From NCBI RefSeq assembly GCF_032854445.1, contig NC_088297.1, forward strand, positions 11,990,163 through 12,054,162: a stretch of 64,000 nucleotides of DNA, written 5' to 3'. This stretch comes from Liolophura sinensis. Lineage: Eukaryota; Mollusca; Polyplacophora; Chitonida; Chitonidae. Numbering within the stretch: the first letter of the stretch is position 1; each line of letters starts with the position of its first letter. Positions 1 through 64,000 of the stretch are shown piece after piece. A model generated the notes under the pieces. That model saw nothing but the letters and a program-made list of their open reading frames with translations. It had not been told where the DNA came from and did no database searches. A program made the position numbers and the translations under genes.

Positions 1-1545
1 ATCACGTCATGTGTACCGTGTGTATAACACTGAGTATGTGAGGTGTACATCATCACGTCATATGTGTCATGTACATAACACTGTGTGGGTGGGGTGTACA
101 CCATCACGTCATGTGTCCCGTGTGTATATCACTGAGTGGGTGGGGTGTACATCATCACGTCATGTGCACCGTGTGTATAACACTGTGTGGGTGGGGTGTA
201 CATCATCACGTCATGTGTGTCATGTACATAACACTGTGTGGGTGGGGTGTACATCATCACGTCATGTGTGTCATCTACATAACACTGTGTGGGTGGGGTG
301 TACATCATCACGTCATTTGTACCGTGTGTATAACACTGAGTGGGTGGGGTGTACATCATCACGTCGTGTGTGTCATGTACATAACACTGTGTGGGAGGAG
401 TGTACATCATCACGTCGTGTGTCATGTACATAAACCTGTGTGGGTGGGGTGTACATCATCACGTCATGTGTGTCGTGTACATAACACTGTGTGGGTGGGG
501 TGTACATCATCACGTCATGTGTGTCATGTACATAACGCTGAGTGGGTGGGGTGTACATCATCACGTCATGTGCATCATGTACATAACACTGTGTGGGTGG
601 GGTGTACGTCATCACGTCATGTGTGCTGTGTGTATAACACTGTGTGGGTGGGGTGTACATCATCACGTCATGTGTGTCATGTACATAACACTGTGTGGGT
701 GGGGTGTACATCATCAGGTCATGTGTGTCATCTACATAACACTGTGTGGGTGGGGTGTACATCATCACGTCATGTGTGTCATGTACATAACACTGTGTGG
801 GTGGGGTGTACATCATCACGTCATGTGTGTCATGTACATAACGCTGAGTGGGTGGGGTGTACATCATCAGGTCATGTGTGTCATCTACATAACACTGTGT
901 GGGTGGGGTGTACACCATCACGTCATGTGTGTCATGTACATAACACTGTGTGGGTGTGGTGTACATCATCACGTCATGTGCATCATGTACATAACACTGT
1001 GTGGGTGGGGTGTACGTCATCACGTCATGTGTGCTGTGTGTATAACACTGAGTGGGTGGGGTGTACATGATCACGTCATGTGTGCCATGTACATAACACT
1101 GTGTGGGTGGGGTGTACATCATCACGTCATGTGCGTCATGTACATAACACTGAGTGGGTGGGGTGCACACCATCGCGTCATGTGTGTCATGTACATAACG
1201 CTGAGTGGGTGGGGTGTACATCATCACGTCATGTGTGTCATGTACATAACACTGTGTGGATGGGGTGTACATCATCACGTCATGTGTGTCATGTTCATAA
1301 CACTCAGTGGGTGGGGTGTACATCATCACGTCATGTGTGCCGTGTGTATAACACTGAGTGGGTGGGGTTTACATCATGACGTCATATGTGTCGTGGTACA
1401 TCATCACATCATGTGCCCCGTGTGTATAACACTGAGTGGGTGCGGTGTGCGGAGTGCATAATTAGTATTTGAGGTGCATACCATCACGTAACATGAGCCG
1501 TGAGCATAACACTGAGTGGGTGACGTATACATCATCAGGTCATGA
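1..1545. repeat. 51-bp satellite/minisatellite array, cut by the window edge
   Basis: About 30 head-to-tail copies of a GT-rich 51-bp unit. Each unit carries a TCACGTCATG core and a GGGTGGGGTGTACATC segment. Copies are nearly exact to about 1445 and degenerate after that. Two subtypes alternate: GTGTGTATAACAC versus ATGTACATAACAC. A rare variant (GTACGTCATC) recurs 408 bp apart, which is eight units, so part of the array grew as a higher-order block. Because 51 is divisible by three, long open frames run through it on both strands; I do not regard them as genes. The array continues beyond the left edge. Confidence 0.95.
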
Positions 1546-1749
1546 GAGAATCGGTTGTAAACGATGTTACTTCGCGGTGGAAACGGATTCATTAAATGGG
1601 ACTTTTAAACAGTTAAGCCGATTAGTCAATATACCTGTATAATGCCGTCCTTGATTGGAAATGAAAACTAAATGAATAATCGAAAAAAATTTAAAGTACA
1701 TCCGAAAGTCTGAAGCGCTTTGGAATTCAAAACTCCGTCTACAAATTAA
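1546..1749. other. Unique spacer, nothing recognised
   Basis: A short AT-rich stretch between the 51-bp array and a SINE tail fragment. I see no exon, RNA gene or repeat in it. Confidence 0.5.
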
Positions 1750-1794
1750 TGTTTTATTTATTTATTTGATTGGTGTTACACGCCTTACACAGGA
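1750..1794 (-). mobile_element. SINE tail fragment
   Basis: The TTTATTTATTTGATTGG tail and the beginning of the CGCC(T)TAC core of the window's tRNA-derived SINE, in reverse orientation. It breaks off where the 25-bp minisatellite starts. Confidence 0.6.
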
Positions 1795-3475
1795 ACTCAT
1801 AAGTACCTTCTGACTCGTAACTGCACAATACCTTGCGATTTATAACTCCACACTACCTTGTGACTCATAGCTCCACAGTACCTTGTGACTCATACCTCCA
1901 CAGTACCTTGTGAATCATAGGTCCACAGTACCTTGTGACTCATAGCTTCACAGTACCTTGTTACTCATAGCTTCACAGTACCTTGTGACTCATAGCTCCA
2001 TAGTACCTTGTGACTCATAGCTCCATGGTACCTTGTGACTCATAGCTCCAGAGTACCTTGTGACTCATAGCTCCATAGTACCTTGTGACTCATAGCGCCA
2101 TAGTACCTTGTGACTCATAGCTCCATAGTACCTTGGGAAACATAGCTCCATAATACTTTGGGACACATAGCTACATAGTACCTTGTGACTCACAGCTCCA
2201 CAGTACCTTGTGACTCATAGCTTCACAGTACCTTGTGTCTCATAGCTCCACGGTACCTTGTGACTCATAGCTTCATAGTACCTTGTGACACATAGCTCCA
2301 CAGTACCTTGGAACACACAGCTCCATAGTACCTTGTGACTCATAGCTCAACATTACTTTGTGACGTATAGCTCCATAGTACCTTGTGACTCACAGCTCCA
2401 CAGTACCTTGTGACTCATAGCTCCACAGTACCTTGTGACACATAGCTCCATAGTACCTTGTAACTCATAGCTCCATAGTACCTTGTGACACATAGCTCCA
2501 CAGTACCTTGGAACACACAGCTCCATAGTACCTTGTGACTCATAGCTCAACATTACTTTGTGACGTATAGCTCCATAGTACCTTGTGACTCACAGCTCCA
2601 CAGTACCTTGTGACTCATAGCTCCACAGTACCTTGTGACTCATAGCTCCACAGTACCTTGTGACACATAGCTCCATAGTACCTTGTAACTCATAGCTCCA
2701 TAGTACCTTGTGACACATAGCTCCATAGTAACTTGTAACTCATAGCTTCACAGTACCTTGTGACTCACAGCTTCACAGTACCTTGTGACTCATACCTCCA
2801 CAGTACCTTGTGACTCATAGCTCCACAGTACCTTGTGACTCATAGCTCCACAGTACCTTGTGACTTATAGCTCCATAGTACCTTGTAACTCATAGCTCCA
2901 TAGTAACTTGTGATACATAGCGCTACAGTACCTTGTGACTCATAGCTCCATAGTACCTTGTGACTCATAGCTCCATAGTACCTTGTGACTCACAGCTTCA
3001 CAGTACCTTGTGACTCATAACTTCACAGTACCTTGTGACACATAGCTCTATAGTACCTTGTGACTCATAGCTCCACAGTACCTTGTGACTCATAGCTCCA
3101 TAGCACCTTGTGACTTATAGCTTCACAGTACCTTGAGACACATAGCTCCACAGTACCTTGTGACTCATAACTCCATAGTACCTTGTGACTCATAGCTCCA
3201 TAGTACCTTGTGACTCATAGCTCCATAGTACCTTGTGACTCATAGCTCCATAGTACCTTGTGATTCATAGCTCCACAGTACCTTGTGACTCATAGCTCCA
3301 CAGTACCTTGTGACTCATACCTCCATAGTACCTTGTGACTCATAGCTCCATAGTACCTTGTGACTCATAGCTCCATAGTACCTTGTGACTTATAACTTCA
3401 CAGTACCTTGTGACACATAGCTCCATAGTACCTTGTGACTTGTAACTGCACAATACCTTGTATATTTATAATTAT
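1795..3475. repeat. 25-bp minisatellite array (about 66 copies)
   Basis: Tandem copies of a 25-bp unit reading roughly AGTACCTTGTGACTCATAGC followed by TCCAC. Most variation is CACAG/CATAG and CTCAT/CACAT. A distinctive block with GGAACACACAG and AACATTACTTTGTGACGTAT recurs at 2301 and 2501, exactly 200 bp (eight units) apart, showing block duplication inside the array. It directly abuts a truncated SINE on its left. Confidence 0.95.
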
Positions 3476-3629
3476 CCTTCTTGTAATAACTTAAATAGGT
3501 CAATGGTGACCTACTTCAATATAATTTAAAAATTGATCGTATTATTAATTGGGTTTAGGGGCCTTGCTTGTCGACTGAATTAATCTACTAGGCTTCCACT
3601 AACCTTGTTCAATTCGTCCATAGTTTTGA
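3476..3629. other. AT-rich spacer
   Basis: No recognisable feature between the minisatellite and the hairpin element. Confidence 0.4.
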
Positions 3630-3940
3630 ATACAGCCTGATATTTTAAAAATTGATCTGTTATATTAACAATCTGTTATATTATAAGTCCGTTATCTGGG
3701 TGATGCTAGAATATATTGCAGCAGATTATTCTGTTAAATATAACACACACATTCTCTTAATTTAACATAAGGATTCTGTAAGACTAACAAGATATTATGT
3801 TGAATTATTACAGCCTATCACACTAACGGAGCATTATGTTGAATATAACACAGTATTGTGTTATAATAACATAATACATTCTAGCACCACTCAGAAAACA
3901 GACTTGTGTTAAGTTTGAAATAAATAATTTTTGAGTGTAG
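3630..3940. mobile_element. Hairpin MITE-like element, copy 1
   Basis: The two ends are long imperfect inverted repeats. The left arm reads AAAAATTGATCTGTTAT...GTTATCTGGGTGATGCTAGAAT. The right arm, reverse-complemented, gives TGTTTTCTGAGTGGTGCTAGAAT. A related element with the same central GCAGATTATTCTGTTAAAT lies at 21574-21830. It has no coding capacity. The superfamily is not assignable without target-site duplications. Confidence 0.7.
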
Positions 3941-4219
3941 TTTGATCTACCGATACCCAAAAAAGAGAAAATATCCACATTCCACAATCCTCTTCTGCGT
4001 CTTAGTAAAGAGGGTTTATTAGACTTCTATGATTACAAAGCGGTGATGTTCGTGGGTGATAGAGGAAACCGAAAAGAGTTTCGTGAAACCCAACTGTACA
4101 CCTGTGAAACCCAACTATATACTTTTAAACCTAGGTATAACCGATTGTCAATATTTATCTATGTAGCAATGCTACTTTAATGGTGAATAAAGCAATTATC
4201 GATCAACATGTATACATAC

Positions 4220-4340
4220 GTGAGAAGGTCTGTACGTCAGCAACCTGCAGCTGGTTTCCTCCCAACCCGTATAATAATTGCCACCGTTGTCTAAATGAAA
4301 TATTCTAGAGTACGGCGTAAAACACAGTCAAATAAAAATG
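4220..4340 (+). mobile_element. SINE core and tail (+), ends at the duplication breakpoint
   Basis: Core block from AGAAGGTCTGTACG through GAAATATTCTAGAGTACGGC to the CAAATAAAAATG tail. The element ends exactly where the 4-kb duplicated segment starts. Confidence 0.75.
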
Positions 4341-5867
4341 GTGTAAATTATTGAAGTCTGGCAGGCTGTCGTAATCCACCTCTACCGTTCTGCTGCAGGT
4401 TTCGAACACTGTTGTATCTCCTAGCCTACATGAGGCCAAAATGAGCTAAAACCAGTCGCCGATCACGTAAATCCCACAGGAGATACAGAACACCTTCTAG
4501 CTGAGCCAAGCACATTTCCTGAAATCGGCATGCAATTATTTTATTTGATTTTTATTTGCCGCCAGACTAAATAATAATTAGCGGTATTTCAAATACATGT
4601 AGACATGGGGAATTTTATGGGTAGAGGAATTTGCGGTGCATGGTGTAAACCACAGACCTATGGTAATGAAATGACGGCCTTTCCCACTGATGAAGTAGAT
4701 ATAGGCCTACATATTCGCATGCAGTACTTATACACGAATGTTCAAGTTGGAATAGGTGGACTATCACGTGCACACTCGTGATCGTCGTCGATCGCTTATT
4801 GTCATCAACATCACATCACAAAACGCAAATTTACGTCAACGAATTCCCCACCCAATGCTAGGATTTAACTCGCATGTAGTGCATGCTTGACGTAGGGCAT
4901 GTAGAGACAGGATGCTCTCCCCTGTGCTAAGCTGATTTTCAATGACGATGTAGGTCTGTTCTGTATCTCAGGCCTACATGTAGTGAGTTGGTACATTGTG
5001 AATATGAAAGATAGACTGCTGCAACAACCACGTCGCACACAAATTGGACTGATAATCAGACGGGCGTGTTGTTCTCTAGTGGAGGTGGATCATATCTTAC
5101 CAGTTGTGGTATGAGGGTTTGAGCGACGTAACACGCCAAGGCCTAGTCAGGGGGCGTTGTTAGTGGACTAGATCAACGGAAGCCCATAGCGACCACCGTC
5201 ACTAAACTTACTCGTTAACGATGGCGTGTACATGTACTTGTTTCCGCTGCAAGGAAACTATGGAAGACAGTTAACACCAAGTGTACAGAACATCACGCTG
5301 GAGCAGCAGATTTCCATAACGAAGTAGGCCTATTTTGGATTAACAATTTATAAATATATACTTGTATACGTTAGATGCGTTAGTTTATATATACTTTATA
5401 TATCCTCTCCTGCCGTATATGGGAAGGCCTACCAGCAGCTTGCTAAGCTTGGTCATGCAAACTTTCACTCGGACAATTTCACTTAATAAACCGGCTGGAA
5501 CCCTATCTTACTTTTGCCATCCACCGATTCCCTAAAACGCCCGAAATGTAGTATGTCAAAGCCAACATTGGTAAACTATCTTTCAACAGTAACCCAGCCG
5601 TATAAAATTTCGAATCGGACATCTCAAATCAACGTCTGCCATGTTTGTAATTTTTTTTTCAACTTTGGGCAAGGTGATGGGCCACGAAAATTTTATCCTA
5701 CCCAACAATCTCTGTGATAATTGCATGCCATGTAACCAGAATGTTGGGCGTGATAAAATTTTCGGGGCTATGACTTTTGAGTTTTGGCTTTGACATATTA
5801 AATTTGTCCGTGTGGAAGTCTATATGATCGAAGCTGGTAGGAACGTCCAGCTTAGCTTTGGGCTCGC

Positions 5868-5992
5868 AACCTGCGGATGGCCGTGATTTTCCCCGTGGCT
5901 CTGTTCCGTTTCCTCCCTCCATAATGCTTTCCACTGTCGCAGAACTGAAATGTTCTTGAGCACCGCGTAAAACACCAATCAAATAAATTAAT
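5868..5992 (+). mobile_element. SINE core and tail (+)
   Basis: Matches the core from CAACCTGCGGATGG to GTAAAACACCAATCAAATAA; the tRNA-like head is missing. The duplicate copy is at 9928-10052. Confidence 0.8.
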
Positions 5993-6637
5993 AGATATAC
6001 TTTATTGGTTCATGGGCAAGTAAACGTGCTTATACAGCCAGAGCTGGGTGGGCTGTGGCTTTAAGTCAGATTTTTAAAGTAGAGCTGGAAAAAGTCGGTG
6101 TTTTCTCCGGGGACATTGGTTTCATCCACCGAGTACGGCGTTGGAGAGGCTATATACCACCTGGAGATTGTTGGCCAAAAAACAATCAAATCAATAGCCT
6201 CTTTCAGTAATCACCAAATGAAATAAAATAAAACACTGGCTTGTATGTTGGGGCAGCCAGGCTTGTAAAGTTCCAACCGGAACCACGACAACTGCATTGC
6301 TTTTCTGCATTGCCGATCGACACCTGACCAAGGGGTTCGCAGGCTCGAACCCAGCTTTCTCTGGATTGATTCGCGGCTTTCCATAGAAAGGTTTGTCAGG
6401 TAGCTAAGCAGTAGTGGTGGATTACTTCGAACACAGATCCCGTTTTCCTCACCAAAAAGCCTAACTGAATTAGCCTTCAAACATGCACCAGTCGAATCAA
6501 ATTAATAAATAAGCTTCCCTTAATGGTGTTCAGGATACGAGGTCTGTCTGTTGTTGTTTTTGACCCCATCATTTTAGTGCTCTTGTCCTTCCGATCTGGA
6601 TAGCCCTGACTGAGTAATAAGCGTGATTTATCTTAAT

Positions 6638-6907
6638 ATGTCTGGAATCCTGATAGTGTCTATATATATAACTTTGCCATAATCTTCTATGGGAATTGGT
6701 GTTCATCCTTAATCGAAAGTGCATCCTGCTATTTCTTATTCATTAATCCTTTGTATTAAGATTGGCCAACCAAATTGTCGCAACATGTCTGGAATTCTGA
6801 TTGTGTCTATATATAACTTTGCCATAATCTTCTATGGGAATTGGTGTTCATCCTTAATCGAAAGTGCATCCTGTTATTTCTTATTCATTAATCCTTCGTA
6901 TTAAGAT
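6638..6907. repeat. 147-bp tandem repeat, two copies
   Basis: Copies begin ATGTCTGGAATCCTGATAG at 6638 and ATGTCTGGAATTCTGATTG at 6785. The homologous site in the downstream duplicate has four copies. Confidence 0.9.
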
Positions 6908-7297
6908 TGGCCTACCAAATTGGACGCATAAATGAATATATATCTGAATATAAAATTCAACATGGCAGCCATGATGTTCGCAGTTCAGGAAAGCAGGCAT
7001 GTCATAATCTTTATAGCGCACGCGTCGCTCTCTACATTTCGTTTTGCATCACTGCCACCAGTAGCAAAAGTTGTGCAGATATCTTGAACAACGCCGACGT
7101 CACTGGAGTTGCGGTGATGAGGCAGTAAGTTGTAGTGTTTATCTTTGATTACGACATATGAATGACTGATAATATATATGTGTGTATGTATTATTGTATG
7201 CCGTAAAGCGGTTCGAGGACAGCATAGCAGCGAATATAGGCAGACGTGTTGTAAGCAGGGCTCAGTGTCATTAAATCCAACTTTTTTCTTACTAAAT

Positions 7298-7497
7298 TTA
7301 TTTATTTATTTGATTGGTGTTTTATGCCGTACTCAAGAATATTTCACTTATACGACAGCGGCTAACACTATGGTGGGAAGAAACCAGACAGAGCCCGGGG
7401 GAAACCCACGCTCATCCGCAGGTTGCTGGAAGACCTTCCCACTTACGACCGGAGAGTAAGCCAGCATGAGCTGTACTTGAACTCACAGCGATTCTTA
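7298..7497 (-). mobile_element. SINE, nearly complete core (-)
   Basis: TTTATTTGATTGGTGTTTTA tail, then ATTTCACTTATACGACAGCG and the B-box side ending TGAACTCACAGCGATTC. The terminal part of the tRNA-like head is missing. Confidence 0.85.
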
Positions 7498-9927
7498 CTA
7501 AAAGCGAAGCCTCTATAGCTGATTTCAGAAAACACAAACAATCCGTCTCAACATTCATATCTAATAATACTTTGTACAGATGTATTCTCTTTATCTGAAG
7601 AATGTGCAACATGATTCTATCCAACACCTAAAACAATTTTATTGATGAATGCTGATTAAATAGTTCCGCGGAAGGACACAAATGATGAGGTTAATTCTAA
7701 ACAAGCCTACGTAAATCTCACATGCTGCAAAAGTCAAGCTTGTCTATTGGTGGCAGCGATGTAAAGCGAAAGGTGGAGAGCGACTAATGCGCTGTAGGGA
7801 GTATTATGGAAATGTGTGTATATATATACAGGACACATGATGTAGTTAAGCAGATTGGCCCATATACGTTAACAGTATGTTGTGATAATTCTGATAACGG
7901 GATATAGGTGAGACCTATCTCTGTTGGACAAGGAGGTTGTGTGCCCGTCTATAGCTTGTCTTTGATCCCCAGAGTAGTGACATCGTGTCCCAGTGACGCA
8001 AATGTTCGCTATCGGTGCCCAAGCGTTACCTCTGTTTTTCACCTGACGGGGTTTAGGTCATATATCCCGGTGAGTATACACGGAAGTTTAACGGTAACGT
8101 ACATGGCTTCCTATGTACGTGTGATGCTTAGGTAAACAACTGGGTTTCATGTTAATGTGTATGTAGTACTTTAAAAGCGAAGTTATTGGCTGTTACTCAG
8201 TGCACACTGTGCGTGTGTATTCGTGTTATAGTAAGATTATAACATTGGCCCGATGCAGTTATATATGAGACTACGATTTGTGTGGTAAGGATTGGAATTA
8301 GAGTAGAAAATGTATTTAAGGTGGTTGGGGTATTACGTGTGGGGAAATCGTATCGGAGTTGAAGAGTGTGGTTGTGGTGGAGGTGTGAGTGGTGGTTGTG
8401 GTGTAAATTATTGAAGTCTGGCAGGCTGTCGTAATCCACCTCTACCGTTCCGCTGCAGGTTTCGAACACTGTTGTATCTCCTAGCCTACATGAGGCCAAA
8501 ATGAGCTAAAACCAGTCGCCGATCACGTAAATCCCACAGGAGATACAGAACACCTTCTAGCTGAGCCAAGCACATCTCCTGAAATCGGCATGCAATTATT
8601 TTATTTGATTTTTATTTGCCGCCAGACTAAATAATAATTAGCGGTATTTCAAATACATGTAGACATGGGGAATTTTATGGGTAGAGGAATTTGCGGTGCA
8701 TGGTGTAAACCACAGACCTATGGTAATGAAATGACGGCCTTTCCCACTGATGAAGTAGATATAGGCCTACATATTCGCATGCAGTACTTATACACGAATG
8801 TTCAAGTTGGAATAGGTGGACTATCACGTGCACACTCGTGATCGTCGTCGATCGCTTATTGTCATCAACATCACATCACAAAACGCAAATTTACGTCAAC
8901 GAATTCCCCACCCAATGCTAGGATTTAACTCGCATGTAGTGCATGCTTGACGTAGGGCATGTAGAGACAGGATGCTCTCCCCTGTGCTAAGCTGATTTTC
9001 AATGACGATGTAGGTCTGTTCTGTCTCTCAGGCCTACATGTAGTGAGTTGGTACATTGTGAATATGAAAGATAGACTGCTGCAACAACCACGTCGCACAC
9101 AAATTGGACTGATAATCAGACGGGCGTGTTGTTCTCTAGTGGAGGTGGATCATATCTTACCAGTTGTGGTATGAGGGTTTGAGCGACGTAACACGCCAAG
9201 GCCTAGTCAGGGGGCGTTGTTAGTGGACTAGATCAACGGAAGCCCATAGCGACCACCGTCACTAAACTTACTCGTTAACGATGGCGTGTACATGTACTTG
9301 TTTCCGCTGCAAGGAAACTATGGAAGACAGTTAACACCAAGTGTACAGAACATCACGCTGGAGCAGCAGATTTCCATAACGAAGTAGGCCTATTTTGGAT
9401 TAACAATTTATAAATATATACTTGTATACGTTAGATGCGTTAGTTTATATATACTTTATATATCCTCTCCTGCCGTATATGGGAAGGCCTACCAGCAGCT
9501 TGCTAAGCTTGGTCATGCAAACTTTCACTCGGACAATTTCACTTAATAAACCGGCTGGAACCCTATCTTACTTTTGCCATCCACCGATTCCCTAAAACGC
9601 CCGAAATGTAGTATGTCAAAGCCAACATTGGTAAACTATCTTTCAACAGTAACCCAGCCGTATAAAATTTCGAATCGGACATCTCAAATCAACGTCTGCC
9701 ATGTTTGTAATTTTTTTTTCAACTTTGGGCAAGGTGATGGGCCACGAAAATTTTATCCTACCCAACAATCTCTGTGATAATTGCATGCCATGTAACCAGA
9801 ATGTTGGGCGTGATAAAATTTTCGGGGCTATGACTTTTGAGTTTTGGCTTTGACATATTAAATTTGTCCGTGTGGAAGTCTATATGATCGAAGCTGGTAG
9901 GAACGTCCAGCTTAGCTTTGGGCTCGC

Positions 9928-10052
9928 AACCTGCGGATGGCCGTGATTTTCCCCGTGGCTCTGTTCCGTTTCCTCCCTCCATAATGCTTTCCACTGTCGC
10001 AGAACTGAAATGTTCTTGAGCACCGCGTAAAACACCAATCAAATAAATTAAT
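9928..10052 (+). mobile_element. SINE core and tail (+), duplicate of 5868-5992
   Basis: Carried along in the 4-kb duplication rather than inserted independently; the flanks are identical in both copies. Confidence 0.8.
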
Positions 10053-10697
10053 AGATATACTTTATTGGTTCATGGGCAAGTAAACGTGCTTATACAGCCA
10101 GAGCTGGGTGGGCTGTGGCTTTAAGTCAGATTTTTAAAGTAGAGCTGGAAAAAGTCGGTGTTTTCTCCGGGGACATTGGTTTCATCCACCGAGTACGGCG
10201 TTGGAGAGGCTATATACCACCTGGAGATTGTTGGCCAAAAAACAATCAAATCAATAGCCTCTTTCAGTAATCACCAAATGAAATAAAATAAAACACTGGC
10301 TTGTATGTTGGGGCAGCCAGGCTTGTAAAGTTCCAACCGGAACCACGACAACTGCATTGCTTTTCTGAATTGCCGATCGACACCTGACCAAGGGGTTCGC
10401 AGGCTCGAACCCAGCTTTCTCTGGATTGATTCGCGGCTTTCCATAGAAAGGTTTGTCAGGTAGCTAAGCAGTAGTGGTGGATTACTTCGAACACAGATCC
10501 CGTTTTCCTCACCAAAAAGCCTAACTGAATTAGCCTTCAAACATGCACCAGTCGAATCAAATTAATAAATAAGCTTCCCTTAATGGTGTTCAAGATATGA
10601 GGTCTGTCTGTTGTTGTTTTTGACCCCATCGTTTTAGTGCTCTTGTCCTTCCGATCTGGATAGCCCTGACTGAGTAATAAGCATGATTTATCTTAAT

Positions 10698-11255
10698 ATG
10701 TCTGGAATCCTGATAGTGTCTATATATAACTTTGCCATAATCTTCTATGGGAATTGGTGTTCATCCTTAATCGAAAGTTCATCCTGCTATTTCTTATTCA
10801 TTAATCCTTTGTATTAGGATTGGCCTACCAAATTGTCGCAACATGTCTGGAATTCTGATTGTGTCTATATATAACTTTGCCATAATCTTCTGTGGGACTT
10901 GGTGTTCATCCTTAATCGAAAGTTCATCCTGCTATTTCTTATTCATTAATCCTTTGTATTAGGATTGGCCTACCAAATTGTCGCAACATGTCTGGAATTC
11001 TGATTGTGTCTATATATAACTTTGCCATAATCTTCTGTGGGACTTGGTGTTCATCCTTAATCGAAAGTTCATCCTGCTATTTCTTATTCATTAATCCTTT
11101 GTATTAGGATTGGCCTACCAAATTGTCGCAACATATCTGGAATTCTGATTGTGTCTATATATAACTTTGCCATTATCTTCTGTGGGACTTGGTGTTCATC
11201 CTTAATCGAAAGTTCATCCTGCTATTTCTTATTCATTAATCCTTCGTATTATGAT
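10698..11255. repeat. 145-bp tandem repeat, four copies
   Basis: Copies begin at 10698, 10843, 10988 and 11133. The homologous site in the upstream duplicate has only two, so this array gained or lost copies after the 4-kb duplication. Confidence 0.9.
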
Positions 11256-11645
11256 TGGCCTACCAAATTGGACGCATAAATGAATATATATCTGAATATA
11301 TAATTCAACATGGCAGCCATGATGTTCGCAGTTCAGGAAAGCAGGTATGTCATCATCTTTATAGTGCATGCGTCGCTCTCTACATTTCGTTTTGCATCAC
11401 TGCCACCAGTAGCAAAAGTTGTGCAGATATCTTGAACAACGTCGACATCACTGGAGCTGCGGTGATGAAGCAGTAAGTTGTGGTGTTTATCTTTGATTAC
11501 GACATATGAATGACTGATAATATATATGTGTGTATGTATCATTGTATGCCGTAAAGCGGTTCGAGGACAGCATAGCAGCGAATGTAGGCAGACGTGTTGT
11601 AAGCAGGGCTCAGTGTCATTAAATCCAACTTTTTTCTTACTAAAT

Positions 11646-11839
11646 TTATTTATTTATTTGATTGGTGTTTTACGCCGTACTCAAGAATATTTCACTTATA
11701 CGACAGCGGCTAACACTATGGTGGGAGGAAACCGGACAGAGCCCGGGGGAAACCCACGCTCATCCGCAGGTTGCTGGACTTCCCACTTACGACCGGAGAG
11801 TAAGCCAGCATGAGCTGTACTTGAACTCACAGCGATTCT
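11646..11839 (-). mobile_element. SINE (-), duplicate of 7298-7497
   Basis: Same insertion as 7298-7497, carried by the segmental duplication. A short deletion (AGACC in the core) distinguishes it. Confidence 0.85.
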
Positions 11840-12742
11840 AACTAAAAGCGAAGTCTCTCTAGCTGATGTCAGAAAACACAAACAATCCGTCTCAACATTC
11901 ATATCTAATAATACTTCATACACATGTGTTCTCTTTATCTAGAGAATGTGCAACATGATTCTATCCAACACCTAAAACAATTTTATTGATGAAAGCTGAT
12001 TAAATAGTTCCGCGGAAGGACACAAATGATGAGGTTAATTCGAAACAAGCCTACGTGGGTCTCACATGCTTCAAAGGTCAAGCTTGTCTATTGGTGGCAG
12101 CGATGTAAAGCGAAAGGTGGAGAGCGACTAATGCGCTGTAGGGAGTATTATGGAAATGTGTGTATATATATACAGGACACATGATGTAGTTAAGCAGATT
12201 GGCCCATATACGTTAACAGTATGTTGTGATAATTCTGATAACGGGATATAGGTGAGACCTATCTCTGTTGGACAAGGAGGCTGTGTGCCCGTCTATAGCT
12301 TGTCTTTGTTCTCCAGAGTAGTGGCATCGTGTCCCAGTGACGCAAATGTTCGCTATCGGTGCCCAAGCGTTACCTCTGTTTTTCACCTGACGGGGTTTAG
12401 GTCATATATCCCGGTGAGTATACACGGAAGTTTAACGGTAACGTACATGGCTTCCTATGTACGTGTGATGCTTAGGTAAACAACTGGGTTTCATGTTAAT
12501 GTGTGTGTAGTACTTTAAAAGCGAAGTTATTGGCTGTTACTCAGTGCACACTGTGCGTGTGTATTCGTGTTATAGTAAGATTATAACATTGGCCCGATGC
12601 AGTTATGTATGAGACTACGATTTGTGTGGTAAGGATTGGAATTAAAGTAGAAAATATATTTAAGGTGGTTGGGGTATTACGTGTGGGGAAATCGTATGGG
12701 AGTTGAAGAGTGTGGTTGTGGTGGAGGTGTGAGTGGTGGTTG

Positions 12743-12774
12743 TGGGTGGGGGGTGGGGTTTGGGGGGTTGGGGT
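12743..12774 (+). other. G-quadruplex-type G-run tract at the duplication end
   Basis: Five G-runs of three to six G separated by one to three T: GGGT, GGGGGGT, GGGGTTT, GGGGGGTT, GGGG. This satisfies the usual G4 pattern on the + strand. It sits exactly at the downstream breakpoint of the 4-kb duplication. Confidence 0.7.
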
Positions 12775-14394
12775 TGTCGTGGTGACTGGGTAGGTTTAGG
12801 ATGAGATTGTAAGACGTGGCAGAGGTGTTTATTTAATTATACGAATACAGCTATAACGTGTTGATTTTCAAGAAAGTCATGCATTGCATGCATTGTAGAT
12901 TATTCGAAATCGGTACTTTTACTCCCCATGCGTGTATATCTTCGAACTTTCCAAATTAATTGGGTAACAATCCAGTCGTTTTCACCTGCTAACTGCATGT
13001 ATACAGCTCCCGGAAAATTTGTAGGACTATTTACTGTAGTCATCAAAGCTGAAATTAGGCATTGAAGAAGAAGGAAAATATATATTAGGCTGCTCATAAC
13101 GGGAACTACCATACATATTTATCCGTATTAAGACGCTGAGGGTGCGGTGTTTGTGTAGTATGGTAGAAATGATTAACACAAGCCTTTTTTTAGTCTAACC
13201 TTTGTCAAATACAAGCTAAAAAAAGTTGAGTTTTTAGCTTCAATTATGACGGACTGACAAAATACCACTAAATATACTCCTCAACCGTAGGCTAAAATGA
13301 ACGACGAGAAGGTAATGAAGGCACAGATCCAACGCACTTGAAGAAAGTAGACCAAGAACAGTGAAATAGGGTTCTTCTACATATACAAGTGTGATCAAGA
13401 GATACCCTGTTCACCAGCCTTTCCCAAAATAAGACTTAAACTACAAACCTTTAAACAATTTTTCAAGTCCACCAAAAATTGATAGGATTCTTCCCGTGCA
13501 GTTGGTTCCCCTACATGGGGATCACCGGGATGTTGATTGCAACTGATCTTTGTAAATGATCAAAGCTTGTGATTTTAACCTATTTCTGAAAAAGATTTGT
13601 GTGCAAAATTTCTTTACTAACAATGTCAAGGTCACATTCATGTTTAACATGTCCTTTTATGAGGCTTGAAACATCCCATGTCGGCACGAGCAGCATAAAC
13701 TGTTCAAAATGGGGAAGCTTGACTGTATGAATTTAGCCAATGAAATGCGCCTTTTATGTGCAAATGGAAATGACTCGAGCACTCTCCATTAGGTTCTGTT
13801 CCGCCATCAGGAGAAGGCATAGATTTGAGTGAAAGTGATTTGGAAATGTAAATAAGTGTATATAAGAAACACGGACCAACCGCCTGGTTTGATCATAGGT
13901 TCATTTGTTGTAGAACGTTGTATCAGACTGAACTCAAAGCAACCAGCCTTGCCATGGTCATTTGTTTTGGTCCAGACGAATTGTTCGTCTGGGAGCTGAT
14001 AGTTATTCTTTCACTTGTAGATTGTTGTTGCTGTTAAACTTTTGGGTACTCGATATTAACTGTCTCCGTCATTAATACATTCCTGGAACACACGGATTTG
14101 TTCACACCGACAAATACTGTCACTGAACAGACTTGGTGTGGAAAATATATCGTACAGTAAACGCAAAGATTCCGTAAAACACGAGCGATTATGAGATAAT
14201 AATACTACATATCTGTTGTCATATCAGTCCCTTCTTTTTGACTCCACGAGGTGATAATGTGGGTATCTGTTATCATAGCAGTCTCTTCGTATCACGATCC
14301 TCACAAGGTGTGCCTGGCGTGCAGAGCGTTGTTCCTTTATGGTATATCACATGATCATAGGTGTATCTGAAATCTCCCCTCATATCAAATGAAC
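12775..14394. other. Intergenic, no feature identified
   Basis: Unique sequence between the segmental duplication and the SLC17 gene. I see no conserved exon. It should contain the promoter of the SLC17 gene if that gene has a 5' UTR exon, but I cannot point to a convincing core promoter. Confidence 0.4.
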
Positions 14395-14805
14395 CTTGCC
14401 TGGTTACGGTGACATTATCTGGATTGAGCTAACTTGTCTAATTTTAATAACCGTGTCTCATTTCAGGGATCTTGTTTGGCTTCAATGACCTTTGTGTGCT
14501 TTCCTCAGCATTATCTGGTTTCAGCGACATTATCTGGTTTCATTGACCATGTCTGGTTTGAGTGACCATGTCTGCTTACAGAGACCTTGTCTGTTTTCAG
14601 TAACATTAGCTTTGAGCGACCTTGTCTGATTTTGGTAACCTGGTCTAGTTATGGTGAACTTTTCTGGTTCCAGCGACCTTGTCTGGTGTTAGTGACCGTG
14701 TTTGGTTTTTAATAATCTTGTCTGCTTGTAATGACATTGTCTGCTTTTAATGATATTTTCTAATTTTCAGTGAAATTTGTCTGGTTTCAGTGACCTTTGC
14801 TCGAT
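14395..14805. repeat. Degenerate minisatellite (about 20-22 bp) just before SLC17 exon 1
   Basis: Roughly 17 diverged copies of a unit like GACCTTGTCTGGTTTCAGT. Many copies contain TTTCAG followed by TGACC. The array ends about 25 bp before the start codon, so any 5' UTR would include part of it. Confidence 0.7.
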
Positions 14806-14831
14806 TTGGTGCCCTCAGTTAAGCCAGGAGA

Positions 14832-17800
14832 ATGTCTCTCCAGGAGGAAAAGCGTCCCCTCCTCCCCACCGCTGACACTGGGGACGGGGGCAGCCTCACC
14901 AACCTGCATTCGGAGCAAGAGGGCGCACAGCGAAAAGCTCCCAAAGGTAAGTATTCAAGAATCGTCTTTGCTTTTATTAATATTGTGTAATTTCAGCTAC
15001 CTGATCTTGATTCTTTGACATTATATATGGATAGATGGGTAGGCCCTATGTTCCCTTTGTAAATGACGGAATAAAGACCTGAATTATAAGATACCCCCGT
15101 AAACAAATACAACTGAATAAAAGACACGAAATATAAAGTAAAAGCACGAAAAGCAATAGATGGATAGATAAGTATCTTCCCTTTGTAACTGACGGAATAC
15201 ATGTACTTGATTCAGTGACCTTGTGTTTGGATAGATAGGTATCTACCCTTTGTAACTGACGGAACACAGACACGAATTACAAGGTACCTCCGTAAAGAGA
15301 TACAACTGAGTAAGTGACGTAAGAAAGACACAAAATATAAAGTACTCCGTAGAGAGATACAACTGAATAACTGACGTATCAAAGACACGAAATACTAGTA
15401 TAGGATCTCTCTGAAAAGGGGAATAACTGAATATGTTAAGTGGCAAAGACATCAGACAAAGGGTATCCACTTGAAGATATAAAAAAGAGAAGAACAGGAG
15501 AAGAAATGAGAGGTGTTTGGGGTCACATATAAAAGTATTACGTTGGATAACTGATTGAACAAAGTCACGAAATATAGGGTTCTTCCTTAAAGAACTACAG
15601 TTAAATAACGACCGGTGTATAAAGTGACACAAAATGAGATGGAGCGTTTATCACCCTATTAAGATATGAATTACCCTGTACTTGAGATTCCTCGTGTTCT
15701 TGTTGTTTAGTTCTTGGTAATTTGTAGAATAACGTTTTACTTTATGTCGTAGTGTTTTATTTTGGCATTTATTGAGGAACGTCTTCACCTTTATGAACCT
15801 TTCTTTTTCACAGTCTGTATTGCTGAATAACTGAAATTCTCCGTGTTGTTGTTGTTTAGAACCCAAAATGTCAGAGGAGCGTCTTCACATTTATGTCTTT
15901 CTTTTTCACAGTCTATATTGTTGAATAACTGAAATTCCCTGTGCTGTTACTGTTGTTTAGAACCCAAAATCTCAAAGAGGAGCGTCTTCACATTTATGAA
16001 CCTTTCTTTTTCACAGTCTATTTTGTTGAATAACTGAAATTCTCCGTGTTGTTGTTGTTGTTTAAGACCCAAAATCTCAAAGAGGAGCGTCTTCACATTT
16101 GTGATTCTTTCTTTTTCACAGTCTATATTGTTGATTAACTGAAATTCTCTGTGTTGTTGTTGTTGTTGTTTAGAACCCAAAATCTCAAAGAGGAACGTCT
16201 TCACGTTTAGGATTCTTTCTTTTTCACAGTCTATATTTTTGAATAACTGAAATTCTCCGTGTTGTTGTTGTTGTTTAGAACCCAAAATCTCAAAGCGGAA
16301 CGTCTTCACATTTATGAACCTTTGTTTTATACAGTCTAAATTGTTGAATAATTGAGATTCTCTGCGTCCCTTTTTAGTTCCTGGAATTCCAAAGAGGTAC
16401 ATTCTGACATTTTTGGGTTTCCTCGGCTTCGTTAATGTCTACGCGCTACGCGTGAACCTTAGCGTCGCTCTGGTGGAGATGGTGACGCTCAATGAGACGA
16501 AGGTGGAAAACGCCACATCGGAATGCCCTGGTCCTAACAACACCGACGTCCCTGACGTCTATCGGGTAAGACCAGACCCGCCTAACGACACTGATATATA
16601 CGACTGCATGACAGAGAGTAAAATCAGAGCTGTGATGAGTTTGATGGGTGATATATGCTCACTCGTGTACCCGGTGAAATGCCAAGCTTAATGACTGTTG
16701 TTCATTTCTGTTGTTGTTGTTTTTTTTTGGGGGGGGGGGGTTGTTTTTTTTTTGTTTTGTTTTTTTTTTACCTATTTCTGGTTAAGCCATAATGATCGGG
16801 AGCACGCATTTTGCTACTATTTAAGCATTAACACGAACAGTTAGAATTAAACCATAACTGCATGACGTAAATTGACCAAAGGCTGTATTTCACCGGTGTG
16901 ACCATTTGCCAACTATCACAATGTTGTCGATGCTGTGGTTTTTCTCCCTGTGTTGTACGCCCTAATTATGTCGTGTTTCTGCAAAAACCAGAATTCCACT
17001 GGTGGACTAAGTATCCCCGAGCCCTGGTCCGTAAGCATTCTTTCAATGCTATTGTAGGCCTATGTTTAATATGATGACGAAATAGCATTTTGAGTATTTC
17101 TTGATAACTGACGTCTAATCAATTGTAATTAACATCACTGCATTTTTTGACCTAATTCTGCTTAAGTCATGGCGTGTAAATTGCTACCTTTCATACATTT
17201 ACATGGACAGTTAGAATGAAACCCTAACTGAGATAAATTGAAAAAGTCCGTATTTCACCGGTTACGTGTGATCATTTCCCAGATATCGCACTGTCGTCGC
17301 TGCTCTGGTTTTTCTCTCTATGCTGTACGTCTTAATTATAATTATTTGCAATGACGTTTTATAGACTGACTGCATGAATGCATGACTGTATGAAATCGTA
17401 TTACTCATACATCACTAGAGAGCAATCATCAGTTCAAATGAACCCCATTCAGAAACCAGGCTTGCTTGGCCAATCGGAAAGCCTGAATGCATTCAAAAAT
17501 TTGCATTTGTGAGAAAGCTTCTTTGACTCGATTTATAGTATCCGATACCATACGATATCACTTAAATCACACTTACACTAAAATAAAAAGTTTGCAAGAA
17601 GGTTTTCTTTAAGTGAATATGAATAAAAAGAGAATCCCTGCCTGGAAGATAGATCCCTAAATCATTCCTAATAATTCATAAATATGTAAATACTTAAGTA
17701 CGCTTGCTTAAAGGAATACTTGAGCAGAACACTAACCACATAATTTTCAACGTCTAAACACTTTTATCCATTTGCAGCAATGTTCAAAATTCTGTTCATT

Positions 17801-20800
17801 TATTTATTTATTTCATTGGTGTTCTACGCCATAATCAAGAATATTTCACTTATACGACGGCTGCTAGCATTATGGTGGGAGGAAACCGCGCAGAGCCCGG
17901 GGGAAACCCACGATCATCACGTGTTCAAATTCATCCATATCATATTTTCTTGCCACAGAAGGGAGAGTTTGACTGGAGCCCGTCACTGCAGGGAATCATT
18001 CTAGGCTCGTTCTTCTACGGTTACGTCACCACCCAGATTCCAGGAGGTTGGATTGCCGAGAATTTTGGTGGAAAAAAACTGTTTGGATTTGGTGTCCTGT
18101 GTACGTCGGCGCTGACGTTGTTGACGCCGGTCGCTGCGAGACTACACGTCGGAGTGTTGATCTTGATCAGGATCCTAGAGGGAATAGGAGAGGTAATCAC
18201 TTATGAGTAGATTTATTCCAATCCCTTGAGGTTATCCTCTACATATACTATTCGCGTTTTTGTCCAACCAAAATTTCTCCAGGGTGACCGAAACCCTCTT
18301 ATTTTTAAAAGCGTTATTTACTTAAATTGAATATTGATATTTATACGTGAATTTATTCGGCGATCATCCAACAATGATCTCTCAGAGCCGTGGTAGTTTA
18401 CCTCTGATTTCGAAAATCACTATCACTTTGTCCAGTGGGGAATATAAAGTGAAAATGTAGCATATGTACATATTTAAATCTTCAACCTTTTCAACCACTA
18501 AAGCAACTTAATCAGTGGAATTTTTGCATACAGTTATCAGAAAGTTGACACTAAAATGATTTGTTGTGTCATTAAAGATACAAACTTCACAATACTGTGC
18601 TAATTATTTCTCCACACCCCATAATTCTCTCAGAATATTTCGAATTACTGGTTGCAGAGGCGGTTGACAAGTTGGAGGAATTGGTGTATTTACCTTACCC
18701 ATTACGGCTTTGATGACAAAAAATCAATATTTCATTATTTTTGTTATTATGAAGGCTGTAGCCGTATAATTTATAGGATATATTCTCTGTTCATTGTGTT
18801 ATACAGGGTGTGACGTTCCCGGCAATGCATGCCATGTTTGGCAAGTGGGCGCCGGTGTGGGAGAGAAGCCGATTGGTTTCAATCACATATGCAGGTTTGT
18901 TTTTCTTAATTCATTGAGCTTCCTGTTTTCTTGTGTGGTTTTTCTGTTGTTGTTTGTTTTGGGGGGGGGGGGGAGGAGGGGGTGTCAGTTTTGTTTTTGT
19001 TTTGTTTCTTTAGTCAGGTATGACGGATGAGGGTGGACAAAAATGGGTAGATCTCTGAAACTTATCAACGCCCTTCGTCGACCTATACCCGTCAAACCGA
19101 CTTCATGTTTATTGTCTTGGAACGTTCGTTATGCATGACGACTGATGTATGATTTTACACCGTCGTGCTCAAGAAATTTTCACTCATAAGACGGTGGTCA
19201 ACATTATGGTGGAAGGAAACCGCACATAGTCCGGGGGAAACACACTATCATCCGCAGGTTGCTGGAAGACCTTCCCAGGTACGATCGGAGAGGAAGAGTG
19301 TATGAGCTGGATTTGAACTCACAGCGTCCGCATTGGTGAGGGACTCCAGAGCCCATCACAGGACTGGTGCGGATGTCATGTAACCAAAAAATATTGAAGG
19401 GCACTATGGTGACAGACAGGGGAACCCATTCAGCTGTACATGTGCATGTACCGCCACTGACACCATGTTGTTTCGTATTTCAGGTGCCCAGATGGGAACT
19501 GTTGTGTCATTACCCATCTCTGGCATCCTCTGTGATTCCCACATATTCGGTGGTTGGCCTGCAGTGTTTTATATATTCGGTGAGATCTTCCATATTAAAT
19601 ATCGCAACTTGAACAACTTACTATGGTATATCCGTAAGATGGATATGAAGTAATGGGGACCTGTCCAATACAGGGCTGGAGGACCTTGACGTCATTTTAT
19701 TGACATCAAATGTTCCTTTCCCAGCTCAGTATAAACTGATACATTGTAACGGTGTAGACGTTACGCTACAATCCATTCTTGATTAGCAATGGCTTGAGGT
19801 CCTGCTTCACATTGACGCCACCTCACGAAAATATGCCGTCTCCCCATTAAATCACAAAGTAAGGAAGCTCAGACAGATGCACAAGTTCGGTGCGCACACA
19901 CTGAAACACATACGTACAGTATGACGTACGCATATGACGAAACACCACACTCACCAGATATATATGAAGATTACAAAGAATCAATCGTTTGTTGAACGTT
20001 ATCTCGACTCTGAGTGGTTTCCAGTGTGGATGTTTATGGTAGTTGACACTATATACACTCCCCCGTATAATCATTTTTTACCACTTGCTTTAGGTATTGT
20101 GGGTTTCATGTGGTTTGTTGTGTAGATGTTCATAGTGGCTGTAATACAATGTCGCCGGACCCGGTCGTACCGTGTGGTTTGTAGATTCGTTAAAGATGTA
20201 GAAAACATAAAAGTTACATAAAGATTAGGTGACAGAGTTCGAAAAGTTAGTTGTAAATGTGGTCTTCTGTGCTTTTTTCGATTTTTTGAAAATATTAAAC
20301 ATATGTTACATTCTCATTTATAACATTATTACATAAAGACGTATTTATTTATTCCATTGATGTTGTAAACCGTACTCGAGAATATTTCACCTATACGTCG
20401 GGGGCCAGCATTATGGTGGGAGGAAATAGGGCAGAACCCCGGAGGAAAATCACGACCATCTATAAATTGACCTTCCAGGCAGACCACGTACGGCCGGAGA
20501 GGAAGCCAACAAAGGCTGGACTTGAACTCAAAGCAAACGCATTCGTGAGAGGCCATTGTGCCGCGCTGTCACGCTAACGACTTTTATCACAGAAAGGCAA
20601 TGGAGACCAAGAGTTGGTCCAAAATACCTATCACACAAAAAATATTTCAAATTACCTTTTCACCTGAAAGAAAAAATCCAGAAAAAAAATTTAAGACCAT
20701 ATTTACAAATAAGTTTTCACGCTCTTCCATTTGAATTTGACATAACTTTCATGTTTTCTTCTCCTTGTGTTTTGTTTGCTATGTGGATGTATAGGCCTAC

Positions 20801-23800
20801 ACTGGCTGAGTCTATCTTTTTTCAGACACTGGGCTGGTTAATTCTGACACAATTTGTTGTAGGAGATCTGGGTTATTTGTGGATCGTTGTGTGGAGGTTT
20901 ATGTTTGCGGTCTCCCCGAACACTCCGGTGATTAATTATCAAACCATTTGTTTTAGGTGCTGTGGGTTGTTTGTGGTTCGTTGTCTGGATGTTCATGGTG
21001 GCTGACACACCGGCTAAACATTCCACCATATCTACAGAGGAAAGGGATTTCATAGAGCAATCCATAGGTTCAAAGCCACAGGTAAATGCATGAAGGTTGC
21101 TATACACATATATTATACAAAAAATGAATATCCATGAATATGAAAAAAATGGAAAGATAAATAATAATTAATGTAAAACATCTGATAAAAATTGTACAAA
21201 TGTTTAATTGATTGATTGATTTATTTATTTGATTGGTGTTTTACGCCGTACTCAAGAATTTTTCACTTATACGACGGCGGCCAGCATATTGGTGAGAGGA
21301 AAATGGGAAGGGCCCGGAGAACACCCAAGTACAAATGTTGAATGTTTTAAGAAGTGTTTCACACAAAGTGGACATGTTTTATAAGCAAACAGTTCAAGTA
21401 TGTGTGGAAGCAGGCCGATCATGCATGGTCTAGTGGTTAGAGTCGTTTTTCATTCATTACCTGAAACACATGCGTTACAAGTTCAAAAGTGGTCTTAGAC
21501 AAGGGAGCGGTCACTGCTTTTGGGGCCTTGGTGGGAACAAGCGGTCGAGGAAGCACGTGCGACCGTTTGCATACCTACACTCAAAAAAAATAATCTGTTA
21601 AATTTAACAGTCTGTTGTCTGAGTAATACTTGAAAGTATTCTGCTCTTGCAGCAGATTATTCTGTTAAATATAACACACATATTCTGTTAATTCAAAACA
21701 AATATTTTATTAGACTAGAAGGATGTTATGTTGAATATGAAAGAAGATGGTGTAACAATAACAGAATACATTCTTTCACCAGTCAGACAACAGACTTCTG
21801 TTACAATCAACAGATTAATTTTTTAGTAAAATGAAGTTATTTGTTTATTTTAATTGGTATTTTACGCCGTACTAGAGAATATTTCACACACACACGACGG
21901 CAGCCAGCATTATGTGGGAGAATACCAGGTAGACCATCCGCAGGTTGCTGGCAGACTCCAAAACCAAGTCAGTTATAAACTGGGTTCGCTATTACTGAAT
22001 TACCTTCTTACTTGTCAAATGGACCAAATCTGTCAGTCAATCAGTTCATTATTAAACTGATCGTTTCTTTGTTCCCAGAGAGAAAGGACACCATGGCTAG
22101 GTATTTTCACGTCCATGCCCTTCTGGGCGATTTTCATCGCTCATTTCTGTAACAATTGGGGTTTCTACACTCTGCTTACCTGTCTTCCAACTTACCTGTC
22201 CGAGGTTCTACATTTTAACATCAAAGAGGTATTTTACATAGTACTGAACTCTACAAACAATCCTAAGAAATAAACTCAACATTAAATAAAAGAGCATTTG
22301 TATATAAACAGTTGTATAGTATTTGTTTTATTCCTTTTTGAAAAATTATCCCAAAATTCTTATTGTCGTGAGTTAAATTCTCGTATTATGTTTTGTTTAT
22401 AGTATTTTGGTAAAAGTACTTCTGGTCGCTGCAGATTTCTTCCATTACCAATGTCACAGCAATTATGTTTTTGCTGGCGGGAAAGTTGTAACTCACAAAT
22501 ATTACTTTTCTAACTCCAAAAATTGCAAGAGGCTGGATTTCACCGGTTACCTGTCACTATCTGTCAACAGTCACTTTGTCGTTGCTGCTCTGGTTTTACT
22601 GTCTGCACAGTAAAATGCACGGTTTGAATGACATTTTGTGTACATGCATCTTGGCCTTGGATCTACATTGTATGTAAAAAATCCATTACATTATGGCGGT
22701 TTTTTGGATCCGAATCCCGGCATTTTTTAAGTTGGATATAGATTAAATGTAAAGCATGTAATGGAAACAAAACACAGTTTGCTAATGTATTAATATATAA
22801 TTAATCTAACACGTCATCAGCCGATGAATATTCATGTCGGATTTGTTTCCAGAATGGTCTTTTGTCAGCGCTGCCTTATTTCTGCTGTTGGGTAACGATG
22901 AATGTGACGGGGTTTGTGGTGGATTACCTGAGAGAACATCGTTACTTGTCCACGGTACATGCCCGAAAACTGGCCACATCACTGGGTAAGTCTGTGTCAC
23001 TGTCCATGGGTGGCGATGAATGTGACAGGGTTTGTGGTGGATTACCTGAGAGAACATCGTTACCTGTCCACGGTACACGATCGGAAACTGGCCACAGCAC
23101 TGGGTAAGTCTGTGTCACTGTTCGTGGGTGACAATGTGACAGGGTTTGAGGTGGATTACCTGAGAGAACAGCGTTACCTGTCCACGGTACACGACCGGAA
23201 ACTGGCCACAGCACTGTGTAAGTCTGTGTCACTGTCCATGAGTGGCGATGAATGTGACAGGGTTTGTGGTGGATTACCTGAGAGAACATCGTTACTTGTC
23301 CACAGTACACGCCGGGAAACTGGCCACAGCACTGGGTAAGTCTGTGTCACTGTCCGTGGGTGACGATGAATGTGACAGGGTTTGTGGTGGATTACCTGAG
23401 AGAACATCGTTACTTGTCCACAGTACACGCCGGGAAACTGGCCACAGCACTGGGTAAGTCTGTGTCACTGTCCGTGGGTGACGATGAACGTGACAGGGTT
23501 TGTGGTGGATTACCTGAGAGAACATCGTTACCTGTCCACGGTATACGACCGGAAACTGGCCACAGCACTGGGTAAGTCTGTGTCACTGTCCGTGGGTGAC
23601 AATGTGACAGGGTTTGAGGTGGATAACCTGAGAGAACAGCGTTACCCGTCCACGGTACACGACCGGAAACTGGCCACAGCACTGGGTAAGTCTGTGTCAC
23701 TGTCCGTGGGTGACGATGAACGTGACAGGGTTTGTGGTGGATTACCTGAGAGAACATCGTTACCTGTCCACGGTACACGACCGGAAACTGGCCACAGCAC

Positions 23801-26800
23801 TGGGTAAGTCTGTGTCACTGTCCGTGGGTGACGATGAACGTGACAGGGTTTGTGGTGGATTACCTGAGAGAACATCGTTACCTGTCCACGGTACACGACC
23901 GGAAACTGGCCACAGCACTGGGTAAGTCTGTGTCACTGTCCGTGGGTGACGATGAACGTGACAGGGTTTGTGGTGGATTACCTGAGAGAACATCGTTACC
24001 TGTCCACGGTACACGACCAGAAACTGGCCATAGCACTGGGTAAGTCTGTGTCACTGTCCGTGGGTGACAATGTGACAGGGTTTGAGGTGGATTACCTGAG
24101 AGAACAGCGTTACCTGTCCACGGTACACGACCGGAAACTGGTCACAGCACTGGGTAAGTCTGTGTCACTGTCCGTGGGTGACAATGTGACAGGGTTTGAG
24201 GTGGATTACCTGAGAGAACAGCGTTACCTGTCCACGGTACACGACCGGAAACGGCCACAACACTGGGTAAATCCGTGTCACTGTCCATGAGTGGCGATGA
24301 ATGTGACAGGGTTTGTGGTGGATTACCTGAGAGAACAGCGTTACTTGTCCACGGTACATGCTTGGAAACTGTCCCCAAGACTGGGTAAGTCTGTGTCACT
24401 GTCCATGGATGACGATGAAGGTGACAGGGTTTGTGGTGGATTACCTGAGAGAACATCGGTACTTGTCAATAGTACACGCCCGGAAACTGGCCACAGCATT
24501 GGGTAGTCTATGGATGTAAGTGGGTCGTGGTATAGGACTCTATGATTATTTTCATCAGAATGCTGAACTATGATATTATCAAGTAAAAATGGTGATCTGG
24601 TAAAACTTTTGACTGGTGAGTAGAAAGGTTCACCACAGTAAAGTTTATAAAGTAATGTAAAAGAAGCGTAGACCCCCCCCCCCCACCCCCCACCCCCCCA
24701 CCCCCCCCTCTTCTCGACAAGGCTGCAATATTACCTAAGTGACATTAAGCCACGGTCATTCATTCGAATTCACTTTTTGTTTGCACTGCCTAAGCTAGGT
24801 TTCACATCTTTGTATTCTCCAGGTTTCCTGTTTCCCGGTGGGTTTCTTGTGGCGGCCGGTTATTCGGGATGTAACGCGACGTTAGACGTGGCGTTTTTGA
24901 CATTGGCGCTTGGTCTCTCGGGGATTTACATGTCTGGTTTCATAGTCAACCACCTGGATATTGCGCCGAAATTTTCAGGTGAGGTTTGTAAACACAAAAC
25001 ATTATCGGGACACATTTTGCCCCAGTTGGACCATAAGGTGCCCTTTGTTTTTTTAACGAAGGAGCTAAATCGTAAACCATAGACATTTTCGTTTAAGAGT
25101 ACGCAATCAACTGGTATGAGGTTCAGAAAGCCAAACATATTCAAACATTTAAAGTCTCTTCAAAAACCTCAAAAAATGAAAGTAGGTGATAGTACTGTAC
25201 GCATGATTTTCAGTTGTGTCTTAGTTGAGCCTTACATGATCGTCGTCTTTGAACTTTTTCTTTCACTCCATTCCACATTCGATGTCCACAGGTACTCTAA
25301 TGGGTTTGACGAACTGTTTCGGAACACTTCCAGGCTTCCTTGGCCCAATTCTCGCTGGGTACCTCACGGATAAACAGGTACATGCATAACCATAAATGTA
25401 GGACAGTGTGTATACATGTCTTTGTGGAAGTATTATAGACCTTTCCGAACTGTCAATCAAGAACACGCAGTTGACCAATCATAAACAGTATTGTTGCTAG
25501 TAGGTCAACCGGATGTCCCACTCATTGGTTACAAATGCTCTCTTTGACGCAATGACGTAACAATTGCTTTTTTTTTTTTTTTTTATTTATTTTTTTGCAC
25601 ATGTGTAACAACACTGTGAATAAGAAATGGTGTACATGTACTTTATTTTCACAGTGAAGTTTGCTGGCAGTTTGGGGAATTTTACTGCCGAAGCCAAAGT
25701 GTTGCAAATGTGTGAACACCAATAGGCCGTATACACCGACATCATGATAATTTAAAGCTAAAATGAGTGTAGGTAATTCGACGGTATGCCTTTGATGTGA
25801 ACTTGTATTTGTACAATAATAGTTGTAATTATTGTATATATATATATATTTATTTGATTGCTGTTTTACGCCGTACTCAATAATATTTCACTTATACGAC
25901 GGCGGCCAGCTTTATGGCGGCAGGAACCCGGAAGATATATAGCCCGGGGGAAACCCACGACCATCCGCAGGTTGCTGACAGACATTCCCACGTACGGCCA
26001 GAGGAAGCCAGCATGAGCTGAACTTGGTGACCACATTGGTGAGAGGCTCATGGATCATTACGCTGCCGTAGCGCGCTAACCAACTAAGCCACGGAGGCCC
26101 CCAATAATATTTGTAAATCAGCTACATTTGTTTTTTAAAGGATTTACAGTACTTTGTCTATGTCGTAAAATACAGCAAAAAGTAATGTGCATATGTACAG
26201 AAATTTTCAGCAGGAAAGGGAAATAGAACGTATCAGACGAAATCAAAAGTGAAAACAATTCCCTGAATTTCCCGGTTTGATATGAGTGCATACTCCCTAG
26301 TTATGGGTCCCCTGTGTGTCTATTTTATGGTTTAAAAGTGGTATGAGAACGTTGAACGTGACACCTTGGCAATGCCAGTTATGTATAAGAAATAATGACT
26401 GTATCGTTGTTCATTTTAGCGCGATTAATGTGAAGTTTTAGAATGAGGCGCCGTATGTTATGACGCAGGTATGGTCCGAAGCCTGTGTCTAATTTTTACA
26501 CGCGTTGGTGTTCAACGTTGCATGTAGTAGCCAATTACAGTATACAGAATTTGTGTTTTACGCGACACCCGACTCTAAAACAATCCAAAAATGCCTGGAA
26601 TAAGTACAAAACTGAAAAACCGCCTTTTTCTTTGTCCGATTTCCATGCTTTCTTTTATATAATTTTACTCTCATACTAGGCTTTGTGACCAAGTATCAAT
26701 GTTTTCAACACTCAAGATTGGCAGAATAGTCCTCACTTTGCACAGCTCATTATGATGGAACCATATTTTGGCAGATAGCTGTAATTGTTCACATAGAGAA

Positions 26801-27154
26801 TGTAGAAGCGCAACTTTGGTCCATGCAAATACACTCTAGTGCTACTGAATTTCTCACTACACGCTCGCCATGTGTCCAGTGGTCCTCTAATTCTTACAGC
26901 TCATAACTTTTATATCTTGCCTGTTTCAGCAAACCTCAGCACAGTGGCAGAAAGTGTTCTACATCTCCTGTGGGATTTACGTGTTCGGGACCGTGTTTTA
27001 TCTTGCCTTCGCCTCAGGAGACATACAAAAGTGGGCGCAGCCTAAGAGCGTAACGATAGAGGTGAACAACGACGGCTCGGACGTCAATAACAAATCTATT
27101 CAAAATGGCCGATCTGTGACGCCACTGCCGGAGATATTAACAGGGCCTGACTGA
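14832..27154 (+). CDS. SLC17A5-like: SLC17-family organic anion transporter, sialin-like (11 exons)
   Basis: Exons: 14832-14946, 16378-16565, 17959-18192, 18807-18894, 19484-19579, 20957-21081, 22079-22228, 22853-22985, 24823-24978, 25292-25377, 26930-27154. All junctions are GT-AG, the phases agree, and the total is 531 residues, typical for the family. The start has an in-frame TAA just upstream at 14820 and A at -3. The protein is a major-facilitator carrier, expected to move sialic acid or anionic amino acids out of lysosomes or into vesicles. Visible marks: an acidic dileucine sorting signal E6-K-R-P-L-L11; TM1 with N65 and R63; a luminal loop with three N-glycosylation sequons (N77, N83, N92); [15 protein letters not shown] at 117-131; PAMHAM with H187; VNHLDIAP in exon 9. 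The last exon has a hydrophilic tail of about 50 residues. SLC17A5 versus VGLUT- or NPT-like paralogues is not fully resolved. Introns 1, 5 and 8 carry tandem copies of the adjoining exon junctions. Confidence 0.93.
15010..15640. repeat. Degenerate 70-80-bp tandem repeats in SLC17 intron 1
   Basis: Diverged copies of a unit containing CCCTTTGTAACTGACGGA, GACACGAAAT and AGATACAACTGAATAA. Orientation is uniform, and the periodicity is loose because of indels. Confidence 0.65.
15663..16377 (+). repeat. Array of SLC17 intron 1/exon 2 acceptor junction copies
   Basis: Six copies, about 100-150 bp apart, of the sequence spanning the real acceptor. Each reads TTGAATAACTGAAATTC, then a GTTGTTGTTTAG acceptor, then AACCCAAAATCTCAAAGAGG. 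This aligns with the true junction, TTGAATAATTGAGATTC, CCTTTTTAG, TTCCTGGAATTCCAAAGAGG. Acceptor-like AGs end at 15710, 15859, 15960, 16066, 16173 and 16278; the real one ends at 16377. The copies cover only the first 35 or so bases of the exon and lack a matching donor. Confidence 0.85.
16770..16985. repeat. Dispersed about 200-bp repeat, copy A
   Basis: In SLC17 intron 2. It shares ACAGTTAGAAT, GTATTTCACCGGT, GCTGTGGTTTTTCTC and GTTGTACG with 17145-17345, and its middle with 22530-22620. Class unknown. Confidence 0.7.
17145..17345. repeat. Dispersed about 200-bp repeat, copy B
   Basis: Same orientation and length as 16770-16985, in the same intron; clearly diverged, so not a recent tandem duplication. 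Confidence 0.7.
17799..17920 (-). mobile_element. SINE (-), truncated 38 bp before SLC17 exon 3
   Basis: Tail and core from TTTATTTATTTCATTGGTG to GGAAACCCACGATCATCA. The tRNA head and half the core are missing. The element ends about 38 bp upstream of the exon 3 acceptor, so it lies near the expected branch-point region. Confidence 0.85.
19152..19375 (-). mobile_element. SINE (-), tail-truncated, in SLC17 intron 4
   Basis: Core from TTTTACACCGTCGTGCTCAA through CCGCAGGTTGCTGGAAGACC to the degraded tRNA-like head near CATTGGTGAGGGACTCC. Confidence 0.8.
20012..20140 (+). pseudogene. Decayed copies of SLC17 exon 6 (A and B)
   Basis: Copy A (20012-20063) reads as [11 protein letters not shown]. 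Copy B (20094-20140) follows a TTTAG acceptor and reads [10 protein letters not shown] then TAG. Both resemble the functional exon at 20957-21081 ([18 protein letters not shown]). The in-frame stop in B, and the absence of a donor in either, show that they are not functional exons. Confidence 0.8.
20342..20580 (-). mobile_element. SINE (-) in SLC17 intron 5
   Basis: Tail TATTTATTTATTCCATTGAT, core, and most of the tRNA-like head to TCACGCTAACGA. It lies between the decayed exon 6 copies. Confidence 0.85.
20863..20956 (+). pseudogene. Decayed copy of SLC17 exon 6 (C), adjacent to the real exon
   Basis: Follows a TGTTGTAG acceptor. In the expected phase it reads [19 protein letters not shown], recognisably the exon 6 start, then runs into intron sequence without a donor and abuts the true acceptor at 20956. 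The A-B and C-D pairs (D is the real exon) share the same arrangement 863 bp apart, so a two-copy unit was itself duplicated. Confidence 0.8.
21219..21328 (-). mobile_element. SINE fragment (-) in SLC17 intron 6
   Basis: TTTATTTATTTGATTGGTG tail plus about 80 bp of core to GGGCCCGGAGAACACCCAAG. Confidence 0.8.
21574..21830. mobile_element. Hairpin MITE-like element, copy 2
   Basis: Left arm CTACACTCAAAAA, TAATCTGTTAAATTTAACAG, TCTGTTGTCTGAG. The right arm, reverse-complemented, gives TTAATCTGTTGATTGTAACAG, then TCTGTTGTCTGAC. The centre GCAGATTATTCTGTTAAAT matches 3630-3940. It is followed at once by a SINE. Confidence 0.8.
21842..21962 (-). mobile_element. SINE fragment (-)
   Basis: Degraded tail TTTATTTTAATTGG, then the core to CCATCCGCAGGTTGCTGGC with internal deletions. 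Confidence 0.7.
22440..22620. repeat. Dispersed repeat, partial copy C
   Basis: GGATTTCACCGGTTACCTGT and GTCGTTGCTGCTCTGGTTTT match the intron 2 copies at 16770 and 17145. Confidence 0.6.
22853..24504 (+). repeat. Tandem array seeded by SLC17 exon 8 and its donor (14 donor copies)
   Basis: The true exon 8 (22853-22985) is followed by 13 copies of its last 100 or so bases plus about 20 intronic bases. Donor GTs are at 22986, 23104, 23218, 23336, 23454, 23572, 23686, 23804, 23922, 24040, 24154, 24267, 24385 and 24503. Spacings run 118/114/118/118/118/114/118/118/118/114/113/118/118, so part of the array is a four-unit block of about 468 bp. All but two donors are GTAAGT; the exceptions are GTAAAT at 24267 and GTAGTC at 24503. 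In each unit the segment between a GTGACAG and the next donor is 75 nt (74 nt in the unit ending at 24266) and reads [17 protein letters not shown]... in the gene's phase. Confidence 0.95.
24673..24710. repeat. Poly-C tract with A interruptions
   Basis: Runs of 5-12 C separated by single A; G-quadruplex or i-motif potential. It lies 113 bp before SLC17 exon 9. Confidence 0.9.
25849..26102 (-). mobile_element. Full-length tRNA-derived SINE (-), reference copy
   Basis: Reverse complement, in order: GGGGCCTCCGTGGCTTAGTTGG (A-box-like), GCGCGCTA, a degraded B-box-like AAGTTCAGCTC, a core with CGTGGGTTTCCCCCGGGC, CGCCGTCGTATAAGTGAAAT, ACGGCGTAAAACA, and a CAAATAAATA tail. The tRNA-like head plus conserved centre is the layout of MetaSINE/DeuSINE-type elements; which superfamily it belongs to needs alignment. 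Confidence 0.9.
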
Positions 27155-27625
27155 TTACAAACTATCATGGTTTGCTGCCATAGTGATCGAGGATGATCAC
27201 AATTGAAAAAATGACTATCAAAAATCTGAAAGATTTCTTTTTGCGTACATGCAAACCGTAATGTTGAGATAACTTGAGATTAGCTATCCCTCAATAAGAG
27301 AAATTCATTAGCCAAGATGATATTCATGTACAGAAGCAATGTTACTAACCACAGATGGTAATGAAGTGGTTATTCTTTACCAACAACTGCATTTAGTTGT
27401 TTCTAGATTGTAAATTGTGCATATTAAATTCACAATCAGGTCACATATATACATGTACATCAGCTGTGCATTTTTAGCAATGTTTTACAGGTGTTGCACA
27501 CAAATGTCCATATCCAAGGATGTGGTACTGAAAATATGTATGGCCAAGTCTACAAATTTTCTTTGATGTATTTCAGTATACAATGATCGGGTACAATTAT
27601 TTCTACAAATTTGTTTATTTTCTGA

Positions 27626-27631
27626 AATAAA
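27626..27631 (+). terminator. Polyadenylation signal of the SLC17 gene
   Basis: AATAAA 472 bp after the stop codon, followed by a T-rich tract (27640-27653). Confidence 0.7.
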
Positions 27632-27654
27632 GGCTTTTTCTTTTTTTTTTTTTA

Positions 27655-28477
27655 CGAGAGATACATCATAGTATTCGTTGGTTGTTATGCGGTTTTACCG
27701 GAGTTGCAGTTTTGCACCTTACAATACTGTAACATTCGCCCAGAAAATTTACCTATGAAATCTTAACTCTGACGTCACATTTTGCTCGGGCGATGTTGTA
27801 CACTTTGGCAAAACATGCATTACGCGATACTGACCAGTTTCATGGGTCCAGACGTACCTGGGGTGAATCACCAGGCTTTGCAGAGCTATTGGCGAACCCC
27901 TTTAACATATTCCACATATGTGGAAGGCGAATGATCACCAGTGAACTCCATGCATCCTTGCAAGGCTACACAAACCCTGCTTTCACTGAATCCTCCTACA
28001 TTATGCCTCTAATGCCCAAACCTTTCGCTTGTAAATTTGTCAAATTTGAAGGAAAGATGTGCAGCATCTACCAGTGTTTTTCGGCAAATGACCCGAGAAC
28101 AATTGAAACAGGCACTTTACCGCACTTAAATTTGTGATTTACCTAAGGAATTTTTACTCCAATACTGAGCGTTGTCTTTAATAGTTCTTCACAACAAAAT
28201 CAAAAGTTAGGATTTACAATCAACCACTTCTGTAGTAATACCACAAATTAAGACTAATCCTGACTTAAGTTTAAGGCAGTTTCGTGATCTTGGGGCCTGA
28301 TTAACTCTTCGTAGCTTAATTTGACATTCTCAGAGAAACACTACAAATTTCTGTCATCTTTTTAACAATGGTTATAACCCATTTCCTTTTTCAAGAAAAA
28401 CATGACTAACTTGACGTAAGATGAGTAAAACGTCTTTAATACAATCTTCAATGTACAAAGTGAAAGTGAAACTAATG
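27655..28477. other. Intergenic region between convergent SLC17 and MRTO4
   Basis: Holds one open frame of 114 codons (27793-28137, +) with no family resemblance that I can name. Near the right end, TTTAAT at 28434-28439 is ATTAAA on the minus strand, about 40 bp after the MRTO4 stop, a possible poly(A) signal. Confidence 0.5.
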
Positions 28478-31400
28478 TCACGTATCCTCGTCTTCATCTT
28501 CAATCCCTTCCTCCCCATCACTGCCACCAGAGGGCTCCACCTGCATCACGTCATCACCACTCTCACGCGGCTTGGCTAAAAGGTCAGGATAAAAAATAAA
28601 GGTTTTTTTCTTATTTTATTATTTACTATGTTTCTTTATTCGCTGTTTTATAAGGTAAGTAACTGTAGATATTAACCTTTGACCCCGACCATGTTTGTTA
28701 CTCTACGATGTTACTGCATATACTAACCTTTGACCCTGACCACCTTTATCACTTTATAATGTGACTGTAGATACTAACCTTTGACCCTGATTATCTTTAT
28801 TACTCGATAATGCAAGTGACTGTACATACTCACCTTTAAACCTGATCTTCTTTATTAGTATGTAGTGAAAGTGACTGTAAATGCTAAACTTTGACCCTGA
28901 CCATCTTTATTAGTCTATAATGTATGGGCTCAGAACTGGATTTGAACACCTCACATGTGGTTTATTAGTATGTAGTGTAAGTGACCTTAAATATTAAACT
29001 TTGACCCTGACCATCTTTATTGCTCAATCATGTAAGTGATTGTACATACTAACCTTTGACCCTGACCATGTTTTTTGCTCAATCATGTAAGTGGCTGAAC
29101 ACACTAACCTTTGACCCTGATCATCTTTATTGTTCAATCATGTAAGTGACTGTACATACTAACCTTTGACCCTGATCATCTTTATTAGTCTATAATGTAA
29201 GCACATGTGGATACTAACCTTTGACCCTGACCTTAGTAGGTCGTAAAGGTTCAGGCCTGGCTGTGAACACCTCCCATGTGCCGTTATTTGTCCACATACC
29301 CTCAAGAGTCAGGTGAAACTCAGCCATTTCATAACCAAACAACTTCTGGAAAAACAGACAGGAAATCAAGTTCTTACGCCAGACGAATGTCAACTTGCAA
29401 CCTCAAGAAGCTTGGTCAAACCCAACAACGTCGACCTACACGCAATGTTTACGTAGATAAAGTTTGAAAAACCTTGTAACTGTGACCATCCAGCAGTGTC
29501 TAACCAGATTCAGTTTCAGTGCACTCAGGTCGACTATGACTGCCAGAAACTGTCAGCTGTGATATAGCAATGTGATGGTCACATGACCTGTTTTGCACGT
29601 GAAGCATTATAATACGCAGCTGTAAGCCAACTGTGCCCAAGCACGCATACATCTAATTCAACACAACTGAACCCACCCGGATTCTTCGGCTCACAGAGAA
29701 AACAGTTAAAAGTGGAACATGTTCAACTGTGAACATAACCCAAGGAGATCCGATCGTATGCTTCTTGTTGCTTCCAGTTGCGAAAAAAACCCCCCAAAAA
29801 ACCAGTTGCCCTCGGCTTTAAATATTAAACTGATGCAGAGCTTGGGATTCAACATTATTTTCAACATTCCTTGGATTAAATGCTGTCCTCAAAAATATTT
29901 CATCATGCCAGGCAGTCGTTTGGCAACTAACTGTCAAACATTCTCCTGCAAAAATGGTCACCCGCAGAACGAGCTCAATATGTGTGTCACCTTGGTGGAG
30001 GGCAACCGATCTCTGACAGACTTCATGTAAGACTCCTGAAATGGCCTTAGTGCGCACTGTCTGCTTATTGCTGCCAAATGTTATCCTGCGTTGGTACAGG
30101 CAAACTCTTTGTTGCTTGGGATTCAACTGTGCCTTCAACATTTATTTTGGACATATTTTGCACGCCACTCCCACAGCTGACACACTTATAGTGCTGCCTC
30201 ACTGACACACCATGCACATGACACTCTGCTCAATCACTCTGCTGATACTGGGCCATCGAAAAGGGCTTAAGATTGAGCAACAGTAAAAAAACTTATATCC
30301 ATCCAATTATGGTCAAGCAACACAGTTTTGGTGTTCTATTTTGACCATGCACTGTTTTCATGTTTTCTTCAACCAAACCAAACACCGCTGCCTCACTGAC
30401 AAGCCATGCACATGACACTCTGCTCAATCACTCTGATGATACTGGGCCATCGAAAAGGGCTTAAGACTGAGCAAGAGTAAAAAACTTATATCCATCCAAT
30501 TACGGTCAAGCAACACAGTTTTGGTGTTCTATTTTGACCATGCACTGTTTTCATGTTTTCTTCAACCAAACCAAACACCGCTGCCTCACTGACAAGCCAT
30601 GCACATGACAGTCTGCTCAATCACTCTGCAGATACTGGGCCAGCGAAAAGGGCTTAAGATTGAGCAAGAGCAAAAAACTTATATCCATCCAATTATGGTT
30701 AAGCAACACAGTTTTGGTGTTCAATTTTGACCATGCACTGTTTTCATGTTTTCTTCAACCAAAGCAAACACCGTGAGCCACTGGCTGGCAGTGAGCTTGA
30801 TCACAACAAGTGTGCAGCAGACTCTTCCAGGGGACTCGGCAGGTGACAGAGTCAGAGACGGATCAAAGAGACGACATTAACCGACAGAGCACGGGGCTAA
30901 TTACAGCAACTTTCTGAAATTTACACCGCGTGAAATTCGTCAAACTGTGATCTCACAATTGCTTTATTGTTACTGACAAAGAAAATAGAATTACCGAGTG
31001 GATATATCAGTTTTCACCTCTTATTCAATTTTAGGTTTGTTTGAAATCGGGCCTAGTACTGGGCCTAACCCTCTTAGACTGACCGGTATGTCCCAACAAA
31101 GCCTTAAACCCTGGCCTCCAGTGGTTGTTTAAAAGTGTTTTAAAATTTAATACCGAATTTTACATTAAGCCAAGTCTTCAATTCTGTCCTTGAAATTATT
31201 GCGTAACAGTATGTTAAATATGAACTAAATCTGATGCTGTTATTCTCTGAATTTAGACAACTGCATTGGCTGCAGAGTTCGACGGAAATTTTTAAAATAT
31301 ATTTATTTCTTTATTTCATTGGTGTTTTACCCAGTACTCAAGAATACTTCACTTATACGATGACGGCGAGCCTTACGGCGGGAGGAAACCAGGCACAGCC

Positions 31401-34400
31401 CTGAGGAAACCAACGACCATCCGCACATTGCTGCCAGACCTTCCCACATACAGCTATAGAGGAAGCCAGCATGAGCTGGGCTTGAACACACATCAACTGC
31501 ATAGGTGGGAGGCTCCTGGGTCTCAGCATTGCACTGGTGTGCTAACCACCTCTGCAACGGAGGCCCCTCTTAAAAGTACGACTTAAAAACCAGTATTAAT
31601 ACACTTTCGAACAAGCAGGCCCTGCTTACTAGGAGCACCCCCTAACCGAGGGATACTGCAGAATTCTGAACACTGATGTAAAGCTGAAAGTGGCTGTTGG
31701 ACCATTCATCCAGAGCTCCTAAAAAATTGTTTGTTTCCCCTCAATGTCGTCCCAACTTTTATCCACTGCCTCAATGCCTCAATCCATATTTTAAATTTTT
31801 TTAGCTATGGTGAGTAAAATGTGGATTGTGGTGAAAGAAAGCATTTTCAGTAGGCGAGTTTCTAGTTTGAATTCTTTCATGGTTAAAGGTAAAAACAGCC
31901 CTATTCTATCATGTGATTTGTGAAAAATGTTAGGCCACCTTTGTTGATATTAATTTATTGATCACCCTATTCCCCCGAGGCCCAAATGGCACCTCTTTCC
32001 TTTAACAACTTCATAAGTTCACAAACATTCAACTTCTCAATTTTCTCCATCATTCATCTGCTCTAAATTACTTTCTGTGCAAGTTTTTCTGGATGCTCAA
32101 GTTAGAGTAAATGTGATCAATCATAGTTGCCTAACATTCCTGATACGTCACATGACACAGTAAGGCTTTTTCTAACTTTAGCCATAAAAGAGTTCGAAAC
32201 CGAAATTCCCCTATTATAAATTTCTCCAAAATATTATTTTTTTGACATTTTTTCAAAGGCCCTTCTTGCACTGCCTGGTTCTTCATGCAATTTGTGCTGG
32301 GAAACAAGTAATTTTTATTATGTGGCAAGAACAAGAATATGTGTGATCAACTACTAATGCAGGTGTAACAAGCAGGTGTAACAAGCAGGTGTAAAACTCA
32401 CCAGAATCCGCGCTTGTTCTGGTGTCAGAATGTCTCCCTCCTCACAAACCTGATGTTCTCGTAACAAGGTGATCACACCTGACAAAAAGTCAAACAGAAA
32501 TACAGGTATGTCAGATCTTCACTTCTCCGTTGTTTGTATCTATAGGTATCTTGGAGTATACTTAACAATTTTTCAGTCCAATGACGATGTGGAGTCATAA
32601 CGTCTGTATACCACTACATACACTGCATCCTCTGTGTGGCTGGGCGAGACCATGCTGCCAAAGGGCTGCCGGCACTAAGTATCATACCAAAGACGACAGG
32701 CATGACACCCCAACCAGTTATATTATACTGACACCAAGCCAATCAGTCCAGTTTTCTAGCTCTAACCTCTCAGTGCTGGGCACCAAGCGAGGCAGAAACA
32801 ACTTTTGTGTTTGTAATTGTAGCTACCTGCATCAGTTTCATTTATTTATTTGATTGGTGTTTACGCAGTAATCAAGAATATTTCACTTACACGACGGCGG
32901 CCAGCATTATGGGGGAAGGAAAACGGGCAGCGCCAGGGGAAAACCCCCATATCCGTTATAGGTACTGTAATTCTTCAACCTTTTCGCAGCTTTACAAGGT
33001 GTTTATTCAAGTGTCTTCTCAAGGCATTATCCTGTTTTGACTGACAAAATCACTGTTTTTGTAAAGCTCTGAAACTGGCCAATCCAACTGATGTAGTTTT
33101 ATAGTCTCCACACTCAATTTAAAATGCGCATAAATTGCCTGAAAGTTGCTCACATGCAAAAAGGTTGAGGAATTAGGGTCAGGTCAAAGTTTCAAAATAG
33201 ACTTAGTTTCACTGGTGGTCGTGGATTTCCCCTGGAGCTCCCACCATCATGCTGACCACTGCCATATAAGTGAAATATTCTTGAGTACAGCGTAAAACAC
33301 CAATCAAACAAAACAAATAAATAAGTAAATACGCAACACTTTTACGCACCTCTCTTCAGACTTGTGGGTAACCCAAGCTGTCGTAATTGAGGTTCCATGG
33401 AATGAGAGAATTCTGGGATAGGTCCTTCCTCGAGGACGACTGTCTGTGTTGCTTTGTTACCGGAACGGGCAAAGTCCAAACATCGGTAACTATCAAAATA
33501 TCTGCAGAACATAAAATATTTATTTGAATTATTTTATTATACATTTGCTTGACGTATACTAAAGTCTATTCAAGAAGTTTTCACACATAATATTGCAGCC
33601 AGTTTCATGGGTGGGAGAAACTGGAGCCCTTGAATTTAACAAGTGACCTTTAGCAAGTCCTGGAAGCCAAGTCAGGTTCACTAGAAACGTTTCCTTTAAA
33701 CCTACCCTATTTTTTCTCGAAGGGTCAGTTTTTAACAGACAGGATACGATTGCTGTTTAATATAACACTAGAATTTTTCCACTCACTTGGTGACAGTCTT
33801 TTGTATTGACTTATTTACACTTTGAGTAAAACAGTCAGTATTACGGGAGGAAGAAACAAAAGTGCCCGTGGAAAACCACAGACTTCTGACAAGGAACTGA
33901 CTGACTTCTCCACATGTAACATACACATAATGCTCACCATACTAGTGGAAGTCAAGTGCTCTTAAACAAACACTATTTATTTATTTCAATAGTGTTTCAA
34001 GCCATACAAGAATATTTCACTTATCCGACCGCAGCCAGCCTTATGGTGGAAAGAAACCGGGCACAGCTCTGACGAATCTACGATCATCCACCGGTTGCTG
34101 CCAGAATTTCCCCATGTATGACATAAGAGAAAACCAGCTGAAACTGGGCTTGAACCCACACCAACTGCATCGGTGAGAGGCTAATGGGTCATTGCGCTGC
34201 ACTAGCACGCTAGCCACCAGGCCACAGAGGCCCCCCTCAACACTAGACCGTGCAAATGTCCACATAAGCTTTGTTTGTGGTCACTTTTACAAGTGCAGAA
34301 CCACCAACAGTCCTTGAATTTCGTCAAATTCTACGAGTAGATAAATGGATACTTGTTCAGAATATTTATTGGTATCCAATAGTATCCAGCTAGTACTCGT

Positions 34401-37400
34401 TTTATTTTCTAACTCTTGATCAACAGACCACCGTTAACAGTTTGTGATGTTTGCAAGATTTCCTTTCAACAGTATGTGAGCAATTACTTTAAAATCTCAC
34501 CTCTCTTAGACACCGGCCATCAATTCAATCAAATATACACCCCCCAAAAATTCTGACAATTCAATAAACTCAGCTAATCAACCCATTCCTATTCCTGACT
34601 TACTTGAGGACGTCTTCCTTGGTTGTGTTGGTGAAGAGCAGCCCTGTCTGTCCTTTCAGCTGACGGCTGATTTGATGAAGAGACTCTCTGTACTCCTCTT
34701 GAGGAGATCTCCCCAGGGCAAGGGACATAACTTTGTTCTTCCCAAAGAAAAATCTGGAAGAATAGTATGCACATGTATGCTGTTGGGGTTTTACTTCGCG
34801 AGTCATGTGACGAGAAAGGCGTCATCATAAAAATAGCACAAAGTCAGAAATCAGAACATGACCGTGCAACATTTTTTTAACTCATTTTAGATGACGAGAA
34901 CAGGTCATCTAAACAGGTGCAATGCAATGATTGATTGACTCAAATTAAAGTTTCACCTGTTCAACCAAAGAGGGGCTATCTAAAGGCTGAGAGGCTGAGA
35001 GATTTAGTTTGTGACAAGTCAGTACTGGGAGCTGCTGCTAGACCTGATGTAATGATCTCTTTATTTATGTAATGATCTCTTTCTTTATGTAATGATTTAT
35101 TTATTTATGTAATGATTTATTTATTTACGTAATGATTTATTTGTTTATTTGATTTGTGTATGCCGTACTCAAGAATATTTCACTTATGCAATGGCAGCCA
35201 GTATTATGATGGGAGGAAAGCAGGCAGACCCCCTGTTCATGCGCAGGTCACTGACAAACCGCCCCACGTATGATCAGAGAGGAAGCCGGTCTTACACTCA
35301 GAGCAACGACATTATTGAGAGGTTCCTGGGTCCAATGACTGCGGACAGCATTATGCTAATACTATATCAGACGCACAGTGCTAGCAAGCTAACTACTAAG
35401 CCTGATTTACTGAGATGAACCCAGATCAAAAACCTATAATACACCATCAAAAGGGAAGATGTATCAAAAAGGTATAATATAACCCTAATCTTGAAACCAA
35501 CTGCATCTTATAGAACAACCAGTGAAATATAGAGGGGAGGGAATGGGGTTTCTCATTTAGTACAACCTAAGGAAATCATGCAAACAGAAGAATACCTGCT
35601 GTGTCTCCATTCTTGTCGGACTGTCTTCAGCTGCACATTCCGCATATTCTGCACGGAAAATGTGAATATTCGAGCATACTTATCACAACAGTCTCTTATC
35701 TAGAGGAAAACAAAAAAGAATGCCAGGTCATTTAATAATACTTTGATATTTAGCATCAAATAAAATGGTTATGACAAGAAATATTCTCATTATTCAAAAT
35801 GGAGTTTTGTCAAGAGTTAATCCTGTTAATCCCAGTGTTAAACATTAATGTGGCCTAACTAATGCTTAATGTAATGAGAACTGTGAGTTCAAGTCCAGCT
35901 CATGCTGGCTTCCTCTCCGGCCGTACGTGCGAAGGTCTGCGGATGGTTGTTGGTTTCCCCCCAGGATCTGCCCAGTTTCCTCCCGTCATAATGCTTGTCG
36001 CCGTCGTATAAGTGAAATATTCTTGAGTATGGTGTAGAACACCAATCAAATAAATAAATAATGTAATGCGAAAGTGGCAAATCCTGTGAGGTGGTGATAG
36101 TTTGATGTAGGGTGTCGAGTTACTGTCACATAAATTATTAGTATTTACATATTTATTTGATTGGTGTTTTATGCCGTACTCAAGAACATTTCACTTATAT
36201 GACGGCAGCCAGCAGTAAGGTGGGATAAAACAGGGCAGAGCCGAGGGGAAACCCATGACTATCTACAGGTTGGTGACAGGCTTTCCCATGTATGGCCAGA
36301 GGAACATGTTTGTAAACAATGCTATATGTATGGCCAGTATGGCCGGTTTCCACTGTAACCTTGTTTCCACATTATGCCGATCAGAGAAAGGAATATTGGA
36401 CAAGAATATTTATTTATTTATTTATCTGATTGGTGTCTTACGCCGTACTCAAGAATATTTCACTAAGACGACAAAGGCCAGCATTATGGTGGGTGGAAAA
36501 CGGGCAGAGCCCGGGGGAAACCCACGACCATTGGCAGGTTGATGGCCACTTCCACAGCAACATGAGGTTACAGACTTTTACACCACTCAGCCAGATAGAG
36601 CGTAACAAGTTTTGAACTTGCTAACTGCTGCTGGCATAAATACTTAATTAAAAACACGTTGGGGTGGGGGCCGAGTCACACTTCACTGCTCAACTGGAAG
36701 TATGAAATTAACAATAACTGCAATGTGCCGAGTATCAATTTTCAATATCATATAAAGGGCAGTGATAATTACAATGGAATCATAGGTGTTTAGTAAAGTC
36801 AAAAAAAAAAAAATATTCAATTTGGTAGAACAAATGCCCAGCGGAAACAATAAAAAACGAGTTAAAAGTCTTCAACTGACAAAAAAACCTCAATTTCCTC
36901 AGGAGAACAATGTGGAAAAAATGAACACGACAGGTGGTTTTGAACCTTGTTACCTCTTCTATGAAAGTCTGCTTCCATTCCAAACCCTTCTTTCTTGTCT
37001 GTGTCAATGAAACTGTAAAATACAAAGAGAATAGGGATGAGACCAGCAAAGTGAACATAAAGTCTGCCACAACATATACACAGAAAAAATTATATAGGCC
37101 GCAGTTATCATTGAAAAAAATACCATAAAGATTTGAAAGCTGAGAATATGAAATTCAGCACTGGGGAGATGGCACTGATGGACAATTCATGTTGGGCAGT
37201 GGACTGCAATAATTTATCAAGGTAAGCTGGCCTCAGGAGAGTCATAGTTTGAAGAAAAATATTGTGACTTTGCATTATTTTTCCTTCTCAAAGTCAGATT
37301 TATTACGCAAATACCTTCCCAAAACCTGAATGAAAGGGTCTGTTATCAATCAGAGGGTCGTGCTATGTTCGGTAAATTCCATGAAGTCGGTACAGCAAGC

Positions 37401-39360
37401 TAGGCCAAATGCTTACACCCATGCAGGACGTGTACAAGCAGGGCTGCTAAAACATGACACTTATGTTCATGAACATCACCCTGACACCAAACTAAACATC
37501 GACCCTTTAAACACCGAACAGAGCTGATACTCTTTGGTTGTGTAACAGGTGTTTTGGTTTGTAGTTTCTAACTGTCACCTTGTTTAATACCGATGGTGCG
37601 GGAGAGATCCTAGGTTTTGTGACGTCACTCTAGATAGCTAAAGATGGCAAAATGGCGTCACCAAGTAAGAGTCTAGGTACTGAGGATTGCTTGCTATTTA
37701 TTTTGTTGCTAAGGGGTGTAGAATTTTTAAAATATTTTTAGAACATTTCTGGAATACTACTTTACTAATTAATTCAGTTTTAGTGACTGACTCTATGTTC
37801 ACCAAATGCCAAATGGTATTGTAACGTCAATTCACTTAAGAATCTGGTCTTCACAATGAACATCTGAGGAGCAAGTCAATAACAGACAGAGCATGACCCA
37901 ATAGATGTTGTAACAACTGGACCTGCTTCTCAGTTGTCATTTCTAGATCGTTTTAGTTCCGGAACACCCAAACAGCTGGGCATTGCAATAACCTCCTTTA
38001 TCTCGCCCAGCGCTGTGTGATGTCCTGAGACTGGAGTTTGTGAAGACAAATGTGCTATTTACATGGTGATTTCCACGTCCACGAAAACAGTGTCACGAAA
38101 ACAGTGTCAGTAAGATGTTCTTCATTCCAGCCTCTGTCAACTGCTCATGGGTCCTACATTTCAGAAAGTCATTTCTTTCTTTGTTTAGATAAGACCTGGA
38201 TTTGAATTTCCATCAGACAGCATGTCGGGTCTGTAACCAGACTCAAGTTGTTATGATAGGAAGTATTTTTTAGACACGTTGAAGACAGATGAAGAGGGTA
38301 TGGCTTCAGTATGACTGAAATGATGTAAGAGACGAACTGACGTCAATACGCATGTGTTTGTGTCACATGCTTGTGTCACATGCTTGTGTCACATGGACCA
38401 CATCTGAATAGGGTCTCCTACATATTTGGCCAGCCTCATTGGCCAGCCTCATTCAGGGAAGTATGATTGAATTGACGTAAGAGACGAATTGACATCAATA
38501 CGCATGTGCTTGTGTCACATGCTTGTGTCACTTGCTTTAGTCACATGGACTACATCTGAATAGGGTCTCCTCCATATCTGGCCAGCCTCATTCAGGGAAG
38601 TATGGTTGAAATGACGTAAGAGACGAATCGACTATATAGCACATCAACTTGAATGGTACGGTGTTATAAGCAACCGACTATGGACCCAAAATGTTGTTTG
38701 ATAGAAGTTCGAATCCAGAGTATTTCACAACAAAGTCGTGTAAATCCTTTCAAAAAAAGTATAAATTGAGACGCAGAGTCATATAACATGACAGGCACGT
38801 GATAGAAAATAGAGTGATAAACTTCTTATTTACACTGTTTTTTCTTTGCATGCAAATTGAACATCTAATTTAACCACTGAAAAATCATTAAAAGCATGTG
38901 GCCATGGGGGGGGGGGGGGGAATGGGGTGCTAAAGCACGTGGAAATTAACACGTAGATATAGCCCTAGTCCTTACAACTTCCTAAGCTGCTTCATCAATA
39001 GATTGAGGTCAATACCATGTGACAGCAACCCAACTTAAAAATTCCCAATGGCTCTGACCGCACTATATATTTAGCAACACGTCCTTCCTTTCTAGTGTGA
39101 CAAGTCAAAGTTGCCTTTCCATACGCGGACACCGAGGCCCTATACACAACAACAACAACCATTTACAAACTTGTGAGCCACGAAGTAACAGACGGGTCTG
39201 ACGAGACAATTTAAAAGAGGCAGAAATTACACCGAACAAGTAGAGATTAAGGGAAATAAGACTGGTAAGTTCAACGCTTTCAATATATCGGTGTTAAACC
39301 TTAAAAAAATAGACGGTACAATCGCAGTTTACCTTTTTTGTCACGTTTAGATTTCGGCAT
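28478..39360 (-). CDS. MRTO4: MRTO4, mRNA turnover protein 4 / 60S assembly factor (8 exons)
   Basis: Exons in coding order: 39360-39333, 37012-36954, 35699-35596, 34753-34604, 33501-33350, 32478-32402, 29345-29219, 28575-28478. All junctions are GT-AG with matching phases, giving 264 residues against about 240 in vertebrates. It starts [20 protein letters not shown], the hallmark MRTO4 N-terminus. Further family blocks: FSVQNMRN (exon 3), [16 protein letters not shown] and [10 protein letters not shown] (exon 4), [20 protein letters not shown] (exon 5), [13 protein letters not shown] (exon 6), [10 protein letters not shown] (exon 7), and a Glu/Asp-rich tail (exon 8). It is a uL10/P0-like nucleolar protein that holds the P-stalk site on pre-60S particles until P0 replaces it. 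The exon 7 donor is my least certain junction: GTTAGT (29218-29213) keeps phase, whereas the nearby GTCAGG does not. Confidence 0.95.
28665..29232 (-). repeat. Tandem copies of the MRTO4 exon 7 donor junction in intron 7
   Basis: About ten copies (51-58 bp spacing) of the exon 7 end plus donor, on the coding strand GTCAGGGTCAAAG then GTTAGTA. Copies of AACCTTTGACCC (forward) begin near 28673, 28725, 28776, 29051, 29106 and 29161, with further mutated ones between 28825 and 29000; the true junction is at 29216. At 28920-28965 a longer stretch resembles the exon 7 body (GAACACCTCACATGTGG versus GAACACCTCCCATGTGC), so exon sequence was included too. Confidence 0.85.
30193..30773. repeat. 194-bp tandem repeat, three copies, in MRTO4 intron 6
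   Basis: Copies start GCTGCCTCACTGACA at 30193, 30387 and 30580 and are almost identical (about 95% by eye). They contain AGCAACACAGTTTTGGTGTT. No open frame. Confidence 0.95.
31300..31567 (-). mobile_element. Full-length SINE (-) in MRTO4 intron 6
   Basis: Tail TATTTATTTCTTTATTTCATTGG, complete core, tRNA-like head ending ACCACCTCTGCAACGGAGGC. Confidence 0.9.
32665..32815. repeat. Dispersed repeat (second family), copy 1
   Basis: Shares ATACTGACACCA-GCCAA-CAGTC, CTAGC-CTCTCAG and ACCAA-CGA-GCAG with 43590-43735. Both are in + orientation. Class unknown. Confidence 0.7.
32840..32958 (-). mobile_element. SINE fragment (-)
   Basis: Tail and about 95 bp of core, breaking off at GGGGAAAACCCCCATATCCG; directly follows the second-family repeat. 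Confidence 0.85.
33214..33332 (+). mobile_element. SINE core and tail (+)
   Basis: From GGTGGTCGTGGATTTCCCCT to CGTAAAACACCAATCAAACA. It ends about 18 bp before the 3' boundary (33350) of MRTO4 exon 5. Confidence 0.85.
33560..33900 (-). mobile_element. Two degraded SINE remnants (-)
   Basis: Weak matches at 33570-33660 and 33805-33900 to the CAAGAA-TTTCAC, GCCAG-TTATGGTGGGAG and AAACCC-CGA blocks. Old copies. Confidence 0.45.
33974..34236 (-). mobile_element. Full-length SINE (-) in MRTO4 intron 4
   Basis: Tail TATTTATTTCAATAGTG; core; head ending GCCACCAGGCCACAGAGGCC. Confidence 0.9.
35045..35145. repeat. 20-bp tandem repeat grown from a SINE tail
   Basis: Five copies of ATGTAATGATTTATTTATTT-like units that merge into the TTTATTTGATTTGTG tail of the SINE at 35130-35404. 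Confidence 0.8.
35130..35404 (-). mobile_element. SINE (-), near full length with diverged head
   Basis: Core from GTATGCCGTACTCAAGAATA to GATCAGAGAGGAAGCCGG, then a diverged tRNA-like end GCTAGCAAGCTAACTACTAA. Confidence 0.8.
35882..36062 (+). mobile_element. SINE (+), from B box to tail
   Basis: Begins TGTGAGTTCAAGTCCAGCTC (a good B box) and runs through the whole core to ACACCAATCAAATAAATAAA. Only the A-box side is missing. Confidence 0.9.
36150..36305 (-). mobile_element. SINE fragment (-)
   Basis: Tail and core to CTTTCCCATGTATGGCCAGA; head missing. Confidence 0.85.
36409..36552 (-). mobile_element. SINE fragment (-)
   Basis: TTTATTTATTTATCTGATTG tail and core to CCATTGGCAGGTTGATGGCC; second SINE within 260 bp in MRTO4 intron 2. 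Confidence 0.85.
37620..37671 (+). promoter_or_regulatory. Consensus CRE followed by a YY1-like ATG context, in MRTO4 intron 1
   Basis: A perfect TGACGTCA palindrome (37620-37627). 24 bp later comes AAGATGGCAAAATGGCGTCAC, with two YY1-like ATGGC cores and a donor-like AAGTAAGAG at 37662. It looks like the start of a short first exon, but I found no downstream exon on this strand. It could be an enhancer or a chance match. Confidence 0.3.
38315..38635. repeat. About 150-bp tandem repeat (two copies plus a third partial)
   Basis: The units start GACGTAAGAGACGAA-TGACNTCAATACGCATGTG at about 38322 and 38475; a partial unit starts at about 38614. Inside, TGTGTCACATGCT is itself repeated two to three times. 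Confidence 0.85.
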
Positions 39361-39540
39361 CTTGAGATGTCAACACGTGCACGCGGTCCACTGTGAGGTT
39401 AGTATTTGTGAGTAATTTAACAGCGACCTGTTGCCAACTGGGCCCTCACTCAGGAACGACGCACGTTATTATTCTCGGCCGCTTGTCGTATGAAGACCCT
39501 TCTGACACTGGTTTCTCCAGTCTCCATCGAAACGTTTAAG
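39361..39540 (-). promoter_or_regulatory. MRTO4 5' flank / 5' UTR (inferred)
   Basis: The start codon has AAG in front (A at -3). Upstream, a GC-richer stretch (GCGGCCGAGAA near 39475) stands out from the AT-rich surroundings, as at many housekeeping starts. No TATA box is evident. Inference only. Confidence 0.4.
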
Positions 39541-41390
39541 TTTCAGTGTAGGACATGTACATTCTATGGATCCTATGTTTAGTCACTGCCAGTGTAATAT
39601 AGAAAGCCATTTTGGTATCTATTCTCTATTTATACCTAAAACAATCGTGCATATGTACATGTATACGCCAAAAACATTATATCTCACATATACATACCGG
39701 TATACTGTGTGTGTAAAATCATTTTATACATATGTGCAGTTATTTTGTACATAAGTGAAAATATTTTGCACATATGTGGAAATCTTTTGTACATATGTGG
39801 AGATAAAATTTACTTTACGTACATTGTATATATAGAAATTTAACCCATCTATGTACAAATAACCGAAGCCGAATCTTTTAGACATACACTAATATGTGTA
39901 TTATGTGCAAATTTTACATAAATTACACACAGAAGAATTGTATGGGCATGCATATTCACACACTTTTGCACACACAGGATCTATAATTAGAAAAATATAC
40001 TACAGTTGTATCCCATTTTAGGCTTAGTGTCAGTTACATAACACATGTTTGACGACGACAATAAATCCGATAGGCTTTATAATGATGCATTATTCATTTC
40101 AGCCTCCAAAAACTATTGATTAAGGCGTATAAATCTGTGCGAGGGGAGCCTGACAAAGCCAGGTAACATGTATTGTGAAGCTGATTGCCTTTACGTAGCC
40201 AGGAAACACACGATGCAGGGTCATACCCGGCGTTATAGAGACAGGAATTATATATTTAGAGTTCCCACTCCCCCACACCCCACACACCTCTCATTGTCAT
40301 GAGCCCTTGATGATAACAAAGTGGTAGACGACGCCGATGTGGCCATTTGTTGAGTCATGAACCAGATAAGAGCTTTTAAAAGCAAAGAAAACACTTTAAA
40401 TACAGCATATGTCTGTTAAAAGAGCATTAAACACTGTCCAGGAAAATAGTTTGATTATATTTATTTTAATGTATTTTTTTTACCTCTAGAGCAAATTTTT
40501 TTTAAAACATCAGATTCTCCCGTGATCTGTATTTAGTGACTTAGAGAGTATCCGTGAGGCCACCTCGGTCTTTTTTTTTTTTTTTTCTTTTTTTTTAACT
40601 TGAATTTATTCGGTGAATGCGTTGACATATCTACATCAGTACACACTGAATGTTGACATCTAGAGGCGTATGTGTGCTAAATGGCAAAAGCGGATGTGAC
40701 GTCATTGGTCCAATATATTGTCAGAAACGATCACCGTATATATATATAGGATTCAAAGTTTCAAATACATTTTACTGGGATGGGGAATTATCGAATTATC
40801 TTCATACACAGTATTTAATGTTACTTCTGAATATATACATCACGTTGTAGTCTTTTGGCTTCGTCATCGCCACGACATGACAATACATGTCCCCCCGCCC
40901 CACACACACACCACTACCACCACCACAAAATATTCTTGGGTAGGCTATTATAGTAGACTAGATACTTTAAAGAGGCAGAAATTACACCAACCTAAAACAG
41001 ATTAAGGAAAAGAAGACTGGCAAGTTCCAGCCTCTTATTAGGCCTGTAAAATTCGCCGTAATAAATTTGCCTTAATATTTTTCCACATTGCATTCATATA
41101 AATATTGCAAGTATATACACAGAAAATTGCGCATGTAGTATGCTATGCAATATCAGTAAACGTATTATACAATACATGAATATAATTGAAAACAATATGA
41201 TTATAAACAATGAAATATCGACCAACAATGTTTTGCTCGTGTTCAGTGTTCATGCTCGGACATAATTGTGTATACTTGGATAACTGTATACATCCAAAGC
41301 CGCTGGGTATAATCTATAATAACACATTGTAAACATTACAGTAAATCTAAACAAATTCTGCTATTTATATTGCTCATCATATATGCAGTC
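39541..41390. other. Intergenic, AT-rich, no gene seen
   Basis: Contains ACATATGTG-type low-complexity sequence at 39640-39800. A segment at about 40970-41025 (TTTAAAGAGGCAGAAATTAC...) repeats one at 39208-39270 beside the MRTO4 start. Confidence 0.5.
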
Positions 41391-41393
41391 GTC

Positions 41394-41501
<108 letters not shown>

Positions 41502-41750
41502 CACACCGTACAGGCATTCGTACGCATTATGGGATAGTGTGTTGCATTGTTTCAAGCAGCTGCTCGTATCCCGCGTGCAGACCTTATATATCGGAACCGA
41601 TTAGCTGGTCGAAATATTATGCAATACCAGTTAAATTACCTTGATTATTCGTCAGATATTGCTAATCAAATAGACATTGGATGCCTTGGCCATCTGCTCT
41701 TCATGGAAACATGCATATGCTATGTACTGTCCCTGATGTTCTTTTATCAT

Positions 41751-41845
41751 TGGGAAAACCGGGTTTCCCCAACCGTATAATACTGGCCATTCTGGTATAA
41801 GTGAAATATTGTTGAGTTTACACGGTGTAAAAACACCAGTCATAT
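41751..41845 (+). mobile_element. SINE remnant (+)
   Basis: Degraded core: GGGAAAACCGGGTTTCCCC, TATAAGTGAAATATTGTTGA, CACGGTGTAAAAACACCAGT. Confidence 0.65.
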
Positions 41846-42009
41846 AACAAAAAAATCATTGGAAATATATATGGATGAATGCTTCACAGATATATTTTCA
41901 TAAGTCGCATTCGAACAACAAACCAAAATATTAAGACAACTTCAGTCAATTGGTTTTTAACGTGACAAAGCAATAAGCAACGCTCCTGGTCGTTCATACA
42001 GTGACTTTT

Positions 42010-43290
42010 GGTAAGACTTTATTTGAAGTCAGACATAGTAACGTTCCCATGCACTTTCTCAATGGGCATCTGGCACGACTTAGTGATTTTGAAGACAAAC
42101 ACACAGTTAAATAAACTAATTGCATAATGTATTAATGGACTTCTAACACAACTTAACGACTCGAACAAACAATTAAATAAACTTGCATAGGGCCTTGATG
42201 GACATCTGACATGACTTAATGACTTTGAGGGCAGACAAACAAATGAACTATCGTGTTTTAATTGACCTCAGACATGACTTCAAGACTTTGAACACAAACA
42301 ATTAAATAAACTTGCATAGTGCACTAATGGACATCTGACATGACTTAATGACTTTGAAGGCAGAGAAACAAATGAACTTCTATCGTGTTTTAATTGACAT
42401 CAGACATGACTTAATGACTTTGAACACAAACAATTAAATAAACTTGTACATTTCCTTAATGGACATCTGACATGACTTAATGACTTTGAAGGCAGAGAAA
42501 CAAATGAACTTCTATCGTGTTTTAATTGACATCAGACATGACTTAATGACTTTGAACACAAACAATTAAATAAACTTGTACATTTCCTTAATGGACATCT
42601 GACATGACTTAATGACTTTGAAGGCAGAGAAACAAATGAACTTCTATCGTGTTTTAATTGACATCAGACATTACTTAATGACTTTGAACACAAACAATTA
42701 AATAAACTTGTACATTTCCTTAATGGACATCTGACATGACTTAATGACTTTGAAGGCAGAGAAACAAATGAACTTCTATCGTGTTTTAACTGACATCAGA
42801 CATGACTTAATGACTTTGAACACAAACAATTAAATAAACTTGTATAGTGCCTTAATGGACATCTGACATGACTTAATGACTTTGAAGACAAACAAACAAA
42901 TGAACTTAAAAACGTGTTTTATTGGACTTCAGGTATGACTTTATGAGGTTGAACTGTGGTGAACTTCCATCGAGACTTAATGGACTTCAGACATGACTGA
43001 CTCTGAAGAAACGCAAACAAAAGAACTTCCAACGTGTCTCAATAGACCTCTGCTATGACTTATTCGGAAGACAGACAAACAAATGAACTTCCAACGTGTT
43101 TTACTGGACTTCAGGTATGACTTTATGAGGTTGAACTATGGTGAACTTCCATCGAAACTTAATGGACTTCAGACATGACTGACTCTGAAGAAACGCAAAC
43201 AAAAGAACTTCCAACGTGTCTCAATAGACCTCTGCTATGACTTATTCGGAAGACAGACAAACAAATGAACATTTGTCGTGCCATGGCTGA
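42010..43290. repeat. 132-bp composite tandem array
   Basis: Built from two about 66-bp halves sharing ACATGACTTAATGACTTTGA: one half has GGCAGAGAAACAAATGAACT, the other ACACAAACAATTAAATAAAC. The marker CAGAGAAACA recurs at 42361, 42493, 42625 and 42757, exactly 132 bp apart. The right part (42900-43290) holds a second variant duplicated once. Confidence 0.9.
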
Positions 43291-43589
43291 CTTCATCAGC
43301 ATGAATTAAAATTGTCAATATTTTAAAATGTACACTGTAGAAAATTGTAGGCTTTTATAAAGAACTATATACATGTACATGTACTTTATGATGATATAGA
43401 AGTCAATGATATGTAGTTTATGACAACATTTCGAGTAATGCTCTCAAAAAATTGAAATATAGTGTCTACTGCGTGGAACCATTATTGAACAAAATAATAG
43501 TCTACACAATCAATATATATCTATATGTATGCGTGAGTTTTAAGTCGTACTTGTGGCGGGGCGAGTTCATGCCGCCAACGTAACTTACG

Positions 43590-43735
43590 CCACTGAAATA
43601 TCATGCCGAAGACACCACACATGACACTCCACTCAGTCACAATACACTGACACCAGGCCAACCAGTCGTGTCTCTTTGCTCTAGCCTCTCAGCCCGTAAT
43701 CACCAATCGAAGCAGCAACAAGAGCCATTTTTTAT
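43590..43735. repeat. Dispersed repeat (second family), copy 2
   Basis: ATCATGCCGAAGACACCACA, ACACTGACACCAGGCCAACC and CTAGCCTCTCAGC match 32665-32815. Confidence 0.7.
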
Positions 43736-43894
43736 GCAGATATATTGTCATGGATGTCAAACGAGGCATCACACTGAACATTCGGGAATAAACTTGTGTG
43801 TAGAATGAGGACCTCGACAGAATTAGCTTGGTTTATTCCCAAATATATGGCTCTGTCTGGTTTTAGTTTTAAACTTAAATTGCTTTAAGTTTGT

Positions 43895-43955
43895 AAGTCG
43901 ACATACAAGTAAAGTATTTTTGATCATGCACGGCGTGAACTCTAATCAAGAAAAC
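43895..43955 (+). mobile_element. Old SINE tail remnant (+)
   Basis: ACAAGTAAAGTATTTTTGAT, CACGGCGTGAACTCTAATCA: a weak match to the core end. Confidence 0.4.
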
Positions 43956-44179
43956 ATAGCGCATTTGTAACGATTCCGCCTACCCAATGACCCCCGTCGT
44001 CATATGGCCGAAAAATTAAGTACCCATAAGACATTAGTCTTTCATGCATGCATTCATTCATTCATTTATTTTGTATGATGTTTTATCAGCCGTACGTTCA
44101 TACCCCGAATCTGTTTAGTTTATCATCTTCTTTCCATATCACATTTATCAAGTTAACATTTAATGAGTCTCAATTCTTA

Positions 44180-44467
44180 TATTTATTTATTTATTTATTT
44201 ATTTATTTGCTTGATTGGTGTTTTACGCCATACCCAATGATATTTCACTTATACGACGGCTGCCAGCATTATAGTGGGGGAAATCAGGTACAGTCCGGGT
44301 GAATCCCACAACCGTCCGGAGGTTGCTGTCGGATCTTCCTCGTGTATAGATGAAGAGGAAGCCAACAAGAACTGAACTTACAGTGATCGCATTGGTGAGA
44401 GGCTCCTTGGTCATTAGGACCCCTACGCTGCGCTAGCGCGCTAACCAACTGAGCCACGGAGCCCTCC
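44180..44467 (-). mobile_element. Full-length SINE (-) with (TTTA)n tail
   Basis: (ATTT)n tail of about 30 bp, then TTGATTGGTGTTTTACGCCA, the full core, and an intact head GCGCTAGCGCGCTAACCAAC-TGAGCCACGGAGC. The best-preserved head in the window. Confidence 0.93.
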
Positions 44468-45378
44468 TCGATTCTTATAAGACTCAATGTGGTCTTAATG
44501 AACACACGAAGCGCATGTTTGATTTTACGTCTTAATATGCAGTTTATAAGCTCTAAGACATGAAGGTATTTTTTTAAAAAAAAAAAAAAAAAAAAAAGCT
44601 TTTTAGTTTCCGTCTTATCTGGGCATAAAAATTGGCTTTAAATTACACTTTTCTGCAGTCGTGACGTCGGCGATTACAGGGTGCAAAACAACCGTGTTAG
44701 AGAAAAGTACCAAAAATGGGGGCGCTGGGTAGCCATTGGTGCCTAGATTTGACCTTTTTTTTTTGGGCAAATTTTGGTTACTGGTTGGTTTTAATTATAT
44801 TTCCTCTCTTACAGATGAAAACCAAACTCCAAATTTAAATATATGTACCTTAAATTTGAAAAACGCATGTAACTTATTGATTTTGATGTTATCCAATTAA
44901 GGGAATCGTCTTGTCTTTGTGTCTACTGATCAGGGGCGTTAACTCGTGCATCATAGGGGATCGCCACCTGTGAAAATACCACCCTGTGCTAAATGTTTAC
45001 TGCATTCTGCTATAATGTTTGCTTATGAACCACTGCTTGTGCAGCCTTCTCCAATACAGCACTACAGAATCGTTAGGAGTATACATACAATTTAAGACAC
45101 ATTGAAAACAAGGTTTTGCTCAGGCCTGTCAAAATAAAACACCAGTTGATGCTTTCTGTGAGAATTATAATTTACAAAACTTTACATAAATAGGTTGATT
45201 TATTCTTTTAGCTTAAAGGTACATTGTAACTGATTTAGAAAATGGCAAAAAATAGTATATATATAGCAAAACAGCTCCCTTTTTTATTCATTTTTTTCAA
45301 CGAAATGAAGAGTTTGCGAAATTGGGAATCTATTTCTTTTTAAGCAGTCTTTTAGTTTTGAAAATATATTATAGTCAT
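44468..45378. other. Intergenic, nothing recognised
   Basis: Includes a poly-A tract at 44573-44597. No exon or repeat family identified. Confidence 0.4.
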
Positions 45379-45381
45379 ATA

Positions 45382-45471
<90 letters not shown>
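45379..45471. repeat. (AT)n microsatellite, about 93 bp
   Basis: Uninterrupted AT dinucleotides. Confidence 0.98.
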
Positions 45472-45473
<2 letters not shown>

Positions 45474-46480
45474 TGTATGACAATATGAAATCAACATTTA
45501 CACGCCATGTAAATAAGACAGAATGATACATGTGCATCAGCAGGGCTCTGTGTGGTATCCTTACTGTAGGCCCAATTAATACAGAACAAAAATGTGGCAA
45601 ACCTCTCTTACACAAAGACATGGACGTTAAACCCCAATCGAACAAAACAACCACAAAGACGTGCAGAAATAATAATTAATCAGCTTGGAGTTCGAATCTA
45701 GTCACTATGCTTTGGGGTTGGACTTTTTTTTCTTTTTACGGAGAGGAGTGTTGTTATGTTTCATTGTTGTTGTTTAATGTTGTTTTTTTTTTTTTAACAC
45801 ATTTGGTACGGTAACAAACTTCAATACTCGACGATAACTCAGCAATCAGTATTACCGAGTATCTAAGCCCACAGGTATACTTGAATGGTAAGATTTCTAA
45901 TGAATAAGCGTTGTTTAGTCCTCAGTCTGTAACTGGACCCTTGAGCACCTGAAGTGATACTCAGACATAGATTGTGGAAATAACTTCGGTGATTCTTAGC
46001 GTGATTATGGACTTCCTTGTTTGCAATAATGGATTTTCCAATCCGATACATTTTGTTGCCATGACGGTGTTGAGTAACACGGAAGTACGTGTAACGAGAG
46101 ACGAGCTAGTAAGACACGCCCACTATGCTGCTTTTGTGATTTTCCAGACTTCATGCATACTCTGTTTTATATTAGCACTGCTTAATCATAATCAGACGAC
46201 CCATTTCGGCCGCACATATAATTTTCGTGCTGCGTCCAACGATCAAGCGAAAAATTATAATTCAGTTTGTTTCGACTGGTGCGATAAGCGCAAGGCTTGC
46301 TGCCTTAGAACAGGAAAAACGTCTCCCCGACCATGAGCATGCCGCCTAGTGCCACCATGGCAACGGCGTGACGTAAATGTCTCCCGTGTCAATCTAAAGG
46401 GCATCCCCGCAGAAGGTTTCTGGAATAGCCATAGGTCTGAATTTACCGGGCTGGAGCACACAGGCAGCGACCAACTAGTA
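45472..46480. other. Upstream flank of the 14-3-3 gene
   Basis: A 120-codon open frame (45974-46336, +) shows no recognisable family. A CRE half-site-like GTGACGTAA lies at 46368-46376. Otherwise nothing found. Confidence 0.4.
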
Positions 46481-46659
46481 CCGATAGAATTTTATTTGTT
46501 TCTCCCCTGTACATAGCCACAGTAAATAAGGTAATTATGGACGGATTTTATTGGTTTTATTTCTATGACTGAATTTGCTGATCCGTTTGTGTAATCACTG
46601 TGTTTGTCGGAGATTGTTAGGGCGCAGTAATAAATGATGTCACTAACCTGGTGACTGTA

Positions 46660-46744
46660 CCCTAGCTTCCGCCATTTTGTGGAAGTGTTCAGTGCTCCCG
46701 TGCAGCTCGATATACCAGTTTAATTTTGCGTTTTTAGGTCCAAA
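46660..46744 (+). promoter_or_regulatory. 14-3-3 5' region: YY1-type site and possible UTR acceptor
   Basis: CCGCCATTTTG at 46669-46679 is a strong YY1-type motif, typical close to transcription starts of widely expressed genes. TTTTTAG at 46731-46737, seven bases before the start codon, could be a 3' splice site for an upstream noncoding exon; if unused, the UTR runs straight from the YY1 region. Confidence 0.5.
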
Positions 46745-49700
46745 ATGGATGCTTCGGCCAAGGATACTAAGGCCTTGGAGGAAAAGAAGGCAGAATTGGT
46801 TCAGAAAGCTAAGCTGGCTGAACAAGCCGAACGGTACGATGACATGTCGACAGCGATGAAAGAGCTGACGGAGTTAGAGATTGAGCTGAACAACGAGGAG
46901 CGGAATCTGCTGTCAGTAGCGTACAAAAATGTGGTAGGGGCTCGCCGTTCATCGTGGAGAGTCATCTCCAGTATCGAGTCCAAGACGGCAGATTCAAGCG
47001 AAAAGAAACAGAAGATGGCAAGTGAATATCGGCAGAAGGTCGAAGGGGAACTGAAAGACATCTGCCAAGCTGTACTGGTAAGAGAATGGCAGGTGTAACC
47101 CCTCCCCAAACCGGCATGACTCTCCTTTTTTTTTTGTCCACATTCTTCTTCCAGTTCTTCATATCTAATCGTTAATGGTTGAAACAAACAGTTGTGCAGT
47201 GTATGTGTCAATCAGAGTGTGCAGTAAAGGTGTTAAGGCGATTTATTTTATCATGTCGCTGGATCTATCACGTTACTGCTTACAAAACGTGTGTAAGCCT
47301 GTAGGACGTTGGGTGCAAGTAGTCCACGGGTCAGCGTAGGCTGAGGCTAATAGGAAGTGATACCGCAGCCAAGGTCATTATCATAATATCTTACCTTACA
47401 CACTTTCCTCTGGTCATTTTCTTGTGGTACTTTACTCTGTGTTGACAAAAGAGTTGCACAGATGTCGAATCATTTCACAATTGAAGCTTTTTAGGGATCT
47501 GATTTGGCCATGAACCTCGCCCTCTTGACACTTGGGTTACGATTGTCTGACTGCTCTGTTCATTTTTGTGCTTGCTCATCCTGTAATGTATCCACTGTAC
47601 ACTCATCTTCAGTTAATTTTAAACACAGGAAACTTATTTTTGAGATATAAATGCTAGTAATATGTGTGTGAAGTTCATTTAGTTGCTGTTGATCAGATAG
47701 CTTGCAGATGACATTTTATGGATTATGTAAGACGAGAAACAGGGGATAGCAGTCAAATTACTCAGCTTTTAGATGGAATTCGTTGATCTGTAAAAAACTT
47801 TTATCTCATGCTGGTGAAAAGTTTGTTTTAGCAGAAAACAGAGGGCAAAAGTTAATGAGATGAAGGTGAAGAGTAAATCAGATGTCACAAGTTTGAGTTG
47901 TTGCTTTTTGTCTTTCATTTGTATTCATAATTTATTTGAAAGTCATGAAATATTAATTTTCTGTGTTTGTGCAAAGTTCATTCTGTTACATCTCTACTCC
48001 GAATTTTTGTTTGTAAGGAAATGTGTGCCAAGGAAGTGTGCAGAAGTGGAAAATTGTTTCAGACAGCGTGCGGTTAATCAAGAGTTCAGCATTTAATATT
48101 TTGCTCAGGGGAGGTAATTCATTCAGTCTAGCTGTTGAAATCAGCACTATAGATTTATAGTAATAAATGTAATACTGCTGTATGGTTAATGGCTTTCTTC
48201 ACTGTTGTGAATAGCTAATACTGTGATACTGGTCATATAATGCAATTAATATGATTTTACACCTAAACATGTAAAACTTGATTCAAACAAAAACGTTATT
48301 CAAGGCTGATTCAGACAAGCAGAATTCAAGAGACAAGCTTTAGTTTGAGTCTGTCAAACTGGTACATGTACATGATTTGACAAAATGTGCTAATGTTTCC
48401 TCTTAAAACTGGACAGGGGTTGATTGGACAGTTGACCACAGGCATTTCCAGGGATGAAGCCACGGTCTAATGTATTCTTATTAACGCACAGTCTTCAGTA
48501 TTACAATTAGATAACAATAAGTTGAGCTTAAGCGGTGTGACTTGAAATGTCAGCTGTAGAATTCATTTGGGAACATGGGAGAGGGATCTTCTTTCTAGCC
48601 CTATTTGTGTTCTAATATCTTCATTACTCGTATAGAGATAAACGGCATATGCAAATATCTGCAGATGATAGTAAGAACAATTTCTCCAAATTTGCATTTG
48701 TGGGCAGGTTTAATAGGTCATGAACAGAGCTTAAATTGTTTTAATCATTTGTGAGTTGTTATGTCTAACACCTGTGAAGTGAAGCAACTGGATTGTGTGA
48801 GGCAATAAGTTATAATGTATTTGTCTACAGGGTGTGGGATAGTCTGCACTCCTGTGCAGTGAAACCCGGTGGTGCTATTTAGTGTCTCTTCTAGGTGAGA
48901 AAGTCAAGCCTAAAGCCTTCATTAAAGTGAATTGAACTACTTGTGAAAATGGCACTGGTTCAAGTAGGAGCTTAGCCGAAGAGTTCAGCTTGCAGTCCTA
49001 CTATTGAACTAAAAACGTTTCCATACGTTTGTTAGTTTACAAAGAGTTCTTTTAAATCAGTGGATTTTGGATGGCCAATTTTTTGAATGGAACTATTTTT
49101 TAGTGCATTATTGGGTCACATGTTTTACAAAGCTGTGTGATAAAACAATGCATTCACACTTATGCCAATGGGTACCCATGCGCGGTCTGAATATCCTCTG
49201 AGCAAATTATACACGGTTTGACAATCTTTTTTGATGAGCAAATTACAAAATTGATTGCTGGGTAATACCTCCACTTCCTGTTGGTTTTCCAGTTTAACAT
49301 TATATTTATGATGCTGCAAAAAGGTTTTTACAGTATTTGATGCTCCATTTTGGCTGTGTACATGTAAGTAACAAAGGGCAGTGGCTGTGCATGTACATGC
49401 TGCAGAGCTCCGACAACAGTGTTCATTAAGCTATGTGAAAATCAATACAGATGTCGAACTGATAATGGTGGGACTTGAGATGCTTGCACCAGGGCCTGCA
49501 GCCACCTATATGTCACAGAGGGCGGTTTGATGCTTCAAAATGGCAGGTGGCTCTTTGCCCATGACTTCCATGATGTGTCACCAAGGAGTCACTCTGTGGT
49601 CATCTTCCGTCCAGTCTGATGCTCCAATTACAATCAGACATTGGATTCTTTCGTTCAAGACTGGTTTGTTCCTTGGTGAGGGATTCATTTTACTCAATTC

Positions 49701-52700
49701 CTGTTGTTTCTGCCAACTGTTCAGCGTAAATTGTCTTCCATCAATACACATTTTACCAAACACATCTAACTATTCTTTCCAATTAAAACTTGATTAAGCG
49801 TCTGTTTATTGTTGCATTGCAATAGGTATGAAAATATTTTAAGGCAACTAATTAAAGGTTTTGTTTCTATTGTACTAAATGAGCAAGCTGTTCTGATGTC
49901 TGCATGGGTTTGCATCAGTCTTTTAAAGACCACAACAAAGATAAACATCAAATAGTAAGAGGATTTTCATGTTGTATGAACACTTGCCACGGTGCATATG
50001 CTGACCCTGAAGGCTGCAGTAAGTTAGTGTGGGATACCTCTTACATTTATCGTGGGTTTTATGTTTAGAGAGGAATTGGTGATATGAATTGGAATTGGTC
50101 CCATCCATTTCTGTAGGCTATTGGTAGGTGAGAGCTTCTGTTGTGATGGGTTATGAAAATCCTTCAGAAGCAAGCCTAGACACATAACATGGTATTGACA
50201 GGTAGCTGGAAGTAAGTGGGCCTTTGGAAGTAATCAATGGCAGTCAGATTTGATGCTAAGGACGCTGTGGTGGAAATCGCTGCCTTAGGCTATGGATAAT
50301 GTAAGTGGAGATGGGGACGCTTTGTGGTAATATTACACGTGAATATAGTAACTCCCATTTAACAGCTGAATGTTTGGAGGAAATATATGTGCCATTGATT
50401 TTCACCCACCGGGATTGCCAGTTCACATTCATAAGATGTAACATTGAATTGATCCCAAGGTGCTAGACTGTTCCAGTTGGTTAGGAGGGAAAAAAATATA
50501 TTCCTGTGTTTAAAGTAGTCGATGTGCAGGTTGGAATCAACTTGTCCTAATCCAGGATGAAAAGTTCCAGTTGATCTTTATAGCCATGTATTAAATGGGC
50601 AGAATTAAGACATCGTTAAAATACGTGTAATACAGTTTAGTTCAGGTCATTGATGTATTTGAATACAGGCCATTCAGGAAAAATTGTGTCAAGAAACATG
50701 ATGGGGGGAAAAAATGGATAGATGTTGGCCTTGTGAACCATCAAAGATCAGAAGAACGTGTAGAGCAGTGCAGAGAAAGGGAGAGACTGTTAAGGGAGTG
50801 TAGGGTTTACTAGAGCATGTTAAGTTTCTTGGAACTTCCTGGTTAAAAAAATGTAAAAAGTACCTGTTGTACTGGTGTGTTATAGAAGCAAAACCTCACT
50901 AAAACAAAGCGGAATCTGATAGTAAATATGAACCTGCTAGTGAGTTTAACCAAATGGATGCCCATGAGAGGTTATCCATCTGGTGAACCTTCCCGTCCCG
51001 GTTAAAAATAGTGTACAAATAGAGTTCATCTTGCCCTAAACCTGTAGCAGTGGTCCCATGTTCTCTCCCTCTCTGCAATGAGAACATCTTAAGCTCACAT
51101 GGGTGAAATTTGAGCATAAATTTGCCCATTTTTGTTATTGTAATGCATTTTGTTTTAATGGTTTAGAATATTGGAGGTTTTGTTTTAATGGTGTGGAATA
51201 TTGGAGTTTATGTTTATTTTTTTTCCCGGAGGTTTGGTGTGGTTTCATAATATAGGATTGCATTCTAACATCTAGGAACAAATTATTGTACACTTGTCAG
51301 TAATGGTCATTTGCCTTCATGATGCCCCCTATCCATTGCTGTGGTCCCGGATATGGTATGAAAAGGTTATTCGAGAAGCTAAGCTTGCCAGCATGTAGTC
51401 CTATCATAGGTCAGATCGTACATGTATGCTTGTCACAAATGTATGTTCAGTAGTCATTCAGGTGATCAAATGTCTGGTGTGAAACATTCTTGTATGTGAA
51501 AGGTAATGTAATAGTTGTGCAGTATTCATTTCTTAGAAGTTCCGAATCCTGTGATTTCCCATGCATGTAATTATTCCGCTGCTTCATTTCAGATAAGATT
51601 TTTGCCCTTGCGTGACCTTTTGACTGAAGGTCATAAAACAGTATCATGACAAATGACACTATTCAGCGATGTTATTAATGTTGATATGCGCTGAAGCAGG
51701 ACGACATTCTTACTTGATGAACTCAGTTAAGTGTGGCCATTAGAATGTCTTCACCATAGGAGTGTACATAAGTATGACACTCATCATACCTGTAGGATTG
51801 TATCATGTATGATTTCAAGCATACTTCTTTTGCATACTTGGAAGGTGATGAGAGGTTGACATTTTCGGGCATGATGTAAATCACTGTTCAGACCATAGGG
51901 GTAGCCAGCTACCCATCCACGAGTGAAATAGAGAACTGGTGCTATTTGGACACCCTGTTTTCAGCAATTTTAACTTTTTAAGAGATAGGAGAAAATGAAA
52001 TCTGGACACCCTCCTTTAACAAAAGAGCAACAAAAAGAGCTGTTTGGACAACCTCTTCCACATTTCTGGCTAACCTCCTGATTCATACATACAGCCCTTC
52101 TAAATCCTGTTAATGACTAGGAAGGAGTATAGTTCACGCCCTAGTTTTGTGCATCTGGGAAATTTCAAAATGGAGATTCCCCTTCAAGGTTAGTCTGAAA
52201 CTACAACATTTATGCAGTAGTGTTGGATGCAACTTAGATTTGGTGGTCCTGATTCTCAAGAAATTTTTTTTGTTTGATTCTTAAACTTTAGTCAAGCTAT
52301 TGATTTTAGGCATTAGTATGTCTTTCATAGGACACAACCAAAGTTCATTTTCCTGTGCTGACCTACATACATGTATGTAAAGGTGATACATTGGGCTGTT
52401 TTGTGTGCTAGAATTCTGCTTAACAAGTACATACATTACAAAAACCAGTAATTTAATCCATTCTAAGAGTTCTCGCTTCTGCTATGTATTTCCTTTCAAT
52501 TTTGTCTTTTCTGTTATTTCCGTAATTTTTCTCGGACCAAGTCACACTTGCCAGTTGTATTGCCGAAAACTCAAGTCAGTGCAGTGTCAAATTGTCAAAA
52601 TTGCTTTGCCAATGAAGCAGCGGTAATGTGTAAGGATAAATTTGACTATTTCTGTATGTTTTTTCCACGTCCTTCAGGATTGTATTACTCAGGCTTGTTT

Positions 52701-55700
52701 AACATGAATGTACTACATGTTAAACAACATGTAGTACAGTTTCTCCTTATAGCTCCATAATGTTGTGCTCAAGCCTGCTCAGTTCGGGATGTTAAACTGG
52801 CTGGTTGTGTGAGGATCTCCCTCTGAATCAGCTGCACCTTGTGTCAACCAGGAAATGAAATCCTCACCCTGTCATGTGTCCCTGGGCTAACACACTTGAA
52901 TGAGGCAGATTTGACCCCATTTCTCTGGCTGTAGTGTCGACTTCAGCTATAAATGTGAAATGACCCATCCCCCACCAGACTAACCTGTTTGCCTTGATGC
53001 TTGTAAGGCTGTCAAAGTTCGGTAATTCTGGACATTTTATTGCTATATTATCAAATTTTTATTTTAATACTTTGCTTTATGTAAGGTGATACAATGTTTT
53101 AGCCATCCAAGAATTAGACAATTCTTTTCTTGTGTTATGTCCTGAAAACTCTTTGTGCTTGGCATAGACCGGCAGACCCCCAGGTAAAACTCTAAAAGTG
53201 GCAGGGTGCAAAGGGACATTGCTCAAAAAAAATGGGGGAGTGGAAATTTCCAGTGCCTATCTATTAATGTGTCTGACACAAAAGTGGCAAGGTGCTCATT
53301 TTAGGGATGGGGGCATATGGGTGCAGCACCTTCCAAAAAAAATGTCTAGCCATGGATATGGCTCGTATGACTGAAAGCATACGTATTGGAATTATGAACC
53401 TATCAGTGGCTTCGTTTGTTGTCCGCTTCAAAATTATCTGTTGATAGCTCATTTATAAAGACTGGAACGTATTCTACAACGTAGCTGTAAAGAAGATGCT
53501 TAAGAAAGCGACTTCTGCAGCTCTATCACAACACATTAGAACTACATGGAAGACCCAGTTTTCCCCTGTGTTGAAGAATGTGGCACCACATGTATCACAA
53601 CACTGTAAATGTTGCCATTTTATTGTTGGTAGGTGTCCCAGAGGTCACTTCATTGGGACTGGAATGAAAGGGACAAAGTGAGAATCTTGATTCCGTTGTT
53701 CACCTTTCTTGATGTGAAGACAGGGCTGGGCTGAGATATTCAGGTGTAGACATTTACCCACTATATTAGAGTGAGTGTGTCATTCCATGCTCGCCTGTGG
53801 TAGAATTGATCATCCTGGCTTTCCTTGTGAGGTCGTGAATGAAACTGTGTCTGAACACTAACTGCAAGCCTGTGACACCAGGGTTCATTGCAAGTGCAGC
53901 TTGAATTACACACTGCCCTTAATTAGTGAGTGTAATCCTGAATGTTAGCTCTAATGTATTCCCTCACACCTGCCATCCTGTTCAGGCCCATGCTCTCAGC
54001 TGAAGTGGTGTTGATGATGACTAATGCATGTCTTGCTAATCTGTGCTTCGAGGATAATGATCTAGTGGTCTGATTGATAGTGGACATGTTTGTGGACATG
54101 TAAAACGTGTAGGCGTTGTTATTCATGTTCAGAACCAGACTCTCTTGGGCTTTGAAATGCCTGTTTCCTTTGATGATATTGATGCAATGTGCATCATTGA
54201 TTCCATGCTTAACAAATTAAGTGCTAAACAGTAAGGTAGGTGTGCGTTCTCGACCTCTGGTTCAAACTCTGCATTTACAGTCAGTATCTCCAAATCTTCT
54301 TCAGCATTTTCAAAATCACAAGTTCATGTATCATCCGCCAAATGCAGTGTCATTTCTTGCATTGATTAATGCGCAGTAAGACATTGGTAATGTTAATTTA
54401 TTGGCCTAAATTGGTGCTAAAACTGGCCAGCCTTTCTTTTTTTACATGAAAACTAAAGGCTTGAAAAGATTTCAAGCAGAGGACTTTATATAGTGGTGTT
54501 AAATGGGCTTACATTTAAATGGTTCATTAGTTACAAAATCTCCTACAAAATGTGAAGAGCCATACACATGTACATGTGTTAATCTACCCTGGTCTTCAGA
54601 CAGCTCTTTGTGAATTGTATGGAATACTATTCTTTAGAGTGAGTGGCTCTGTGTTAAACATCATGCACATGTAGGTCTGTGTCAGTGAAAGAGCAAGTGA
54701 TAGAATTTTTTATAGCCTTATTGTGGGCAGTTGTAGAGAATTTTTGCATAGAATGAAATATATTCTTTGGACTTGAAGTTGTTTGGGAAGGATCCTCAGG
54801 TTGTGCATAGCCTTGGCTGGGATATGGTTAGAGTCTAATTATTCAGGTGAATGTAGGTATGGCTGTGTGTAAAGAGCTATGTTTGTGTAAATTCAGATTG
54901 AAGGGATGACTCAGTGTTCATTTGAATGACAAGTTTAGTAGATTTTTTTATGAAGCTTTATTAAACATGCTGACTGAATTTTCTCAACAGGAAAACAAGA
55001 GCTGAACAAAATGATTTCCTCTAATATGTTTTCACATTGCTGTGATCCTGTTTTAAAAATAGAAAAACAATAGTGTTGTTCAGTTCCGTTCAGCTTAGCA
55101 CCACATACATGTATCCGTTTGCAGCTGTGACTAATCTTTCCTTACAAGGGAGATAATTATGGTGCTATTTGCCTTTATCAAAGAAAATGATATTGAACAA
55201 ATCTGGTTCAGAATATTATTTCAAATGACAAACTATTGAACTGAAACTATTGGGGCTGTATTTTTAAGAATTTTGCACCATCGGACAAAGGACACAAAGA
55301 CTGTTGAAAGCCATATTTTAAAGGGGCACTCCTAATGAATAAGACATATTGTATAAATACAATATGTCAAATTTTGTTTTTGGGTGTGAAGGTCATTCAT
55401 TTGTATTTGATTTTCACTGCGGTCTAGATGCTGTGCTAAAAGAAGTTGAACTGTTGTGCATTTCAACTATATTTTGTTTTAAATTCCCACTTGAACAAGG
55501 ATAAAAAGGCCGTTTATTTAGACACGTCTATCTCTAATGTAAGCCCTGTGGGTGCTGGGAAAAGTCTGCTTAGTGGTGTAGCTGAAAGGTCAAGACAGAC
55601 TGACAAAGTTACTATGACCACATCTGGCTCTTTACAGAGTACTGTGCGTGTAAAATGGGTTACAGTTTTGTCATAACGAGGTCAATGTGTACGAAGATCT

Positions 55701-58700
55701 GAAGACTGTCATTTTATTAAATTTACAGCTCACTGATTTTGTCAAAGACTCTAGGTGCAGATGTACTGAAAGTGCCATGATGATGAATAGATAGGCCCTA
55801 TGTAGGGTTTGGTGCTGGATACTGATCGTCTTCAAAATTTTTACAGTTTTGAAATGTTCCTGTTAAGGTTGTTGCCTTGTATTGCGATTGTTGGACTTCT
55901 GATTTCTGCAGAGTTAGGCTTGTCTCTGAAAGTTAAATGTCACATGATATAATAATACTGTTCAATAAGTAACTGTGTCTGACGCATGCACATACAGGTA
56001 AGCCTTTCTGACTGGTCACTATCTACTTGCATCCCACCATAAAAAACAAATAGATAGCAAGAACCAGCACAAAAGTGGAAACTGTGTCTTAGTCATGTGC
56101 TCTTGCGTTTAGCTTCACGTAGTCTAGAGGTACATTGTCTGATGAATGCGTTGTGCGGAAACACCATCAAGAATGTGGTATTCATAATTTTTCACAACAC
56201 GTGCACACGTACATGTAAAATTTACACTTTCTGTTGATTGGTAACACCTCAACAACTGTTACAAGAAAAGAAGCAGATTTGAGAGGTTTAGGAGTTCAGG
56301 TATGGTGTGAATGGCAGAATTGGATGAAGTATTAAGGGATATGGAATGCATACGAATGAGCCAGTGACAAGCTTGCACGGTGTAGTGTACTCTCTCTACG
56401 CACTGCACAGCCTAGCCCCAACTGATAGTATGAAATAAGTTGTGAATAAAGCGGGTATGGGGTTGGGTTACGGCTCTCCTTGTGACTCATGGCTTGCCTA
56501 TTTATAGCCTTAGCTCACACTGGCCTTACTGGAGAGAGGGAGGGAGGGCATGCCTTCTTGCTTGCTTGGTTGCAGGACGGGCTGCTCATGTACTGTAGTG
56601 TACTGATATACTGCCTGGGGCCAGTGCAGATACTGATAGACTTGGCAACATTTTGGGGTGGGTGGCTGCCTCACTGGCTCTTAGAGTGTAGACATATGGC
56701 CTGTTGCTGAAAACAGACCAGGAGGTTTAACCAGTTTGAGTCATTAGACTATGACAGTGCAGCCCAATGACCTGACCTTCCTATCCTGTAGTCATTAAAC
56801 ATGGCTGCCAGGTATTGGTTTTTTTAGGGGGCATCTACAAGTAGAAGACATGTAGCAAAGAATTTAGCCCATAATGCTGTTGGTATGATAATGTATTGTG
56901 TGAACTGGTGATTTTATGGATGAGTGACAGTCTGTAAAGGATACATTACACTGTACAATATGTATGTAGCTCCGTCTGAAGATTCGTGCCTGATTATCCC
57001 CCTAGGGTAACATTCGGAACTGTATGTACAGCCATGATAGTTTGTCTTCACGACTTTCCAGTGTATTATGATGGGTCAGTAACAAAGGAAATCAATTTTT
57101 GTCTTGCAATTCCACGAATGAGTGACCCTAAGGTGCCCTACAAGAACCTGTCCCTCCACCCTCTGCCCACACTATTCTCTCTTATGCTTACTGTAGAAGA
57201 CCCTCATTGTCCATGTGACTATAGAATTTTATCCCCTAATTATTGGTGTTACATTTTATTCTCATCTTCAATACGTATTTCAATACTTTCAGATTACATA
57301 CATTTAGGAAACATTCTATTTTCAATTCCAGATTATTGCAGTTGTAAAGAATGATTTTTTTTTATGTGATATGTCAACAGTCATGCATCAATACACTTGT
57401 CACTTCTGTTGTTTGCAGGTGATTTGATGCAAAGACTCTTAGCAGAACATACAATGTGTCCAACAATGCTGTAATGTCTTAGAAATGATTACTGTTAACA
57501 AAGTTTTAAATGTACTTTATGGATGACATACAGAATATATTTGTTCTAACTTCGTTGCCCTTTTTCTCAGCGTCTTTTAGACCAGTTCTTACTTCCTAAA
57601 GCCTCTTCTATAGAAAGTAAAGTCTTCTACCTGAAGATGAAAGGGGACTATCACAGGTATTTAGCAGAGGTGGCTGGCGGAGCCCAGAAACATGGTAAAA
57701 ATGCCTGCATTTGTCTTGTTTTTCTTCCCCACAGAAACTGCTCGCCAACTTATTAATTCCAAAAGCTACTAATGTAGAAAGCAGGGTGTTCTACTTGAAG
57801 ATGAAGGGTGACTATTACAGGTATTTAGCAGAGGTGACAAGCGGTGGAAAAAAACAGGGTAAATGTATTCCCTTTTCATACTTATTACTATAAATTTGGT
57901 AGTTATTCTGTTGACAAGCCATGGCCCCTGGCACAAAAACTTTAGTTACAGATCAGGAGCCTGTTTCACAAAAGCTATGTAAAATGTTATGCACATGTAT
58001 CTGTCATAATGAAGCAACACCATGGTAGTCCTGTGCATATGATGTTACGTAGCATTTATGAAATGCTCCAAGGGATTTGTACAAACACCTCTGTAGTTAA
58101 GCACTTCAGCCAATGAAACAAACCTATTAGAAAACAGAATAAGATGACACCTTGTCTTCTAAGCTCATTCTTTGATTTACCTTTGGGTATGTGCTTGATA
58201 CAGGTGTTTGGCTTTTACATGTAGAGTAATTTGCCGAGGTGTTCGTCTTTTGCCATTGTTGCACTTGTCCTTCATAGAAGTATTTTACTGTGATGTGTGC
58301 TTTCAGTTTTGCTGTTGCTGTTTATTTACACGTGTCACAAAGCAAAAGAGTAGATTAGATGCTGTGATCTACACGATTCACTTTTAAGTAGCACAAATCT
58401 TTCTTGAGGGCAGAGTGCGGAACTATGCTGTATCAAACCATTGTGATTTTGACATAATGATTAACGTTGAAGAACCTTCAGATATTTGCAAAAAAATATC
58501 AGTTTTGTCTACATATAGCGGCTTTCAACTGAATTGTGTAGACATTTACTGTAAAGTAGTAACTATAAAGAGGTGTTGTTTCCCTTCTGACTTCCTTTGC
58601 TTACTGGCTGCACTTAATTGCTCAGTGGATCAACCCAATTGATAGTAATTTTGTCCTAAAATGCAGAATGGCTTACTCAACCTGAAATTGTTGTATTTGT

Positions 58701-61499
58701 GGTAGACTGTTTTGCCAAACATGCTAAGCAAAAATAAGTAGTTCTTTTGATTCTTTATTCAAGTTTAAATGCAGTTCCTTTTAGTTATGCTTCATAGATC
58801 TTTGTCTTGAGGCAGTAAAATGTAATCTAACAGATCTACTTAAAGAGACAGTGCTGTCAAAACCTAGCCACAATAGTTAGATATGACCAGAAATGTTTGG
58901 TATTAAAACTGTCAAATTAGCTCTTTGATTATAAACAGATATATGAATAAAGCACAAACTGTTTTAGTCATTTTGTGTCTTGAGCCAGTGTTATGTAGTT
59001 TGAAAATGTATCCTTACGCTATTATCTTCATATGTAGAGTTTAAGGTACAGGTATACATATCTGTTAATATTCACAGTGGTGATAAAAAGAAAAGTGTTT
59101 TTTTTTTGCATTCTCTCAATTCTAGGAAAACAGCGGGACTCCTGACGGTACTAGAGGCCTTATAGGAAGAAATGCCCATGGGTGCTGCTGAGTTTTGGCA
59201 GAGTATTTACATCACCTTTACATTTTCTGTTTGCAGAGGTTGTTGAAAATTCACAAGCAGCATATGAGGATGCTTATAATATCGCCAAAGTGGAAATGGC
59301 TCCCACACATCCCATACGGCTGGGCCTGGCTCTTAACTTCTCTGTATTCTATTATGAAATTCTCAATTCACCTGATAAAGCTTGTCATCTAGCAAAACAG
59401 GTAGGTGGATTCCCAGTAAATTGTATTGGTAGATCTGTAATCCTCTGGTCTTAGGAATCAAACCACATTAATCTTCTGCACCACACAGTGATGTGAGGAA
59501 AGGCTTATGAAATGTACATGATTCAAAGACAATATCAAATTCAACAAATACAACATTCAAATTCCATTGTTAACGCATACTGGATGTCTCAGTGAGTACT
59601 TTGATTGTAGCCGTGATTAACAGCAGGCAGAGGCTGAGAAAGCAGAGAATTTAAATATGAGACATCTTGGCAGTGCATGTTTTCTCAAAGTTCATGTTTT
59701 TAAACATTACACATAGTTGACACCACTGTGAGCCATCCATCACAACTGCAAACATCATTTGATTAGAAATGTTGTTTGGTATCATTTTTTGAAACCGATG
59801 GTTGTAAGAAATAGTTAACACCTACAATGGGTTGGATCATACACGTAAAGTTTTAGGTTTTTTTCTTTGGGTTTAACAAACTGGCAAAGAAACTAGTCTA
59901 AGTTTGGAGTTGTTCAGGAGTTACGTCCCTTTGAGTAATATTTTTAAGTGCTTAGTTTGAAGTTGAACATTTGTAAGTACTGCGTCAAAGGTAATGTGAG
60001 AAGTTTTTCAACAGTCTTTAAAGGTCTTGTTACTTAAACCTTGTCCTCAGACAGATAAGGGACATGAATATTCAGTTGCACAACTTCCAAGACCATCAAT
60101 TTTCTCTTTGAACTAAACAAAAAAGCAGCAGAGACTTCAGTGAAAATATGGGGACTGTATGAACATAAATGATCTAGAGAACCTTACAGGGTAAAAGGAG
60201 CCTGCACAACCAGCCGATGAAAGTAGAGCTCAATCAGGTTTCTGTAGACTGTAGATTAGGGCAAGTTTCTGTTTTTATGTGCCAAGAATTATTGCCCTCG
60301 TACATAAAGCCAGAGGTCTTTTGTACTTTCAGCTGATGTATTGACATTTTCGAGGATTTGTCTTGCAGATTCCAATATTGAAATGAAGGGGTTACAAGAA
60401 CGCAATATTGATGAAAAATTAACTGATAGACCTGATGCCTTGTTTATGTTGGATATTACGACAAATTCCCTTCATCTTCGGTGAAATGTATACTGCTGTT
60501 AATTGTGTGTAATGTAGCTTTTGTTTTTCACAGGCATTTGATGACGCAATCGCAGAACTAGACCAATTAAGTGATGAATCATACAAAGATAGCACGCTGA
60601 TCATGCAGCTTCTCAGAGACAACCTCACGGTAAGTTGACTCCAACAGTTGAATCGTTTTGTCATTAAAAATTACACTTCTGGTTTCCTTCTTTGATGGTG
60701 TGCATGTTACAGTATGACTGGGTGGAACTTTGTGGTGTTCCAGTGAGACTCCGCCACAAATGTCCACCTTGGGTCTGACCAGCTATAAGGAGACCCTGTC
60801 ATGATTGAAATAATGACATTAAACCTGAGCAAACTTTTCCTGTGTTCATTGAAGGTTTGTTATAAGAACACAGTGGTGTAGCAAATGATTTCTAGGATCA
60901 AAACATGATTTAGATAAGTCTTTGTGTATCTTCACATGTTATAACTATTATGGTACTTAGTAAGGATTTCCATGACTTATTGCACATACTTTGTGTGGAT
61001 TCAATACCAGCCTTGAAAAGAGAATTTATAGTTTTTCATCTGTTTGTAAGGACTTTGGTTACAGTGGGGTTGTCAGCAGTGCTTGTAAGGCCATCTACGC
61101 AATCTTGCATTCTATGAAATCCACCTGGCATGCAAGTGTGTGCACTTTAGGAAAAATTGGTCCGTTTACAGCTGGTACTGATATTTCCTCCACCTCGTAA
61201 AACTAATCAGTCCCTCTCATAGTAAGTGATAAATTCTTGAGTATGGCATCAGTCCTCAGTCAAATAGGTCAATAAACATGTGGTTTGTGTGTTTCTGTCC
61301 TCAGTCAAATAGGTCAATAAACATGTGATTTGTGTGTTTCTGTCCTCAGTCAAATAGGTCAATAAACATGCGGTTTGTGTGTTTCTGTCCTCAGTCAAAT
61401 AGGTCAATAAACATGTGGTTTGTGTGTTTCTGTTCTCAGCTCTGGACCTCGGATAATCCGGGTGATGATGATTCGGAACAGCAAGCCGACAACAACTGA
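46745..61499 (+). CDS. YWHAZ: 14-3-3 protein, zeta/beta class, with mutually exclusive exon 2
   Basis: Exons: 46745-47077, then 57571-57694 (2a) or 57735-57858 (2b), 59237-59400, 60534-60629, 61440-61499. The protein is 258 residues with either choice. It is a dimeric cytosolic adaptor that binds phosphoserine/threonine motifs. Evidence: [20 protein letters not shown] with K61 and R68 of the binding groove; R140-Y141 from exon 2; [19 protein letters not shown] in exon 3; [14 protein letters not shown] in exon 4; LWTSD and an acidic tail in exon 5. Compared with vertebrate zeta it has about 11 extra N-terminal residues ([15 protein letters not shown]). Exon 1 to exon 2 is a 10.5-kb intron. Paralogue naming (zeta versus beta) is by overall resemblance; the epsilon class is excluded by the NNEERNLLS and tail sequences. 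Confidence 0.95.
47078..57570 (+). other. 14-3-3 intron 1 (10.5 kb), no gene seen
   Basis: Starts GTAAGA and ends TTTTTCTCAG. I found no second gene, no clear SINE copy and no tandem array here, in contrast to the repeat-rich SLC17 and MRTO4 introns. A 122-codon open frame at 56986-57354 has no recognised family. First introns of this size often hold enhancers, but none can be named from sequence. Confidence 0.6.
57571..57694 (+). CDS. YWHAZ: 14-3-3 alternative exon 2a
   Basis: Residues 112-152, phase 0 in and phase 1 out: [13 protein letters not shown]...[20 protein letters not shown]. It differs from 2b mainly in the first helix turn, at 139 (His here, Tyr in 2b, next to groove Arg140), and in the loop after LAEV. 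Confidence 0.93.
57695..57734 (+). other. 40-nt intron between exons 2a and 2b
   Basis: GTAAAAATGCC...CTTCCCCACAG. Too short for the two exons to be spliced to each other comfortably. Including both (248 nt) would shift the frame, so the exons must be used alternatively. Confidence 0.85.
57735..57858 (+). CDS. YWHAZ: 14-3-3 alternative exon 2b
   Basis: Same length (124 nt) and phases as 2a: [13 protein letters not shown]...[20 protein letters not shown]. It carries the more usual YYRY of 14-3-3 zeta. A paired arrangement is known in the insect 14-3-3 zeta gene. Confidence 0.93.
61215..61256 (+). mobile_element. Possible SINE core remnant beside the exon 5 repeats
   Basis: TAGTAAGTGATAAATTCTTGAGTATGGC resembles the core TATAAGTGAAATATTCTTGAGTACGGC; short and degraded. 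Confidence 0.4.
61260..61439 (+). repeat. Four 45-bp copies of the 14-3-3 exon 5 acceptor region
   Basis: Units 61260-61304, 61305-61349, 61350-61394 and 61395-61439. Each ends GTTTCTGTCCTCAG (GTTCTCAG in the last, the true acceptor). Every unit is 15 codons and phase 0. Units 1, 3 and 4 are open; unit 2 has ATG TGA. Use of the acceptor ending at 61394 or 61349 would add 15 or 30 residues in frame. Confidence 0.9.
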
Positions 61500-62425
61500 G
61501 GAGAGAAGCGTGTTTGAGCAGTAACCAACACCCAGATAAAAAAAACAGCCAGCTTGTCATCTGGTCATCATATTTACTATGTACACTAACCAACATCTTG
61601 GTAAAACACACACACCGTAACAGGATTGAACTCTGGGAGGGGAACTACTTAAGTGTCAGGTGAGAAACCTGCGACCTGTTCAGCGTACGTCATCATTCTC
61701 ATCAGTTGCTCTCCTCCTGGACTCTGGGTGGACAGATGTTAACCTCTTTCGTGCTGACTTTTGAATTTTTCTCTGCCTGCTGGGCTGATGGCTTTGTAAA
61801 AAGTTTTAGAATTCTTCCCGGAGACGCTGGGAGAGCAGAATGTTTAAATATGAACGAATTTGTGACTTGCACTTGATGGAACCCAGGCGGGACAGAGACG
61901 TATGGGCGTGGCAAACATCAGATACCTGTTTTTAGATTCATTGCTGTTTAAAAAAAAAAAATGACGTAACTGACAATAAGGAATGGACATAGTGCGCTTT
62001 TTTTTTCTTTTTTTTTTTTTTATCATTTATCACTCATGTGGTAGAATCGTATATCAAATGGCTGAAGAAAGAACTTTTTTGTGAACATGTCCTAACAGTG
62101 TCCAGTGCTTATTCTATGTTACATGTTATAAGTTTTCTTTTTGTATCAGCATCTTAATAGTAAGGTATGTGCTTGGGCTCTGAATATATAAATATATGTA
62201 CATTTATAGACCTCCATCTGTTCTGTAGTAGCTTAGTCTAGTGACAGTCAACATTCGGATTATAGTACCACGTCTGTTATCTGTTTGCCTAGTGAAAAAG
62301 AGAGAAAAATAAGTACTTGCCTCGGCAGAAAGTAAAGTAACCTGTTTATCTACTCTCGTCTGATTGCATATTGTGGAAATTAAAGGAAAACACTACATAC
62401 AATAAAAGAACTTGGTAATTTAGTG
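61500..62425 (+). other. 14-3-3 3' UTR (inferred)
   Basis: Runs from the stop codon to an AATAAA at 62401-62406. Contains A/T-rich stretches and a T tract at 62000-62020. Confidence 0.6.
62401..62406 (+). terminator. Probable polyadenylation signal of the 14-3-3 gene
   Basis: AATAAA about 900 bp after the stop. A second AATAAA at 63133-63138 could serve a longer UTR. Confidence 0.55.
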
Positions 62426-64000
62426 GAAGGTTGGGGTCTGTGGGCTATCCATTTCTTTATTCGTCGTAATATCTGTACTAAATGACTTGTAGACATGGTA
62501 TGAAATCACTCCCATTGGTCACCCGTATGTTTGTCTGTTTGCCTGTCGTGTTTGAATATATGCCCGGATTTCCCCCGCTGTGGCTTTGTTCATTTACTGT
62601 GTACCAGATAGTTCTTAAAAAAAAAAATAAGCTAAATCTTAGATGTTTCATTAGTCAGATGGCGTAGCAGTAGCTGTTATTGCTGCATGGTGAACGTGGC
62701 AACCGTTTATGATGGATAGATATTAATGAGAATAATAACAATTGTGGCTTTTTGTATAATCTTCGTCAGTGGCACCAAGACGCGTTGTTCCGTGCTTTTT
62801 GGCAGTGTGTTTTTCGTTTTCATGTATACAACCACTATAACTACATCTATTATGATTTTACCCAAATATGGCAAGCCTTTTCGCTGCTCAGCGGTCTGAC
62901 AGATATATTTAGTGTCACTCATTTTTGCCAAGCAGTGATTGTGGATGAAAAATATAGCAGAGAGCCGTCAGTGTTTGTGGTTCCGCTGCTCAACTTGCCT
63001 GCCTCATAAGGCCTGCTGCAGTGGCTCATCAGCAACTGCAGTCGTCTAGAGCTTGCTGATGAAAATGGTTTTTAGACATCCAGTTAAGTGCAGTAACTTA
63101 TTATGCCCTTTGATTACTTTCACACAGAGAAAAATAAAGTTTCTTTCCTCAATTCATTGTTTGGGCGTACCCTCATCTGCTAATTTGAAACGTGTGGAAA
63201 CCAAAAGCATGCAGTTGGTTATTAACTGTACCGTAGTCTTGAAGAATTCCACATGAAAATACACAATTGCGAAGCATTCCATAGTTCATGGACAGCTTGT
63301 GAAACGGAAAACACTCCATGCATTTTCCAGGGGCTCGTCCACGTCTGTGTAGCGTTGCTAATCCTTAGTATTTGTAGTAAGTTCTGTTAAGTGATGACTT
63401 CAGCTGAGTTTTAAAGAAGACTTCCAGGAATCTCTTTGATAGAGCAAGTGTGACGAGTTTGTCAGATATGGAGACAAGGATGAATATCTGCCACTGTGGC
63501 CTAAATCGGATCCAAGCTGTCAAGTGTTTCTCGGCCTTTGACAATGAATTTGCATTGACATTGAATCCAGGGTTGTGGAAAATCATTTACTCTGGTGATA
63601 ATATTAGCGTTCAGTATGTTTCCTGGGTGTACCTCGTTGTGACAGACAGCTAACCAAGTGATCGAAAAAGAAACAACTTAGCCAGATCGACGAAGTAGGT
63701 AAACTAAGAATTTCGCCCTTTTGATCAAAATTAGGAAACACACCTGGAGTAACCTAAGCCTACTCAGCGCTCGGTAAGCTTACGTCATCTCACGAGGTTC
63801 CATAGTGACGGACCAATGACGTAAAATTTTTAGCATGTACTGTGTCTCGGGTGCCTCCTTGTGACGTCGGCCTACATGAAGGTGATGTACTACTGAAAGG
63901 ATTTCAAGCTTTCACCGGAGGTGCATCAAGCCCTACATGTTATGGTATTCTACCCAGTTACCCTTGTGGAAGCTCAGATTTTGGGATAGTCATTTTCTTC
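62426..64000. other. Downstream region, nothing assigned
   Basis: Possible extended 3' UTR to about 63150. Open frames at 62752-63009 and 63450-63653 have no recognised family. TGACGTAA-type CRE half-sites lie at about 63819 and a GTGACGTCGG at about 63862, near the right edge. Confidence 0.4.

Follow-up and report, generated by a model that had tools for sequence, protein, structure and literature searches.

Minisatellite arrays at exon–intron junctions of three genes in the chiton Liolophura sinensis

Why should extra copies of exon–intron junctions lie beside the true junctions of three genes in one short stretch of a chiton genome? The stretch analysed here (hereafter the window) comprises 64,000 nucleotides of Liolophura sinensis and carries genes for an SLC17 transporter, MRTO4 and a 14-3-3 protein. 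An initial annotation described five tandem arrays built from such junctions, regarded five hits as excessive, and offered replication slippage, R-loop-linked breaks or simple tolerance of decoy sites as possible causes. Here we describe the arrays, compare their frequency with chance, and weigh the explanations for their presence.

The repeats at five junctions

Gene models for the three loci comprise 22 introns and 44 junctions (Table 1). The SLC17 product matches Pfam MFS_1 (E 9e-54), with sialin as its closest PDB match (E 3e-154); MRTO4 is identified by the Pfam families Ribosomal_L10 and RL10P_insert, and the 14-3-3 gene by the family of that name (E 5e-105). The 14-3-3 locus has two alternative second exons with a 40-base intron between them; either form gives a clean 258-aa open reading frame, and the two are likely a mutually exclusive pair. 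The reading frames of all three genes pass through the original splice sites only, and no new intron or exon was seen at the arrays.

Table 1. Genes and junction-associated repeats in the window (position 1 is the first letter of the window)
Feature	Positions	Strand	Description
SLC17 (sialin-like)	14832..27154	+	11 coding exons; clean 531-aa ORF, GT-AG introns
SLC17 exons 1-4	14832-14946, 16378-16565, 17959-18192, 18807-18894	+	
SLC17 exons 5-8	19484-19579, 20957-21081, 22079-22228, 22853-22985	+	
SLC17 exons 9-11	24823-24978, 25292-25377, 26930-27154	+	
MRTO4	28478..39360	-	8 coding exons; clean 264-aa ORF
14-3-3	46745..61499	+	Exons 46745-47077, 57571-57694 or 57735-57858, 59237-59400, 60534-60629, 61440-61499
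SLC17 exon 2 acceptor array	15774..16377	+	105-bp unit; true acceptor (exon from 16378) preceded by 5 decoy units
SLC17 exon 6 acceptor copies	20080-20141 (82%), 20826-20903 (78%)	+	BLAST; true exon from 20957
SLC17 exon 8 donor array	22889..24509	+	True unit plus 13 copies; TRF, BLAST, alignment
MRTO4 exon 7 donor array	28633..29230	-	55-bp unit, 9 extra aligned units; exon ends at 29219
14-3-3 exon 5 acceptor array	61252..61439	+	45-bp unit, ends exactly at AG; TRF

Self-BLAST of the 44 junctions (E 0.01) returned copies at the five sites first described, all beside the true junction and in the same orientation, and otherwise solely between the 14-3-3 alternative exons. The description of these sites as tandem arrays built from junctions stands for SLC17 exon 2, SLC17 exon 8 and MRTO4 exon 7, but not for SLC17 exon 6 or 14-3-3 exon 5.

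The donor of SLC17 exon 8 is followed by the 13 extra copies originally counted. The unit of this array joins ~97 exon bases to 21 intron bases, the copies are 84–93% identical by BLAST, and the motif TGG/GTAAGT is intact in 10 of the 13. Successive copies are spaced 118, 114, 118, 118, 118, 114, 118, 118, 118, 114, 113, 118 and 118 bases apart, a higher-order repeat of four units (118/114/118/118; 468 bp). Visual inspection of the alignment suggests that the first and last units are richest in private differences. The copies were rejected as alternative exons, as they have no acceptors and no array of this kind appears among the paralog matches listed. The count of about nine copies at the MRTO4 exon 7 donor was likewise accurate (TRF 28649-29230; BLAST 76–97%). 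Here the unit includes 12–16 exon bases, and the AAG/GT donor persists in seven of the nine extra copies, with scores of 6.3–9.9 against 8.0 for the true donor.

The acceptor sites are less uniform. At SLC17 exon 2 the six units initially described correspond to five decoys plus the true unit, with the exon part of the unit decayed. BLAST detects the intron side alone (84–88%) and the TRF call stops at 16362, while ~35 exon bases are still recognisable: the exon side of the decoys is identical at 21–26 of 50 positions (p 5e-5 to 0.009 in each of the five), and the array alignment covers 38 exon and 58 intron bases. The AG core is kept in four of the five decoys, the fifth having no AG. A sixth GTTTAG match in this region, at 16211, was rejected as a unit (15/50 exon identity, p 0.29). 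What had been read as a decayed three-unit array at SLC17 exon 6 consists of the true junction and two decayed copies of it, 94 and 863 bases upstream, which are not in tandem. At 14-3-3 exon 5 an array does sit beside the acceptor AG, but with four upstream decoy AGs rather than three extra units, and its alignment comprises 60 intron bases and no exon bases. BLAST similarity halts at the last intron base, exactly at the AG, and the unit therefore contains no exon sequence. In this array (61259-61439) the 45-bp unit is a multiple of three, and the reading frame stays open from either of the two nearest decoys.

Repeat density and the frequency of junction hits

The window lies on C3 (11990163-12054162) of a genome of 609,464,459 bases in 632 contigs. 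The published Liolophura assembly is reported to have a longest scaffold of 96,433,062 and an N50 of 37,343,639 (PMC11068029), and its authors later corrected the species name, first given as Liolophura japonica, to L. sinensis (PMC12441733). Fourteen arrays of period at least 25 make up 14.3% of the bases of the window, and 59 such arrays make up 14.1% of 23 other 10-kb stretches (L005–L027), of which three adjoin the window and 20 were drawn from places on nine scaffolds. The genome is thus repeat-prone, as the initial annotation had supposed, and the window is not special in its repeat content. The ~14% of minisatellite bases in the 23 stretches is close to the 14.04% share that the published annotation is reported to class as 'unclassified' repeats (PMC11068029). 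An array of 51-bp period (~49 copies, L005 7501-9997) ends just left of the window, whose first array (1-1401) has the same period. By eye, the arrays at 6638-6922 and 10698-11270, ~4 kb apart, appear to share a 145-bp consensus unit (2 and 4 copies), and a tRNA-like SINE with the motif GCCAGCATTATGGTGGGAGG occurs in many copies in both orientations in the window, for example at 25846-26100, 31300-31565 and 44185-44465.

The claim that junctions are hit in excess was to be given up if no enrichment over length-matched intronic placement appeared across the full genome, and this comparison was run on a sample. In the introns of the window itself, copies were found at 7 of 44 junctions (5/42 without the two edges of the 14-3-3 alternative exons) versus 292 of 1301 intron tiles. 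In an independent exon sample of 106 predicted junctions from three gene families, four junctions lay inside spanning repeats (95% interval of the rate 1.0–9.4%) versus 48 of 300 random positions; the spanning arrays outside the window include a donor (L070) and an acceptor (L065). A founder-unit expectation, in which arrays of period at least 20 are each counted once by unit length, gives any position a chance of 0.017 (73 arrays, 230 kb) to 0.025 (10 arrays, the window's genes) of lying in a founding unit, so that 1.8–2.7 spanning junctions are expected in the sample (P 0.12–0.29 for the four observed). The same model predicts 0.7–1.1 junctions in the window, against which three spanning tandem arrays yield P 0.04–0.06, four (with 14-3-3) P 0.007–0.009, and five (with the non-tandem exon 6, which is not like for like) P 0.001; these values are post hoc, as it was for its arrays that the window had been selected. 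The window rate and the sample rate do not differ significantly. Enrichment at junctions is therefore unsupported by the intron tiles, the founder-unit expectation and the independent sample, although with three gene families and 106 junctions a modest enrichment remains compatible with the data.

Some arrays come close to a junction without spanning it. At L028 (~419), the L030 acceptor (391), L040 (544, in gene orientation) and 61439 of the window, similarity comes within 2 bases of the junction and reaches at most 1 base into the exon; the tandem-repeat caller ends the arrays at L028, L030 and L040 10–34 bases from the junction. Such abutting arrays are perhaps in mild excess over chance. 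Acceptor scores (leave-one-out) place SLC17 exons 2 and 6 as the two lowest of 22 and 14-3-3 exon 5 in mid-range, three cases only. The abutting arrays, and the three to five arrays in the window where about one is expected, would be consistent with junctions acting as mutational hotspots, at which breaks or R-loops start arrays and so concentrate them there. The sample argues otherwise, with four junctions against the few expected and a rate far below that of random positions. We therefore regard hotspots as improbable, and the need for a junction-linked cause such as R-loops is unsupported.

Origin of the arrays and fate of the decoys

The reading we favour, and consider probably correct, is that these are ordinary minisatellite arrays, or local duplicates in the case of exon 6, and that the founding unit by chance included or abutted an exon edge, with the surplus intronic copies surviving and the true exon-side site remaining in use. 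In a minisatellite-rich genome, with roughly one in seven bases inside arrays, local duplication would copy a stretch of ~45–120 bp, and slippage and unequal crossing-over would then multiply it, a route that we infer from the four-unit block pattern. Where the stretch held a splice site, later copies would carry decoy splice sites. Arrays would persist only where the exon-side copy is intact and the extras are intronic, so that the arrays at donors extend downstream and those at acceptors upstream. Splicing would continue to use the exon-side site and ignore the decoys, which would be left to drift.

No exon 8 array was present among the SLC17 paralog matches listed (81 of 173 candidates scored), in which 12 of the 13 exon 8 copies of the window appear as separate matches and serve as a positive control. 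One paralog (L070) has its own array at exon 3, where the SLC17 gene of the window has none; the arrays therefore arise independently. Other runs of repeated same-range matches were not seen by eye among the matches listed (65/213, 92/386 and 81/173 candidates scored), a search that reveals solely arrays with at least ~30 coded residues per unit and therefore misses most kinds found here. A pair of myosin matches (C1:26642195 and C1:26643291) resembles mutually exclusive exons.

If the decoys were functional, regulating splicing or providing alternative isoforms, selection would be expected to keep them. The GT/AG core is indeed retained in 10/13 copies at SLC17 exon 8, 7/9 at MRTO4 and 4/4 at 14-3-3, and use of either of the two nearest 14-3-3 decoys would insert 15 or 30 residues in frame; the two beyond them run into a stop. 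However, decoy cores are not clearly better conserved than the rest of the units: equal-length stretches with at least as many intact copies as the core (core included) number 42 of 110 at exon 8, 52 of 91 at exon 2 and 10 of 47 at MRTO4, the last placing its core only mildly ahead, in the better-kept fifth. Moreover, an early stop is predicted from use of each of the 13 exon 8 decoys, the four tested at exon 2 and the seven tested at MRTO4. We interpret these results to mean that functional decoys are very unlikely; judged from sequence, the decoys look tolerated, which had been among the causes first proposed.

The exact copy number of tandem arrays is generally hard to assemble. An artefact in which reads were collapsed or duplicated at junctions is nevertheless barely credible, as the units differ at many sites in an ordered four-unit pattern, comparable arrays are present at different genes on further scaffolds, and the published assembly is described as built from HiFi reads (PMC11068029).

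Relation to amphioxus mirages and implications

Arrays that include an exon edge have a counterpart in amphioxus, where minisatellites spanning exon–intron boundaries, termed 'mirages', are described in Adh3, the globins BflGb6 and BflGb9, troponin C and PGBD5. Their units are given as 10–160 bp, with many keeping AG/GT and edge units escaping homogenisation, and splicing is reported to proceed normally despite them, while their length differs from haplotype to haplotype (PMC3087553; PMC3902484). The arrays at SLC17 exon 2, SLC17 exon 8 and MRTO4 exon 7 share with them a tandem unit that spans the boundary and decoys that keep AG/GT (4/5, 10/13 and 7/9, respectively), and both kinds of boundary are hit: within the window two of these arrays lie at donors and one at an acceptor, and elsewhere there are the donor L070 and the acceptor L065. 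In contrast to mirages, the 14-3-3 exon 5 unit has no exon bases and the copies at SLC17 exon 6 do not form a tandem array. The host, known here from the sequence of one assembly, is a mollusc and not a cephalochordate, and we therefore term the arrays 'mirage-like' and keep them apart from the amphioxus set. Our analysis also differs from the mirage reports in sampling a rate per junction and comparing it with chance.

Other systems show partial parallels. Internal tandem repeats at exon–intron boundaries of human primate-specific paralogs, for which new introns via cryptic splice sites have been proposed (PMC2812944), likewise reflect minisatellite expansion at gene boundaries, but about half of those are described as coding and altering proteins, whereas the extra chiton copies are intronic. 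The model in which introns are gained when stretches that hold AG/GT proto-splice sites are tandemly duplicated (Rogers 1989, as cited in PMC3087553) also has the duplicated stretch carry splice signals; the chiton arrays differ in having produced no new intron or exon, the reading frames using the original sites. Intronic minisatellites are reported for earthworm metallothionein genes, the available text making no mention of junction-spanning ones (PMC12783039), and the word minisatellite is absent from the available text of a comparative chiton paper (PMC12005716). Molluscan examples of junction-spanning minisatellites did not come up in our search of the open-licence literature, mostly at title and abstract level, which leaves their absence from print unproven.

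These observations show that junction-spanning minisatellites, in print for amphioxus, occur in a mollusc too, and they supply a sampled per-junction rate set against chance. It is a useful result in its own right that chance may be enough to explain them. The arrays are a warning for gene prediction and for scans for exon duplication. If the sampled rate held over the 28,010 protein-coding genes of the published annotation (PMC11068029), an extrapolation, there would be thousands of such junctions. A bolder proposal, which we hold to be doubtful and offer as speculation, is that a few percent of the junctions in this chiton lie in spanning minisatellites, which would make it a second 'mirage' genome, outside the chordates, with thousands of natural arrays of splice sites, and that some decoys may be used at a low level, in which case changes in copy number would create heritable isoforms; 14-3-3 exon 5, with its possible in-frame additions of 15 or 30 residues, would be the best candidate. 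Arrays of this kind offer natural tests of the choice that splicing makes between many near-identical sites, and introns may start to grow from them.
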